Assembly (NCBI GenBank): GCA_012519425.1
Contig: JAAYQF010000052.1
Span: 1 to 44,812 of the forward strand
Length of the DNA: 44,812 nucleotides
Direction: 5' to 3'
Source: Bacteroidales bacterium
GTDB taxonomy: Bacteria > Bacteroidota > Bacteroidia > Bacteroidales > Paludibacteraceae
Shown here: positions 1 to 44,812 of the stretch, in pieces
Layout: every line of letters begins with the position of its first letter
How positions within the stretch are numbered: position 1 is the stretch's first letter
Made by a program: the position numbers and the translations under genes
The notes under the pieces: model-generated
Seen by the model: only the letters and a program-made list of their open reading frames with translations
Database searches by the model: none
Told to the model about the DNA's origin: nothing

Positions 1-272
1 CAGAAACTATCAAGACCAGACGCCAAAGCGAAATTGTGGACCTGGAAAACAGAATTTCTACCTTTCAGCAAACTGCCAGTCAGGAATTACAGCAAAAACA
101 AATGGAGCTTGTTAGTGTATTGCGTGATAAAATCATTAAAGCTACTGCTGAAGTGGGAGAAGAGAATAACTACACTTACATATTTGACTTAAGCACCCAA
201 TCTATCGCCTATCATTCACCCAAAGCAGTAGATGTAACACCTTTAGTGAAGAAGAAGTTGGGTATTAAATAA
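1..272 (+). CDS. Skp/OmpH-family periplasmic chaperone, C-terminal part only
   Basis: An open frame enters from the left edge (first complete codon at base 3) and stops with TAA at 270-272. It encodes about 90 residues of a protein whose start lies outside the window. The visible part is a charged, glutamine-rich helix (LENRISTFQQTASQELQQKQ) followed by a short conserved-looking end with YIFDLS and a closing VKKKLGI. A coiled coil followed by a YIFD-like strand is typical of the OmpH/Skp family, which holds unfolded outer-membrane proteins in the periplasm. The GTG at 36 is internal and not the real start. A terminator follows 35 bases downstream, so this is the last gene of its operon. The family call is fairly safe; the exact paralogue cannot be told. 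Confidence 0.75.
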   Translation, partial: ETIKTRRQSEIVDLENRISTFQQTASQELQQKQMELVSVLRDKIIKATAEVGEENNYTYIFDLSTQSIAYHSPKAVDVTPLVKKKLGIK

Positions 273-306
273 AAATATCGTCATATCAACCAATCGACAA
301 AAACAG

Positions 307-336
307 AAGCTGTCTCAAAACGAGACAGCTTTTTTA
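307..336 (+). terminator. Rho-independent terminator after the Skp-like gene
   Basis: A perfect 10-base-pair stem (AAGCTGTCTC at 307-316, GAGACAGCTT at 322-331) with a five-base loop is followed by a T run to 335. On the opposite strand a short T run also follows the stem, so it may work in both directions. Confidence 0.85.
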
Positions 337-2204
<1,868 letters not shown>

Positions 2205-2222
2205 TAAAGAAAATACATATCA

Positions 2223-4151
2223 ATGGATAAAAATACGATTCTTGGGTTTGTGCTCATTGCAGCCATTTTAATAACCTTTTCGATATTAAATCGCCCAAGC
2301 CTGGAAGAAATTGAACGTCAAAGAGCTTATCAGGATTCTTTAAGAATTGCACAACAGGAATTACAAGAAGCTATACGGGAAAGTGCAGCACAAAAGGCAT
2401 CAGACCTTGATGCAGTGAACCATACTGACTCGTCTTCCGAACAAAAAGCTTTAAAAGCGTACGGTGATTTTAAATCAGCTGTCTCAGGAGAAGAAAATCT
2501 TTTTGTGCTTGAAAATGATTTGATTAAAATTACTTTAAGTAACAAAGGAGGCAGAATTGTATCCGCCCAATTAAAAGAACACCTTTCGCGAGATTCACTA
2601 CCTGTTGAGCTTTTCCACCAAGATGATACGAACTTCGGATTTACGATGGCATTGCGCAACAATCACATCATTACAACTTCTTCCTTGTTTTTTAATCCTG
2701 TATCAGAAGTTACAACAGATAGTGAGGGAAACCAGCAAATGATTTTCAGACTGCAATCGGAAACTGATGCTTATATCGATTTTGTTTATACACTTCCTGC
2801 AAACGATTATATGCTTGACTTTACGGTCAAATCCCATGAGATGAGCACTATCATGCCTTTGGGAAGCAACTATATGATTGTGAATTGGGATTCGAGGATT
2901 CGTCAACAAGAGAAGGGTCGTCAGTTTGAGGAGCGATACTCTACGCTCAACTACAAATATCTGACTGATGATATGGAAAAAATGAATGCAGCCAAGGATG
3001 ATGAAAAGAAATTAGCCGGCAGGGTAAAATGGATTGCCTTCAAAGATCAATATTTCAGTTCAATATTGATTGCAGGGGAAAGTTTTTCCAATACACACCT
3101 CATTAGCAAGGTTGAATCGAAAGAGAGCGGATACATGAAATCTTATCAAGCTGAAATGACAGTGGATTATAACCCGATGAGCAATGAGGATATGAATTTC
3201 AAATTCTATTTAGGGCCCAACAGGTATAAAACTTTAGCAGCATATGACAAGGGTTTACCTTCTGATCAAAAGCTCAAACTGCGTGATTTGGTACCTTTAG
3301 GATGGGGCATTTTTGGCTGGGTCAGTCGTTTTGCCATCATTCCCATGTTCGACTTCTTCAGCTCGTTTATCAGTAATTTTGGTGTCATCATCCTATTGAT
3401 GACCATAGTCATCAAACTCGTACTGTTCCCACTTACTTACAAATCTTATGTTTCAAGCGCCAAAATGCGTGTATTGAAGCCGGAAATTGATGAAATCAAC
3501 GAACGTATTCCTCCTGAGAAGGCAGCAGAACGTCAAAAGGCAACCATGGAATTGTATAATAAAGTCGGTGTGAGCCCTTTCAGCGGATGTATACCTACCT
3601 TGTTGCAAATGCCTATTTTGTTTGCCATGTTTATGTTCTTTCCTTCTTCCATTGAGCTAAGGGGAGAAAGTTTCCTTTGGGCAAAAGATTTATCATCCTA
3701 TGATGCCATCGTTAGCTGGGACGTTTACATTCCTTTTATTTCCAAATTTTATGGTAATCATATTAGCTTGTTTACTTTATTGATGACCATTACCACTTTG
3801 ATATCAACTAAGCTGAACATGGCAAATACAAACACGTCCGATCAACCGGGCGCCGGTATGATGAAGTGGATGATGTATCTGATGCCCATCATGTTCATGT
3901 TTATATTCAACAGCTATGCCTCCGGATTAAGTTATTATTATTTCGTCTCTACACTGCTTACTATCGTTCAAACCTTTATCATCAGATCAACCATAGATGA
4001 AGAAAAATTACTCGCTCAACTGCACGCCAAAAGAGTAGCCAACACTAATAAGAAGCAACAATCCAAGAAGAAAAGCAGCTTTATGGAAAGATTAGAGAAG
4101 ATGCAAAGGGAACAGGAAAAGTTGATGCGGGAACGTAACAAAAAAAGATAA
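2223..4151 (+). CDS. yidC: Membrane protein insertase YidC
   Basis: YidC/Oxa1 family insertase, which places proteins into the inner membrane alone or with SecYEG. The 642-residue protein has one N-terminal membrane helix (about residues 5-20), a charged linker, and a large periplasmic domain to about residue 350. The conserved insertase core follows, from about 360 to 600, with several membrane helices. The core includes SGCIPTLLQMPILFAMF and the late stretch SGLSYYYFVSTLLT. The last roughly 40 residues are rich in Lys and Arg, as expected for a cytosolic ribosome-contacting tail. The ATG at 2223 lies 18 bases after the pyrG stop, so it is probably read on the same transcript. Length and domain order match the long Gram-negative form. 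Confidence 0.97.
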   Translation: MDKNTILGFVLIAAILITFSILNRPSLEEIERQRAYQDSLRIAQQELQEAIRESAAQKASDLDAVNHTDSSSEQKALKAYGDFKSAVSGEENLFVLENDLIKITLSNKGGRIVSAQLKEHLSRDSLPVELFHQDDTNFGFTMALRNNHIITTSSLFFNPVSEVTTDSEGNQQMIFRLQSETDAYIDFVYTLPANDYMLDFTVKSHEMSTIMPLGSNYMIVNWDSRIRQQEKGRQFEERYSTLNYKYLTDDMEKMNAAKDDEKKLAGRVKWIAFKDQYFSSILIAGESFSNTHLISKVESKESGYMKSYQAEMTVDYNPMSNEDMNFKFYLGPNRYKTLAAYDKGLPSDQKLKLRDLVPLGWGIFGWVSRFAIIPMFDFFSSFISNFGVIILLMTIVIKLVLFPLTYKSYVSSAKMRVLKPEIDEINERIPPEKAAERQKATMELYNKVGVSPFSGCIPTLLQMPILFAMFMFFPSSIELRGESFLWAKDLSSYDAIVSWDVYIPFISKFYGNHISLFTLLMTITTLISTKLNMANTNTSDQPGAGMMKWMMYLMPIMFMFIFNSYASGLSYYYFVSTLLTIVQTFIIRSTIDEEKLLAQLHAKRVANTNKKQQSKKKSSFMERLEKMQREQEKLMRERNKKR

Positions 4152-4225
4152 TTGACAGGAAAAGGAGTAATTAAAGTTTTCAAAACTCCGTGAAGGAGGA
4201 ACTTCCTGTTGAAATTCAACAACAA

Positions 4226-5233
4226 ATGACAACTAATAAATCTACTATCATTTTATGGATGTTAGTCTTGCTTCTTGTTGGCTGTAAGCAGCGAGACAGG
4301 TTCTATATCAACAAGTTTGAACATCCGGTGAAAGTTGAAATTCAGCGCTTTGATGTAGACTTTATTGATCTTGACACCAACAATACTTTAGCATCCCTCA
4401 AGGAACTTGAGCAAAAACATCCCGGATTCTATTCCTTGTTTTTAAGGGACGTATTGTCAATGCATCTTGCAGACAGCACTGACAATGCACTTCAAATTAC
4501 TAACTTTCTAAATGATTCTGTTTTTCGCAGGGTCAATCAAAAAGTAAAAGACGTATTTAAGGATACGGAGCCCATTGAGCAAGATCTTACTGAGGCATTC
4601 TCCTATCTTCATCATTATTTTCCCGACAAACCACTGCCTGATATTTATTTCTTTGTATCCGGTTTTAATCATCAGTTTTTGGTCACTGACACCATATTGG
4701 GAGTGGGAACGGATTTGTATTTAGGGGCCGATTACCCTTTATATCCTGATATTACATACGAATATCTCATCCCAAATATGCGGTATGAAATGTTAGTGCC
4801 GGACTTAATTAATACCTGGTTACATCAAATTTTTCCCTTTCAAGGAAAGAATGATGTGTTGAGTCATATGCTGTACGAAGGTAAAATATTGTATCTGACG
4901 CGAATATTCCTCCCTAATACTTCTAAAAACTTATTGATCGGGTATGAACCGGCAACTATGAATTGGTGTAAAGCCCACGAAAAGCAAATATGGGCAAGTA
5001 TGTTGGAAAACAGACATTTATTTTCAACCGGGCAATTATTGATCACCCAGTTGATCCACCCGGCACCTTTTACGTCTCCGATTTCATCAGAATCACCCGG
5101 AAGATTAGGTGTGTGGATAGGGTGGCAAATCGTCGAAAGCTATATGCAAAACAACAAAAATGTTGGATTAAGTGAACTGATGAGTGACCACAACTATCAA
5201 CAGATGCTCGAACAGTCAAATTATCGTCCCTGA
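4226..5233 (+). CDS. GldB-like lipoprotein
   Basis: A predicted lipoprotein of 335 residues resembling GldB, a protein first known from gliding bacteria and also present in many non-gliding Bacteroidetes. I chose the ATG at 4226 because it starts a clean lipoprotein signal: a few polar residues, a hydrophobic run, then the lipobox LLVGC with Cys20. An in-frame GTG at 4190 would add 12 polar residues before the signal. The mature part includes KFEHPVKVEIQRFDVD just after the signal and a mid-region with ELEQKHPGFYSLFLRDVL, both typical of the family. It follows yidC by 74 bases. Its last 18 bases overlap the end of the convergent lutA-like gene. The family is recognised from general pattern; no molecular activity is known for it. 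Confidence 0.7.
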   Translation: MTTNKSTIILWMLVLLLVGCKQRDRFYINKFEHPVKVEIQRFDVDFIDLDTNNTLASLKELEQKHPGFYSLFLRDVLSMHLADSTDNALQITNFLNDSVFRRVNQKVKDVFKDTEPIEQDLTEAFSYLHHYFPDKPLPDIYFFVSGFNHQFLVTDTILGVGTDLYLGADYPLYPDITYEYLIPNMRYEMLVPDLINTWLHQIFPFQGKNDVLSHMLYEGKILYLTRIFLPNTSKNLLIGYEPATMNWCKAHEKQIWASMLENRHLFSTGQLLITQLIHPAPFTSPISSESPGRLGVWIGWQIVESYMQNNKNVGLSELMSDHNYQQMLEQSNYRP

Positions 5234-5941
5234 TAAAGCATCGGCCAAATGGATCCCTTTCACAGGTAATTTATGTTTACGAATGTAACCGTTGATATTC
5301 ATCAAGCAAGAAGACTCTGTACTAACAATGTAGTCTGCTCCGGTTTGTAAAGCATCCTGTACTTTTTTCTCGACTAAGGCAGTTGAAATCGCAGTATGTT
5401 TAACGGCAAAAGTACCTCCAAAACCGCAACATGTATCAGGTTCATTCATTTCGATCAGCTCCAAACCCTTCAGCATCCGCAACAACTTTCTAGGCTCCTC
5501 CTTTATGCCGTATTCACGCAAGGCGGAACAGCTATCGTGGTAAGTGACCTTATGTTTAAATTCCACATCCCAGCTCTGAACCTTTAACACATTCACTAAA
5601 AAATCAGATAATTCATAGAGTTTAGGATAAATACCAGCATGTCGAGCCAACAATTCACTATTATCTTTTAAAATTTTCGGATAATGAAACTTAACGAAAC
5701 CGGTACAAGATGCAGAGGGAGATACTATGGGCATGGTGTTATTAAAATCATGTAAAAATTTACCGGCCAACTTTGCTGCTTCTTTCCAATAACCACTGTT
5801 GTACACCGGTTGTCCACAGCAAGTTTGATCAGGATTATAATGTACGGTACAACCCGCCATTTCCAACACTTTAATCACATTAAATGCTGTCCGGGGATAA
5901 AACTGATCTATGAAACAAGGTATAAATAATTGGACATCCAT
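5216..5941 (-). CDS. LutA-like (Fe-S)-binding oxidoreductase subunit with two CCG domains
   Basis: A 241-residue protein of the LutA/YkgE type, with two cysteine-rich CCG domains that bind Fe-S clusters or pass electrons to a quinone pool. The first motif is QTCCGQP (Cys41, Cys42) and the second is DTCCGFGG near residue 170; SPSASCTGF lies between them. In many bacteria LutA works with LutB and LutC in L-lactate oxidation. Neither partner is present here. The gene instead ends a co-directional operon behind the endonuclease-phosphatase-like gene, 17 bases away. Its 3' end overlaps the convergent gldB-like gene by 18 bases. The family is clear, but the lactate role is not supported by the neighbours. 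Confidence 0.8.
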   Translation of the reverse strand: MDVQLFIPCFIDQFYPRTAFNVIKVLEMAGCTVHYNPDQTCCGQPVYNSGYWKEAAKLAGKFLHDFNNTMPIVSPSASCTGFVKFHYPKILKDNSELLARHAGIYPKLYELSDFLVNVLKVQSWDVEFKHKVTYHDSCSALREYGIKEEPRKLLRMLKGLELIEMNEPDTCCGFGGTFAVKHTAISTALVEKKVQDALQTGADYIVSTESSCLMNINGYIRKHKLPVKGIHLADALSGTII

Positions 5942-5958
5942 AAACGCCTAAGTATCAA

Positions 5959-6984
5959 TTAAAATTTCAAATACAAATCAACATAAACGGGCAAATGATC
6001 CGAAAACCCACCTGCGTACTTCATTCCCACATAAGTTCTAAATGGTTTTTTACCAAAAAATTTCTCATCGTCTTCCAATAAAAAATCTTCTTCAAAGATA
6101 TGCATGTCCGATGGGGTGGTAAAAGTTACGGAGCTGTCATCCAATAAACTGCCCGAAACAATTATCTGATCAAGTACTCCCCATGAACCTTCATGTTTGT
6201 GCGTTCCTTTCCCTTCCTGATGCTTCGAATACATCAAATTATATAAAGTTGAAGATGAAAAAGGCACTTGCGGCTCCTCTGCCTGTAAAATTTCTTTGAT
6301 GCTCTTATTGTCGGGATAATCATTAAAATCACCCATAATCATAATTTTCGCATCTGCATCATCCTCAAATATTTCATCTACTTTACATTTTAGAATGCGT
6401 GCGGCATCCACTCTCCTGCTTTCAGACTCTAGCTCTCCTCCTAAGCGAGACGGGAAATGACAGACAAATACATGCAATGTGTCCCGACCAGGCAATTGTC
6501 CCATCACATACAAGATATCTCTTGTTGTACTTTGTGGCGCATCAGTGAATGTCACCCGGATAGGCTTGTCATACAATAATTTAAATACATCCGGTTGATA
6601 CAATAAAGCCACATCAACGCCTCTGGCATCCGGAGATTCGTGATGCACAAACCTATATTGCAAATTTTTCAGGGGACCCCAAACCACCAGGTCAAGCATG
6701 GCCTTTTTGCTCTCCACTTCACACAAGCCCACCAGGGCAGGAGGCTCCCATCCGCCTACAGCAACGATAACACGTGCAATATTGTACTGCTTCTCCACAT
6801 ATCGTGTATGATTCCATCCACGTATCCCTCCGGGAAGATATTCTTCATCATTCGTATCCGGATCATCCACGCAATCAAAGTAATTTTCTACATTATAGCA
6901 CATCACTCTGAAAACGCTCTCATTTTCAAAGGCATATGCACTTAAACACAAAAAGCTCAGTAAACAAAACAGGGTTAATCTCAT
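5959..6984 (-). CDS. Secreted endonuclease/exonuclease/phosphatase family protein
   Basis: A 341-residue protein of the EEP (DNase I-like) fold, metal-dependent phosphodiesterases acting on nucleic acids, phosphoinositides or other phosphate esters. A signal peptide (residues 1-18, ending LSAYA) sends it across the inner membrane. Family motifs in order are MCYNVENYFD (near residue 28) with the Asn of the active site, LVGLCEVES with the metal-binding Glu, IMGDFNDYPDN with the Asp/Asn pair, and SDHLPVYVDL near the C-terminus with the catalytic His. All key residues are present. It is the third gene of the operon, 33 bases after the beta-helix lipoprotein gene. The substrate cannot be told from sequence. 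Confidence 0.85.
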   Translation of the reverse strand: MRLTLFCLLSFLCLSAYAFENESVFRVMCYNVENYFDCVDDPDTNDEEYLPGGIRGWNHTRYVEKQYNIARVIVAVGGWEPPALVGLCEVESKKAMLDLVVWGPLKNLQYRFVHHESPDARGVDVALLYQPDVFKLLYDKPIRVTFTDAPQSTTRDILYVMGQLPGRDTLHVFVCHFPSRLGGELESESRRVDAARILKCKVDEIFEDDADAKIMIMGDFNDYPDNKSIKEILQAEEPQVPFSSSTLYNLMYSKHQEGKGTHKHEGSWGVLDQIIVSGSLLDDSSVTFTTPSDMHIFEEDFLLEDDEKFFGKKPFRTYVGMKYAGGFSDHLPVYVDLYLKF

Positions 6985-7017
6985 ACAGCTAAGTTGTTAT
7001 CATATGATTAATTTTGC

Positions 7018-8502
7018 TCATTGCGCAGTGGTAGGATGCCATTCATAGGCACCGGCATCAGGTTCTCCATCGGCTAGTCTGCTTCTTCCTTTTAGGTCTA
7101 GCGGAAATTGCTCAGAAATAGCGGGATCTGCCAATCCGCGAACCGGAGAAATAGAATCAGGCGTAAAATCAAAGTACAAAGCCTCTTTATTATCATACCT
7201 GTCTCTTACAAAGACAAGCGAATCGTCTTCATGGTACCAACGATTGTGCTGATATATCAGCAGGGAATCTTCTTCGCGTTTAAAGTAGTTATATTGAAAA
7301 TCGCCTTTGTATAAATCCTTGAACTTGCTGGCAATGATGAATTCTTTTTTGGCCGTACCGGCAATCACGCAATTTTTAAAAACAGTTTCCATCGGAAGTT
7401 GTTTGTTCAAATCCATAAGCATAACAGCAGGCGTTTCATCACGACTTGTGGGGCTTCCGGAACTTTTACTGAACAAATTGGCGATGGTACAATGATAAAA
7501 ATCATGTTTACCGCCATTCAAATAAACCGTATAACTTCCTGAATTCGTAATTTCTGAATTGGTTACCAACAGATTTCCATTTACAGCCACGAGATTATAC
7601 ATCAGGAAATTGTGAATTCTGCTGTTATTAATTTCAAGATAGGGAGTCGCATTTTTATCATCATTATAAAAATACAAACCCACGGTACCTGAGCTGATGT
7701 CGATATGGTTCAGCACATGATGACCGTTTTTGGAAAACAGGAACACCCCACCCCATTGTCCGGCAACATATCTATACGGTATGGGATAATCGTAGTGTAT
7801 TTTGTCTAATCTGTCACCCTGCATGGAAATCGGTTGCTCCCACGAGCCTTCAGCCCTGAGATTTCCATAGACTATCAAACTTGCACTATTGCGATAATAT
7901 ATTTTGGTACCTGCAGCCAAAGTCAGCGTAACATCTGGTCTGACAGTGATGGAATCATACACCAAATAGGGCTTTCCGGCATTCAAAGTGGTATCATTAT
8001 CAATGATTAAGCTCCTGACAATCTCAACATCCTGTCCGTAAGCCTCCAACAAAATCCTGTTCTTTTTGCCATTCACATCGAACACAATGGAATCTTGCAC
8101 CAACACGGGCATATTTTCATCATTAGGATTGATGTGTACTTCAACGAACACAAACAAGGAATCCCGGGCTTTCAGTACAATGTCCCGGAATTGATGGATG
8201 GCGTCCTTTGCACCATCTACATTGATGCGAAAAGGAGAAGAAGCACCACCGGCTAAGTATATTAAATCGATTTTAACAGCCTTGTTTTCTTTGTTATAAA
8301 CCATTACTTTAGAAGTGGTACTACCGATGGTGGTAAATACCGTATCAAAAGTTAATGTGTCCTTTGAGAAAGTCAAACCATTCAGCGATCCATTCATCAT
8401 ATTTAACTCATCATCACATGCTGTAAAAGCAACCACTATGCACAATAACAAAAGAACTGTGTGTTTAAAAGAAAATATGTTCATGCCCTTTATTTTGCTC
8501 AT
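7018..8502 (-). CDS. Lipoprotein with a predicted parallel beta-helix
   Basis: A 494-residue predicted lipoprotein: an N-terminal hydrophobic segment ends in VAFTAC with Cys29 followed by Asp30. The region after it (about residues 40-160) looks like an immunoglobulin-like or choice-of-anchor beta domain (TFDTVFTTIGSTTSKVMVYN). From about 170 to 400 there are short repeated turns with Asn, Gly and Ser typical of right-handed beta-helices (for example LEINNSRIHNFLMYN, LLVTNSEITNSGSY). The C-terminus ends in GEPDAGAYEW, a common end of such proteins. The ATG overlaps the TGA of the upstream porT-like gene as ATGA (8499-8502), which supports this start and suggests translational coupling. Similar proteins are common in Bacteroidales, but I know no activity for them. 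Confidence 0.75.
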   Translation of the reverse strand: MSKIKGMNIFSFKHTVLLLLCIVVAFTACDDELNMMNGSLNGLTFSKDTLTFDTVFTTIGSTTSKVMVYNKENKAVKIDLIYLAGGASSPFRINVDGAKDAIHQFRDIVLKARDSLFVFVEVHINPNDENMPVLVQDSIVFDVNGKKNRILLEAYGQDVEIVRSLIIDNDTTLNAGKPYLVYDSITVRPDVTLTLAAGTKIYYRNSASLIVYGNLRAEGSWEQPISMQGDRLDKIHYDYPIPYRYVAGQWGGVFLFSKNGHHVLNHIDISSGTVGLYFYNDDKNATPYLEINNSRIHNFLMYNLVAVNGNLLVTNSEITNSGSYTVYLNGGKHDFYHCTIANLFSKSSGSPTSRDETPAVMLMDLNKQLPMETVFKNCVIAGTAKKEFIIASKFKDLYKGDFQYNYFKREEDSLLIYQHNRWYHEDDSLVFVRDRYDNKEALYFDFTPDSISPVRGLADPAISEQFPLDLKGRSRLADGEPDAGAYEWHPTTAQ

Positions 8503-9206
8503 TCAACATTCAAGGAAAATACAATGACGCGCGAAAGTATTTTAGAAATAGCATTGGTGTATTTAAGAGTTGCAACCGTGTCATCCGTGATGTGTTTAGG
8601 GGATAACATGTTCAGTCTTCCAAAATTAAACTTCAACTCAGGTGACAACTTAAAATATTTGAAGTACAAATCGCAACCAAACCCAACACTGTAATAATAA
8701 TCAAATAATTTCAGGGTGACATCGGTTTGTTCATCTCTCCCCAGATCGAAATAAGTCCCGACTCCAACTTGAACAAAGGGTTTAAAATTACCATATCTTT
8801 CAGCACTATACCTCAGATTAACAGGAATATCAATGGGCAGCGAAAACATGTTTACCTTTTGATCATCTTCAAACAAGCCGGTATTGACATCGCAGGACTT
8901 AAAATAAAGATGTCGTTCTCCGAGCAACAGGGAAGGCGTTACCCTGAAATTAAAATGACGGTGCAAACGCAAGTCAGTTATCAATCCGACCGTAAAACCT
9001 GGTAACACATCAGAAACCCGGGCATAATAAATCATTCCGTCTTGCTCAAACTCAGTATGTTCGATGTCTAAATGCATGTAATTAGTCCCCAAAGAAAAAC
9101 CAAGCCGAAAAATTTTATAATCCATATCCGTCAGGTTTCCTTGTGCCGACAAAACTTTTAATGTAAAGAGTAATATAAATGTACAAAGAGTTTTTTTAGA
9201 CATCAT
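8499..9206 (-). CDS. porT: PorT-like outer-membrane beta-barrel protein
   Basis: A 235-residue protein with a signal peptide ending near SAQG (about residue 22), followed by alternating amphipathic strands consistent with a small outer-membrane barrel. The stretch RVTPSLLLGERHLYF and the later FDYYYSVGFGCDLYFKYFK then LSPELKFNFG resemble PorT, a protein needed for type IX secretion in Porphyromonas gingivalis and relatives. It opens a four-gene operon in which the next start codon overlaps its stop (ATGA). No perfect promoter was found in the 138 bases before it. The alternative is a general PorT/OmpW-type barrel with no link to type IX secretion. The C-terminal ELKF pattern makes PorT my first choice. 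Confidence 0.68.
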   Translation of the reverse strand: MMSKKTLCTFILLFTLKVLSAQGNLTDMDYKIFRLGFSLGTNYMHLDIEHTEFEQDGMIYYARVSDVLPGFTVGLITDLRLHRHFNFRVTPSLLLGERHLYFKSCDVNTGLFEDDQKVNMFSLPIDIPVNLRYSAERYGNFKPFVQVGVGTYFDLGRDEQTDVTLKLFDYYYSVGFGCDLYFKYFKLSPELKFNFGRLNMLSPKHITDDTVATLKYTNAISKILSRVIVFSLNVE

Positions 9207-9278
9207 CGTATTTATTACTCATTTAAAACGGCAATTGGTTTTTATTATTGCAAAAACGACGTAAAGATACGGATATAT

Positions 9279-9309
9279 TTTGTTGGGACTTAAAAATTAC
9301 CTACTTTTG
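9279..9309 (+). promoter_or_regulatory. Bacteroidetes-type promoter for the ferredoxin gene
   Basis: TTTG at 9279-9282 and TACTTTTG at 9302-9309 match the -33 and -7 elements of the Bacteroidetes primary sigma factor, with the usual 19-base spacing. Transcription would begin near 9316, leaving a leader of about 29 bases. Confidence 0.85.
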
Positions 9310-9344
9310 CAAATCTAAAATCAAACCATTTAAAATTTTTAATT

Positions 9345-9512
9345 ATGGCTTACGTAATTTCAGAAGATTGTATTGCTTGTGGTTCTTGTATAGACGAGTG
9401 TCCTGTTGACGCTATTTCAGAAGGTGATATCTATGTGATTGATCCCGAGCTTTGCACTGACTGTGGAGCTTGCGCTGATGTATGTCCTTCAGATGCAATC
9501 AATCCCGCATAA
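9345..9512 (+). CDS. 2[4Fe-4S] ferredoxin
   Basis: A complete 55-residue clostridial-type ferredoxin, a small cytosolic electron carrier for anaerobic redox enzymes such as pyruvate:ferredoxin oxidoreductase. Eight cysteines form two cluster motifs: Cys9, 12, 15, 19 (CIACGSCIDECP) and Cys37, 40, 43, 47 (CTDCGACADVCP). Each ends in the usual CP. The ATG at 9345 begins MAYVIS, the standard N-terminus of this family. The gene stands alone, with a consensus promoter before it and a strong terminator 2 bases after the stop. That layout fits a highly expressed single-gene transcript. It also indicates an anaerobic lifestyle. Confidence 0.97.
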   Translation: MAYVISEDCIACGSCIDECPVDAISEGDIYVIDPELCTDCGACADVCPSDAINPA

Positions 9513-9514
9513 GT

Positions 9515-9550
9515 AAATAACCCCCGACACAAAATCGGGGGTTATTTATT
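9515..9550 (+). terminator. Rho-independent terminator of the ferredoxin gene
   Basis: A perfect 13-base-pair stem (AAATAACCCCCGA at 9515-9527, its complement at 9535-9547) with a 7-base loop ends in a T-rich tail. The A-rich left side makes it likely to act also for transcripts from the opposite strand, which end at 9617. Confidence 0.92.
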
Positions 9551-9616
9551 TTCATCATTTTTTTATTTTCAAAAGACTTCTAAAATCTTTTTGTTACTAT
9601 ACCTAGCAAACACAAA

Positions 9617-10078
9617 TCACTTTTTAAAATTCAGTTCAAAATATCTCAATTCTACATCAAATTGAATGTGTTGTCCTTCTTCTATAGTAAATGAGAAATC
9701 ATCAAAAACCGGCTTTTTCAAACCCCTGTGTTTAAATCCACTAAATCCATAACCCTCTGTAGGAATACCAATTAGATTATAATTCATCTTGCCGTCCATA
9801 TTCACATCATCCAATACAGAAATCCCATATGTTCCGGGAGACAATTTTATGGTTATCGAATAATTTCCATCTTCAATTTCACTTTTTATAATTTTTTGTC
9901 TATAAAACCCATCTTCTTTTTTGAATGCTTCCTGACTGTCAAAAACACCCACATAGATCTGACCAACGTCCGTACGGACATTGATGATTCTCACCTCAAC
10001 CGTTTGTGCTTTGACAAAAGGAAAAAGGGACAAAGACAAAACAGTTATCAATAATATGAAGCGTTTGATGGTATACAT
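9617..10078 (-). CDS. DUF2141 family exported protein
   Basis: A 153-residue protein with a signal peptide (residues 1-24, ending VKAQ). The rest matches the DUF2141 pattern: VEVRIINVRTDVGQIYVGVFDS near the start, LSPGTYGISVLDDVNMDGKM in the middle, and IPTEGYGFSG. It is expected to be a small beta-sandwich in the periplasm or on the outer membrane. Its function is unknown. It is the last gene of the four-gene envelope operon, 21 bases after the LolA-like gene, so it probably serves the same transport process. The family call is firm and the role is inferred only from context. Confidence 0.85.
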   Translation of the reverse strand: MYTIKRFILLITVLSLSLFPFVKAQTVEVRIINVRTDVGQIYVGVFDSQEAFKKEDGFYRQKIIKSEIEDGNYSITIKLSPGTYGISVLDDVNMDGKMNYNLIGIPTEGYGFSGFKHRGLKKPVFDDFSFTIEEGQHIQFDVELRYFELNFKK

Positions 10079-10099
10079 AGGCGTTTTTACTATTGAAAA

Positions 10100-10882
10100 T
10101 TATTTATCTAACATCGAAGGAGAAAAGATATTTTCAGAAAGTTTGGAACCAAGTTGAAACTTATCAACGATCATTTCAGACTTTCTGCCATTTTTTAAAT
10201 TTTCCATAGTCATGCTGTAAGCGAAATAGTTGCCATCTTCCAATTTCCTGTAATCCGAAATATATTGAGTACGATACATCGTGTCTGAAAGATCATAATA
10301 TTCAATCTTATAGCATAAATAAAGGTTCTTATCAATCAAGCTGACTCTTTTGCTAAAGCCATTTTCCTGTCGAACCTTATCCGTTTTACAAACTGCCTCA
10401 ATCTTCCAGCAACTTTTACCTTCGTACTCTTCTACACCTAAAATTTTGTATTCGTAATCCTTTAAATTAGGTTTACTCATATCTGCATTGGTGAATTCAG
10501 AACCCATAAAATTTTTGGCTTTTTCTGTGCTGACTATCCTTCTCACATTACGTAAAGCGGGCATATATATCCACTGGTTATCATCTTTGTCCTCATAATC
10601 ATGAACCAACAAAGTAGTTCCTTTAACATCAGCGGGAGCCAAAAAACGTATTATCATTTTGGTACATTCTGTAAATTTACGAGATGCCATACTGATTTGT
10701 CTGGTTCGAACATTTCCCCTGGCATCGTAGATATTGATGGTAGAAATCATTTCCATGTCCTGGATCTTGATGGCATCCATTGCTTTTTCACTGATCTCTT
10801 CAGCATCTTGTGCAGTAACAGTTCCATAAGTAACAGGAACAACAAGTAGGATTAGTGTTGCTATAAAATGTTTTAATTTCAT
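10100..10882 (-). CDS. LolA-like outer membrane lipoprotein-sorting family protein
   Basis: A 260-residue exported protein with a signal peptide ending near TVTAQ. It belongs to the group annotated as outer membrane lipoprotein-sorting protein, with a LolA/LolB-like half-barrel that holds lipid or other hydrophobic cargo. Visible marks are MISTINIYDARGNVRTRQI near the start, DVKGTTLLVHDY and WIYMPALRNVRRI in the middle, and WKIEAVCK later. Proteins of this kind are usually coded beside MMPL/RND transporters, as here: the transporter gene ends 26 bases upstream and the DUF2141 gene follows after 21. The likely role is to carry a hydrophobic molecule across the periplasm. It is not the housekeeping LolA. 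Confidence 0.85.
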   Translation of the reverse strand: MKLKHFIATLILLVVPVTYGTVTAQDAEEISEKAMDAIKIQDMEMISTINIYDARGNVRTRQISMASRKFTECTKMIIRFLAPADVKGTTLLVHDYEDKDDNQWIYMPALRNVRRIVSTEKAKNFMGSEFTNADMSKPNLKDYEYKILGVEEYEGKSCWKIEAVCKTDKVRQENGFSKRVSLIDKNLYLCYKIEYYDLSDTMYRTQYISDYRKLEDGNYFAYSMTMENLKNGRKSEMIVDKFQLGSKLSENIFSPSMLDK

Positions 10883-10908
10883 ATGATTATTGTTTTTAAA
10901 ATTAATAT

Positions 10909-13185
10909 TTAAAATGATTTTTCTAAAAATTTCGGTTTAAACACCAATGATAGTGCGGGAATAAGTACCAATGCGCAAATCAAACACAGGAATAAAGAGA
11001 TGATGATCAAAAATGCAAATGAACGAATCAACGGGAAGCCGGACAAAAACAAAACTGCAAATCCCATCATCACAGAGAATGCATTAATAGTAATTCCTCT
11101 ACCTATGGTTATCAAAGTGTTTTTAATAGCTTCGGGATAATCCTTTTCCAGAGCCAATTCCCATTTGATGCGCCAAAATATATGTATGGTAAAATCAACA
11201 CCCAATCCGATCGATATGGATGACAACAACGCCGTCACGATATTCAACTCAATACCTAACCACCCCATCAGGCCAAAAGTGCAAAATACGGCAAAAACTA
11301 AAGGAATGCTACCCATAAGCCCTGCTGTGATACTTCTGAAGATGATCGCTAATAATATTATGATAGCGAAAAAGGCAAAAATCAAAGAATAATTTTGGCC
11401 CGTTACTACGGCTTCACTCAACTCTTTTTCAACTAAGGCATAACCGCCGGGATTAATTTGGTATGGGCTGTCATCACCAAAGACGGTTTGAAGATTATCC
11501 AGTACCTCATCAATATCTGCGATTTTATCAGCCTTAAACTGGATGGTCATCAGAAGATTCGTATAATTGAAATCAACAAAACGTTCCAGATCTTCCGGAT
11601 CGCCATCCATAGAATATAACAATATATATTGTGCTACTGCTTCCCTGCTATCTGGTATTTTACCATATGCTTCGCTATCAGGATCATTCATGGCTTTACT
11701 GATTTCAACAACCACCGTAGCTAAGGAAGTAACTGAACCTACCTGAGGAAGTGCTGTTAATTTTTCCTCACACTCAATTAACTTATTTAATAATTTTGGA
11801 TCTTTTGCATCCCCTTCTATCATCACATTGAGCATTTTGCTTCCTCCAAAATCTTTGTCAATGATTCGAATAGCTTCATTAAATTGGTGTTTCTCTGGTA
11901 AAACCTTATTATTATCGGGTGCAACTTTGAAGAAAAATAATCCAAGGGTGCAAATCGTAAAAAACACCACAAAAAAGCCCAGTACTCGTTTGGGACGTTT
12001 GGTAATTATGTTACCGGTACTTGTCAGCAAGCGTGCAAAAAAGTGACTGGCTTCACCTGTTAAATCCTTTTGCGGTTTACCTTTTTTCATCAACGACATG
12101 GTGGCGGGAACAAACAACAGACTTGCCAACAAAGCAAATGCAATCCCAATGGAAGTAACTACTCCCATTTGTCGGGCGGGAAGGATCAAATGCGTCACCA
12201 AACCCAATATCCCAACTATAGTTGTTAACCCACAAAAAACAACGGGTTTTGTTAGGTATTCCACTGAATACTGCACAATCCTCTGCATAGACAAATGCGG
12301 TGCGTTGGCATTCATATCTTGATAGCGAGCTATGAAATAAACCCCGTAATTGTTGGCAATGGCAATCATCATAATCGGTATCAATACGCCAATAATACTC
12401 AGCTCCCATCCAAAAACAGGAATCAATCCGACACAAACAATAGTAGAGAAAACCACAACCGAAAAAGGTAAAAAAACAGCCTTTAATTCACGGAAAGAAA
12501 GCCATAACGTGATAAACATCAAAAGTAAACCAACCGGTAACAACACAGCTAAATCCCGACTGATCTTATTATTGACATCTTCGCGCATAAAAGGCTGACC
12601 TGTCACATAAATCTTTCCCGGTCCCGGATGATCAGCAATGGTCTCATGAACAAATGACATCAACTCATCATCAGGAGCCGACTTATTGGAACTCAGAATA
12701 ATCAAAGCTGTTTTAAAATCTTCTGACACAACTAAACCATAGGCTAATTCATTAGTTCGAATTTCGTCACGAAGATTTTCGCGTTCTTCTGCAGTTTGCG
12801 GAATATCCACGATTACCGGATCAACCAACATATATCCCTCTTCTGAGCGAATATTCTTAGCTTGAAAGAGAGAAAAAACAAAATCAAACCGACTGTCAGC
12901 ATCGAAGGTTTCACTGATTCCCCGAATCCGTTCCAAAGTTTCAGCATGAAGAACATCATCTTCATTATCAATGACAATCAACAAAGGTTCCGCATCTCCA
13001 AATATCTCATTGATTTGTTTCGAATGTTGACGGGACAACATTGTGTCGGGCAGATAAGACTCCAAATCAGGGTTGATTTTGATCCGAAACAACTGAACTA
13101 CCGATAACAACACTATCAATATGGTCGCTGTAATGATCCACCAACGATAGCGCACAACAAACATGGATTTTTTAAATTTAAACAT
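10909..13185 (-). CDS. RND superfamily (MMPL/HpnN-type) transporter
   Basis: A 758-residue inner-membrane protein with the internal duplication of the RND superfamily. A first helix at about residues 13-33 and a periplasmic loop are followed by five or six helices (about 215-370). A second single helix near 403-420, a second loop, and a final helix group (about 590-750) complete it. Sterol-sensing-domain-like stretches such as IGVLIPIMMIAIANNYGVYF and SSISIGLGVDFTIHIFW show the two MMPL repeats. These are smaller than drug-type RND pumps (about 1,000 residues) and usually move lipids or hopanoid-like molecules using the proton gradient. It lies between a beta-barrel gene and a LolA-like carrier gene. 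The cargo is unknown. Confidence 0.9.
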   Translation of the reverse strand: MFKFKKSMFVVRYRWWIITATILIVLLSVVQLFRIKINPDLESYLPDTMLSRQHSKQINEIFGDAEPLLIVIDNEDDVLHAETLERIRGISETFDADSRFDFVFSLFQAKNIRSEEGYMLVDPVIVDIPQTAEERENLRDEIRTNELAYGLVVSEDFKTALIILSSNKSAPDDELMSFVHETIADHPGPGKIYVTGQPFMREDVNNKISRDLAVLLPVGLLLMFITLWLSFRELKAVFLPFSVVVFSTIVCVGLIPVFGWELSIIGVLIPIMMIAIANNYGVYFIARYQDMNANAPHLSMQRIVQYSVEYLTKPVVFCGLTTIVGILGLVTHLILPARQMGVVTSIGIAFALLASLLFVPATMSLMKKGKPQKDLTGEASHFFARLLTSTGNIITKRPKRVLGFFVVFFTICTLGLFFFKVAPDNNKVLPEKHQFNEAIRIIDKDFGGSKMLNVMIEGDAKDPKLLNKLIECEEKLTALPQVGSVTSLATVVVEISKAMNDPDSEAYGKIPDSREAVAQYILLYSMDGDPEDLERFVDFNYTNLLMTIQFKADKIADIDEVLDNLQTVFGDDSPYQINPGGYALVEKELSEAVVTGQNYSLIFAFFAIIILLAIIFRSITAGLMGSIPLVFAVFCTFGLMGWLGIELNIVTALLSSISIGLGVDFTIHIFWRIKWELALEKDYPEAIKNTLITIGRGITINAFSVMMGFAVLFLSGFPLIRSFAFLIIISLFLCLICALVLIPALSLVFKPKFLEKSF

Positions 13186-13306
13186 AAATTGATATACTGT
13201 TTTACGATTTATTATTTTTACTATTCATTCCCAATTCATTATTCTTCAAACACAAACTTACCACCCAGGCAAGCCCCGACCCTGTAAACCCTTAGGTTCC
13301 ACAACA

Positions 13307-14758
13307 TTAAAAATTCACCTTCAACTCTACAAACACACCGTTCATAATTTTAGAAGAGAAATGGAACAAAGTTAAATTTTTTGCATGCATGTAGTTAGCT
13401 CCGGCAATGACAGTCAGGTAATCATTCACCTTCCAGGTTAATTTCGGACGCAGCATATATTCTTCGAGAAATAAGTTGTAATAAGCCGTAAATTCGGCAT
13501 TCCATTCATCATGAGCAAACGATTTGGTTACCGTAAAAGCAAATGCATGATTAAATTCCGTCGGTTGATTAAAAATAAGTCGGTTGAACATTGTACTTGC
13601 ATATATTACCATGTCGTTTACATAGGTGGTGGACGGCACCGTTAATTGACCCAGTTCGGGCTTCTCTACGGGTTTAAAATCACTTACAGTCTTACCGATA
13701 TATTGGGCAATAAACACGTAATCGTTCCACATCTTTTCAACTCCAATGACATAGCTTAAATCGCTGTTGGGAATGTACATCAGACTATCCTTATTTCTCA
13801 CAATATTGTATGCTGCCTCTGCTTTCAATAAGAATCCCGGAAGAGGCAAAGCCATATCAAATCCTATGGTTTTCTTCTTATATACACGCGGTTGATAATT
13901 GATTAGAATTTGAGTAGAATCTAAAAATATACCAGTGGGATTCCCAAATATATCGGTGGGATCCTTCAATATGTTAATTTTGAAATCTTTCAAATCAAAA
14001 CCGTGAAAGTGATCGTAACCACTAAAATATGACACGGCAAAACCAATTTTTTGTAGTTCAAAGTTTAGTCTTGCACCCAAGCTTCCGTTCGACAGTTTTC
14101 TTTTGGGCAATTCCAAGGGATCAAAAACAACATTTGCTTGCACAGGAGATGCAATGGTTACCCAATCGCTTCCCAAATCCATTTCTTGATTCATGTCAAA
14201 AAGATCGAAACGATAGACAGACGGTTTAAAATAAGGTACCCCCACAATATCAATATCTACCTTAGATGAAAATCTGTATTTTAAACGCAACATAAAGTTA
14301 GACATTTTCTGATCATCCGGATCGGCAGAGAGAAAGAAATAATCGTTTGGCGTTATATTGTTTGTAGGGTTAAAACCATCCGTTCGCCCCCAATTTACTA
14401 ATTGATTACCAATCAAACAATCAAAACTGTTGGAACTGTAGCCTGCATACAATTCTTTAACCTCAATCAACTGAACATCCTCTTCAAACATAATTCCTTT
14501 TCTAAGACGGATATCGCCATTCAATAAGGCTTCACGACTTTTAAGGCGGGTCTGCAGAGACATTTCAGCAAAAGAAGATGCTAATTTATACTGTTTTCCT
14601 CCACCGAAGACAGAGCCTCGTCCATAACCACTGAAATCCACCTCGGTAGTTTTGTTACTTCCACCTCCAATATCTAAACCAGCATTCTCAAAAAGACTTT
14701 GAGAATGCGCACATAAAAACATCAAACTAAAAGACAATAGAATCCAATAACGCGTCAT
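13307..14758 (-). CDS. Outer-membrane beta-barrel protein of the envelope transport operon
   Basis: A 483-residue protein that I start at the ATG at 14758, because this gives a normal signal peptide ending CAHSQ; a start further upstream at 14794 would put twelve extra residues ahead of it. The rest is rich in aromatic and alternating polar/hydrophobic strands (SKVDIDIVGVPYFKPSVYRF, WNAEFTAYYNLFLEEYML) and ends in VELKVNF, the aromatic C-terminal residue typical of barrels. The GNQLVNWGRTDGFNP stretch resembles DUF1302-type barrels, which sit beside RND and LolA-like genes in Proteobacteria. It is the first gene of the operon, 121 bases before the RND gene. Exact family membership is uncertain. 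Confidence 0.7.
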   Translation of the reverse strand: MTRYWILLSFSLMFLCAHSQSLFENAGLDIGGGSNKTTEVDFSGYGRGSVFGGGKQYKLASSFAEMSLQTRLKSREALLNGDIRLRKGIMFEEDVQLIEVKELYAGYSSNSFDCLIGNQLVNWGRTDGFNPTNNITPNDYFFLSADPDDQKMSNFMLRLKYRFSSKVDIDIVGVPYFKPSVYRFDLFDMNQEMDLGSDWVTIASPVQANVVFDPLELPKRKLSNGSLGARLNFELQKIGFAVSYFSGYDHFHGFDLKDFKINILKDPTDIFGNPTGIFLDSTQILINYQPRVYKKKTIGFDMALPLPGFLLKAEAAYNIVRNKDSLMYIPNSDLSYVIGVEKMWNDYVFIAQYIGKTVSDFKPVEKPELGQLTVPSTTYVNDMVIYASTMFNRLIFNQPTEFNHAFAFTVTKSFAHDEWNAEFTAYYNLFLEEYMLRPKLTWKVNDYLTVIAGANYMHAKNLTLFHFSSKIMNGVFVELKVNF

Positions 14759-14832
14759 GCCACAATATTTTAAAATCACGTCGCAATAATACAATTTCTG
14801 TAAGCCAAAAAAGTCGTTTTTTCAAAAGTGAG

Positions 14833-14847
14833 ACTGCAAGTTGCAGT
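14833..14847. promoter_or_regulatory. Inverted repeat between the AraC gene and the barrel gene
   Basis: ACTGCAA-G-TTGCAGT is a perfect 7-base inverted repeat around one base. It lies 8 bases after the AraC stop codon and 75 bases upstream of the barrel gene start. It could be an operator or part of a weak terminator; its short loop makes a stable hairpin unlikely. Confidence 0.35.
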
Positions 14848-14854
14848 TTGAGTT

Positions 14855-15934
14855 TTAAAGGAAAGACTTTTTATATTCTGCAGGAGTCATACCTGTTATT
14901 CTTTTAAACTCCTTATAGAATGAAGATTTGCTGGAAAAACCGCACTCATACCCGATGGCCTCGATAGAATACAAGTTCTTAGGATCGACAAGCATTCTTT
15001 TTACTTCTTCTACACGATAAGCATTGACAAATTGAAAAAAATTCTTTCCAATCGTTGTATTCAGCACTTCTGTAAGTTGATATTTGGGGATTTTCAAGGC
15101 TTTGGAGAGAAGATCCATATTCAAATCCGGATTGAGATAGACTTCCTTTTTCTCAAAATAACGTAAAATGCTTTTCTTTATTTGTTCCTTATCTTCATCA
15201 CTTAAATGCGAGTGCCTGTATGGAATGACCGGACTAACTTCATCAACAAGAATTTCTTGAGACAAAACCTGCTGCCGTAATCCGTAAAAACTTAAAAAAT
15301 AAACAATAGCTAAGAGCACAGCGTAATTATAAATATGGAGTGATGAGGGCGGAAAATCAACAAAATAAGCTACTACAGCAAGAATTACCGCAATAATACA
15401 ATACACTACATAAAAAATCGTCACACTCAAAATCCAGCCAAGATTTTCATTTTGTTCAATATTAGACCTTTCATCCCGTAAATGCATACGGTGCTTGTGT
15501 ACAAAATATAAACTCAAAGGATTATATATGATCCAGGAGATAAAATTTGCAACCATAAACGAGATGCGAAAGGAATAATTACTATTGACCACGAAGAAGT
15601 TTTCTAATGCTAAGGGTTCTTTAATGACATAAGCTGCTATTTCAAAAATCACAAAAGGCAACAAATGAAGCAACTGCACCCATTTCAATCTGAAGTTGGG
15701 TCGGGTAAGCGAACTAACATACAAAAACATAGCAGGGTTGAAAAGCAAAAAAGAGCTGGAAAGCAAAGGTTGCTCATAGATCTGATAATCTAATCCACAG
15801 GTCAAAAATTCGATGGCAAGCAAAGTCAGCCAACCCGATAATATTTTATCCGACAACGAACTTTCCTTTTTCGTAAACATCAGCAAAGCAGCAAAAAGAC
15901 TCTGCGAAAAACCTACCCAAACAATTATATTCAT
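14855..15934 (-). CDS. AraC-family regulator with N-terminal membrane domain
   Basis: A 359-residue regulator with two parts. Residues 1 to about 225 form six or seven membrane helices (for example WLTLLAIEFLTCGLDY, LGWILSVTIFYVVYCIIAVI). Residues about 245-359 form an AraC/XylS double helix-turn-helix domain, ending IEAIGYECGFSSKSSFYKEF followed by TGMTPAEYKKS, the signature second helix-turn-helix. Such membrane-bound AraC proteins are common in Bacteroidetes and probably sense a signal in the envelope. The gene is directly upstream of the envelope transport operon on the same strand, so regulation of that operon is a fair guess. The start codon touches a heptamer repeat, so the repeat would lie in its mRNA leader. 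Confidence 0.9.
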   Translation of the reverse strand: MNIIVWVGFSQSLFAALLMFTKKESSLSDKILSGWLTLLAIEFLTCGLDYQIYEQPLLSSSFLLFNPAMFLYVSSLTRPNFRLKWVQLLHLLPFVIFEIAAYVIKEPLALENFFVVNSNYSFRISFMVANFISWIIYNPLSLYFVHKHRMHLRDERSNIEQNENLGWILSVTIFYVVYCIIAVILAVVAYFVDFPPSSLHIYNYAVLLAIVYFLSFYGLRQQVLSQEILVDEVSPVIPYRHSHLSDEDKEQIKKSILRYFEKKEVYLNPDLNMDLLSKALKIPKYQLTEVLNTTIGKNFFQFVNAYRVEEVKRMLVDPKNLYSIEAIGYECGFSSKSSFYKEFKRITGMTPAEYKKSFL

Positions 15935-15984
15935 GTAGTTAGTAGTTTGTAGTTAGTAGTTAGTAGTTAGTAGTTGGTAGTTAA
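15935..15984 (-). repeat. Heptamer tandem repeat (TTAGTAG units), spacer block 1
   Basis: Six units of the 7-base type TTAGTAG, with variants TTTGTAG and TTGGTAG, fill 15939-15980 without a gap. They begin one base upstream of the AraC start codon. The same unit opens the larger composite blocks at 25074, 32969 and 36066. Confidence 0.9.
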
Positions 15985-15988
15985 GACG

Positions 15989-15996
15989 CAAATTTA
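15989..15996 (-). promoter_or_regulatory. Possible -7 element for the AraC gene
   Basis: The reverse strand reads TAAATTTG, a match to TANNTTTG, but no TTTG lies at the right distance. If used, transcription would begin near 15982 and the heptamer repeat would be the whole leader. Confidence 0.35.
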
Positions 15997-16039
15997 CACA
16001 AGAATTTTCAATTCGAATGAACAATTAAAGATTGCCAAC

Positions 16040-17446
16040 TTATTTTGCTTTACCTGAAGGATAATTAACAAGAAACACCCTATCTGTAGCCCTCGTCAAT
16101 GCTGTATAAAGCCATCTGTAATAATTCCGGTCAACGATTGCATCAGGCATCATGCCTGCATCAACGAAGACAGTTTTCCACTGTCCTCCCTGTGCCTTGT
16201 GACAGGTTACGGCATAGGCAAACTTAACCTGCAGAGCATTCAAATATTCATTTTCAAAAATTTGCTTGTATCGTTCTCTTTTATTGGTGATATCGGTATA
16301 ATCTTCCGATACTCTTTCAAACAGTGTACGACTCAATTGAGCTGTGTGCTGCGGAGATTCGGATTGCAGGCTTTCAAGCCATATGCGCGCATCAATTTCC
16401 CAACCGAAATCCAAAGAACGTAAACTCAAATCAACGAATCTGAAATCATACATTTCTCCAAACTTGCGGATTCTTACTACCTCCACTATATCACCATTGG
16501 CTATAAAATCAATGTCTTTATAAGGTTTACTCCAAAAATAATTATTGCGGGTAATCATCAGTAAATCCCCGTTAGATATCTCTTCTTCCCGCATCAGTAC
16601 GCGGTTACGAATTCCATTGTTGTAGACATTGGCACGTTTGTTCGAACGCGTTATTACAATAGTATCCTCCACCCCCACTCCATCATACGAACGGTGCACC
16701 TCTTCCACAAGATCCATCCCGTTCAATATTTTAATATCCGGAAAATCTGTTGTTTTTAAATCAGGTAAAGTGTCAGTTGAAGCTTCCTCCAATGCCTTCC
16801 TAAGTAGGGTTGCATTAAACAAAACACCACTCTCAAATGCTTGACGAACCACTTGAGTCAATATAAATTCCGTAACTTTCAAACCATGACTCTCCAACTT
16901 ATCCCTATCAAGTGCCGGACTCACCTCTTGCATGACCGGTGGCAACTGTGCGGTATCGCCCAACAACAGCAGACTGCAGCCCACGCCTTGATACACAAAC
17001 CGAATCAAGTCATCCAACAGATATCCCGAACCAAATTCCGGGTCATTGCCTGAGTTTGAAATCATGGAAGCCTCATCAACGATAAAAAGGGTTTGCTTGT
17101 ACAGATTGTCAGCCAGCTGAAAAACCGGTTCCCCTATGGACTTCTGACGGTATATTTTTTTATGGACGGTAAAAGCCGGAAAGCCCGCATAGCCGCTCAA
17201 TACCTTAGCAGCCCGACCTGTTGGTGCCAGCAGAATAGTTTTTTGTTGCAATTGATGCAGGGAACGCACCAAAGCACTCACGACGGAAGTCTTTCCGGTT
17301 CCGGCATACCCTTTCAGTAAAAACACCTTATTGTCGGAGATATCCGTTAAAAAATCACCCAACAACCGGATCAGCTCACCTTGTTGTTCGGTTGGTTCAA
17401 AAGGGAAAGACTGAATAACAGTATCGTATAAATAATTTTTGAGCAT
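16040..17446 (-). CDS. RecD-like ATP-dependent DNA helicase
   Basis: A 468-residue superfamily 1 helicase of the compact RecD-like type found across Bacteroidales. The Walker A motif is GYAGTGKTS near residue 48; LFIVDEASM is Walker B (motif II); LLLGDTAQLPPV is motif III. The C-terminal UvrD-like part has KFAYAVTCHKAQGGQW and the late ALTRATDRVFLVNY. I start at the ATG at 17446; a TTG 9 bases upstream is also in frame. A TATTTTTG match to the -7 element (17453-17460, reverse strand) lies just before the ATG, which would give a nearly leaderless message. A role in DNA repair or replication is likely. There is no recB or recC nearby. Confidence 0.88.
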   Translation of the reverse strand: MLKNYLYDTVIQSFPFEPTEQQGELIRLLGDFLTDISDNKVFLLKGYAGTGKTSVVSALVRSLHQLQQKTILLAPTGRAAKVLSGYAGFPAFTVHKKIYRQKSIGEPVFQLADNLYKQTLFIVDEASMISNSGNDPEFGSGYLLDDLIRFVYQGVGCSLLLLGDTAQLPPVMQEVSPALDRDKLESHGLKVTEFILTQVVRQAFESGVLFNATLLRKALEEASTDTLPDLKTTDFPDIKILNGMDLVEEVHRSYDGVGVEDTIVITRSNKRANVYNNGIRNRVLMREEEISNGDLLMITRNNYFWSKPYKDIDFIANGDIVEVVRIRKFGEMYDFRFVDLSLRSLDFGWEIDARIWLESLQSESPQHTAQLSRTLFERVSEDYTDITNKRERYKQIFENEYLNALQVKFAYAVTCHKAQGGQWKTVFVDAGMMPDAIVDRNYYRWLYTALTRATDRVFLVNYPSGKAK

Positions 17447-17508
17447 ACGGTGCAAAAATACGTGATTTTTTTGAATTGCGAGGAGCCGTTATTTGGGGGA
17501 CAAATGAG

Positions 17509-17540
17509 TTTGGTTTACCAATTATTTTTTTTTAACTTTG
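17509..17540 (+). promoter_or_regulatory. Bacteroidetes-type promoter for kduI-kduD
   Basis: TTTG at 17509-17512 and TAACTTTG at 17533-17540 are 20 bases apart, a full match to the -33/-7 pattern. Transcription would begin near 17547, leaving a leader of about 88 bases before kduI. Confidence 0.8.
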
Positions 17541-17634
17541 CAATCGCTTGAAATTTTTCAGGGAAACTCTTTGGCATCGAAAAGCGTGTAAGTTCCCCAA
17601 TATCCCGGCAAATAATCATAAATAAATATAAAAC

Positions 17635-18477
17635 ATGAAAACAAATTATGAACTGCGTTACTCAGCGCATCCCGAAGACGCGAAAAAGTATGATACTCAA
17701 CGTTTACGTAAAGATTTTTTAATTGAAACCCTTTTCGCACAAGACGAGGTGAATATGGTATATTCCATGTACGACCGTATGGTTGTTGGTGGCGCCATGC
17801 CTGTAAAAGAATCCCTGAAATTAGAGGCGATTGATCCCTTAAAACAACCAATTTTTCTTCGTAGGCGTGAATTGGGTATTTATAACGTAGGCGGTAGTGG
17901 AAAAGTAAAAGTAGGAGATTCTGTTTTTGAACTCGGTTATAAAGAAGCATTGTATTTAGGCTCAGGCGACAGAGAAGTATATTTTGAAAGCAACGATTCC
18001 GCAAAGCCTGCGAAATTTTATTTCAATTCAGCTACCGCACACAGAAATTATCCCGATAAGAAAATAACCAAAAAGGATGCTATTGTTGCCGAAATGGGCT
18101 CTTTAGAATCATCTAATCACAGAAATATCAATAAAATGATTGTTAATCAGGTTTTACCTACGTGTCAACTACAAATGGGTATGACAGAGCTTGCTCCCGG
18201 AAGCGTTTGGAACACTATGCCTCCACACGTTCACTCCAGAAGAATGGAAGCATATTTTTATTTTGAAGTGCCCGAAGATCAAGCTATTTGTCATTTCATG
18301 GGAGAAATGCAGGAAACACGTCATATCTGGATGCACAACAATCAGGCTGTTTTGTCACCCGAATGGTCTATTCATGCTGCTGCCGGCACATCAAACTACA
18401 CCTTTATTTGGGGTATGGCAGGAGAAAACTTAGACTATGGTGATCAGGATTTTTCAAAAATAACAGAGATAAGATAA
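17635..18477 (+). CDS. kduI: 5-dehydro-4-deoxy-D-glucuronate isomerase
   Basis: KduI turns 5-keto-4-deoxyuronate, released from unsaturated uronides by polysaccharide lyases and hydrolases, into 2,5-diketo-3-deoxygluconate. The 280-residue length is normal for this cupin-fold zinc enzyme. The zinc site is visible as [19 protein letters not shown] (around residues 196-215) with two His and a Glu, and a further His lies in WSIHAAAGT near the end. The N-terminus [18 protein letters not shown] is typical. kduD follows after 18 bases, so both steps come from one transcript. A consensus promoter precedes the pair. Identity is clear. Confidence 0.96.
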
Positions 18478-18495
18478 CATAAAAAAACAGAAGAA

Positions 18496-19287
18496 ATGGT
18501 AAACTTCAGATTAGATGGAAAAGTTGCTCTGGTAACAGGAGCCTCATACGGAATTGGTTTTGCGATGGCTAAAGCACTTGCAGATGCGGGTGCAACCATT
18601 GTTTTTAACGATATTAATCAAGAAATTGTTGACAGAGGCCTGGACAGTTATAAACAAGCGGGGATTCAAGCCCACGGATATGTATGTGATGTTACCGATG
18701 AAGATGCCGTAAACCGCTTCGTTAAGCAAGTCACTGAAAAGATAGGCGTAATTGATATTTTGGTAAATAACGCCGGAATAATCAAACGTATTCCCATGCA
18801 TGAAATGACGGCCGCTGAATTCAGACAGGTTATTGATATTGATTTGAACGGACCGTTTATTGTTTCGAAAGCAGTAATTCCACACATGATTAAAAAAGGT
18901 CACGGCAAAATCATCAATATTTGCTCTATGATGAGCGAATTAGGACGTGAAACAGTATCAGCTTACGCCGCAGCCAAAGGCGGATTGAAAATGCTAACCA
19001 GAAATATTTGTTCGGAGTACGGTGAACACAATATTCAGTGCAATGGTATCGGACCCGGCTATATCGCTACCCCACAGACCGCACCATTGCGCGAACGTCA
19101 AGCTGATGGCTCACGTCATCCATTCGATTCGTTTATTGTCGCAAAAACTCCTGCAGCTCGCTGGGGAACACCCGAGGATTTAATGGGACCGGTAGTTTTT
19201 CTAGCTTCGGATGCCTCAAATTTTGTAAACGGACACATCTTATATGTGGATGGCGGCATTTTAGCCTATATCGGAAAACAACCCTGA
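18496..19287 (+). CDS. kduD: Short-chain dehydrogenase KduD (2-dehydro-3-deoxy-gluconate / gluconate 5-dehydrogenase type)
   Basis: A 263-residue short-chain dehydrogenase that in this position should reduce 2,5-diketo-3-deoxygluconate to 2-keto-3-deoxygluconate with NAD(P)H. The cofactor motif TGASYGIG is at residues 15-22. NNAG follows at about 91, and the catalytic YAAAK motif is near 156-160 with Ser upstream in ICSMMSE. The C-terminus VNGHILYVDGGILAYIG fits the gluconate 5-dehydrogenase/KduD branch. Pairing with kduI makes the uronate role much more likely than gluconate oxidation. A hairpin with a T run lies 5 bases after the stop. The later enzymes of the route (KdgK, KdgA) are not in the window. 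Confidence 0.9.
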   Translation: MVNFRLDGKVALVTGASYGIGFAMAKALADAGATIVFNDINQEIVDRGLDSYKQAGIQAHGYVCDVTDEDAVNRFVKQVTEKIGVIDILVNNAGIIKRIPMHEMTAAEFRQVIDIDLNGPFIVSKAVIPHMIKKGHGKIINICSMMSELGRETVSAYAAAKGGLKMLTRNICSEYGEHNIQCNGIGPGYIATPQTAPLRERQADGSRHPFDSFIVAKTPAARWGTPEDLMGPVVFLASDASNFVNGHILYVDGGILAYIGKQP

Positions 19288-19291
19288 TAAT

Positions 19292-19338
19292 ATGGTGATT
19301 TAAGCTACAAGATGTAGCCATCAAATTACCATGTTTTT
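19292..19338 (+). terminator. Probable terminator after kduD
   Basis: Nested inverted repeats, an outer arm near-complementary between 19292-19301 and 19323-19332 and an inner GCTAC/GTAGC pair (19304-19308, 19314-19318), are followed by a run of five T. The stem has bulges, so its strength is uncertain. Confidence 0.5.
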
Positions 19339-19398
19339 AAAAAATATTAAAAAATAGCTTTTTTAAAAAACATACATCCTCCATTCCCTGCAAAGTAC

Positions 19399-19406
19399 TA
19401 TATTTG
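19399..19406 (+). promoter_or_regulatory. Possible -7 element for the DUF4861-like gene
   Basis: TATATTTG matches TANNTTTG, but there is no clear TTTG 19-21 bases upstream, as is common for activator-dependent promoters. A start near 19413 would leave a leader of about 139 bases in which nothing else is recognised. Confidence 0.4.
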
Positions 19407-19551
19407 CGGGGAATGTTCTTCCCTTAAATTTTTTATCGCACTCTTTCATTATCTTCTTAATTTAGGTTCAGTGACTTAAAAAATTTTAGGTGGGGAAATC
19501 GTTTTAAATTATATCATAATTATCCTGTAGTATTCATTAAAAATTCATGAC

Positions 19552-20676
19552 ATGAAGAAAAGAAAAATCAGCTTCATTGCCTTATTTGCTGTAATCACAA
19601 GTTTTAGTTTTGCTCAAACTGTCGAAGTCATCAATCAATATCCATTTGACAGAGAAAATGAAATCATTGAAATTGATGCTTCCGAATTCAACACTACACT
19701 AAATACGAATTTAGTAATCACGGATCAAAACAACCAGGAAGTTCCTTATCAGTTGATTTACAACGGCAATGAGTCTGTACAATCCATTATTTTTCCGGTA
19801 ACGGTAAAAACCGGCACCAAAGAAATCTATACATTCAGCAAGGGAACTCCAAAACCTGTTCAAGCTAAAACATTCGCCCGTTTTGTTCCTGAACGAAAGG
19901 ATGACTTTGCATGGGAGAACGATCTGGCAGCTTATCGTGTTTTCGGACCGGGACTAGCCAATGAAAACCCTTCCAACGGCATTGATCTATGGCTGAAGAA
20001 AACTGAAGATTTGATTATTGACAGCTTTTACAAAGCTGATCTTCAGGAAGGAAAATCTTATCACGATGACCACGGACAAGGCGTAGATTGCTACAAGGTT
20101 GATCACACATTAGGAGCAGGTGGTGTTGCACCTTACGTTAATGGCGAATTGTTAATCGGTAGTTATTTCGACACCTACAAGGTATTGGAAAATGGCCCGT
20201 TACGTTCAACATTTACCATTACATACGAAGATGTAATAATCAATAGCGAATTATATCAGCAACAAGTTACCATCAGCATAGATGCGGGCACATTAATGAA
20301 CAAAGCTGTTGTTAAGTTAGAAGGTAAAGAGCAAGAAATTAAATTAGCTCCGGGAATATTTTTACACAATGGAAAAGGCACTTTGCAAAAATCTTCCGGA
20401 TTGATCATTTATGGAGAAGATGCGATTACCCAAACAGACCAAACCAATGTTGGAAAAAGTTATGTGGGCGTTATCGTACCGGGCGACAGCGAATACAAGA
20501 TTCAGAAAATGCATGCATTGTTGATAAGTGATTACAAAGTTGGAGAAGAGTTCACCTACTACTTTGGCGGTGGATGGAGCCAATGGAAATTTCCGACTCA
20601 AAAAGAGTGGTTGGCTGCAGTACAAGATTTCTCAAAACAAATTAGATATCCGCTAAGCATCACGGTGGTAAATTAA
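19552..20676 (+). CDS. DUF4861-like secreted protein
   Basis: A 374-residue exported protein with a signal peptide (residues 1-21, ending FSFAQ). It looks like the DUF4861 family, found in polysaccharide utilisation loci for uronic-acid-containing glycans. Marks include VEVINQYPFDRENEIIEI at the start, AYRVFGPGLANENPSNGIDLW in the middle, and YHDDHGQGVDCYKVDHTLGAGG, a His/Asp-rich loop that may be a ligand or catalytic site. The end FTYYFGGGWSQW is also family-like. It lies 264 bases behind kduD on the same strand and fits a step before KduI, such as trimming or debranching an oligouronide. No enzyme activity can be assigned. Its stop overlaps the convergent esterase stop by 4 bases. Confidence 0.7.
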   Translation: MKKRKISFIALFAVITSFSFAQTVEVINQYPFDRENEIIEIDASEFNTTLNTNLVITDQNNQEVPYQLIYNGNESVQSIIFPVTVKTGTKEIYTFSKGTPKPVQAKTFARFVPERKDDFAWENDLAAYRVFGPGLANENPSNGIDLWLKKTEDLIIDSFYKADLQEGKSYHDDHGQGVDCYKVDHTLGAGGVAPYVNGELLIGSYFDTYKVLENGPLRSTFTITYEDVIINSELYQQQVTISIDAGTLMNKAVVKLEGKEQEIKLAPGIFLHNGKGTLQKSSGLIIYGEDAITQTDQTNVGKSYVGVIVPGDSEYKIQKMHALLISDYKVGEEFTYYFGGGWSQWKFPTQKEWLAAVQDFSKQIRYPLSITVVN

Positions 20677-21596
20677 TCCAGGTTGTAATAATACTTCGCA
20701 GATTGGTTGTATTTTGATTCCTGATTGGGATCGAAATAGTTAATATCTATCATCAACGGCTTTTTATCGAAAACATAATCCCGGATAAACCGGAGTACTT
20801 CCGGCTGAAATTTTTCTATCGGATACGATGCTACGTCGTGTCCGATGTTTTCCATGCTATAAAAAAGATACGGAAAGCTTCTAGCTTTAAAACGCTTGGC
20901 TAAAGGCTTAGAACCAAACATTCCCAAATTTAAAAACCTGATTTGACGGTAAGGAACGAGTTTATCGGCACTTCCGTGGAAAAAAAGCGTAGGAGCAGGA
21001 GCCATGGCGTAATCAGGCAATCCTTCCCTGCTAAAAATAGCTCCGGCAAAAGAAATGACACCCGCATACTGAAATCCGGCAGACAGAATAGTATCCGAAG
21101 GCATTCCATTACGGTGTTCGTAATCTGCATGCAACACCGTAATTGCTCCGGCACTTGATCCGCTTATGATGACTTTGGAAGTGTCAATCAGCAGTTTATC
21201 AGCATTTTTTATCAGATAATCAGTGGCTGTGTACAAATCCTCTACTGCTAAACCAATAGCTCTACGAAGTGGCTTTTGATTAAAAACACCCGGGGCTTTC
21301 TCATTTTTTAGTCCCAGTCGGTAATCAATGGCAACTACCGTAAAGCCATTTTCTGCAAAATACCTGAAATAATCAAGATAACTTTCCTGGTCTCTCGTTC
21401 CTCCCTTGAAGCCACCGCCAAACACAAACAGCAAAACGGATTGACAGGTACCATCGCTATTACTTTTGTAAATATCAAGTTGTAGAGAGACATCCTCCCT
21501 TTCAGCAAATGTATGCGTTGTTTTCTCTATATCGGCAGGAAAAGCCGAAAAGATCAATGAGAAAAGAATAGTCAGTGAAAAAAGTTTTTTGTACAT
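20673..21596 (-). CDS. Secreted alpha/beta hydrolase (carboxylesterase-like)
   Basis: A 307-residue serine hydrolase with a signal peptide (MYKKLFSLTILFSLIFSAFP). I chose the ATG at 21596; a start at 21626 would add ten residues in front of it. LLFVFGGGFKGG near residue 60 is the oxyanion-hole segment of the esterase/lipase (HSL-like) group. The nucleophile elbow is GSSAG, with Ser near residue 145. LFFHGSADKLVPY holds the acid region, and the final His is in ENIGHDVAS. Its place beside the uronate genes suggests it removes acetyl or other esters from a plant polysaccharide, but that is inference. It points toward the DUF4861-like gene and shares its last bases. Confidence 0.82.
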   Translation of the reverse strand: MYKKLFSLTILFSLIFSAFPADIEKTTHTFAEREDVSLQLDIYKSNSDGTCQSVLLFVFGGGFKGGTRDQESYLDYFRYFAENGFTVVAIDYRLGLKNEKAPGVFNQKPLRRAIGLAVEDLYTATDYLIKNADKLLIDTSKVIISGSSAGAITVLHADYEHRNGMPSDTILSAGFQYAGVISFAGAIFSREGLPDYAMAPAPTLFFHGSADKLVPYRQIRFLNLGMFGSKPLAKRFKARSFPYLFYSMENIGHDVASYPIEKFQPEVLRFIRDYVFDKKPLMIDINYFDPNQESKYNQSAKYYYNLD

Positions 21597-21626
21597 AAGA
21601 TATCTGATAAAATTATTGCACCGCAA

Positions 21627-21908
21627 AATTAAGAATATAAATTCGATTTGTGCTTAAAAAAAACTAAAAGAACCGTGAACCGGAATTCGCGGTTTCCGTG
21701 TTCTGTAACCACGAGGTTACGAAATAGTTTCTCACAAATTCACGCAGATCACAATCAACCTCGTTTTTGGTAAGTCAAAAAACAATTAAGATTGGTGCAG
21801 AGAATTTCCCTTGTTTGAGCAACGAAGTGCGAGTTTGGACAATTTAGCCATTTAAACACCAATTTTTCATGCGAAGTAAACGTAGTCTTGGTTTTTTTGC
21901 TTCATTTT
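21627..21908. other. Gene-free spacer with short inverted repeats
   Basis: No coding frame is supported here. A perfect hairpin GTAACC-ACGA-GGTTAC lies at about 21706-21721, after an imperfect inverted repeat around 21673-21703. The right part (about 21815-21900) resembles anonymous dispersed sequence seen between genes in Bacteroidetes, but no second copy is in this window. Confidence 0.5.
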
Positions 21909-21939
21909 TTTGCTATTTAAAAACATTGCTATACCTTTG
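21909..21939 (+). promoter_or_regulatory. Bacteroidetes-type promoter for the PadR-like gene
   Basis: TTTG at 21909-21912 and TACCTTTG at 21932-21939 with 19 bases between them match the consensus fully. Transcription would begin near 21946, with a leader of about 26 bases. Confidence 0.85.
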
Positions 21940-21971
21940 TTTTGCGCTTCTTGATTTAGACTGTTTGATAT

Positions 21972-22337
21972 ATGAAGAGAGAAAAAAAATTAAAAGAACT
22001 TCTAAATTCCTGGGAAGAGACTTATAAAAAGGGGCAACTTACTTTATGGATTTTTTTGGCTTTGCAAGAGGATAAAATGTATGTGGATGAGATCAGGGAT
22101 TTCGTCATTACAAAATCAAATGGCACAATCACTTGCGAAGAGCAAAGCCTGTACAGAGCGTTGCGTAAATATGAACAAATCGACGTATTAGACTATGAAC
22201 TGAGAAAAGGAAACAAAGGACCGGACAGAAAATATTATTTTATGACCGACCTTGGACAAGAACTTTTTTTGGAATTTGTAAAACGTAACATTAAACTTTT
22301 TTATTCAGAAGAAATCAAGAAACTTTTAAATCTCTAA
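21972..22337 (+). CDS. PadR-family transcriptional regulator
   Basis: A 121-residue winged-helix protein. The pattern YKKGQLTLWIFLALQEDKMYVDEIRDFV, then LYRALRKYEQIDVLDYEL, a wing with GNKGPDRKYYFMTDLG, and a C-terminal helix (FLEFVKRNIKLFYSEE) is that of PadR regulators. These repress small operons, often for transporters or membrane proteins, and frequently control their own gene. A strong promoter lies before it. A small membrane protein gene follows after only 5 bases, so the two form one operon. The inducer is unknown. The family call is good although the first 18 residues are not part of the usual domain. Confidence 0.82.
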   Translation: MKREKKLKELLNSWEETYKKGQLTLWIFLALQEDKMYVDEIRDFVITKSNGTITCEEQSLYRALRKYEQIDVLDYELRKGNKGPDRKYYFMTDLGQELFLEFVKRNIKLFYSEEIKKLLNL

Positions 22338-22342
22338 AAATA

Positions 22343-22762
22343 ATGAAAACAATTTCACCAAATTTATTGAAATTTGCCGGTACAGCACTCCTTTTGACGA
22401 TTATTTTCAGATTTTTTCTTTCCCATGGAATTGACAAAGACTCGATGTCAATCGTTATATTAAGTGCCTTTTTATATGGTTTGGCTATGTTTTTTTCCGG
22501 ATGGTATTTCGGAAAAAAAGACAGGGAGTACTTACCTTTTTATGACGTCGGCTTTCGTTTTCACCTGGCTACCTATTTATCACACAATTTAATTTCGGAA
22601 TTATGGTTTGTATTTGGTTTCAATTCTGAATCGGAAAAAATTAGCATCATTCACATAACTGCATTAATTTGGGGCATTATTCTTTTCTTTCACTTTTTGT
22701 TCTTTTTGTGGACAAGGAAAGATGCAATCAATGATTTAGATAAAGATGATTTATTTGAATAA
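22343..22762 (+). CDS. Small integral membrane protein, unknown function
   Basis: A 139-residue protein I do not recognise. It has about four hydrophobic segments: residues 8-27, 35-55 (MSIVILSAFLYGLAMFFSGW), about 72-95, and 103-122 (IHITALIWGIILFFHFLFFL). The C-terminus is acidic (DLDKDDLFE). It follows the PadR-like gene after 5 bases and is followed by a strong terminator, so it is the second and last gene of that operon. Pairs of PadR regulator and small membrane protein are common, with the membrane protein as the regulated target. Nothing in the sequence shows a transport or catalytic site. Confidence 0.75.
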   Translation: MKTISPNLLKFAGTALLLTIIFRFFLSHGIDKDSMSIVILSAFLYGLAMFFSGWYFGKKDREYLPFYDVGFRFHLATYLSHNLISELWFVFGFNSESEKISIIHITALIWGIILFFHFLFFLWTRKDAINDLDKDDLFE

Positions 22763-22780
22763 TTAAATTAATAACGCATT

Positions 22781-22821
22781 AAAAAAGAGCTGCCTCTATT
22801 TTTTGGGACAGCTCTTTTTTT
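22781..22821. terminator. Bidirectional Rho-independent terminator
   Basis: AAAAAAGAGCTG (22781-22792) pairs perfectly with CAGCTCTTTTTT (22809-22820). With an A run on one side and a T run on the other, it can end both the PadR operon (+) and the biotin carrier transcript (-). Confidence 0.88.
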
Positions 22822-22874
22822 AATTTATACAGTTTATGGAGTATACTCTCAATTCTTCAAAAAAACATTCTTCC

Positions 22875-23231
22875 TTAATTTACATTTTTTTCATCATCAT
22901 CATCATCAGCCGCTTCTAATTCAATCATCAACATATCTTTAGGAATCTTATCTCCTACATTTACATTGATTTTTTTGATTTTTGCGGTGAACGGCATTTG
23001 AATGTGATTCATCATCTTCATTGCTTCCAAAACGAGCAAGGGTTCACCCTCCTGCACCACTTCTCCTTCTTTTACAGAAACCTCAATAATGGTCCCGGGA
23101 ATAAGAGATTGAACCTCATAGGGATTAGGATCTACCCACGGTTTTCTTTGCTTATATTTAGCAGTCAGCTTGGTTTTATATTTTCTTGCAGTTACAGCAA
23201 AATCCACCAAGTCTTTATTTTTTTTCGCCAT
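22875..23231 (-). CDS. Biotin carboxyl carrier protein of an acyl-CoA carboxylase/decarboxylase
   Basis: A 118-residue protein whose C-terminal half is a biotinyl domain. The biotin attachment site is EAMKM with Lys72, in LLVLEAMKMMNHIQMPF, and IPGTIIEVSVKEGEVVQEGEP is the usual first half of the domain. The N-terminal 35 residues are basic and the last dozen acidic (ADDDDDE). It carries the carboxyl group for the carboxyltransferase coded upstream on the same strand. The gap of 252 bases between the two is unusually long for partner subunits and contains a roughly 120-base repeat element. No biotin carboxylase or membrane decarboxylase subunit is near. Confidence 0.92.
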   Translation of the reverse strand: MAKKNKDLVDFAVTARKYKTKLTAKYKQRKPWVDPNPYEVQSLIPGTIIEVSVKEGEVVQEGEPLLVLEAMKMMNHIQMPFTAKIKKINVNVGDKIPKDMLMIELEAADDDDDEKNVN

Positions 23232-23345
23232 AATAATCTACTTAATCTACTTTGAATTTTTATTTCCTTTTATAAGAGTTCCTTTTGAAAAGATTACAAT
23301 TCGGAACTCTCAAACAATCAAGAGGCTGTCTCAAAACGAATATTC

Positions 23346-23482
23346 AACTAAAAACAGCAAGGTGTCTCAGATGTGTCCAAATGCAAGGCGCTGAGATTGA
23401 GGACAAAGAAGCATACTGAAGTATGTGACTGAGCCCGAATATCGAAAATAACGCAGCAGTTGGGCACTTATGGAACACCGCC
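23346..23482 (+). repeat. Dispersed repeat element, copy A
   Basis: A 120-130 base element matches 41750-41882 in the opposite orientation, with about nine in ten bases identical over the central part by eye. A stretch of 31 bases (23410-23440 and 41789-41819) is identical. Ends: AAGGTGTCTCA begins at 23359, and the other end is a degraded copy near 23473-23482. It abuts the stop codon of the carboxyltransferase gene (23484-23486). Just outside, at 23323-23338, lies half of a terminator-like hairpin (GGCTGTCTCAAAACGA). Confidence 0.88.
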
Positions 23483-23483
23483 A

Positions 23484-25028
23484 TTAAAATGGTGGAATAC
23501 CATGTTTTTTCTGCGGACGATGATCATATTTATTTTGGGAAACCTCCAAAGCATGCAACACCAAATCACGCGTTTCTGAAGGTTCAATTACCGCATCAAT
23601 ATAACCCTTGGCTGCAGCCACAAAAGGATTGGCAAACTTCTCGATATACTCATCTACCTTTTGTTGACGCATGGCATCCTGATCTTCGGCTTCCATGATT
23701 TCCTTACGGAAAATGATATTGGCTGCTCCTTCCGGTCCCATCACTGCAATTTCAGCACCGGGCCAGGCAAACATAAAGTCAGCACCCAGGTGACGGGAGT
23801 TCATGGCTATATAACCACCACCGTAAGCTTTGCGAAGAATCACCGTAATTTTAGGAACAGTTGCCTCAGAATAGGCGTACAACATCTTCGCACCATGACG
23901 AATCACTCCGGCATGTTCCTGATCCACTCCGGGTAGATAACCCGGCATATCTTCCAAGGTTACAATGGGGATGTTGAATGCGTCACAAAAACGAATAAAA
24001 CGAGCAGCCTTATCTGATGCGTCACAATCGAGTACACCGGCTAAATACATAGGTTGATTCGCAACAAAACCGATAGTTTCACCATTCATCCGTCCAAAAC
24101 CAATCACAATATTAGGCGCCCATAATTCTTGTACTTCAATGAATTTCGATTCATCAGTCAGCGCATAAATCACATCACGCACATCATAAGGTTGTTTGGG
24201 ATCAGAGGGAATGATATTTTCAAGATTTTTATTGAAAGTCGGTTTTTTAGGAGCCACCTTTTCAGCTTTTTTCTGATTGCTGTGCGGAATCATACCAATC
24301 AACTCTTTGATCTGATTCAAAGATTGAATTTCAGTTTGGGCAAAAAAATGCGCATTGCCCGTAATTTCGGCATGTACGCGTGCTCCTCCCAAATCTTCCT
24401 GGGATATTTTTTCACCCAACACCGTTTCAATCACATTAGGTCCGGTAATGAACATCTTGGAGATGTTCTCCACCACAAAAACAAAGTCTGTCAACGCAGG
24501 GGAATAAACAGCGCCTCCGGCACAAGGGCCCAAAATTACGGAAATCTGCGGAATGACTCCTGATGCCAGGGTGTTGCGGTAAAAAATCTCCCCATAACCG
24601 GCTAAAGCTCCGATACCTTCCTGAATACGGGCACCTCCTGAATCATTGATACCAATGATAGGCACTTTCATTTTCAAAGCATGGTCCATAATTTTGGTGA
24701 TCTTGCGGGCATGTTTCAAGCCTAAGGAACCACCCATTACAGTAAAGTCCTGTGCATATACACATACCGGTGTCCCGTTGATTGTGCCTGTTCCGGTGAT
24801 AACACCGTCTCCGGCCAACTCTTTCATATCCATACCAAAATTACGCTCCTCATGTTCCACAAACATATCATATTCATGAAACGAATTCACGTCCAACAAA
24901 TATAACAGACGTGCACGAGCGGTCATTTTTCCCATCGCAGCCTGCTTTTCAATGGCTTTCTTTCCACCACCCATTTTCACCTGGGCTTTCTTTTGTCGCA
25001 ATGCGATGATGTTTTTCTTTAATGTCAT
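23484..25028 (-). CDS. mmdA: Acyl-CoA carboxylase carboxyltransferase / methylmalonyl-CoA decarboxylase alpha subunit
   Basis: A 514-residue carboxyltransferase of the propionyl-CoA carboxylase beta / MmdA type, which moves the carboxyl group between biotin and methylmalonyl- or propionyl-CoA. The two crotonase-like halves are visible. The first has GINDSGGARIQEGIGALAGYG near residue 125. The second has LEDMPGYLPGVDQEHAGVIRHGAK near 365, then ILRKAYGGGYIAMNSRHLGADF. In Bacteroidales this subunit usually serves the succinate-to-propionate route, often with OadG- and OadB-like membrane subunits that pump sodium. Those are absent here, so carboxylase versus decarboxylase cannot be decided. A composite repeat lies upstream of the start and another element touches its stop. 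Confidence 0.9.
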   Translation of the reverse strand: MTLKKNIIALRQKKAQVKMGGGKKAIEKQAAMGKMTARARLLYLLDVNSFHEYDMFVEHEERNFGMDMKELAGDGVITGTGTINGTPVCVYAQDFTVMGGSLGLKHARKITKIMDHALKMKVPIIGINDSGGARIQEGIGALAGYGEIFYRNTLASGVIPQISVILGPCAGGAVYSPALTDFVFVVENISKMFITGPNVIETVLGEKISQEDLGGARVHAEITGNAHFFAQTEIQSLNQIKELIGMIPHSNQKKAEKVAPKKPTFNKNLENIIPSDPKQPYDVRDVIYALTDESKFIEVQELWAPNIVIGFGRMNGETIGFVANQPMYLAGVLDCDASDKAARFIRFCDAFNIPIVTLEDMPGYLPGVDQEHAGVIRHGAKMLYAYSEATVPKITVILRKAYGGGYIAMNSRHLGADFMFAWPGAEIAVMGPEGAANIIFRKEIMEAEDQDAMRQQKVDEYIEKFANPFVAAAKGYIDAVIEPSETRDLVLHALEVSQNKYDHRPQKKHGIPPF

Positions 25029-25073
25029 AAAAATACTGTATTAATTAAACATAAATTTTTAGTGAGATATTAT

Positions 25074-25294
25074 TGTAGTTAGTAGTTAGTTTTGGAAAAA
25101 GTTAAAGAAGTTAGAGAAGTTAGAGAAGTTAGAGAAGTTAGACATTCAACAATTCAACAACTAAACAATTAAACAATTAAACAATTAAACGATTAAACAG
25201 TTCAACAAACATTAAACATTAAACACTAAACATTAAACAACTTGTCTTTGCTCTTTGCCCCTTGTTCTTCTTCGTCCATCACTCTTCGTTCTTC
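25074..25294 (-). repeat. Composite short-tandem-repeat spacer, block 2
   Basis: Read on the given strand, the block holds unit TAGTTAG (25074-25091), a 9-base unit AGAAGTTAG (25094-25142), 8-base units AACAATTA/AACAATTC (25143-25209), 7-base CATTAAA/CACTAAA (25206-25240), and CTCTTTG-like units (25241-25294). The last part abuts the stop codon of the transglycosylase gene. It contains the 15-mer TCACTCTTCGTTCTT, which also occurs in block 3. Confidence 0.9.
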
Positions 25295-26662
25295 TTATGA
25301 TCTCTGCTTATACTTCTGATACGTATCAAGTGTGTTCCTGACATACCGAATAGTTTCTGAAGCGCCAAATTTCCCATAACGTACCACCTCATCATTATAA
25401 TAATCCGGATCACTGGATTTCGAAAGGTAATATTCCACATGTTCAAACCAAATATGAGGATTTTTACCATATTTCTCTGCCAACGCCATGGCATCTAAAA
25501 CATGTGCCGGACCGGAATTATACGATGCTAAGATAAACTTTTTTCTTTCTTCCTGATTTTCAATTCTCCTGAACATTTTATTCAGACTCTTGAGATACTG
25601 AACACCGGCCTCAATATTTTTTTCAGGATTAAAAATATCATTTTCACCCAAACCATATATTGCAGCTGTGCTCGGCATGAGTTGCATCAATCCCGAAGCT
25701 CCTTTGTGCGAAACCTGCAAGGAATCAAAGCTTGACTCGTGAAATGCAATGGCAGCCAACAAACGCCAGTCCCAATTGATTTCCTTAGCATAAGTTTTAA
25801 AGTAATCATCATAAGGAGAAACTGCTCCATACGGAATTCTTGTGCGTTTTGCCCTAAAATAAGGATTTTTAATTTTGTACTTCTCGTACATGTGTGACTT
25901 AAACAACTCCGTCTTTGAATCCGCTTCCCAATGAGCAATCATCGTCTTGAGTGTGTCATTTTTCCGGTTCACCAACCAGCCGTTTTTCTGAGGGAAACCA
26001 ACCCGAATTCCACAATCAATTCTCCGATGAAAATCCTTATATTGAGCAGCAATTTTATGAGGTGCAAAAGTAAACTCAATTTTTCTTTGCAACACCATTT
26101 CAATAGCCTGATCAATAGTTATACTGTCACTCAACAATTGAATGTCGATGTCTCCCCCTATTTCCTTATTCAGATTAACCAATCGCTGATGATAAATAGA
26201 GTTTTCTATCACATGAACAGTTCTTCCTTTCAGCTCGTTGATACCATTGACAGCTTTACGTCCAACTTCCTGTACCAATACCATATAGGAATCCTCCTGG
26301 TATGCAACAAAATCAAACTTATTTTTCAAAGCCTTGGTTTCAAACATGTTGTATGCTACCAAATCCACACGTTTCTGCTTAAGCATTTTCAACATCTCTG
26401 TTTCAGTCCCGGCCAAATGAACTTTTAAAGGAATTCCGTTGGCTTGAGCAAACGCTTGTACCAACTCATAATCATACCCCATAATTTCCTGATCATTGTA
26501 ATTAAAATACGAAGATACACCATAAAGGGTAGCAACGTGTAATGTATCGGAAATAACGTGGGTTTCGGACAACTGATCTTCAGAAGTGAATACTTCTGTA
26601 GTAAAATAATTCTTACAAGAGATCAGGAATAACAAAAAAGATAAAAATATTCTTACAAACAT
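25295..26662 (-). CDS. mltF: MltF-like membrane-bound lytic transglycosylase
   Basis: A 455-residue lipoprotein (FLLFLISC, Cys16) with two domains. A solute-binding-protein-like domain spans about residues 40-265 (SYFNYNDQEIMGYDYELVQAFA, LVAYNMFETKALKNKFDF). A transglycosylase SLT domain spans about 285-450. The catalytic Glu is in AFHESSFDSLQVS, followed by GASGLMQLMPSTA, YNSGPAHV and a late YVRNTL. This is the layout of MltF, which cuts the peptidoglycan glycan strand and is controlled by ligand binding to the first domain. The acceptor sits on the inner face of the outer membrane. It is flanked by argS upstream (80 bases) and repeat block 2 downstream. Family and domain order are clear. 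Confidence 0.93.
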   Translation of the reverse strand: MFVRIFLSFLLFLISCKNYFTTEVFTSEDQLSETHVISDTLHVATLYGVSSYFNYNDQEIMGYDYELVQAFAQANGIPLKVHLAGTETEMLKMLKQKRVDLVAYNMFETKALKNKFDFVAYQEDSYMVLVQEVGRKAVNGINELKGRTVHVIENSIYHQRLVNLNKEIGGDIDIQLLSDSITIDQAIEMVLQRKIEFTFAPHKIAAQYKDFHRRIDCGIRVGFPQKNGWLVNRKNDTLKTMIAHWEADSKTELFKSHMYEKYKIKNPYFRAKRTRIPYGAVSPYDDYFKTYAKEINWDWRLLAAIAFHESSFDSLQVSHKGASGLMQLMPSTAAIYGLGENDIFNPEKNIEAGVQYLKSLNKMFRRIENQEERKKFILASYNSGPAHVLDAMALAEKYGKNPHIWFEHVEYYLSKSSDPDYYNDEVVRYGKFGASETIRYVRNTLDTYQKYKQRS

Positions 26663-26742
26663 AATTCTTTAGGTTATATTAATAATAAACTAAAAAAGCG
26701 ATAATTTTTTTAAGTAGGGTAATGTTAGTTTGGATCTTTTTT

Positions 26743-28533
26743 TTACATGCGTTCAGGAACATCAATTCCCAACAACGCCATGCTGTTTTTAATAACGTCT
26801 GCCACAACAGCAGACAGCACGAGACGCAATCCTCTTAAATCAAGATTTTCTTCTTTAAGGATGGAGTGATCGTGATAAAACTGATTGTATTCTTTAACCA
26901 ACTCGTAGGTAAAGTTGGCAATAACTGCAGGACTAAATTGATTGCCTGCTTCACGTACTATCGTAGGATACGATGCTAATAATTGAATTAAATTGGTTTC
27001 TTTTTCAGAAATTGGAACATTTTCGTTTACATTAATATTGTGCACAATACCTTGCTCCTCGGCTTTGCGCAAAACAGATTTTATCCGGGCATGGGTGTAT
27101 TGAATGAAAGGACCTGTATTCCCATTGAAATCAATTGATTCCTCAGGATTGAAAGTCATGTTCTTTTTGGGATCTACTTTCAATATAAAATACTTTAAAG
27201 CTCCCATTCCAACCATGCGTGCTATATTTTCAATTTCTTCTTCCGAAGAAAGGTCTAATTTTCCTAATTCACGGGCTATCTCGCGGGCAGTATCTACCAT
27301 TTCGGCCATCAAATCATCTGCATCCACCACGGTGCCTTCGCGACTTTTCATCTTTCCTTCGGGCAACTCAACCATACCATAAGAAAAATGCAACAAGTCC
27401 TTGCCCCATTCAAATCCAAGCTTATCCAACAAAACAGCCAACACTTGAAAATGGTAATTTTGTTCATTTCCAACCACATAAACCATTTTGTTGATATCAT
27501 AATCGGCATAACGCAAAGCAGCGGTGCCAATATCCTGCGTCATATATACAGAGGTGCCGTCTGCACGTAACAACAACTTCTCATCCAGGCCTTCTTCTGT
27601 CAAGTCAGCCCACACCGAGCCATCTTCTCTTTGGTAAAAAACACCTTTGGAAAGACCTTCTTCAACTTTGGATTTTCCGTCCAAATAAGTTTGAGACTCG
27701 TAATATATCTTATCAAAATCAACCCCCAACTGCTTGTAGGTAACATCAAATCCATCGTAAACCCAGGCATTCATTTTCTCCCAAAGCTCGTACACTTCAG
27801 GGTCGTGATTCTCCCATGCCACCAACATCTGTTGAGCTTGTTGGATCAAAGGAGCTGATTTCTTTGCTTCCTCCTCAGACATACCATCCGCCACCAATGC
27901 TTCCACTTCAGCTTTATAGGCTTTATCAAACTTCACATAATACTTACCCACCAAGTGATCGCCTTTCAAGCCTGAAGTTTCAGGTGTTTCACCATTTCCG
28001 AATAATTGCCAGGCCAGCATGGATTTGCAAATATGAATACCACGGTCATTTACGATATTGGTTTTCACCACTTTCCAACCATTTGCTTTTTGAATTTCAG
28101 CAATGGAATAGCCCAATAAATTATTGCGAATATGACCGAGATGGAGAGGTTTGTTAGTGTTTGGAGAAGAATATTCAACCATCATAATGGCAGAATTTCC
28201 GTCATTATTGGTACCGAAGTTTTCGAGCTGACTAATTTTATTCAGTACTTTTATCCAGTACTTTTTGCTGATGGTGAGATTCAGGAAGCCTTTAATCACA
28301 TTAAATTTCACAATCAGGTCGTTGTTAGTCTGCAAATAAGCACCTATTTCTTTGCCTGTATCTTCCGGCGATTTACGTGCAACTTTCACAAAAGGAAACA
28401 CCACAACCGTTAAATCCCCTTCAAATTCTTTCCTTGTTTTTTGAATTTGTATCTGATGAAATTCAACCTCCAAAGAGTAAAGTTCTGATACAGCGCTCTT
28501 TACAATATGTTGGATTGTATTTTCTAAATACAT
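26743..28533 (-). CDS. argS: Arginyl-tRNA synthetase
   Basis: A 596-residue class I synthetase that charges tRNA(Arg). It has the N-terminal additional domain (residues 1 to about 110), then the HIGH-type signature NTNKPLHLGHIRNN near residue 130. The catalytic core includes MVYVVGNEQNYHFQVL. The KMSK-type loop reads GKMKSREGTVV, which is normal variation for ArgRS. The all-helical anticodon-binding domain at the end holds YTHARIKSVLRKAEEQG and closes with SMALLGIDVPERM. A good promoter lies 19 bases before the ATG, so the leader is only about a dozen bases. Length and motifs are ordinary for Bacteroidetes. Confidence 0.97.
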   Translation of the reverse strand: MYLENTIQHIVKSAVSELYSLEVEFHQIQIQKTRKEFEGDLTVVVFPFVKVARKSPEDTGKEIGAYLQTNNDLIVKFNVIKGFLNLTISKKYWIKVLNKISQLENFGTNNDGNSAIMMVEYSSPNTNKPLHLGHIRNNLLGYSIAEIQKANGWKVVKTNIVNDRGIHICKSMLAWQLFGNGETPETSGLKGDHLVGKYYVKFDKAYKAEVEALVADGMSEEEAKKSAPLIQQAQQMLVAWENHDPEVYELWEKMNAWVYDGFDVTYKQLGVDFDKIYYESQTYLDGKSKVEEGLSKGVFYQREDGSVWADLTEEGLDEKLLLRADGTSVYMTQDIGTAALRYADYDINKMVYVVGNEQNYHFQVLAVLLDKLGFEWGKDLLHFSYGMVELPEGKMKSREGTVVDADDLMAEMVDTAREIARELGKLDLSSEEEIENIARMVGMGALKYFILKVDPKKNMTFNPEESIDFNGNTGPFIQYTHARIKSVLRKAEEQGIVHNINVNENVPISEKETNLIQLLASYPTIVREAGNQFSPAVIANFTYELVKEYNQFYHDHSILKEENLDLRGLRLVLSAVVADVIKNSMALLGIDVPERM

Positions 28534-28551
28534 AACACCTTATTTGGCGTG

Positions 28552-28584
28552 CAAAGATACAACTTTTTTAATTAACCAACCAAA
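28552..28584 (-). promoter_or_regulatory. Bacteroidetes-type promoter for argS
   Basis: On the reverse strand TTTG (28581-28584) and TATCTTTG (28552-28559) are 21 bases apart. Transcription would begin near 28545, about 12 bases before the argS ATG. Confidence 0.75.
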
Positions 28585-28717
28585 AAAGGTAAAATTATAA
28601 CCCGTGGGCAGGGTCAGGCAGTAAGTGCAATATTACTTTATTAGAAAGCCATTATCCTGCCTCTTCATTTAAAAGACAGGGTTCAAAACAGCATTCAGAG
28701 AGGCTTGTCAAATGAAC

Positions 28718-30367
28718 TCAAATAATTTCTATCCCCTCTTTCTCACAAATCTCCAACGCCATCTCCCTCAATCTGAATTTTTGAATTTTACCGCTACCGG
28801 TAAGAGGAAATTCTTTCACAGTGAACACATAGCGCGGTATTTTGAAGCGGGAAATTTGGTCTTTACAGAAATCCCGCACATCTTCAGTGGTGAAATGAAA
28901 GCCTTCTTTTGGAATGATGAATGCACCCACATCTTCTCCATAACGCGGAGATTTTACCGCCACCACTTGTACATCCTGAACTCCGGGCATAGTATACAGG
29001 AAGTCTTCCACTTCTTTTGGAGATATATTTTCTCCACCACGTATAATCATGTCTTTGATACGACCGGTGATTCGATAATTTCCGTTTTCATCCCTTACAC
29101 CTAAATCTCCGGAATGTAACCAACCGTCTTTGTCTATGACCTGCGCTGTAGCTTCAGGGTTTTTATAATAACCTTTCATCACCAAATAACCACGGCAACA
29201 CACTTCACCTTCAACACCATCCGGGCACTCCTCACCGGTTTCAGGATTTTTCACCATCACTTCCGTAAATTCATAAGGACGGCCAACGGTGGTGGTACGT
29301 ACTTCAAAACTGTCATCTATGCGGGTTTGTGTCATACCGGGAGAAGACTCTGTCAGACCATACACACTGGTTATGTCCATAAACATTTTTTCATTGACCT
29401 GCTTCATCAACTCAGCCGGGCATAAGGAGCCTGCCATAATACCGGTACGTAAAGAGCTCATATCGAACATCTCAAACATAGGATGATTCAACTCGGCAAT
29501 AAACATGGTCGGAACTCCGTACAGAGCAGTACATCGCTCCTTGTGAACGGATGCCAGGGTAACGAGCGGATCAAACTTTTCCACCATCACTTGCGTGCAG
29601 CCATGAGTCAGACAATTCATGGTTGCCAAAACCACTCCAAAGCAGTGAAACAGGGGTACGCAAATACACAATTTGTCGTTTTGCGTGAAATTCATGTGCT
29701 CACCGGTAAGGTAACCATTATTGGCGATGTTGTGGTGAGAAAGCATCACTCCTTTGGGAAACCCTGTGGTTCCGGAGGTATATTGCATATTCACAACATC
29801 GTGGCATTGAACAGCAGATTTTACCTTTTGCAGTTCTTCGTCACTTTTCGAATTTCCCAACAACAGCAACTCGGCAGTATTGTACATACCACGATATTTT
29901 TCCTGACCGATATACACGACATTTTTAAGTTCGGGAAATTTTTCACTATGTAAATGTCCGCGTGCCTGCGTTTTTAATTCCGGGATTAATCCGTAAATCA
30001 TATCCAAATAATTGTATCCCGCGGCTCCATCAGTCAGACAAAGCGTGTGCATATCAGAGTTTTCCATCACAAACGCCAATTCATGCTGTTTGTAATTGGT
30101 GTTAACAGTAACTGCCACTGCTCCTATCCTTGCACAAGCGTATAAGAAAGTCAGCCAATCAGGTACATTCTGTGCCCAAATACCTACATTTGAGCCTTTC
30201 CGAACACCAATAGCCAACAAGCCCTTTGACATATGGTCAACACGAGCATTAAATTCCTTCCACGTAAAACGTAAATCACGGTCGGAATACACTATATATT
30301 CTTTATCAGGAGTCTCTTTTGCCCAATGCTCAAGCCAATCGCCCAAAGTGAGATCGTATAACTGCAT
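28718..30367 (-). CDS. AMP-binding acyl-CoA synthetase
   Basis: A 549-residue ANL-superfamily enzyme that activates a carboxylic acid, most likely a medium- or long-chain fatty acid, to its CoA thioester through an acyl-AMP. Motif A3 is [13 protein letters not shown] near residue 195. Further on are [10 protein letters not shown] (A5), GWLHSGDLG (A7), [20 protein letters not shown] (A8) and the catalytic Lys in [11 protein letters not shown] (A10). All are intact. The N-terminus [19 protein letters not shown] is typical of the FadD-like branch in anaerobes. The XRE-cupin regulator gene lies 103 bases upstream on the same strand, a pairing that suggests the regulator controls this synthetase. 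The exact substrate is not readable. Confidence 0.92.
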
Positions 30368-30470
30368 AATCTGGTTGCTAAATGGTTACTTTTTAAATTT
30401 CACAATCTTTATAAATCTTTCAACTGAGTTCAGGAAATCATATTTTTAAAATCTGTGATCTTTATGAACT

Positions 30471-31052
30471 TTATAAAGGTGTATAAACTACTGCTAATAT
30501 CCTGGCGGGTTCACGTCCATTGGATGTTACCAGGTGTTCAACTATGGAATCATAGTAAATACTTTCACCCGCATGCACAACGTAAACATCTTGACCATAA
30601 TTGATCTTGATGCTTCCTTCAAGCACATAAATAAACTCTTCGCCTTCGTGAGATGATAAAACGGGTTTTTGGTTCCGGTCGGTTGTTACGGTAATTAAGA
30701 ACGGCTCCATTGCCCTACCTGATTTTTTGGATGCCAGGGCTGTGAAGTCCAAATGTGAGTTAGCTGAGGATAACTGACTGGAAAATGTTACAGGATCTAT
30801 GTTTTCCGTTTTCCTATATACAACGGGACCCAGTGCAGTTGAATCATCCAGGAAAGTCCCCAAACGCACCCCTAAAGCACGTGCAATCTTGATGAGTGGA
30901 GCTAAAGAAGGAATATTGTCGCTATCTAATATGATTTGAATTTGCTCCTTTTTTAAACCCGAAAGTTCGGCCAATCCCTCTAACGAGATATTTTTATCCG
31001 TACACAGTGTAGTGATTTTTTTACCAATAATGTTGTTGCTCATATGAATCAA
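30471..31052 (-). CDS. XRE-family regulator with C-terminal cupin
   Basis: A 193-residue regulator with an N-terminal helix-turn-helix of the XRE type (residues about 8-65: ITTLCTDKNISLEGLAELSG, then IARALGVRLGTFL) and a C-terminal cupin_2 domain (about 115-190: VLSSHEGEEFIYVLEGSIKI, VVHAGESIYYDSIVEHLV). This combination usually senses a small ligand in the cupin pocket. The gene is divergent from mutY, with a possible -7 element on the reverse strand at 31117-31124. It is followed by the acyl-CoA synthetase gene after 103 bases, so a fatty acid or acyl-CoA is a reasonable but unproven ligand. Confidence 0.9.
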   Translation of the reverse strand: MIHMSNNIIGKKITTLCTDKNISLEGLAELSGLKKEQIQIILDSDNIPSLAPLIKIARALGVRLGTFLDDSTALGPVVYRKTENIDPVTFSSQLSSANSHLDFTALASKKSGRAMEPFLITVTTDRNQKPVLSSHEGEEFIYVLEGSIKINYGQDVYVVHAGESIYYDSIVEHLVTSNGREPARILAVVYTPL

Positions 31053-31116
31053 TTTCTTTGGATGTTAATGTTATGTATAATTATACAAAATGTTTGCTGT
31101 CGCTGCATTTCGGCTG

Positions 31117-31151
31117 CAAAACTAATATTATTTTTGCAATAGAAAAACAAA
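31117..31151 (-). promoter_or_regulatory. Possible promoter for the XRE-cupin gene
   Basis: The reverse strand reads TAGTTTTG (31117-31124) with a TTTG at 31148-31151, but the spacing is 23 bases, longer than usual. It overlaps the mutY promoter, so the two divergent promoters may compete. Confidence 0.4.
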
Positions 31152-31163
31152 TAATTACTTTTG
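31133..31163 (+). promoter_or_regulatory. Bacteroidetes-type promoter for mutY
   Basis: TTTG (31133-31136) and TACTTTTG (31156-31163) with 19 bases between them. Transcription would begin near 31170, only about 5 bases before the ATG at 31175. This shows that upstream in-frame starts are not used. Confidence 0.82.
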
Positions 31164-31174
31164 CACGTACAAAA

Positions 31175-32230
31175 ATGCCCCTCTCATCAACACTCATACA
31201 ATGGTATCAAACCTACAAGCGCGATTTGCCTTGGCGGGATATCGTTGATCCTTATAAAATCTGGATTTCGGAAATTATCCTGCAGCAAACGCGCGTCAAT
31301 CAAGGATTGGATTATTACCACAGATTTATTGAGCGATTTCCTGACGTAACCAGTTTAGCAACCGCTTCTGAAGATGAAGTTTTAAAGTATTGGCAGGGAT
31401 TGGGTTATTATTCACGAGCAAGAAACCTGCACAAAGCTGCACGTCAAATAGTAAGCGAGCATGATGGATTGTTTCCCAATACTTATAAAGAAGTCATACA
31501 ACTCGCCGGCATAGGAGAATATACCGCTGCCGCCATTTGTTCTTTTGCGTATAATTTACCTTTTGCGGTAGTGGACGGCAATGTCTTTCGGGTGCTTTCA
31601 AGATTGTTCGGTGTGGACACACCCATCGACTCTACGGCTGGAAAGAAAATATTCAAACAACTGGCACAAGAAATTTTGGACAAAACTCAACCGGGCTTAC
31701 ACAACCAGGCCATCATGGAATTTGGTGCTTTACAATGCGTGCCTGTTTCACCTGCGTGCGATGAATGTCCTTTAGCCGACAAATGCATAGCCTATTCCGA
31801 CAATCAGGTATCGGCATTACCGGTAAAGCGTCAAAAAATACAAACCAAGGAGCGGTTTTTCAATTATCTGTTTATCAAATCCGGCAATCAAACCTGGCTG
31901 CAAAAACGAACACAAAATGACATTTGGAAAAATTTGTTTGAGTTCCCTCTGATTGAGGATGAGAAGTTGTTGGACAAAAATGAATTAATCCAACACGATT
32001 ATTTTAAAATGCTGTTTTCAGACATTCAATCCGACATACACATCCGGTCTGTAAGTCCTCCCATCAAACACATCCTGACTCATCAAAAGATTTTTGCCCA
32101 ATGTGTGCTTATAGAAATTAATGCAAAAAGTAAAAAATGGGAGCAATTCGTACAAATCCAAATCGACGAATTGGGGAATTATGCCGTTTCAAGACTGATG
32201 GAGATACTGCTCCAAAATCATTTGGGATAG
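31175..32230 (+). CDS. mutY: A/G-specific adenine DNA glycosylase
   Basis: MutY removes adenine wrongly paired with 8-oxoguanine. The chosen start, ATG 31175, gives 351 residues and begins MPLSSTLIQWYQTYKRDLPWR, the normal family N-terminus. A longer frame from 31058 lies across the promoter. The catalytic Glu is in SEIILQQTRV (near residue 35) and the catalytic Asp is in VVDGNVFRVLSR (near 135). The helix-hairpin-helix is LAGIGEYTAAAI. The [4Fe-4S] cluster cysteines follow the standard C-x6-C-x2-C-x5-C (CVPVSPACDECPLADKC). The C-terminal part is a NUDIX-like 8-oxoG recognition domain. Its last 42 bases overlap the convergent DUF2520 gene. Confidence 0.95.
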   Translation: MPLSSTLIQWYQTYKRDLPWRDIVDPYKIWISEIILQQTRVNQGLDYYHRFIERFPDVTSLATASEDEVLKYWQGLGYYSRARNLHKAARQIVSEHDGLFPNTYKEVIQLAGIGEYTAAAICSFAYNLPFAVVDGNVFRVLSRLFGVDTPIDSTAGKKIFKQLAQEILDKTQPGLHNQAIMEFGALQCVPVSPACDECPLADKCIAYSDNQVSALPVKRQKIQTKERFFNYLFIKSGNQTWLQKRTQNDIWKNLFEFPLIEDEKLLDKNELIQHDYFKMLFSDIQSDIHIRSVSPPIKHILTHQKIFAQCVLIEINAKSKKWEQFVQIQIDELGNYAVSRLMEILLQNHLG

Positions 32231-32962
32231 TTCTCTGTATAAATTCTGAAGCTTAGGCTGATCTTTCAGCATTTCCATATGTTGTTTCATGATTTTTTGG
32301 TCATTACGCTTAGCCGGACCGGTTTGTGCCTCCGCGGGAGAAAGATGACTGATTTTCTCTATCGTTTCTTTTATCAAGGGCTTCAGCAAGTTAAAATCAA
32401 TGTCGGAAGACTCCATGATATCGGAAGCAATATGAAACAAATGATTTACAAAGTTATTGGCAAAAACTGCTGCAAGATGTATTTTCAGACGTTGCTCGGT
32501 ATTGTAATGATGTACCTGCCCTGAAATCTCCTTAGCCAAGACATCCAAAGCCTGTTTGACTACCTCATCCGATGCTTCCAACAACAAAGGAACCTGCTGA
32601 AAATCTACGGTTTTATCTTTCGAAAGACTTTGCAAAGGGTATAAAACTCCATAATGTTTTTTATAGCCTTTGAAAATATCCATGGCAACACTTCCTGCGG
32701 TATGCACATGCATGGCTTGAGGTGCAATATTCAATGAAACTAAGGACTCCAAAGCATCATCACTGACGGCATAAATATACAAATCAGCATCCTGCATAAT
32801 CTCATCCACAAGATGAGTATATGGCACGCCCAAGCGATTGCCCAAAGCAGCAGCAGAAGCTTTTGTCCTGCTGTAAACTTGCACAATCTGATGTCCGGTT
32901 TTATGAATGGCAAGCGCTAAATGCGTAGCAACATTCCCTGAGCCGTGAAGAAGGATGTTCAT
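32189..32962 (-). CDS. Rossmann-fold DUF2520 protein
   Basis: A 257-residue protein with an N-terminal NADP-binding Rossmann domain (LLHGSGNVATHLALAIHKTG, residues 4-23) and a C-terminal helical DUF2520 domain. The latter holds RLKIHLAAVFANNFVNHLF near 160 and LSPAEAQTGPAKRNDQ near 210, both strong family marks. The architecture resembles ketopantoate and pyrroline-5-carboxylate reductases, but the reaction is unknown. It is the last of a co-directional series behind phoH, from which composite repeat block 3 separates it. Its end overlaps mutY by 42 bases in convergent orientation, so both proteins use the same DNA. Confidence 0.85.
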   Translation of the reverse strand: MNILLHGSGNVATHLALAIHKTGHQIVQVYSRTKASAAALGNRLGVPYTHLVDEIMQDADLYIYAVSDDALESLVSLNIAPQAMHVHTAGSVAMDIFKGYKKHYGVLYPLQSLSKDKTVDFQQVPLLLEASDEVVKQALDVLAKEISGQVHHYNTEQRLKIHLAAVFANNFVNHLFHIASDIMESSDIDFNLLKPLIKETIEKISHLSPAEAQTGPAKRNDQKIMKQHMEMLKDQPKLQNLYRELSQMILEQYLHQS

Positions 32963-32968
32963 TTTATA

Positions 32969-33238
32969 TTAGTAGTTAGTAGTTGGTAGTTGGTAGTTGG
33001 TAATTAGGAAGTTATAGAAGTTATAGAAGTTATAGAAGTTATAGAAGTTAGGGAAGTTAGAATATTAAACCACAAAAGGCATAAAAGAAAATTCACCATT
33101 CACCATTCACAGTTCAACAATTCAACAATTAAACACTACACATTAAACATTACACACTAAACATTCAACAATTTGTCTTTATTCTTTTGTCTTTGCTCTT
33201 TGTTCTTAGTTATTCACTCTTCGTTCTTAGTTTCTCAC
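32969..33238 (-). repeat. Composite short-tandem-repeat spacer, block 3
   Basis: In the given direction the units are TTAGTAG/TTGGTAG (32969-33005), 9-base AGAAGTTAT (33006-33060), AATATTAAACCACAAAAGGC (33061-33080) with a short tail, ATTCACC (33091-33111), AACAATTC/AACAATTA (33112-33135), ACATTAAAC/ACACTAAAC (33135-33170), and CTCTTTG/TTCTTAG-like (33171-33238). The block starts 7 bases before the DUF2520 start codon and runs into the last codons of phoH. Confidence 0.9.
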
Positions 33239-34169
33239 TCCTCTCATACGCCTCCACAATCCTTTGTACCAATTTATGACGCACTATATCCGATTTGTCA
33301 AAATCAACGCGTGACACACCCTCCACATTTTTTAAAACCGACATTGCATCAATTAAACCCGACTTCTGAGTAGTGGGCAAGTCAATTTGCGTAATATCGC
33401 CCGTCACTATCATCTTTGTATTCAGCCCCATACGGGTTAGAAACATTTTAAGCTGCAAACGGGTGGTGTTTTGTGCTTCATCTAAAATAACCACGGCATC
33501 CGTAAGCGTACGTCCACGCATAAAAGCCAGTGGTGCGATCTGAATGGTGCCGTTTTCCAGATACTCCCTGAGTTTGAGCGGGGTAATCATATCTTGCAAA
33601 GCATCATACAGAGGCTGTAGATAGGGATCAATTTTTTCCTTCATATCTCCCGGCAGAAAACCAAGCTTCTCCCCTGCCTCAACCGCAGGTCTACTTAATA
33701 TTATCTTCCTGATAGCCTTACTCTTTAAAGCCTTAACAGCTAAAGCAATGGCAGTGTAGGTCTTTCCTGTCCCGGCGGGACCAATGGCAAAAACCAGATC
33801 ATTAAGTTCAAATTCCCTGACCAATCGTTGCTGATTAGGTGTTCGGGCCAGGATAGATTTACCTCTTAAACCATGTAAAATCAAGTTGGAGTTTTTAGTG
33901 GTTTCTACGGGTTCTTCCCCTTTAATAATCTGAATAACAGATTCTTCACTCAAAGTATTATTTTCAACACAGAATTTTTCCATGTTCTTCAAATGCTGCA
34001 TCACCAAATTTACATTTTCCTCATCCCCCTCAACTTTAATGGCATGACCGCGTCCAACTATCCTAACTTGCGGAAACAGATTTTTCAACAAATAAAGGTT
34101 AGCGTTATTCACACCAAAAAAAACAATAATATCGGTATGTGTAGAAAGTTCGTATATTCGTTCGAGCAT
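33210..34169 (-). CDS. PhoH family ATPase
   Basis: A 319-residue PhoH/PhoL-type protein, a cytosolic P-loop ATPase thought to act in RNA metabolism and stress. An N-terminal nucleic-acid-binding part (about residues 1-75, with KH-like features such as FPQVRIVGRGHAIKVEGDEENV) precedes the ATPase. Walker A is AIGPAGTGKTYTAIA near residue 135 and Walker B is VVILDEAQNTT. IVTGDITQIDLP lies after it. All are intact. The last residues SEKLRTKSE are encoded by DNA that is part of the repeat block downstream, so the C-terminus may have been changed by repeat growth. glyA lies 22 bases upstream on the same strand. Confidence 0.94.
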   Translation of the reverse strand: MLERIYELSTHTDIIVFFGVNNANLYLLKNLFPQVRIVGRGHAIKVEGDEENVNLVMQHLKNMEKFCVENNTLSEESVIQIIKGEEPVETTKNSNLILHGLRGKSILARTPNQQRLVREFELNDLVFAIGPAGTGKTYTAIALAVKALKSKAIRKIILSRPAVEAGEKLGFLPGDMKEKIDPYLQPLYDALQDMITPLKLREYLENGTIQIAPLAFMRGRTLTDAVVILDEAQNTTRLQLKMFLTRMGLNTKMIVTGDITQIDLPTTQKSGLIDAMSVLKNVEGVSRVDFDKSDIVRHKLVQRIVEAYERSEKLRTKSE

Positions 34170-34191
34170 ATTTGAGTGAGTAAGTTAGGGT

Positions 34192-35472
34192 TTAATATGC
34201 GAATAAAGGATATTGGACCATGGTTTCGTTGACTTTTTTCTTTACGGAATCTATTACTTTCTTATCATCTTTGTTTGTTAGCACGGTTTCAATCATTTCA
34301 GCAATTTCATACATCAAATCTTCCTTGGCACCACGCGTAGTGATTGCCGGTGTTCCCAAGCGAATTCCTGAAGTTTGAAAAGCAGAGCGGTCATCAAAAG
34401 GCACCATATTCTTGTTGCAGGTTATATTAGCATCAACAAGCACCTGTTCAGCTTCCCTGCCGGTAAGTTCAGGATATTTTGGACGCAGATCAACCAACAT
34501 AGAGTGATTGTCAGTACCTCCGGAAACAATGGTAAATCCTCTCTTAATCAGGGCATCAGCGAGCGTCTTAGCATTCTTCTTTACTTGACTTTGATACACC
34601 TTATATTCAGGTTGAAGGCATTCTCCGAACGCCACAGCTTTAGCAGCAATTACGTGCTGTAAAGGTCCGCCCTGAACTCCGGGGAACACCGCTGAATCAA
34701 GTAATTCAGACATCATTCTTATCTCTCCGCCGTTCTTAGTTTTTCCCCAGGGATTTGGAAAATCTTTTCCAATCAGGATAATACCTCCCCGTGGACCACG
34801 TAATGTTTTGTGGGTTGTAGAAGTGACGACATGTGCATATTTCAACGGATTATCCAACAATCCTGCAGCTATCAAGCCGGCAGGATGTGCCATATCAACC
34901 ATCAATATTGCTTTTACTTTATCGGCTATCTCACGCATGCGCTTGTAGTCCCATTCACGCGAATAAGCCGATCCTCCGCCAATGATCAATTTAGGCTGTT
35001 CGCGAAGAGCAATTTCTTCCATCTCATCATAATCAACCAAACCATTATCTTGTCTGACATTATATGCAACAGGCTGATACAGAATCCCTGAGCTATTCAC
35101 CAATGAACCATGCGACAAATGTCCGCCATGGGCCAAGTTTAAACCCATAAATTTATCACCGGGATTCAAACAAGCCAGAAAAACAGCTGCATTGGCTTGT
35201 GCGCCGGAGTGCGGCTGCACATTGGCCCATTCAGCACCGAATACCTCCTTAATGCGATCGATGGCGATTTGTTCCGATTGATCAACAATCTCACAACCAC
35301 CGTAATATCTTCTCCCGGGATATCCCTCTGCATATTTGTTAGTCAACACCGACCCCATGGCTTCCATGACCTGGTCACTGACAAAATTTTCAGATGCAAT
35401 CAACTCAATACCTTTCATCTGACGTTTCTTCTCACGGTCGATGATATCAAAAATTAAACGGTCTCTTTTCAT
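34192..35472 (-). CDS. glyA: Serine hydroxymethyltransferase
   Basis: GlyA converts serine and tetrahydrofolate to glycine and 5,10-methylene-tetrahydrofolate using pyridoxal phosphate. The 426-residue length is standard. The cofactor lysine is in [15 protein letters not shown] near residue 230. [14 protein letters not shown] and [14 protein letters not shown] are further family motifs, and the N-terminus has [15 protein letters not shown]. It sits between pyrI (100 bases upstream) and phoH (22 bases downstream), all on the reverse strand. In the 100-base gap I see no promoter consensus; just before the ATG there are two copies of a 7-base AAGAAAC unit on the reverse strand. Confidence 0.97.
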
Positions 35473-35572
35473 GTTTTGTTTCTTGTTTCTTGTTGCGGCT
35501 ACCAGACAGATAAATGCAGGATTAAAACAAACAACATCCCACTATCATCCCTTGCCCATAACACTTTGTTTA

Positions 35573-36034
35573 TTATTTCTTTTTTAAATTAATCTCGTCT
35601 TGTAAAACTTCTTTTGTACAGTACTTACACTTCAACCTGACAATGCCGTCTTCATTTATCACGACAAACTTAGTAGGAATCGGTTGATGGTTTGTAATGC
35701 ACATGGGATTGGCACAATGCATCACATCATGAATTTCATCACCCAACAGCAATGCACGTTTTTCAACTACTTTGTAATCCCTGATAATATTGATACTGGC
35801 ATTGGGGGCTACCAATGCAATTTTACTGGTCTCTTCGTCAGATAAAATCCGATTAGAGATCTTAATAATCCCTTTTCTACCCATCCTTTTGCTATCCAAA
35901 TTATTGCCTATGGTCAAGAGTTGACCGTAAACCTTCAGTCGCAAAATAGACACAATTTTAAACACCTTTTCAGTCGGAATGTGATCTATCACTGTTCCGT
36001 TTTTTAATGCTGCTACTTTCAGTTCTTTTTCCAT
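35573..36034 (-). CDS. pyrI: Aspartate carbamoyltransferase regulatory subunit
   Basis: PyrI joins PyrB in the allosteric aspartate transcarbamoylase and binds CTP, UTP and ATP, the end products that adjust pyrimidine synthesis. It has 153 residues, as usual. The nucleotide-binding part includes TVIDHIPTEKVFKIVSILRL near the start. The zinc site that holds PyrB has four cysteines in the normal spacing: C-x4-C in CANPMCI and C-x2-C in KCKYC near the C-terminus. PyrI genes normally follow pyrB directly; here 286 bases of composite repeat lie between them. The CTP that it senses is made by the variant PyrG in this same window. Confidence 0.96.
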   Translation of the reverse strand: MEKELKVAALKNGTVIDHIPTEKVFKIVSILRLKVYGQLLTIGNNLDSKRMGRKGIIKISNRILSDEETSKIALVAPNASINIIRDYKVVEKRALLLGDEIHDVMHCANPMCITNHQPIPTKFVVINEDGIVRLKCKYCTKEVLQDEINLKKK

Positions 36035-36051
36035 AATTGTTTGATGTTGGG

Positions 36052-36327
36052 AAGTTATTGAAGTTAAGTAGTTAGTAGTTGGTAGTTAGTAGTTGTTTTG
36101 AAGTTAATGAAGTTATAGGAAGTTAGGGAAGTTAGAATATTAAACCACAAAAGGCACAAAAGAAATTTCACCACTCACTATTCACCATCCACCAGTCACC
36201 AAACACTAAACACCAATCACTAAATCGTCTTTTTTCTTTGCTCTTTGCTCTTTGCTCTTTGTTCTCAGTTAAACAGTTCAACAATTAAACAATTCAACAT
36301 TACACACTACACACTACACATTAAACA
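36052..36327 (-). repeat. Composite short-tandem-repeat spacer, block 4
   Basis: Units in the given direction are GAAGTTA (36050-36066), TTAGTAG/TTGGTAG (36066-36096), GAAGTTA(T) (36100-36135), TTAAACCACAAAAGGC (36140-36155) with a tail, TTCACCA/CACTCAC (36166-36199), AAACACTAAACACC (36200-36224), CTCTTTG (36225-36269), AACAATTA/AACAATTC (36270-36298) and ACACTAC/ACATTAAAC (36299-36327). The pyrB stop codon (36321-36323) lies inside the last unit. The order is as in block 3 except that the CTCTTTG units come earlier. Confidence 0.9.
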
Positions 36328-37232
36328 TCGCCTGTCTTCAGTACTTTCGACAAAATTGCCTGTCTGACATACAAACCATTTTGTGCTTGTTGGAAGTAAT
36401 ACGCTTTTTTATTTTTATCCACATCCATACTGATTTCGTTTACACGGGGAAGCGGATGCAATATTCTCAGATTGGGCTTCGTGTTCTTGATCATTGCGTT
36501 GTGCAATGTGTAAACATTTTTCACCCTTTCGTACTCCATTAAATCCTGAAACCTCTCTTTCTGTACCCTTGTCATATACAAAATATCGGCATCATTGAAA
36601 CTACCATTCAGCTCAGCCGTCTCTGTAAAGGGGATATTGTGTTTTCGACAGAAAATCTTGTATTCCTCAGGGATCTTCAATTCATCCGGTGACACAAATT
36701 TAAACTCAGGCTTGAAATAAGACATCGCCTCGATCAATGAATGAACAGTACGGCCATATTTCAAATCTCCCACAATACAGATTTTCAGATTTTCCAATGT
36801 ACCCTGCGTTTTCCTGATTGAGTACAAATCAAGTAAAGTCTGGGACGGATGCTGATTGGATCCATCACCGGCATTGACCACCGGTATGGGAGAAATCTCA
36901 GCCGCATACCTGGCAGCACCGTCTAAAGGATGTCGTATCACAATAGCATCAGCATAGCAACTGACCATACGAATGGTATCGTTTAGGGTTTCTCCTTTCG
37001 TCGAACTGGAAGTCCCTGAATCAGAAAATCCTATCACAGAACCACCTAATCTCACAACTGCCGTTTCAAAACTCAGTCTTGTTCTGGTAGAAGGTTCATA
37101 GAACAAAGTGGCAACCACCTTACCTTTCAAGGTGTCTCTGTCCGGCTTTTTTTCAAAACCGCGCGCAGCGTCAAGGATGGACAGGATATCCTCCTTGTTG
37201 TAATCGGTGATCGAAACTAAACTGTTATTCAT
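36321..37232 (-). CDS. pyrB: Aspartate carbamoyltransferase catalytic subunit
   Basis: PyrB joins carbamoyl phosphate and aspartate, the first committed step of pyrimidine synthesis. The 303-residue protein has the carbamoyl-phosphate motif [13 protein letters not shown] (residues 48-60), [12 protein letters not shown] (aspartate and carbamoyl-phosphate contacts), [19 protein letters not shown] and LHPLPR near the end. All active-site residues are present. pyrI follows on the same strand but only after the 286-base repeat block, and the pyrB stop codon itself is within a repeat unit. A likely promoter lies 155-185 bases before the start. Confidence 0.96.
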
Positions 37233-37386
37233 ACGCAGCAGATTTAAAATGATAAAAAATAAAAAACCAACACAAATCTAATCTGATTTACATTGGTTTA
37301 CTAAACTTTCTGTATATGCGGGAGCTTCGATACAGTTGGTATAAAGCCCGATCATATGTAAAGTATTCTTTCTTCATATTTTCGTG

Positions 37387-37417
37387 CAAAGGTATTAAAA
37401 AATCTTCAATATTCACA
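37387..37417 (-). promoter_or_regulatory. Probable promoter for pyrB
   Basis: On the reverse strand TACCTTTG (37387-37394) matches the -7 element, and TGTG (37414-37417) is a three-of-four match to the -33 element at 19 bases. The leader would be about 147 bases, long enough for control by attenuation, though no attenuator hairpin was found. Confidence 0.5.
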
Positions 37418-37425
37418 CACTTCAA

Positions 37426-38022
37426 TCAGAAAAGAACTTCGATTTTGGAAACTTTCTCCAAGCTATCTATCAATGAAGGTTTATAAGCTAATGGAACTAA
37501 GAGCACCATGGTACATGTTGCTTGAAAATCCTGTTGGACAATTTCTGCTTCGCACGCTCTTATCGTACTCATAATCACCTCTATATCCGGATATTCAAAC
37601 TCTATTCTGATACCGCTATCTACCGTTTTTTCAATAATTTCAGCCTGTTCCAATGCGTCTGAAGCCGCTTCTCTGTAAGCTGTAACCAGACCTCCCGTTC
37701 CCAACAAAATACCTCCGAAATACCTGACTACAACCACCAAAACATTTGTTAAATTTCTTGCATTGATTTGCCCTAATATTGGTTTGCCCGCCGTTCCCGA
37801 AGGTTCTCCATCATCATTAAACCGAAAATCATTTCGTTCGGGCCCCAACATATAAGCATAGCAAACATGCCGCGCATTGTGATATCGTTTTTTATAGTCT
37901 GCGATCAAATCTTTCACCTCTTCTGTATCTTTTGCGGGGTGTGCAAAAGATAAAAATCTACTGCCCTTGGATTTATACAAACCGGATGATTGCGTTTGGA
38001 TTGTAAGATACGAATCTGTCAT
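37426..38022 (-). CDS. YigZ/IMPACT family protein
   Basis: A 198-residue protein of the YigZ (UPF0029/IMPACT) family. The first domain spans about residues 20-130 and carries KGSRFLSFAHPAKDTEEV, YMLGPERNDFRFNDDGEPSGTAGKPIL and VVVVRYFGGILLGTGGLVTAYREAA, the family signature. A smaller C-terminal ferredoxin-like domain (DUF1949) follows. The ATG at 38022 is preferred over a TTG two codons upstream because the latter has no support. The bacterial role is unsettled; the eukaryotic relative interferes with Gcn2 signalling. It is transcribed ahead of pyrB on the same strand with a 193-base gap, so pyrB may also be read from here. Confidence 0.92.
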   Translation of the reverse strand: MTDSYLTIQTQSSGLYKSKGSRFLSFAHPAKDTEEVKDLIADYKKRYHNARHVCYAYMLGPERNDFRFNDDGEPSGTAGKPILGQINARNLTNVLVVVVRYFGGILLGTGGLVTAYREAASDALEQAEIIEKTVDSGIRIEFEYPDIEVIMSTIRACEAEIVQQDFQATCTMVLLVPLAYKPSLIDSLEKVSKIEVLF

Positions 38023-38132
38023 TACCAATGTTTAAAAAACTTTTCAAAATTACATATCTAATTAAAAAACTTTTATCTTTGTCGGATAATTTTGCTCAAA
38101 ATTAATCAATTTGACGCTTAACATCAAATATC

Positions 38133-39083
38133 ATGTATGAATCTTTATCAGCATTAGACCCTGTAAAAATCAATTTTAATGCAGCGGGAATGCATACCAT
38201 CAACATTATTTTAGCATTTGTGATGTTTGGGGTTGCATTGGGGATCAAACCCAAAGAATTTATACCCTTATTCACAAAACCCAAAGCCCTGTTAGTCGGA
38301 ATGACATCGCAGTTAATAGCTTTACCTCTGATAACCTTCCTCATCGTTATAATTTTTTACAAATTCATTCCACCCATGGTAGCCATGGGAATGATACTGG
38401 TAGCAGCCTGTCCGGGCGGCAATATTTCAAATTTCATGTCGTCCATTTCCAGAGCCAATACCGAATTATCGGTTGGACTGACCGCAATATCTACTTCTTT
38501 GTCGGTAATTACCACACCTGCAAATTTTGCCATATGGGGAGGTTTATATGTAAGATACATCAACAAACACGCTGCTCATGCTTTGCAGCCTTTGGAAATT
38601 GACAAATGGCAAATGTTTGAAACCGTATTTATCTTATTGGGTATCCCTTTAATTTTGGGAATTTTATTTGCTCATTTTTTACCCGGTATTACCAAAAAAA
38701 TCAGAAAACCTATACAGTATTTGTCCATAGTGTTCTTTTTAGTGATGGTAATATTGGCGTTTTCTCAAAACTTCAACCTCTTTATCAAATACATATTTTA
38801 CGTATTTATCATCGTACTTATCCACAATGGTTTGGCTTTGGCAACAGGTTATGGTATTGCCAGTGCGTTCAAATTAGGTGATGCCAACAGACGCGGTATT
38901 ACCATCGAGACCGGCATACAAAATTCCGGGCTGGGATTGGTGCTTTTATTTAACCCCAAAATTTTCCCGCCCGAATTGATGTTAGGCGGTATGCTGTTCG
39001 TAACAGCCTGGTGGGGTATCTGGCATATTATTTCCGGGTTGGGTATTTCTTTCTACTGGAGTCGAAAACCTCTGAGAAATTGA
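38133..39083 (+). CDS. Bile acid:sodium symporter (BASS) family transporter
   Basis: A 316-residue inner-membrane protein with about nine helices. The family marks are MFGVALGIKPKEF near residue 30, LVAACPGGNISNFMSSISRANTELSVGLTAIST (the first sodium-site region) near 90-120, and ITIETGIQNSGLGLVLLF near 255 (the second). BASS proteins couple sodium entry to uptake of organic anions such as bile acids, pantoate or keto acids; the substrate cannot be assigned here. The acyltransferase gene follows after 28 bases, so they are probably one operon. TATCTTTG and TAATTTTG, two matches to the -7 element, lie 39-60 bases before the ATG, but no good -33 element pairs with either. Confidence 0.92.
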   Translation: MYESLSALDPVKINFNAAGMHTINIILAFVMFGVALGIKPKEFIPLFTKPKALLVGMTSQLIALPLITFLIVIIFYKFIPPMVAMGMILVAACPGGNISNFMSSISRANTELSVGLTAISTSLSVITTPANFAIWGGLYVRYINKHAAHALQPLEIDKWQMFETVFILLGIPLILGILFAHFLPGITKKIRKPIQYLSIVFFLVMVILAFSQNFNLFIKYIFYVFIIVLIHNGLALATGYGIASAFKLGDANRRGITIETGIQNSGLGLVLLFNPKIFPPELMLGGMLFVTAWWGIWHIISGLGISFYWSRKPLRN

Positions 39084-39111
39084 TTTTCACATACATTAGA
39101 TTTTTCTGTTT

Positions 39112-40461
39112 ATGGCGAAAATATATGAAAATACCAGAATCTATCTGGTCAGCAAAAGATATGTAGTTTGGTCATTCAGGCAATATTTCAGCGAAATCAG
39201 CATCAAGGGGTTGGAACATCTTCCCAAAGACGAACCTATTATCTTTGCGCCCAATCACCAAAATGCCCTGATGGATGCCCTGGCTATTTTAGCACTACCA
39301 CCCCATGATCAGCCCAAGGTATTTTTAGCGCGCTCGGACATATTCAATCTGCCCAAAATCGTTGTAAAATTCCTACAATTTCTCAAAATAATGCCGGCCT
39401 TCAGGATTAGAGACGGCTATGAAAACTTAGCTAAAAACCAGAAATCTTTTGCGATGGCAGACGAAACCTTACTAAGCAATTCAGCCTTGTGTGTGATGCC
39501 GGAAGGAAACCAGAAATTAGAAAGAAAGATTCGTCCCCTGGTAAAAGGCATTTTCAGAATCGCCTTCAGTACCCAGGAAAAAATGCCGGCAGGAAAATCT
39601 GTCAATATTGTCCCGGTAGGATTAGATTATGGCGATTACATCTATCCCGGTGCCCATCTGATTGTCAATATAGGAGAACCAATCAAAATTGCTGATTTCA
39701 TGGAAACATACAATGAAAACCAGGCCAAAGGATTGAATGCAGTCAAAGATGAACTATATCACAAACTAAAAACCCTGACATTAGATTTAGCAACAGACAG
39801 TTATTATAATAGCTTCTACACGGCTGTGGAAGCGTGCCAAGCCGACAGTCTGTCAGCTTTAAACTTAGAAGACAACACATACAACCGACTTATTGCCCGC
39901 ATGCATATTGGCAAACAGTTAGTTACCAAAGAAGAAAGTGCTACTACAGAGGAAATGGAAGCTTTTGACCGGTTGTGCAAAAAGTACAAAGAAGGTCTGC
40001 AAAAAGTAAAAATTGATACTGAAACTCTTATTCAGCCAAAGCCAGACACCATCAAAACCATCCTCAACCGGGCAACAATCATCCTGAACACCCTGCTCTT
40101 GCTACCTGGTTTGGTATTCAATATTATTCCGTTAGCCGTCATTGCATCCATTCCCAAATTGATAAAAATCAAATTTGTCGGATTTTACAGTTCCGTTTAC
40201 TATGTTGCATCCATCGTTTTTTTCCCCATTTTCTATTTGATACAAGCACTGATCATCAACTCCTTTTGCGGATTCTTCTGGTGGATGCTTTTTATTCTTA
40301 TCCCCTTGCAATTTCATCTTGGTAAACTTGCTTTATATTGGGGCAAAAATATCAATGCTTTTTGGAAGAAAGTGAGATTGTATAAAACGTATAAAAGAGA
40401 AAAAAATGAATTGGAAAAATTGAAGAAAATGAGGGGAAAAATTACCGCATGGTGCGAATGA
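39112..40461 (+). CDS. 1-acylglycerol-3-phosphate acyltransferase-like (PlsC superfamily) membrane protein
   Basis: A 449-residue acyltransferase of the glycerolipid family. The N-terminal catalytic domain holds APNHQNALMDALAIL (residues 44-58), PAFRIRDGYE, and LCVMPEGNQ (the PEG block). The spacing between catalytic His and Asp is five residues, not the usual four of PlsC; I recall the same longer spacing in fungal Gpt2/Sct1-type enzymes. The C-terminal part, from about residue 310, has four hydrophobic segments and a basic tail (KTYKREKNELEKLKKMRG). The likely product is phosphatidic acid or lyso-precursor. A weak hairpin with a T run overlaps the stop codon. Confidence 0.85.
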   Translation: MAKIYENTRIYLVSKRYVVWSFRQYFSEISIKGLEHLPKDEPIIFAPNHQNALMDALAILALPPHDQPKVFLARSDIFNLPKIVVKFLQFLKIMPAFRIRDGYENLAKNQKSFAMADETLLSNSALCVMPEGNQKLERKIRPLVKGIFRIAFSTQEKMPAGKSVNIVPVGLDYGDYIYPGAHLIVNIGEPIKIADFMETYNENQAKGLNAVKDELYHKLKTLTLDLATDSYYNSFYTAVEACQADSLSALNLEDNTYNRLIARMHIGKQLVTKEESATTEEMEAFDRLCKKYKEGLQKVKIDTETLIQPKPDTIKTILNRATIILNTLLLLPGLVFNIIPLAVIASIPKLIKIKFVGFYSSVYYVASIVFFPIFYLIQALIINSFCGFFWWMLFILIPLQFHLGKLALYWGKNINAFWKKVRLYKTYKREKNELEKLKKMRGKITAWCE

Positions 40462-40477
40462 ATTCCATTCATTTTTT
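40456..40477 (+). terminator. Weak terminator at the end of the acyltransferase gene
   Basis: GAATG-AATTC-CATTC followed by ATTTTTT. The stem has only 5 base pairs and overlaps the stop codon, so it may not be efficient. Confidence 0.35.
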
Positions 40478-40611
40478 CCGGGTAAGTATTTTTTCCATCC
40501 CTGTATAGTTAATTCCGTCCCTTTTATCGTACTTCTATCCCGTAACTTCAGGTATTCTCGTCATTTTTTTTGCTGACCGTCCTACATGTGTTTTTTTTGC
40601 AAAAAAATGAC

Positions 40612-41751
40612 ATGGTATATACCTCTCGTTTTCAGGAATTGTTATCACAGTACAGATTTGGCAAACAAGTTAAACTGACGAATTCAGGTGTTAGCATCCA
40701 ACATTTGAAATTCAAGAGCCATGCTTGTTTTGATTCTCCTGTTGAAAAGCCAAAGTCCAAAAAGTACAGGCAATGGTTTTTTCTCAATAAAATCAAAGAG
40801 AATAAGAGCTTTCAATATCCTGTATTTTTGCCCGCTCAAACAAAAAAGACCAATCAGGCAATTTTGATGTTGCATGGGTTAAACGAACGAAATTGGAATA
40901 AATATTTAAGCTGGGCAGAGTACTTGTGCCAACATTCCGGTAAAGCAGTTATCCTTTTCCCCATTGCTCATCATATAAACAGGTCTCCGGTTTCCTGGAC
41001 AAACCCACGTCTACTTGAAAATATACTGAATATCCGTCGTGCAAACACCGGGAATGACAGATCATTGAGTTTTGCCAATGTAGTCCTGAGCGAAAGATTG
41101 TCGAGGCATCCTGAACTGTTTTATCAATCCGGGCGACAGAGTTACGATGACATTGTCAGATTGCTGCAAGAAATCAAAACAGGCAAACATCCTTTGTTTT
41201 ACAAAAACACTCAAATTGATGTATTTGCCTATTCAATCGGCGCTCTTTTGGCACAAACATTATTTCTAACCAATCCCGAACTATTTTTCAGCGATTCGCG
41301 CCTGTTTATGTTTTGCGGAGGGAGCATCTTCAACGCCATGCAGGGAACATCACGCAGCATCATGGACAAGCTCAGTTTTGACACTTTATTTGCATTCTAT
41401 CAAACAGGAAACTGGGCTGAAACATACACACCTGTTGAAGGAGACCCGGCTCGTCAGGCTTTTTACAGCATGTTGACACCTGATAATGACAAAGACACAC
41501 GCATTTCTAAGTTTGAGAAACTAAGTTCACGCATCAAGGGAATTTTGCTTGCTGCGGATGTAGTTATACCACACAAAGGTGTTATTCAAGCTTTAGGCGA
41601 AAATTGCAGTTCGCAAACTGTTGAGTTGCTTGACTTTCCATTTCGTTATACTCATGAGAATCCTTTTCCTGTAAATAAGGGTGCTGACTCACATGCTGTT
41701 GATCTGTCTTTTCAAAGGGTTTTTGATAGTGCAGTGGAATTCTTGACCTAA
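40612..41751 (+). CDS. Alpha/beta-hydrolase-like protein, possibly DUF6051
   Basis: A 379-residue protein of the alpha/beta-hydrolase type. Start ATG 40612 is preferred over a TTG at 40570. AILMLHGLNERNWNKYLSWA near residue 87 looks like the oxyanion-loop strand. FAYSIGALLAQTLFL near 213 has a nucleophile elbow with Ala in place of the first Gly (A-x-S-x-G). A further segment GILLAADVVIPHKGV may carry the acid, and a late His is present in SHAVDLSFQRV. There is no signal peptide, so it should act in the cytosol. It resembles DUF6051 proteins of Bacteroidetes, but I hold this weakly. Its stop codon overlaps the end of repeat copy B. Confidence 0.6.
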   Translation: MVYTSRFQELLSQYRFGKQVKLTNSGVSIQHLKFKSHACFDSPVEKPKSKKYRQWFFLNKIKENKSFQYPVFLPAQTKKTNQAILMLHGLNERNWNKYLSWAEYLCQHSGKAVILFPIAHHINRSPVSWTNPRLLENILNIRRANTGNDRSLSFANVVLSERLSRHPELFYQSGRQSYDDIVRLLQEIKTGKHPLFYKNTQIDVFAYSIGALLAQTLFLTNPELFFSDSRLFMFCGGSIFNAMQGTSRSIMDKLSFDTLFAFYQTGNWAETYTPVEGDPARQAFYSMLTPDNDKDTRISKFEKLSSRIKGILLAADVVIPHKGVIQALGENCSSQTVELLDFPFRYTHENPFPVNKGADSHAVDLSFQRVFDSAVEFLT

Positions 41752-41882
41752 GGTGTCTCATATTGTTCAACTGCTGCGTTACTTTCGAATTCGGGCTCAG
41801 TCACATACTTCAGTATGCTCCTTTGCCCTCAATCTCAGTGCCTTGCATTTAGACACTTCTAAGACACCTTACGGTTTAGTTG
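41750..41882 (-). repeat. Dispersed repeat element, copy B, with terminal inverted repeats
   Basis: The core 41750-41870 (121 bases) begins AAGGTGTCTCA and ends with the complement of AAGGTGTCTTA: terminal inverted repeats of 11 bases with one mismatch. It matches copy A at 23359-23482 in reverse, and the match runs about 12 bases past one end (to 41882). Inside is a small hairpin, CATAC-TTCA-GTATG, at 41804-41817. No target duplication is visible. The first two bases are the last two of the upstream stop codon TAA. Confidence 0.9.
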
Positions 41883-42235
41883 CTCAAACATGGACGATTT
41901 TTAACGCTGTTCTCACTTATTTTTCGGCTCACCGGACGAGGTCGTCAGTCGCACCTTTGAAAGCACATAACATAACCCGGAAGCTGACCTAAAGTCAAGT
42001 CTCCGGATAAGTTTTGTTACGCAATTCCGCAATCTGCGAAAATCAGCAAGAAACTAACTCCGTATATTTAACATCAGACAATCAATCTGTTTAGTTGCCA
42101 TTTTTTGTGTTATTTCCAGAAACAAAGAAACTATTTAATTATTAAAGTTTCCAAACTTTAAATTATAATCCATTGATTATCAGAACAAATATTCGTTTTA
42201 ATATTTTTTAATACTGTAGTTCTGAAACTATATAT
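41883..42235. other. Gene-free spacer before the TetR gene
   Basis: No gene is supported. The left half has mixed composition and no visible repeat of the tandem type. From about 42120 it is AT-rich and contains the palindrome and paired GAAACTAT sites described separately, which are probably the control region of the efflux operon. Confidence 0.5.
42127..42231. promoter_or_regulatory. Candidate operator region of the TetR-TolC operon
   Basis: A 20-base near-palindrome TTAAAGTTTCCAAACTTTAA (42142-42161: two perfect 9-base arms around CC) is flanked by two direct copies of GAAACTAT (42127-42134 and 42224-42231). TetR-family proteins bind such dyads, and autorepression is usual, so this is a good operator candidate. 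Confidence 0.5.
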
Positions 42236-42243
42236 TACTTTTG
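42236..42243 (+). promoter_or_regulatory. -7 element of the TetR-TolC operon promoter
   Basis: TACTTTTG matches TANNTTTG. No clean TTTG lies 19-21 bases upstream. Transcription would begin near 42250, so the message starting at ATG 42252 would be nearly leaderless. A GAAACTAT copy ends 5 bases before it. Confidence 0.65.
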
Positions 42244-42251
42244 CAGCCGAC

Positions 42252-42860
42252 ATGGAAACTTTGAAAGAAAATATTATTCAAACGGCAGGCAATCAATTTC
42301 AGCAGATGGGTATCCGTAATGTTTCCATTGATGATGTGTGTGCGGAACTAAGAATATCTAAGAAGACTTTTTATCAGTACTTCAGCAAAAAAGAAGATTT
42401 GGTAGATGCTGTAATCGAACATAAACGAGCATTGAGTCAAGCTAAATTACAAAAGAATATCAAGGATAAAAACGCCATTGAAATCTTCGTGTACATGATA
42501 AAAGAATTAAAAAAATCTGCTGAATGTACTCCCGTACTTTTTTGGCATGATGTAGAAAAGTTCTATCCTGCTTTATTTCAAAAACACAACCAAATCAAAC
42601 AAGACAATGTCCGTAATATTTTTGAAAACAACATTAAACAAGGGATTGCCGAGGGATATTACCGGGAAAATTTAGACATTGAATTGTTGTCATTTTTCCA
42701 CACCGTACAGATTAGAAATACTTTCGAAATGATGATGCAAATGCAATTAAAATTTAGTTTAAAACGCATCACGGATTTCTTTATTGATATGATCATTCGT
42801 TTGGTTGCTAACGAAAAAGGACTGAAGTATATAGAAGAAAATTTAACTGATAAAAAATAA
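42252..42860 (+). CDS. TetR/AcrR-family regulator
   Basis: A 202-residue regulator with the TetR helix-turn-helix at residues about 5-50 (IIQTAGNQFQQMGIRNVSID, then ELRISKKTFYQYFSKKEDLV). The rest is an all-helical ligand-binding and dimer domain. The partly conserved DNA-contacting stretch KKTFYQYF is intact. It is the first gene of an efflux operon, followed by a TolC-type gene after 15 bases and an RND adaptor. A repressor of the pump that also controls itself is the standard arrangement, and a palindrome upstream fits. Its inducer is not known. Confidence 0.92.
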   Translation: METLKENIIQTAGNQFQQMGIRNVSIDDVCAELRISKKTFYQYFSKKEDLVDAVIEHKRALSQAKLQKNIKDKNAIEIFVYMIKELKKSAECTPVLFWHDVEKFYPALFQKHNQIKQDNVRNIFENNIKQGIAEGYYRENLDIELLSFFHTVQIRNTFEMMMQMQLKFSLKRITDFFIDMIIRLVANEKGLKYIEENLTDKK

Positions 42861-42875
42861 CTTCACAAACAATAT

Positions 42876-44243
42876 ATGACTGGTATTAAAAAGATTGGTG
42901 TTTTAGTTATAGCTTTGCTGACGGGAAGTGCACTTATTGCCAACGATATTCAATCGGAAACAACAATCCCGGCAGACACATTAAACCTGAGTTTACAGCA
43001 ATGTATTGAAATTGCATTGGATGAAAGTCCTACCATTCGTATCGCTCAAAGTGAAATTGACAAGGTGGACTATGCCAACAAAGAAAAACTCTCAGGTTTG
43101 TTTCCAACTATCAATGCTTCTGCGAATTATTCGCGTACTTTGAAAAAGCAAAAGTTGTTCTTTAGTATTCCGGGTATGCCGGCAAATCCTGAAGGTATCG
43201 AAGTGGGACAAGACAATACTTTTGTTGGTGTGGTTCAGGCTGCCATGCCCATCATCTCTCCTACCCTGTGGGCCAGCATAAGAATGAATGAGACGGATGC
43301 TTCCATTGCCATCGAATCTGCCCGTTCATCAAAAATTTCTCTTGTCAATTCAGTGACAAAAGCCTTTTATGGAGTGTTGCTAGCTCAAGATTCATATAGC
43401 GTTTTTGAAAGAGCACATGAAAATGCTGCCGAAAACGCCAAAATCATTTACAGCAAATATGAACAGGGCGCAGTTTCTGAATTTGAGTGGATACGTGCCG
43501 ACGTACAATTGCGTAATGCTTTGACCAACTTAGTTTCTGCAGAGAGTGCCATTAATTTAAGTAATGCACAATTAAAAATGCTGATGGGTATTGATATGCA
43601 TGCGACTATTCAGCCCGTTGGGACTCTGTCGGATTACGAGAAAGATATTTTTGGTGATTTAATAAAATTATCAGATGTTTCTTTGGATAATAACACGGAT
43701 TTAAATCAGTTTGACCTGAGGGTTAAACAATTGCAAAAGACCCTGGAATTACAGAAGACTACCTGGCTGCCCACTTTGGCTGCAACCGTCAATTATCAAT
43801 ATATGACGATGCCCAATGATGATGTGGCTTTTAAGGACTATTACTGGTTTCCGACTTCTACTGCAGGTATAACATTATCCATCCCTATCTTTCAGGGAGG
43901 AAGTAAACACTATAAAGCCAAACAACTGCAGGTACAGTTGAAAGCAATGGATGACCAACGTGAGACTTTGAAACGTTCGCTGGAACTGCAAGCCATCAAC
44001 TTGACTGATAATATGATAAAGGCTTTGGAAAAGATGGAATCAGGGAAAAAAGCAATGTCGCAGGCAGAAAAAGCCCTGACCATCTCACAAAAAATGTATG
44101 AGGTGGGCGCAGGAACTTATTTGGATGTAACCAATGCCGAATTAGGTTATATACAAGCAGGTTTGTCGTACAATCAATCCATCTTCGACTTTATGTCAGC
44201 AAAGGCGGATTTAGAAAAATTATTAGGAAAAGCAATAGAGTAA
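42876..44243 (+). CDS. TolC-family outer-membrane efflux protein
   Basis: A 455-residue TolC-like channel with a signal peptide (residues 1-22, ending SALIAND). The two OEP repeats are visible as long helical hairpins. One carries LNLSLQQCIEIALDESPTIRIAQSE, near the start. The other spans the second half (DLNQFDLRVKQLQKTLELQK, and the closing SYNQSIFDFMSAKADLEKLLG). The VGAGTYLDVTNAELGYIQA segment is typical of its second repeat. It forms the outer exit duct for the pump whose adaptor is coded next and whose inner-membrane part probably lies past the window end. The gap to the adaptor is 51 bases and contains a fragment of the short tandem repeat. Confidence 0.94.
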   Translation: MTGIKKIGVLVIALLTGSALIANDIQSETTIPADTLNLSLQQCIEIALDESPTIRIAQSEIDKVDYANKEKLSGLFPTINASANYSRTLKKQKLFFSIPGMPANPEGIEVGQDNTFVGVVQAAMPIISPTLWASIRMNETDASIAIESARSSKISLVNSVTKAFYGVLLAQDSYSVFERAHENAAENAKIIYSKYEQGAVSEFEWIRADVQLRNALTNLVSAESAINLSNAQLKMLMGIDMHATIQPVGTLSDYEKDIFGDLIKLSDVSLDNNTDLNQFDLRVKQLQKTLELQKTTWLPTLAATVNYQYMTMPNDDVAFKDYYWFPTSTAGITLSIPIFQGGSKHYKAKQLQVQLKAMDDQRETLKRSLELQAINLTDNMIKALEKMESGKKAMSQAEKALTISQKMYEVGAGTYLDVTNAELGYIQAGLSYNQSIFDFMSAKADLEKLLGKAIE

Positions 44244-44255
44244 GAAACCACACCC

Positions 44256-44280
44256 ATGGTGAATGGTGAATTAGTGAATT
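44256..44280 (+). repeat. Fragment of the tandem-repeat family (GGTGAAT units)
   Basis: ATGGTGAATGGTGAATTAGTGAATT holds three units of the 7-base type GGTGAAT. This is the complement of the ATTCACC unit in blocks 3 and 4, and therefore has the same direction relative to transcription as those. Confidence 0.7.
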
Positions 44281-44294
44281 AAATTATAAATGTA

Positions 44295-44812
44295 ATGAAA
44301 ATCATAAACAAAGTTTTTGTAATCTTCTTGCTGACCGGGCTTGTGGCTTGTGGAAGCAACAATCGGGAAGGCACTCAATCAGAAGAGATTTCTGCCGAGG
44401 TAGCTGAACAATTTCCCAAGGTTAATACACAAAAAGTTTACTTGCGTGAGGTGGATCAGAATTATGAGTTTACAGCGACGGTTGAGCCGGTGGTGAAGAA
44501 TAATATCAACCCAACTACTCCGGGGCGCATTCGTCAGATTTTTGTAGAAGTTGGTGATAAGGTAACCAAAGGTCAGCGATTGGCACAAATGGACGCTGTG
44601 AATTTGAATAATCTGGAAACCCAGATTGCTAACTATAAACGCATATACAAACGCGTATCGGAATTGTATGAAGTCGGCGGTGCTTCTCAGCAAGAATTGG
44701 ATAATACGAAATTGCAATTGACAGTAGCGGAAACCAACTTGAAAAACTTACAAGAAAACACCCTGCTAAAAAGTCCGATTAACGGTATTGTGGCTTCCCG
44801 CAATTATGATAA
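44295..44812 (+). CDS. RND efflux periplasmic adaptor (HlyD/MFP family), 5' part
   Basis: The first 172 codons of a membrane-fusion protein, running off the right edge. A lipoprotein signal ends LVACG (Cys19), so it is anchored to a membrane. A first beta segment has YEFTATVEPVVKNNINP, then PGRIRQIFVEVGDKVTKGQ, the first half of the lipoyl domain. An alpha-hairpin follows (ETQIANYKRIYKRVSEL and QQELDNTKLQLTVAETNLK), and then the second lipoyl half LLKSPINGIVASRNYD. This order is typical of AcrA-like adaptors. It should connect the TolC-type channel coded upstream with an RND pump expected downstream. Confidence 0.9.
   Translation, partial: MKIINKVFVIFLLTGLVACGSNNREGTQSEEISAEVAEQFPKVNTQKVYLREVDQNYEFTATVEPVVKNNINPTTPGRIRQIFVEVGDKVTKGQRLAQMDAVNLNNLETQIANYKRIYKRVSELYEVGGASQQELDNTKLQLTVAETNLKNLQENTLLKSPINGIVASRNYD

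Follow-up and report, generated by a model that had tools for sequence, protein, structure and literature searches.

Blocks of ordered 7-9 base repeats in the intergenic spacers of a Bacteroidales genome and their probable concerted evolution

The STRR of cyanobacteria are heptanucleotide arrays in spacers, for which we know of no fixed composite order, and REP/RAYT elements are dispersed, short intergenic sequences close to gene 3′ ends. In MacGregor 2015 (PMC4679880), TAACTGA heptamer direct repeats are described from Beggiatoaceae, Cyanobacteria and five Bacteroidetes; in the most-studied Beggiatoaceae genome one heptamer is dominant, mostly forward and before start codons, and other patterns are reported elsewhere. 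Long simple sequence repeats with units of 5-11 bases, heptanucleotides being the most abundant, were proposed to arise by slippage in Mrazek et al. 2007, as described in that paper. The blocks analysed here are of this known kind, the heptamer repeats of cyanobacteria, Beggiatoaceae and some Bacteroidetes. They resemble STRR as heptamer arrays in spacers, and REP/RAYT elements in being dispersed, short, intergenic and near gene 3′ ends. With the TAACTGA family of PMC4679880 they share 7-base intergenic direct repeats, many sets per genome and patchiness among relatives; some Bacteroidetes described there likewise have TAACTGA mixed with other heptamers and missing from the spacer of the closest relative. 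Unlike the Beggiatoaceae pattern described there, our blocks contain at least nine unit types in one order, have near-random orientation, adjoin gene 3′ ends and appear to have their contents rewritten between near relatives. Heptamers are also common to the long simple sequence repeats of that account; however, the order and module swaps found here exceed slippage alone. Within the literature searchable, the composite order, the vocabularies differing inside one genus and the rewriting at fixed sites are new.

The window, the whole stretch of 44,812 nucleotides analysed, comes from the genome of Bacteroidales bacterium GCA_012519425.1 (G000). All four blocks claimed in the initial annotation were recovered (Table 1), each flanked by two minus-strand genes according to our own ORF caller. 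Their sense order was TTTAATG, GAATTGTT, CAAAGAG/GAACGAT, CGGAACT or GGTGAAT plus a CTTTTGTGG core, TAACTTC and TAACTAC. The unit types were as listed in the initial annotation, except that most tandem-repeat calls gave a period of 9 for AGAAGTTA and of 8 for AACAATT. Block 2, credited with the same order as block 3, was found without ACCACAAAAGG and ATTCACC units and with a further GAACGAA-type unit at its end; the list for block 4 had omitted the AGAAGTTA run at its start, and its plus-strand order is B A B C D G E F. The fragment at 44256, said to follow the same direction, was seen in tandem-repeat calls and fell under the HMM threshold. Blocks 3 and 4 extended into the upstream gene, covering the 3′ end of its coding sequence (at 33210-33228 and 36321-36328, respectively); in block 3 this is the PhoH-like gene, whose 3′ end looked repeat-like by eye and lay under an HMM run. 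One decoy run (35476-35494) also exceeded the threshold in the window scan.

Table 1. Repeat blocks and associated features in the window.
Feature	Position	Strand	Description
Block 1	15935..15983	-	Single run of unit A (TAACTAC; TTAGTAG in the initial annotation); spacer 15935-16039, minus-strand genes
Block 2	25075..25294	-	Sense order H-G-F-E-B-A; runs A 25075-25090, B 25096-25144, E 25145-25206, F 25207-25238, G 25244-25267, H 25268-25294
Block 3	32969..33228	-	Sense order G-F-E-D-C-B-A; runs A 32969-33007, B 33008-33059, C core 33060-33090, D 33091-33108, E 33109-33127, F 33128-33170, G 33171-33228
PhoH-like gene, last ten codons and stop	33210..33242	-	Tail RSEKLRTKSE after conserved IVEAYE
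Block 4	36049..36328	-	Within pyrB-pyrI pair; sense order F-E-G-D-C-B-A-B; runs B 36049-36066, A 36067-36095, B 36096-36134, C core 36135-36165, D 36166-36223, G 36224-36265, E 36266-36296, F 36297-36328
Weak GGTGAAT-type fragment	44256..44281	+	Two short tandem pairs in the spacer of two plus-strand genes; sub-threshold in HMM

A repeat HMM, with units picked by eye from the same genome and with reversed-unit decoys, was run over 947 kb of G000 (40% of the genome), in which genes were called with our own script. It detected 291 unit runs in 72 blocks, a density biased upward because some sampled stretches were chosen from contigs having a match. Only 8 decoy runs were detected, and GAAGTTANRGAAGTTA occurred 203 times in the genome against 0 for its reversed control; the unit runs are therefore not due to chance. 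Windows of lag-7 identity numbered 99 per 10 kb of spacer; the corresponding figure was 0.1 for called genes and 0 after the spacers had been shuffled. Lags 8 and 9 gave 14 and 50 per 10 kb of spacer. Repeat bases inside called genes amounted to 517 of 10304 in G000 and 589 of 5298 in the sister genome G005. The G000 repeats thus have both features of the heptamer intergenic tandem-repeat class (STRR/LSSR), tandem units of ~7 bases and location in spacers. Perfect TAACTGA dimers were absent from the G000 and G005 samples, which held 48 and 2 TAACTAC dimers, respectively.

The fixed module order claimed for the window proved real in sampled G000 and in the sister genome. Steps between same-strand neighbours in G000 numbered 206; measured against the order F E G H K D C B A, chosen once the step matrix had been seen, 160 ran forward, 42 ran backward and 4 joined two runs of one unit. 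Three recurring pairs (A>B 19, H>G 10, G>F 9) made up 38 of the backward steps. Pair directions in G000 were F>E 15:0, E>G 14:2, H>K 10:0, K>B 18:1, D>C 8:0 and C>B 9:0, and in G005 K>B 22:0 and H>K 18:1; adjacent runs lay on one strand in 208 of 219 cases. Within repeat blocks, multi-module stretches of 90-132 bases were 90-93% alike at unrelated loci away from contig ends, after exclusion of best matches that lay at contig ends or came from the splitting of a single locus. Block termini varied, with F, E, G or H among the first units and A or B among the last. In each unit 4-5 positions hardly varied and 1-3 were polymorphic, and the spectrum was much alike in the two species, which might reflect selection.

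Direction relative to genes was another matter. The initial annotation had all blocks running the same way relative to transcription, which is true of the four in the window; the 72 blocks in sampled G000 comprised 30 sense, 17 antisense, 9 convergent, 7 divergent and 9 at a stretch edge. The sense excess in co-directional spacers shrank as more genome was sampled, from 23:7 (simple word counts) to 28:12 (p 0.017, first 733 kb) to a weak 30:17 (p 0.079), and was 14:17 in G005, so a fixed gene-relative direction was rejected. Direction set by contig was also rejected, and direction set by replication strand provisionally so, since single contigs (e.g. C40, C53) carry blocks pointing both ways. 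The modular model was to fall if order and direction both proved random; order was fixed and direction close to random. The modular observation holds and a directional function does not. Among blocks with at least 40 repeat bases, gene 3′ ends were overlapped in 23 of 53 cases in G000 and 14 of 33 in G005, and 5′ ends in 0 of 58 and 2 of 38, respectively. The Beggiatoaceae TAACTGA pattern, forward and just before start codons, did not hold for these blocks, which abut 3′ ends more than 5′ ends.

G005 is Bacteroidetes bacterium ADurb.Bin174, the two records being one genome (100% over 2451 bases). Among 83 orthologous adjacent gene pairs of G000 and G005, taken from matches of at least 60% identity only, 73 were blockless in both genomes and 7 had a block in both; 2 had one in G005 only and 1 in G000 only. 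The G000 counterpart of one G005-only site has a 19-base run. Main block orientation was the same at the 7 shared sites and at 3 further sites in the ADurb.Bin174 record. Orthologues were then scored against 44 non-edge G000 blocks, after 6 edge blocks had been dropped and with blocks shorter than 60 bases (two shared sites, L064) omitted. At eight orthologous sites the orthologue was outscored by 29, 29, 2, 42, 2, 28, 34 and 13 of the 44 blocks, although low-complexity arrays can mislead such scores and a single orthologue is at a disadvantage against the top scorer among 44 paralogues. At two of these sites only 2 paralogues scored higher, and at one, L067, no alignment to the orthologue was obtained. 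One site carried a K module where the other genome has a D-C core (L217:13539-13733 vs L090:729-983), a replacement beyond the reach of slippage. Order at dozens of loci, near-random orientation, mostly shared sites and contents nearer to own-genome blocks characterise the samples, and, judged by these alignments, the G005 blocks mostly keep their sites while their contents seem to have been replaced with copies of blocks elsewhere in the genome.

Other members of the genus were surveyed in the pyrB-pyrI spacer and more widely. The window-type block was absent from the pyrB-pyrI pair of the genus relatives compared. The lag-7 test was passed by 5 of 29 genus spacers of this pair, G000 included (2 of the 5 being 871-875 bases long), and by 0 of 19 in other families; the idea that each species has its own heptamers in this spacer is thus weaker than the first comparison suggested. 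The genus-wide claim draws on the lag-7 signal across a larger set of spacers. Eight genus genomes (G000, G005, G026, G016, G015, G034, G028 and G024) had 31 to 169 lag-7 windows per 10 kb, with N runs, which inflated the values, left out for G028 and G024, and with small spacer samples for G034 (2.3 kb), G015 (2.7 kb) and G026 (3.3 kb). In 56 spacers of other families there were 0 lag-7 windows, and lags 8 and 14 gave 15 and 8. Perfect heptamer dimers were found in 18 of 36 genus samples, the remaining samples all having <1.3 kb of spacer, and 70 of 103 heptamer classes were confined to one genome. Single pattern matches are meaningless because reversed controls match too: reversed TAACTTC gave 1-3 matches per genome in a number of genus genomes, and reversed TAACTAC up to 20 in one genome of the phylum, in a draw showing neither G005 nor G034.

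These results are probably explained by the blocks being copies of one dispersed composite intergenic repeat, satellite-like and made of 7-9 base units, that evolves in concert by copying and slippage. Slippage is likely part of the mechanism, and unit number does differ at orthologous sites (L064:11180 and 11626 vs L192). That arrays grew independently in each spacer by local replication slippage alone is highly improbable: independent growth would not be expected to give dozens of loci the same nine unit types in the same sequence, with a 31-base core that is not tandem among them, nor would it be expected to give the module swap. Copying of units, one of the possibilities raised in the initial annotation, is favoured over slippage alone by the fixed order, the shared stretches, the module swap and the paralogue scores. 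A composite block could instead be a non-autonomous mobile element, inserted whole by a transposase or recombinase acting in trans and later decayed. The similar multi-module stretches at unrelated loci, the near-random orientation and the presence of a block in one genome only at 3 of the 10 orthologous pairs that bear one (or at 2, should the 19-base run be counted as shared) are as expected for such an element; however, block ends vary, the majority of sites are common to G000 and G005, and searches for two gene families gave no dedicated copying system in G000. Y1_Tnp (PF01797) had 0 matches in G000 (94.7% complete) and G005 and was present in 31 of 36 genomes searched, both included; RVT_1 (reverse transcriptase) had 0 matches in G000 and 5 in G005. 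We consider a mobile element unlikely. A REP/RAYT identity was rejected on the same Y1 result and on the lack of a fold excess, no palindromic hairpin unit being evident.

A function in the transcript (RNA leader, tail or ribosome-binding region) was proposed in the initial annotation, as leader or tail, and by MacGregor 2015 for TAACTGA repeats preceding start codons. The sense direction of all window blocks, the weak G000 excess and the A/B-type units found, in several of the sense blocks, no more than 10 bases from the start codon point that way. The leader or tail idea nevertheless loses its support together with the fixed direction, given the antisense, convergent and divergent blocks in G000 and the ratio in G005. 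Compared with shuffles, 42 blocks were also slightly less structured, with median fold z of +0.5 on the element strand and +1.1 on the other (z < -2 in 3 and 2 blocks, respectively), against -0.7 and -1.0 for 45 other spacers. There was no Rfam match in the window, and the missing pyrB-pyrI block in the relatives compared also speaks against this function, which we regard as very unlikely. An assembly or binning artefact of a metagenome genome is also highly improbable. The G000 assembly has 142 contigs, and 6 of 51 blocks of at least 60 bases lay at ends of sampled stretches, several of them contig ends; however, the window blocks are internal, and the separate genome G005 has the same vocabulary and order at mostly the same sites.

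Under concerted evolution, multi-module stretches would be copied from block to block by the usual homologous recombination, through gene conversion or unequal exchange, and module order and strand would thereby be preserved. Gene conversion is here a mechanism suggested by sequence comparison. Replication slippage would alter unit number, and loss with occasional seeding at new sites would determine the distribution. Blocks would accumulate at gene 3′ ends because selection removes them from coding starts and promoters. Each lineage could reach a separate vocabulary by drift, and no sequence-level function would be required. A bolder reading, which we find unlikely, is that bacteria of this genus have a genome-wide library of ordered heptamer satellites in which active, perhaps dedicated, copying overwrites blocks at fixed sites. 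The whole vocabulary would then be exchanged during the lifetime of a species, as a bacterial counterpart to the turnover of satellite libraries known from eukaryotes.

Descent is the usual assumption for the evolution of bacterial spacers. In the present case, non-coding blocks whose sites are mostly fixed seem to have been rewritten from elsewhere in their own genome, and vocabularies differ in other members of the genus. If confirmed, concerted evolution of these blocks would provide a bacterial model for that of satellite DNA and would help to explain the patchiness of heptamer repeats among relatives. It would also caution against taking such spacers for regulatory leaders, and strain typing or phylogeny based on them would mislead.

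Four blocks of repeat units lie in the window, flanked by ordinary genes that encode an AraC-type regulator, a helicase-like ATPase, a carboxyl transferase, a lytic transglycosylase-like protein, a DUF2520 protein, a PhoH-like protein, pyrI and pyrB. The genome under study (G000) comprises 2,392,937 bases in 142 contigs, with completeness of 94.7%, and the window covers positions 1-44812 of one of these contigs. The sister genome (G005) is Bacteroidetes bacterium ADurb.Bin174, identified by a 100% match over a 2451-base stretch of that record.

Repeat blocks of the window and unit types (genes called by our own script)
Feature	Position or sequence	Setting
Block 1	15935-15983	between minus-strand genes
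Block 2	25075-25294	between minus-strand genes
Block 3	32969-33228	between minus-strand genes
Block 4	36049-36328	between minus-strand genes
Unit A	TAACTAC	read along flanking genes
Unit B	TAACTTC + two bases, 9 in all	read along flanking genes
Unit C	core TTTCTTTTGTGCCTTTTGTGGTTTAAAATTC, single copy	read along flanking genes
Unit D	GGTGAAT	read along flanking genes
Unit E	GAATTGTT, 8 bases	read along flanking genes
Unit F	TTTAATG	read along flanking genes
Unit G	CAAAGAG	read along flanking genes
Unit H	GAACGAT	read along flanking genes
Unit K	CGGAACT	absent from window

Both strands were decoded with a cyclic HMM whose units had been picked by eye out of spacers of G000 itself, and reversed units served as decoys. 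A G000 sample of 946,664 bases (61 stretches, window included, part of them taken from contigs with a known match) gave 291 real runs versus 8 decoy runs, and 72 blocks. Adjoining runs had a common strand in 208 of 219 cases. Same-strand steps were scored against a reference order (F E G H K D C B A) chosen only once the matrix had been seen: 160 were forward, 42 backward and 4 unchanged. Forward:reverse counts were 15:0 for F>E, 14:2 for E>G, 10:0 for H>K, 18:1 for K>B, 8:0 for D>C and 9:0 for C>B; B>A was counted 39 times. Thirty-eight of the 42 backward steps were of three kinds, A>B (19), H>G (10) and G>F (9), a concentration that is expected if module stretches duplicate. G005 (506,678 bases) yielded 140 real versus 2 decoy runs and 50 blocks, with counts of 22:0 for K>B and 18:1 for H>K.

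Among 48 genus genomes searched, TAACTTCYNTAACTTC occurred 203 times in G000, 183 times in G005, 25 times in G034 and 0-2 times in each of the other 45. The single place decoded in G034 (L079 and L085 overlap) contained no units other than B. A run of three A units was present in 7 of 296 phylum genomes; G000 had 137 such runs and no other genome more than 14. Other genus members showed 7-base periodicity with different vocabularies: GGAGACT (G026), AGAGGCG and AAGCGGT (G024), AACTGAT (G016), AACGTCT (G028) and AAGATTG (G034). Per 10 kb of spacer, eight genus genomes had 31-169 lag-7 windows, and the count was zero across 56 spacers of other families; a perfect heptamer dimer was not seen in 18 of 36 genus samples, most of the relatives' samples being small. 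One G028 spacer (L157:2109-2202) held two opposed TAACTAC-type arrays, which make a long imperfect inverted repeat. The pyrB-pyrI spacer was 286 bases in G000; its median length was 57 bases among 29 genus members (G000 included) and 19 bases across 19 genomes from other families. This spacer was 442, 875 and 871 bases long in L104 (G063), L099 (G023) and L109 (G027), with an apparent short open frame in L104; thus, other sequence also enters the gap. In MacGregor (2015; PMC4679880), intergenic TAACTGA heptamers are described, mixed with other heptamers in Bacteroidetes and missing from close relatives. Neither a fixed composite order nor concerted evolution of heptamer blocks was reported in the mainly open-access literature searched, which makes this a weak negative.

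All 4 window blocks were in sense, i.e., their unit order followed the transcription of flanking genes, and the initial annotation had claimed that blocks always run this way. The claim proved false beyond the window: sense and antisense blocks numbered 30 versus 17 in the G000 sample (p 0.079) and 14 versus 17 in G005. Smaller G000 samples had given ratios of 23:7 and then 28:12. The remaining blocks lay in convergent spacers (9 in G000, 10 in G005), in divergent spacers (7 and 6) or at stretch edges (9 and 3). G000 may still have a slight preference for sense.

Among blocks that contained 40 or more repeat bases, 23 of 53 flanking 3′ ends in G000 were overlapped by a block and 11 more lay within 10 bases; 0 of 58 flanking 5′ ends were overlapped and 8 lay within 10 bases. 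Overlap in G005 was found at 14 of 33 3′ ends versus 2 of 38 5′ ends. This pattern would need no explanation beyond selection against insertions that hit promoters and coding starts. The C-terminus of the PhoH-like protein in the window is IVEAYE-RSEKLRTKSE (tail RSEKLRTKSE and stop at 33210-33242), the relatives shown agree to about IVEAYE, and the DNA of the tail resembles H units. This gene end displayed two repeat vocabularies, the GAAC type of the window versus a different heptamer, AAACGAC, which encodes the tail in G028 (L122).

RVT_1 had no match in G000 and five matches in G005. Y1_Tnp had no match in the two block-rich genomes, G000 and G005, and was present in 31 of 36 genomes searched; G020, G036 and G046 likewise gave no match. 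Compared with shuffled sequence, blocks had slightly weaker structure on either strand (median +0.5 on one and +1.1 on the other). In each unit, 4-5 positions were nearly invariant and 1-3 were polymorphic, HMM thresholds favouring invariance, and the spectrum was similar in G000 and G005. The last base of unit B was T (.47), C (.42) or A (.11) at identical frequencies in both genomes. This pattern fits a homogenised pool with a few old variants, but selection may also play a part. In two K-type arrays of G005 (L155:2301-2406 and L204:15469-15627), many adjacent 7-base units were unlike and the register was largely kept.

Eighty-three adjacent gene pairs were orthologous in G000 and G005; counting matches at 60% identity or above, the median for proteins was 93%. 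Blocks were present in neither genome at 73 pairs, in both at 7, in G005 only at 2 (at one of which G000 had a 19-base run just below the cut) and in G000 only at 1. Shared blocks retained their main orientation, several with the same first and last bases, and differed in their interior; e.g., L051:5853 read H-G-H-A-B-A in G000 versus H-K-B-A-B in G005. Place and orientation agreed with G000 at three additional sites in the ADurb.Bin174 record, at one of which a K module in one genome occupied the position of D-C in the other. If blocks descended independently with slippage, the orthologue should score best. When its score was compared with those of all other non-edge G000 blocks (n = 44), the number of blocks outscoring it at the eight sites tested was 29, 29, 2, 42, 2, 28, 34 and 13. 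We read these findings as copying of contents between blocks, most simply by recombination, an inferred step.
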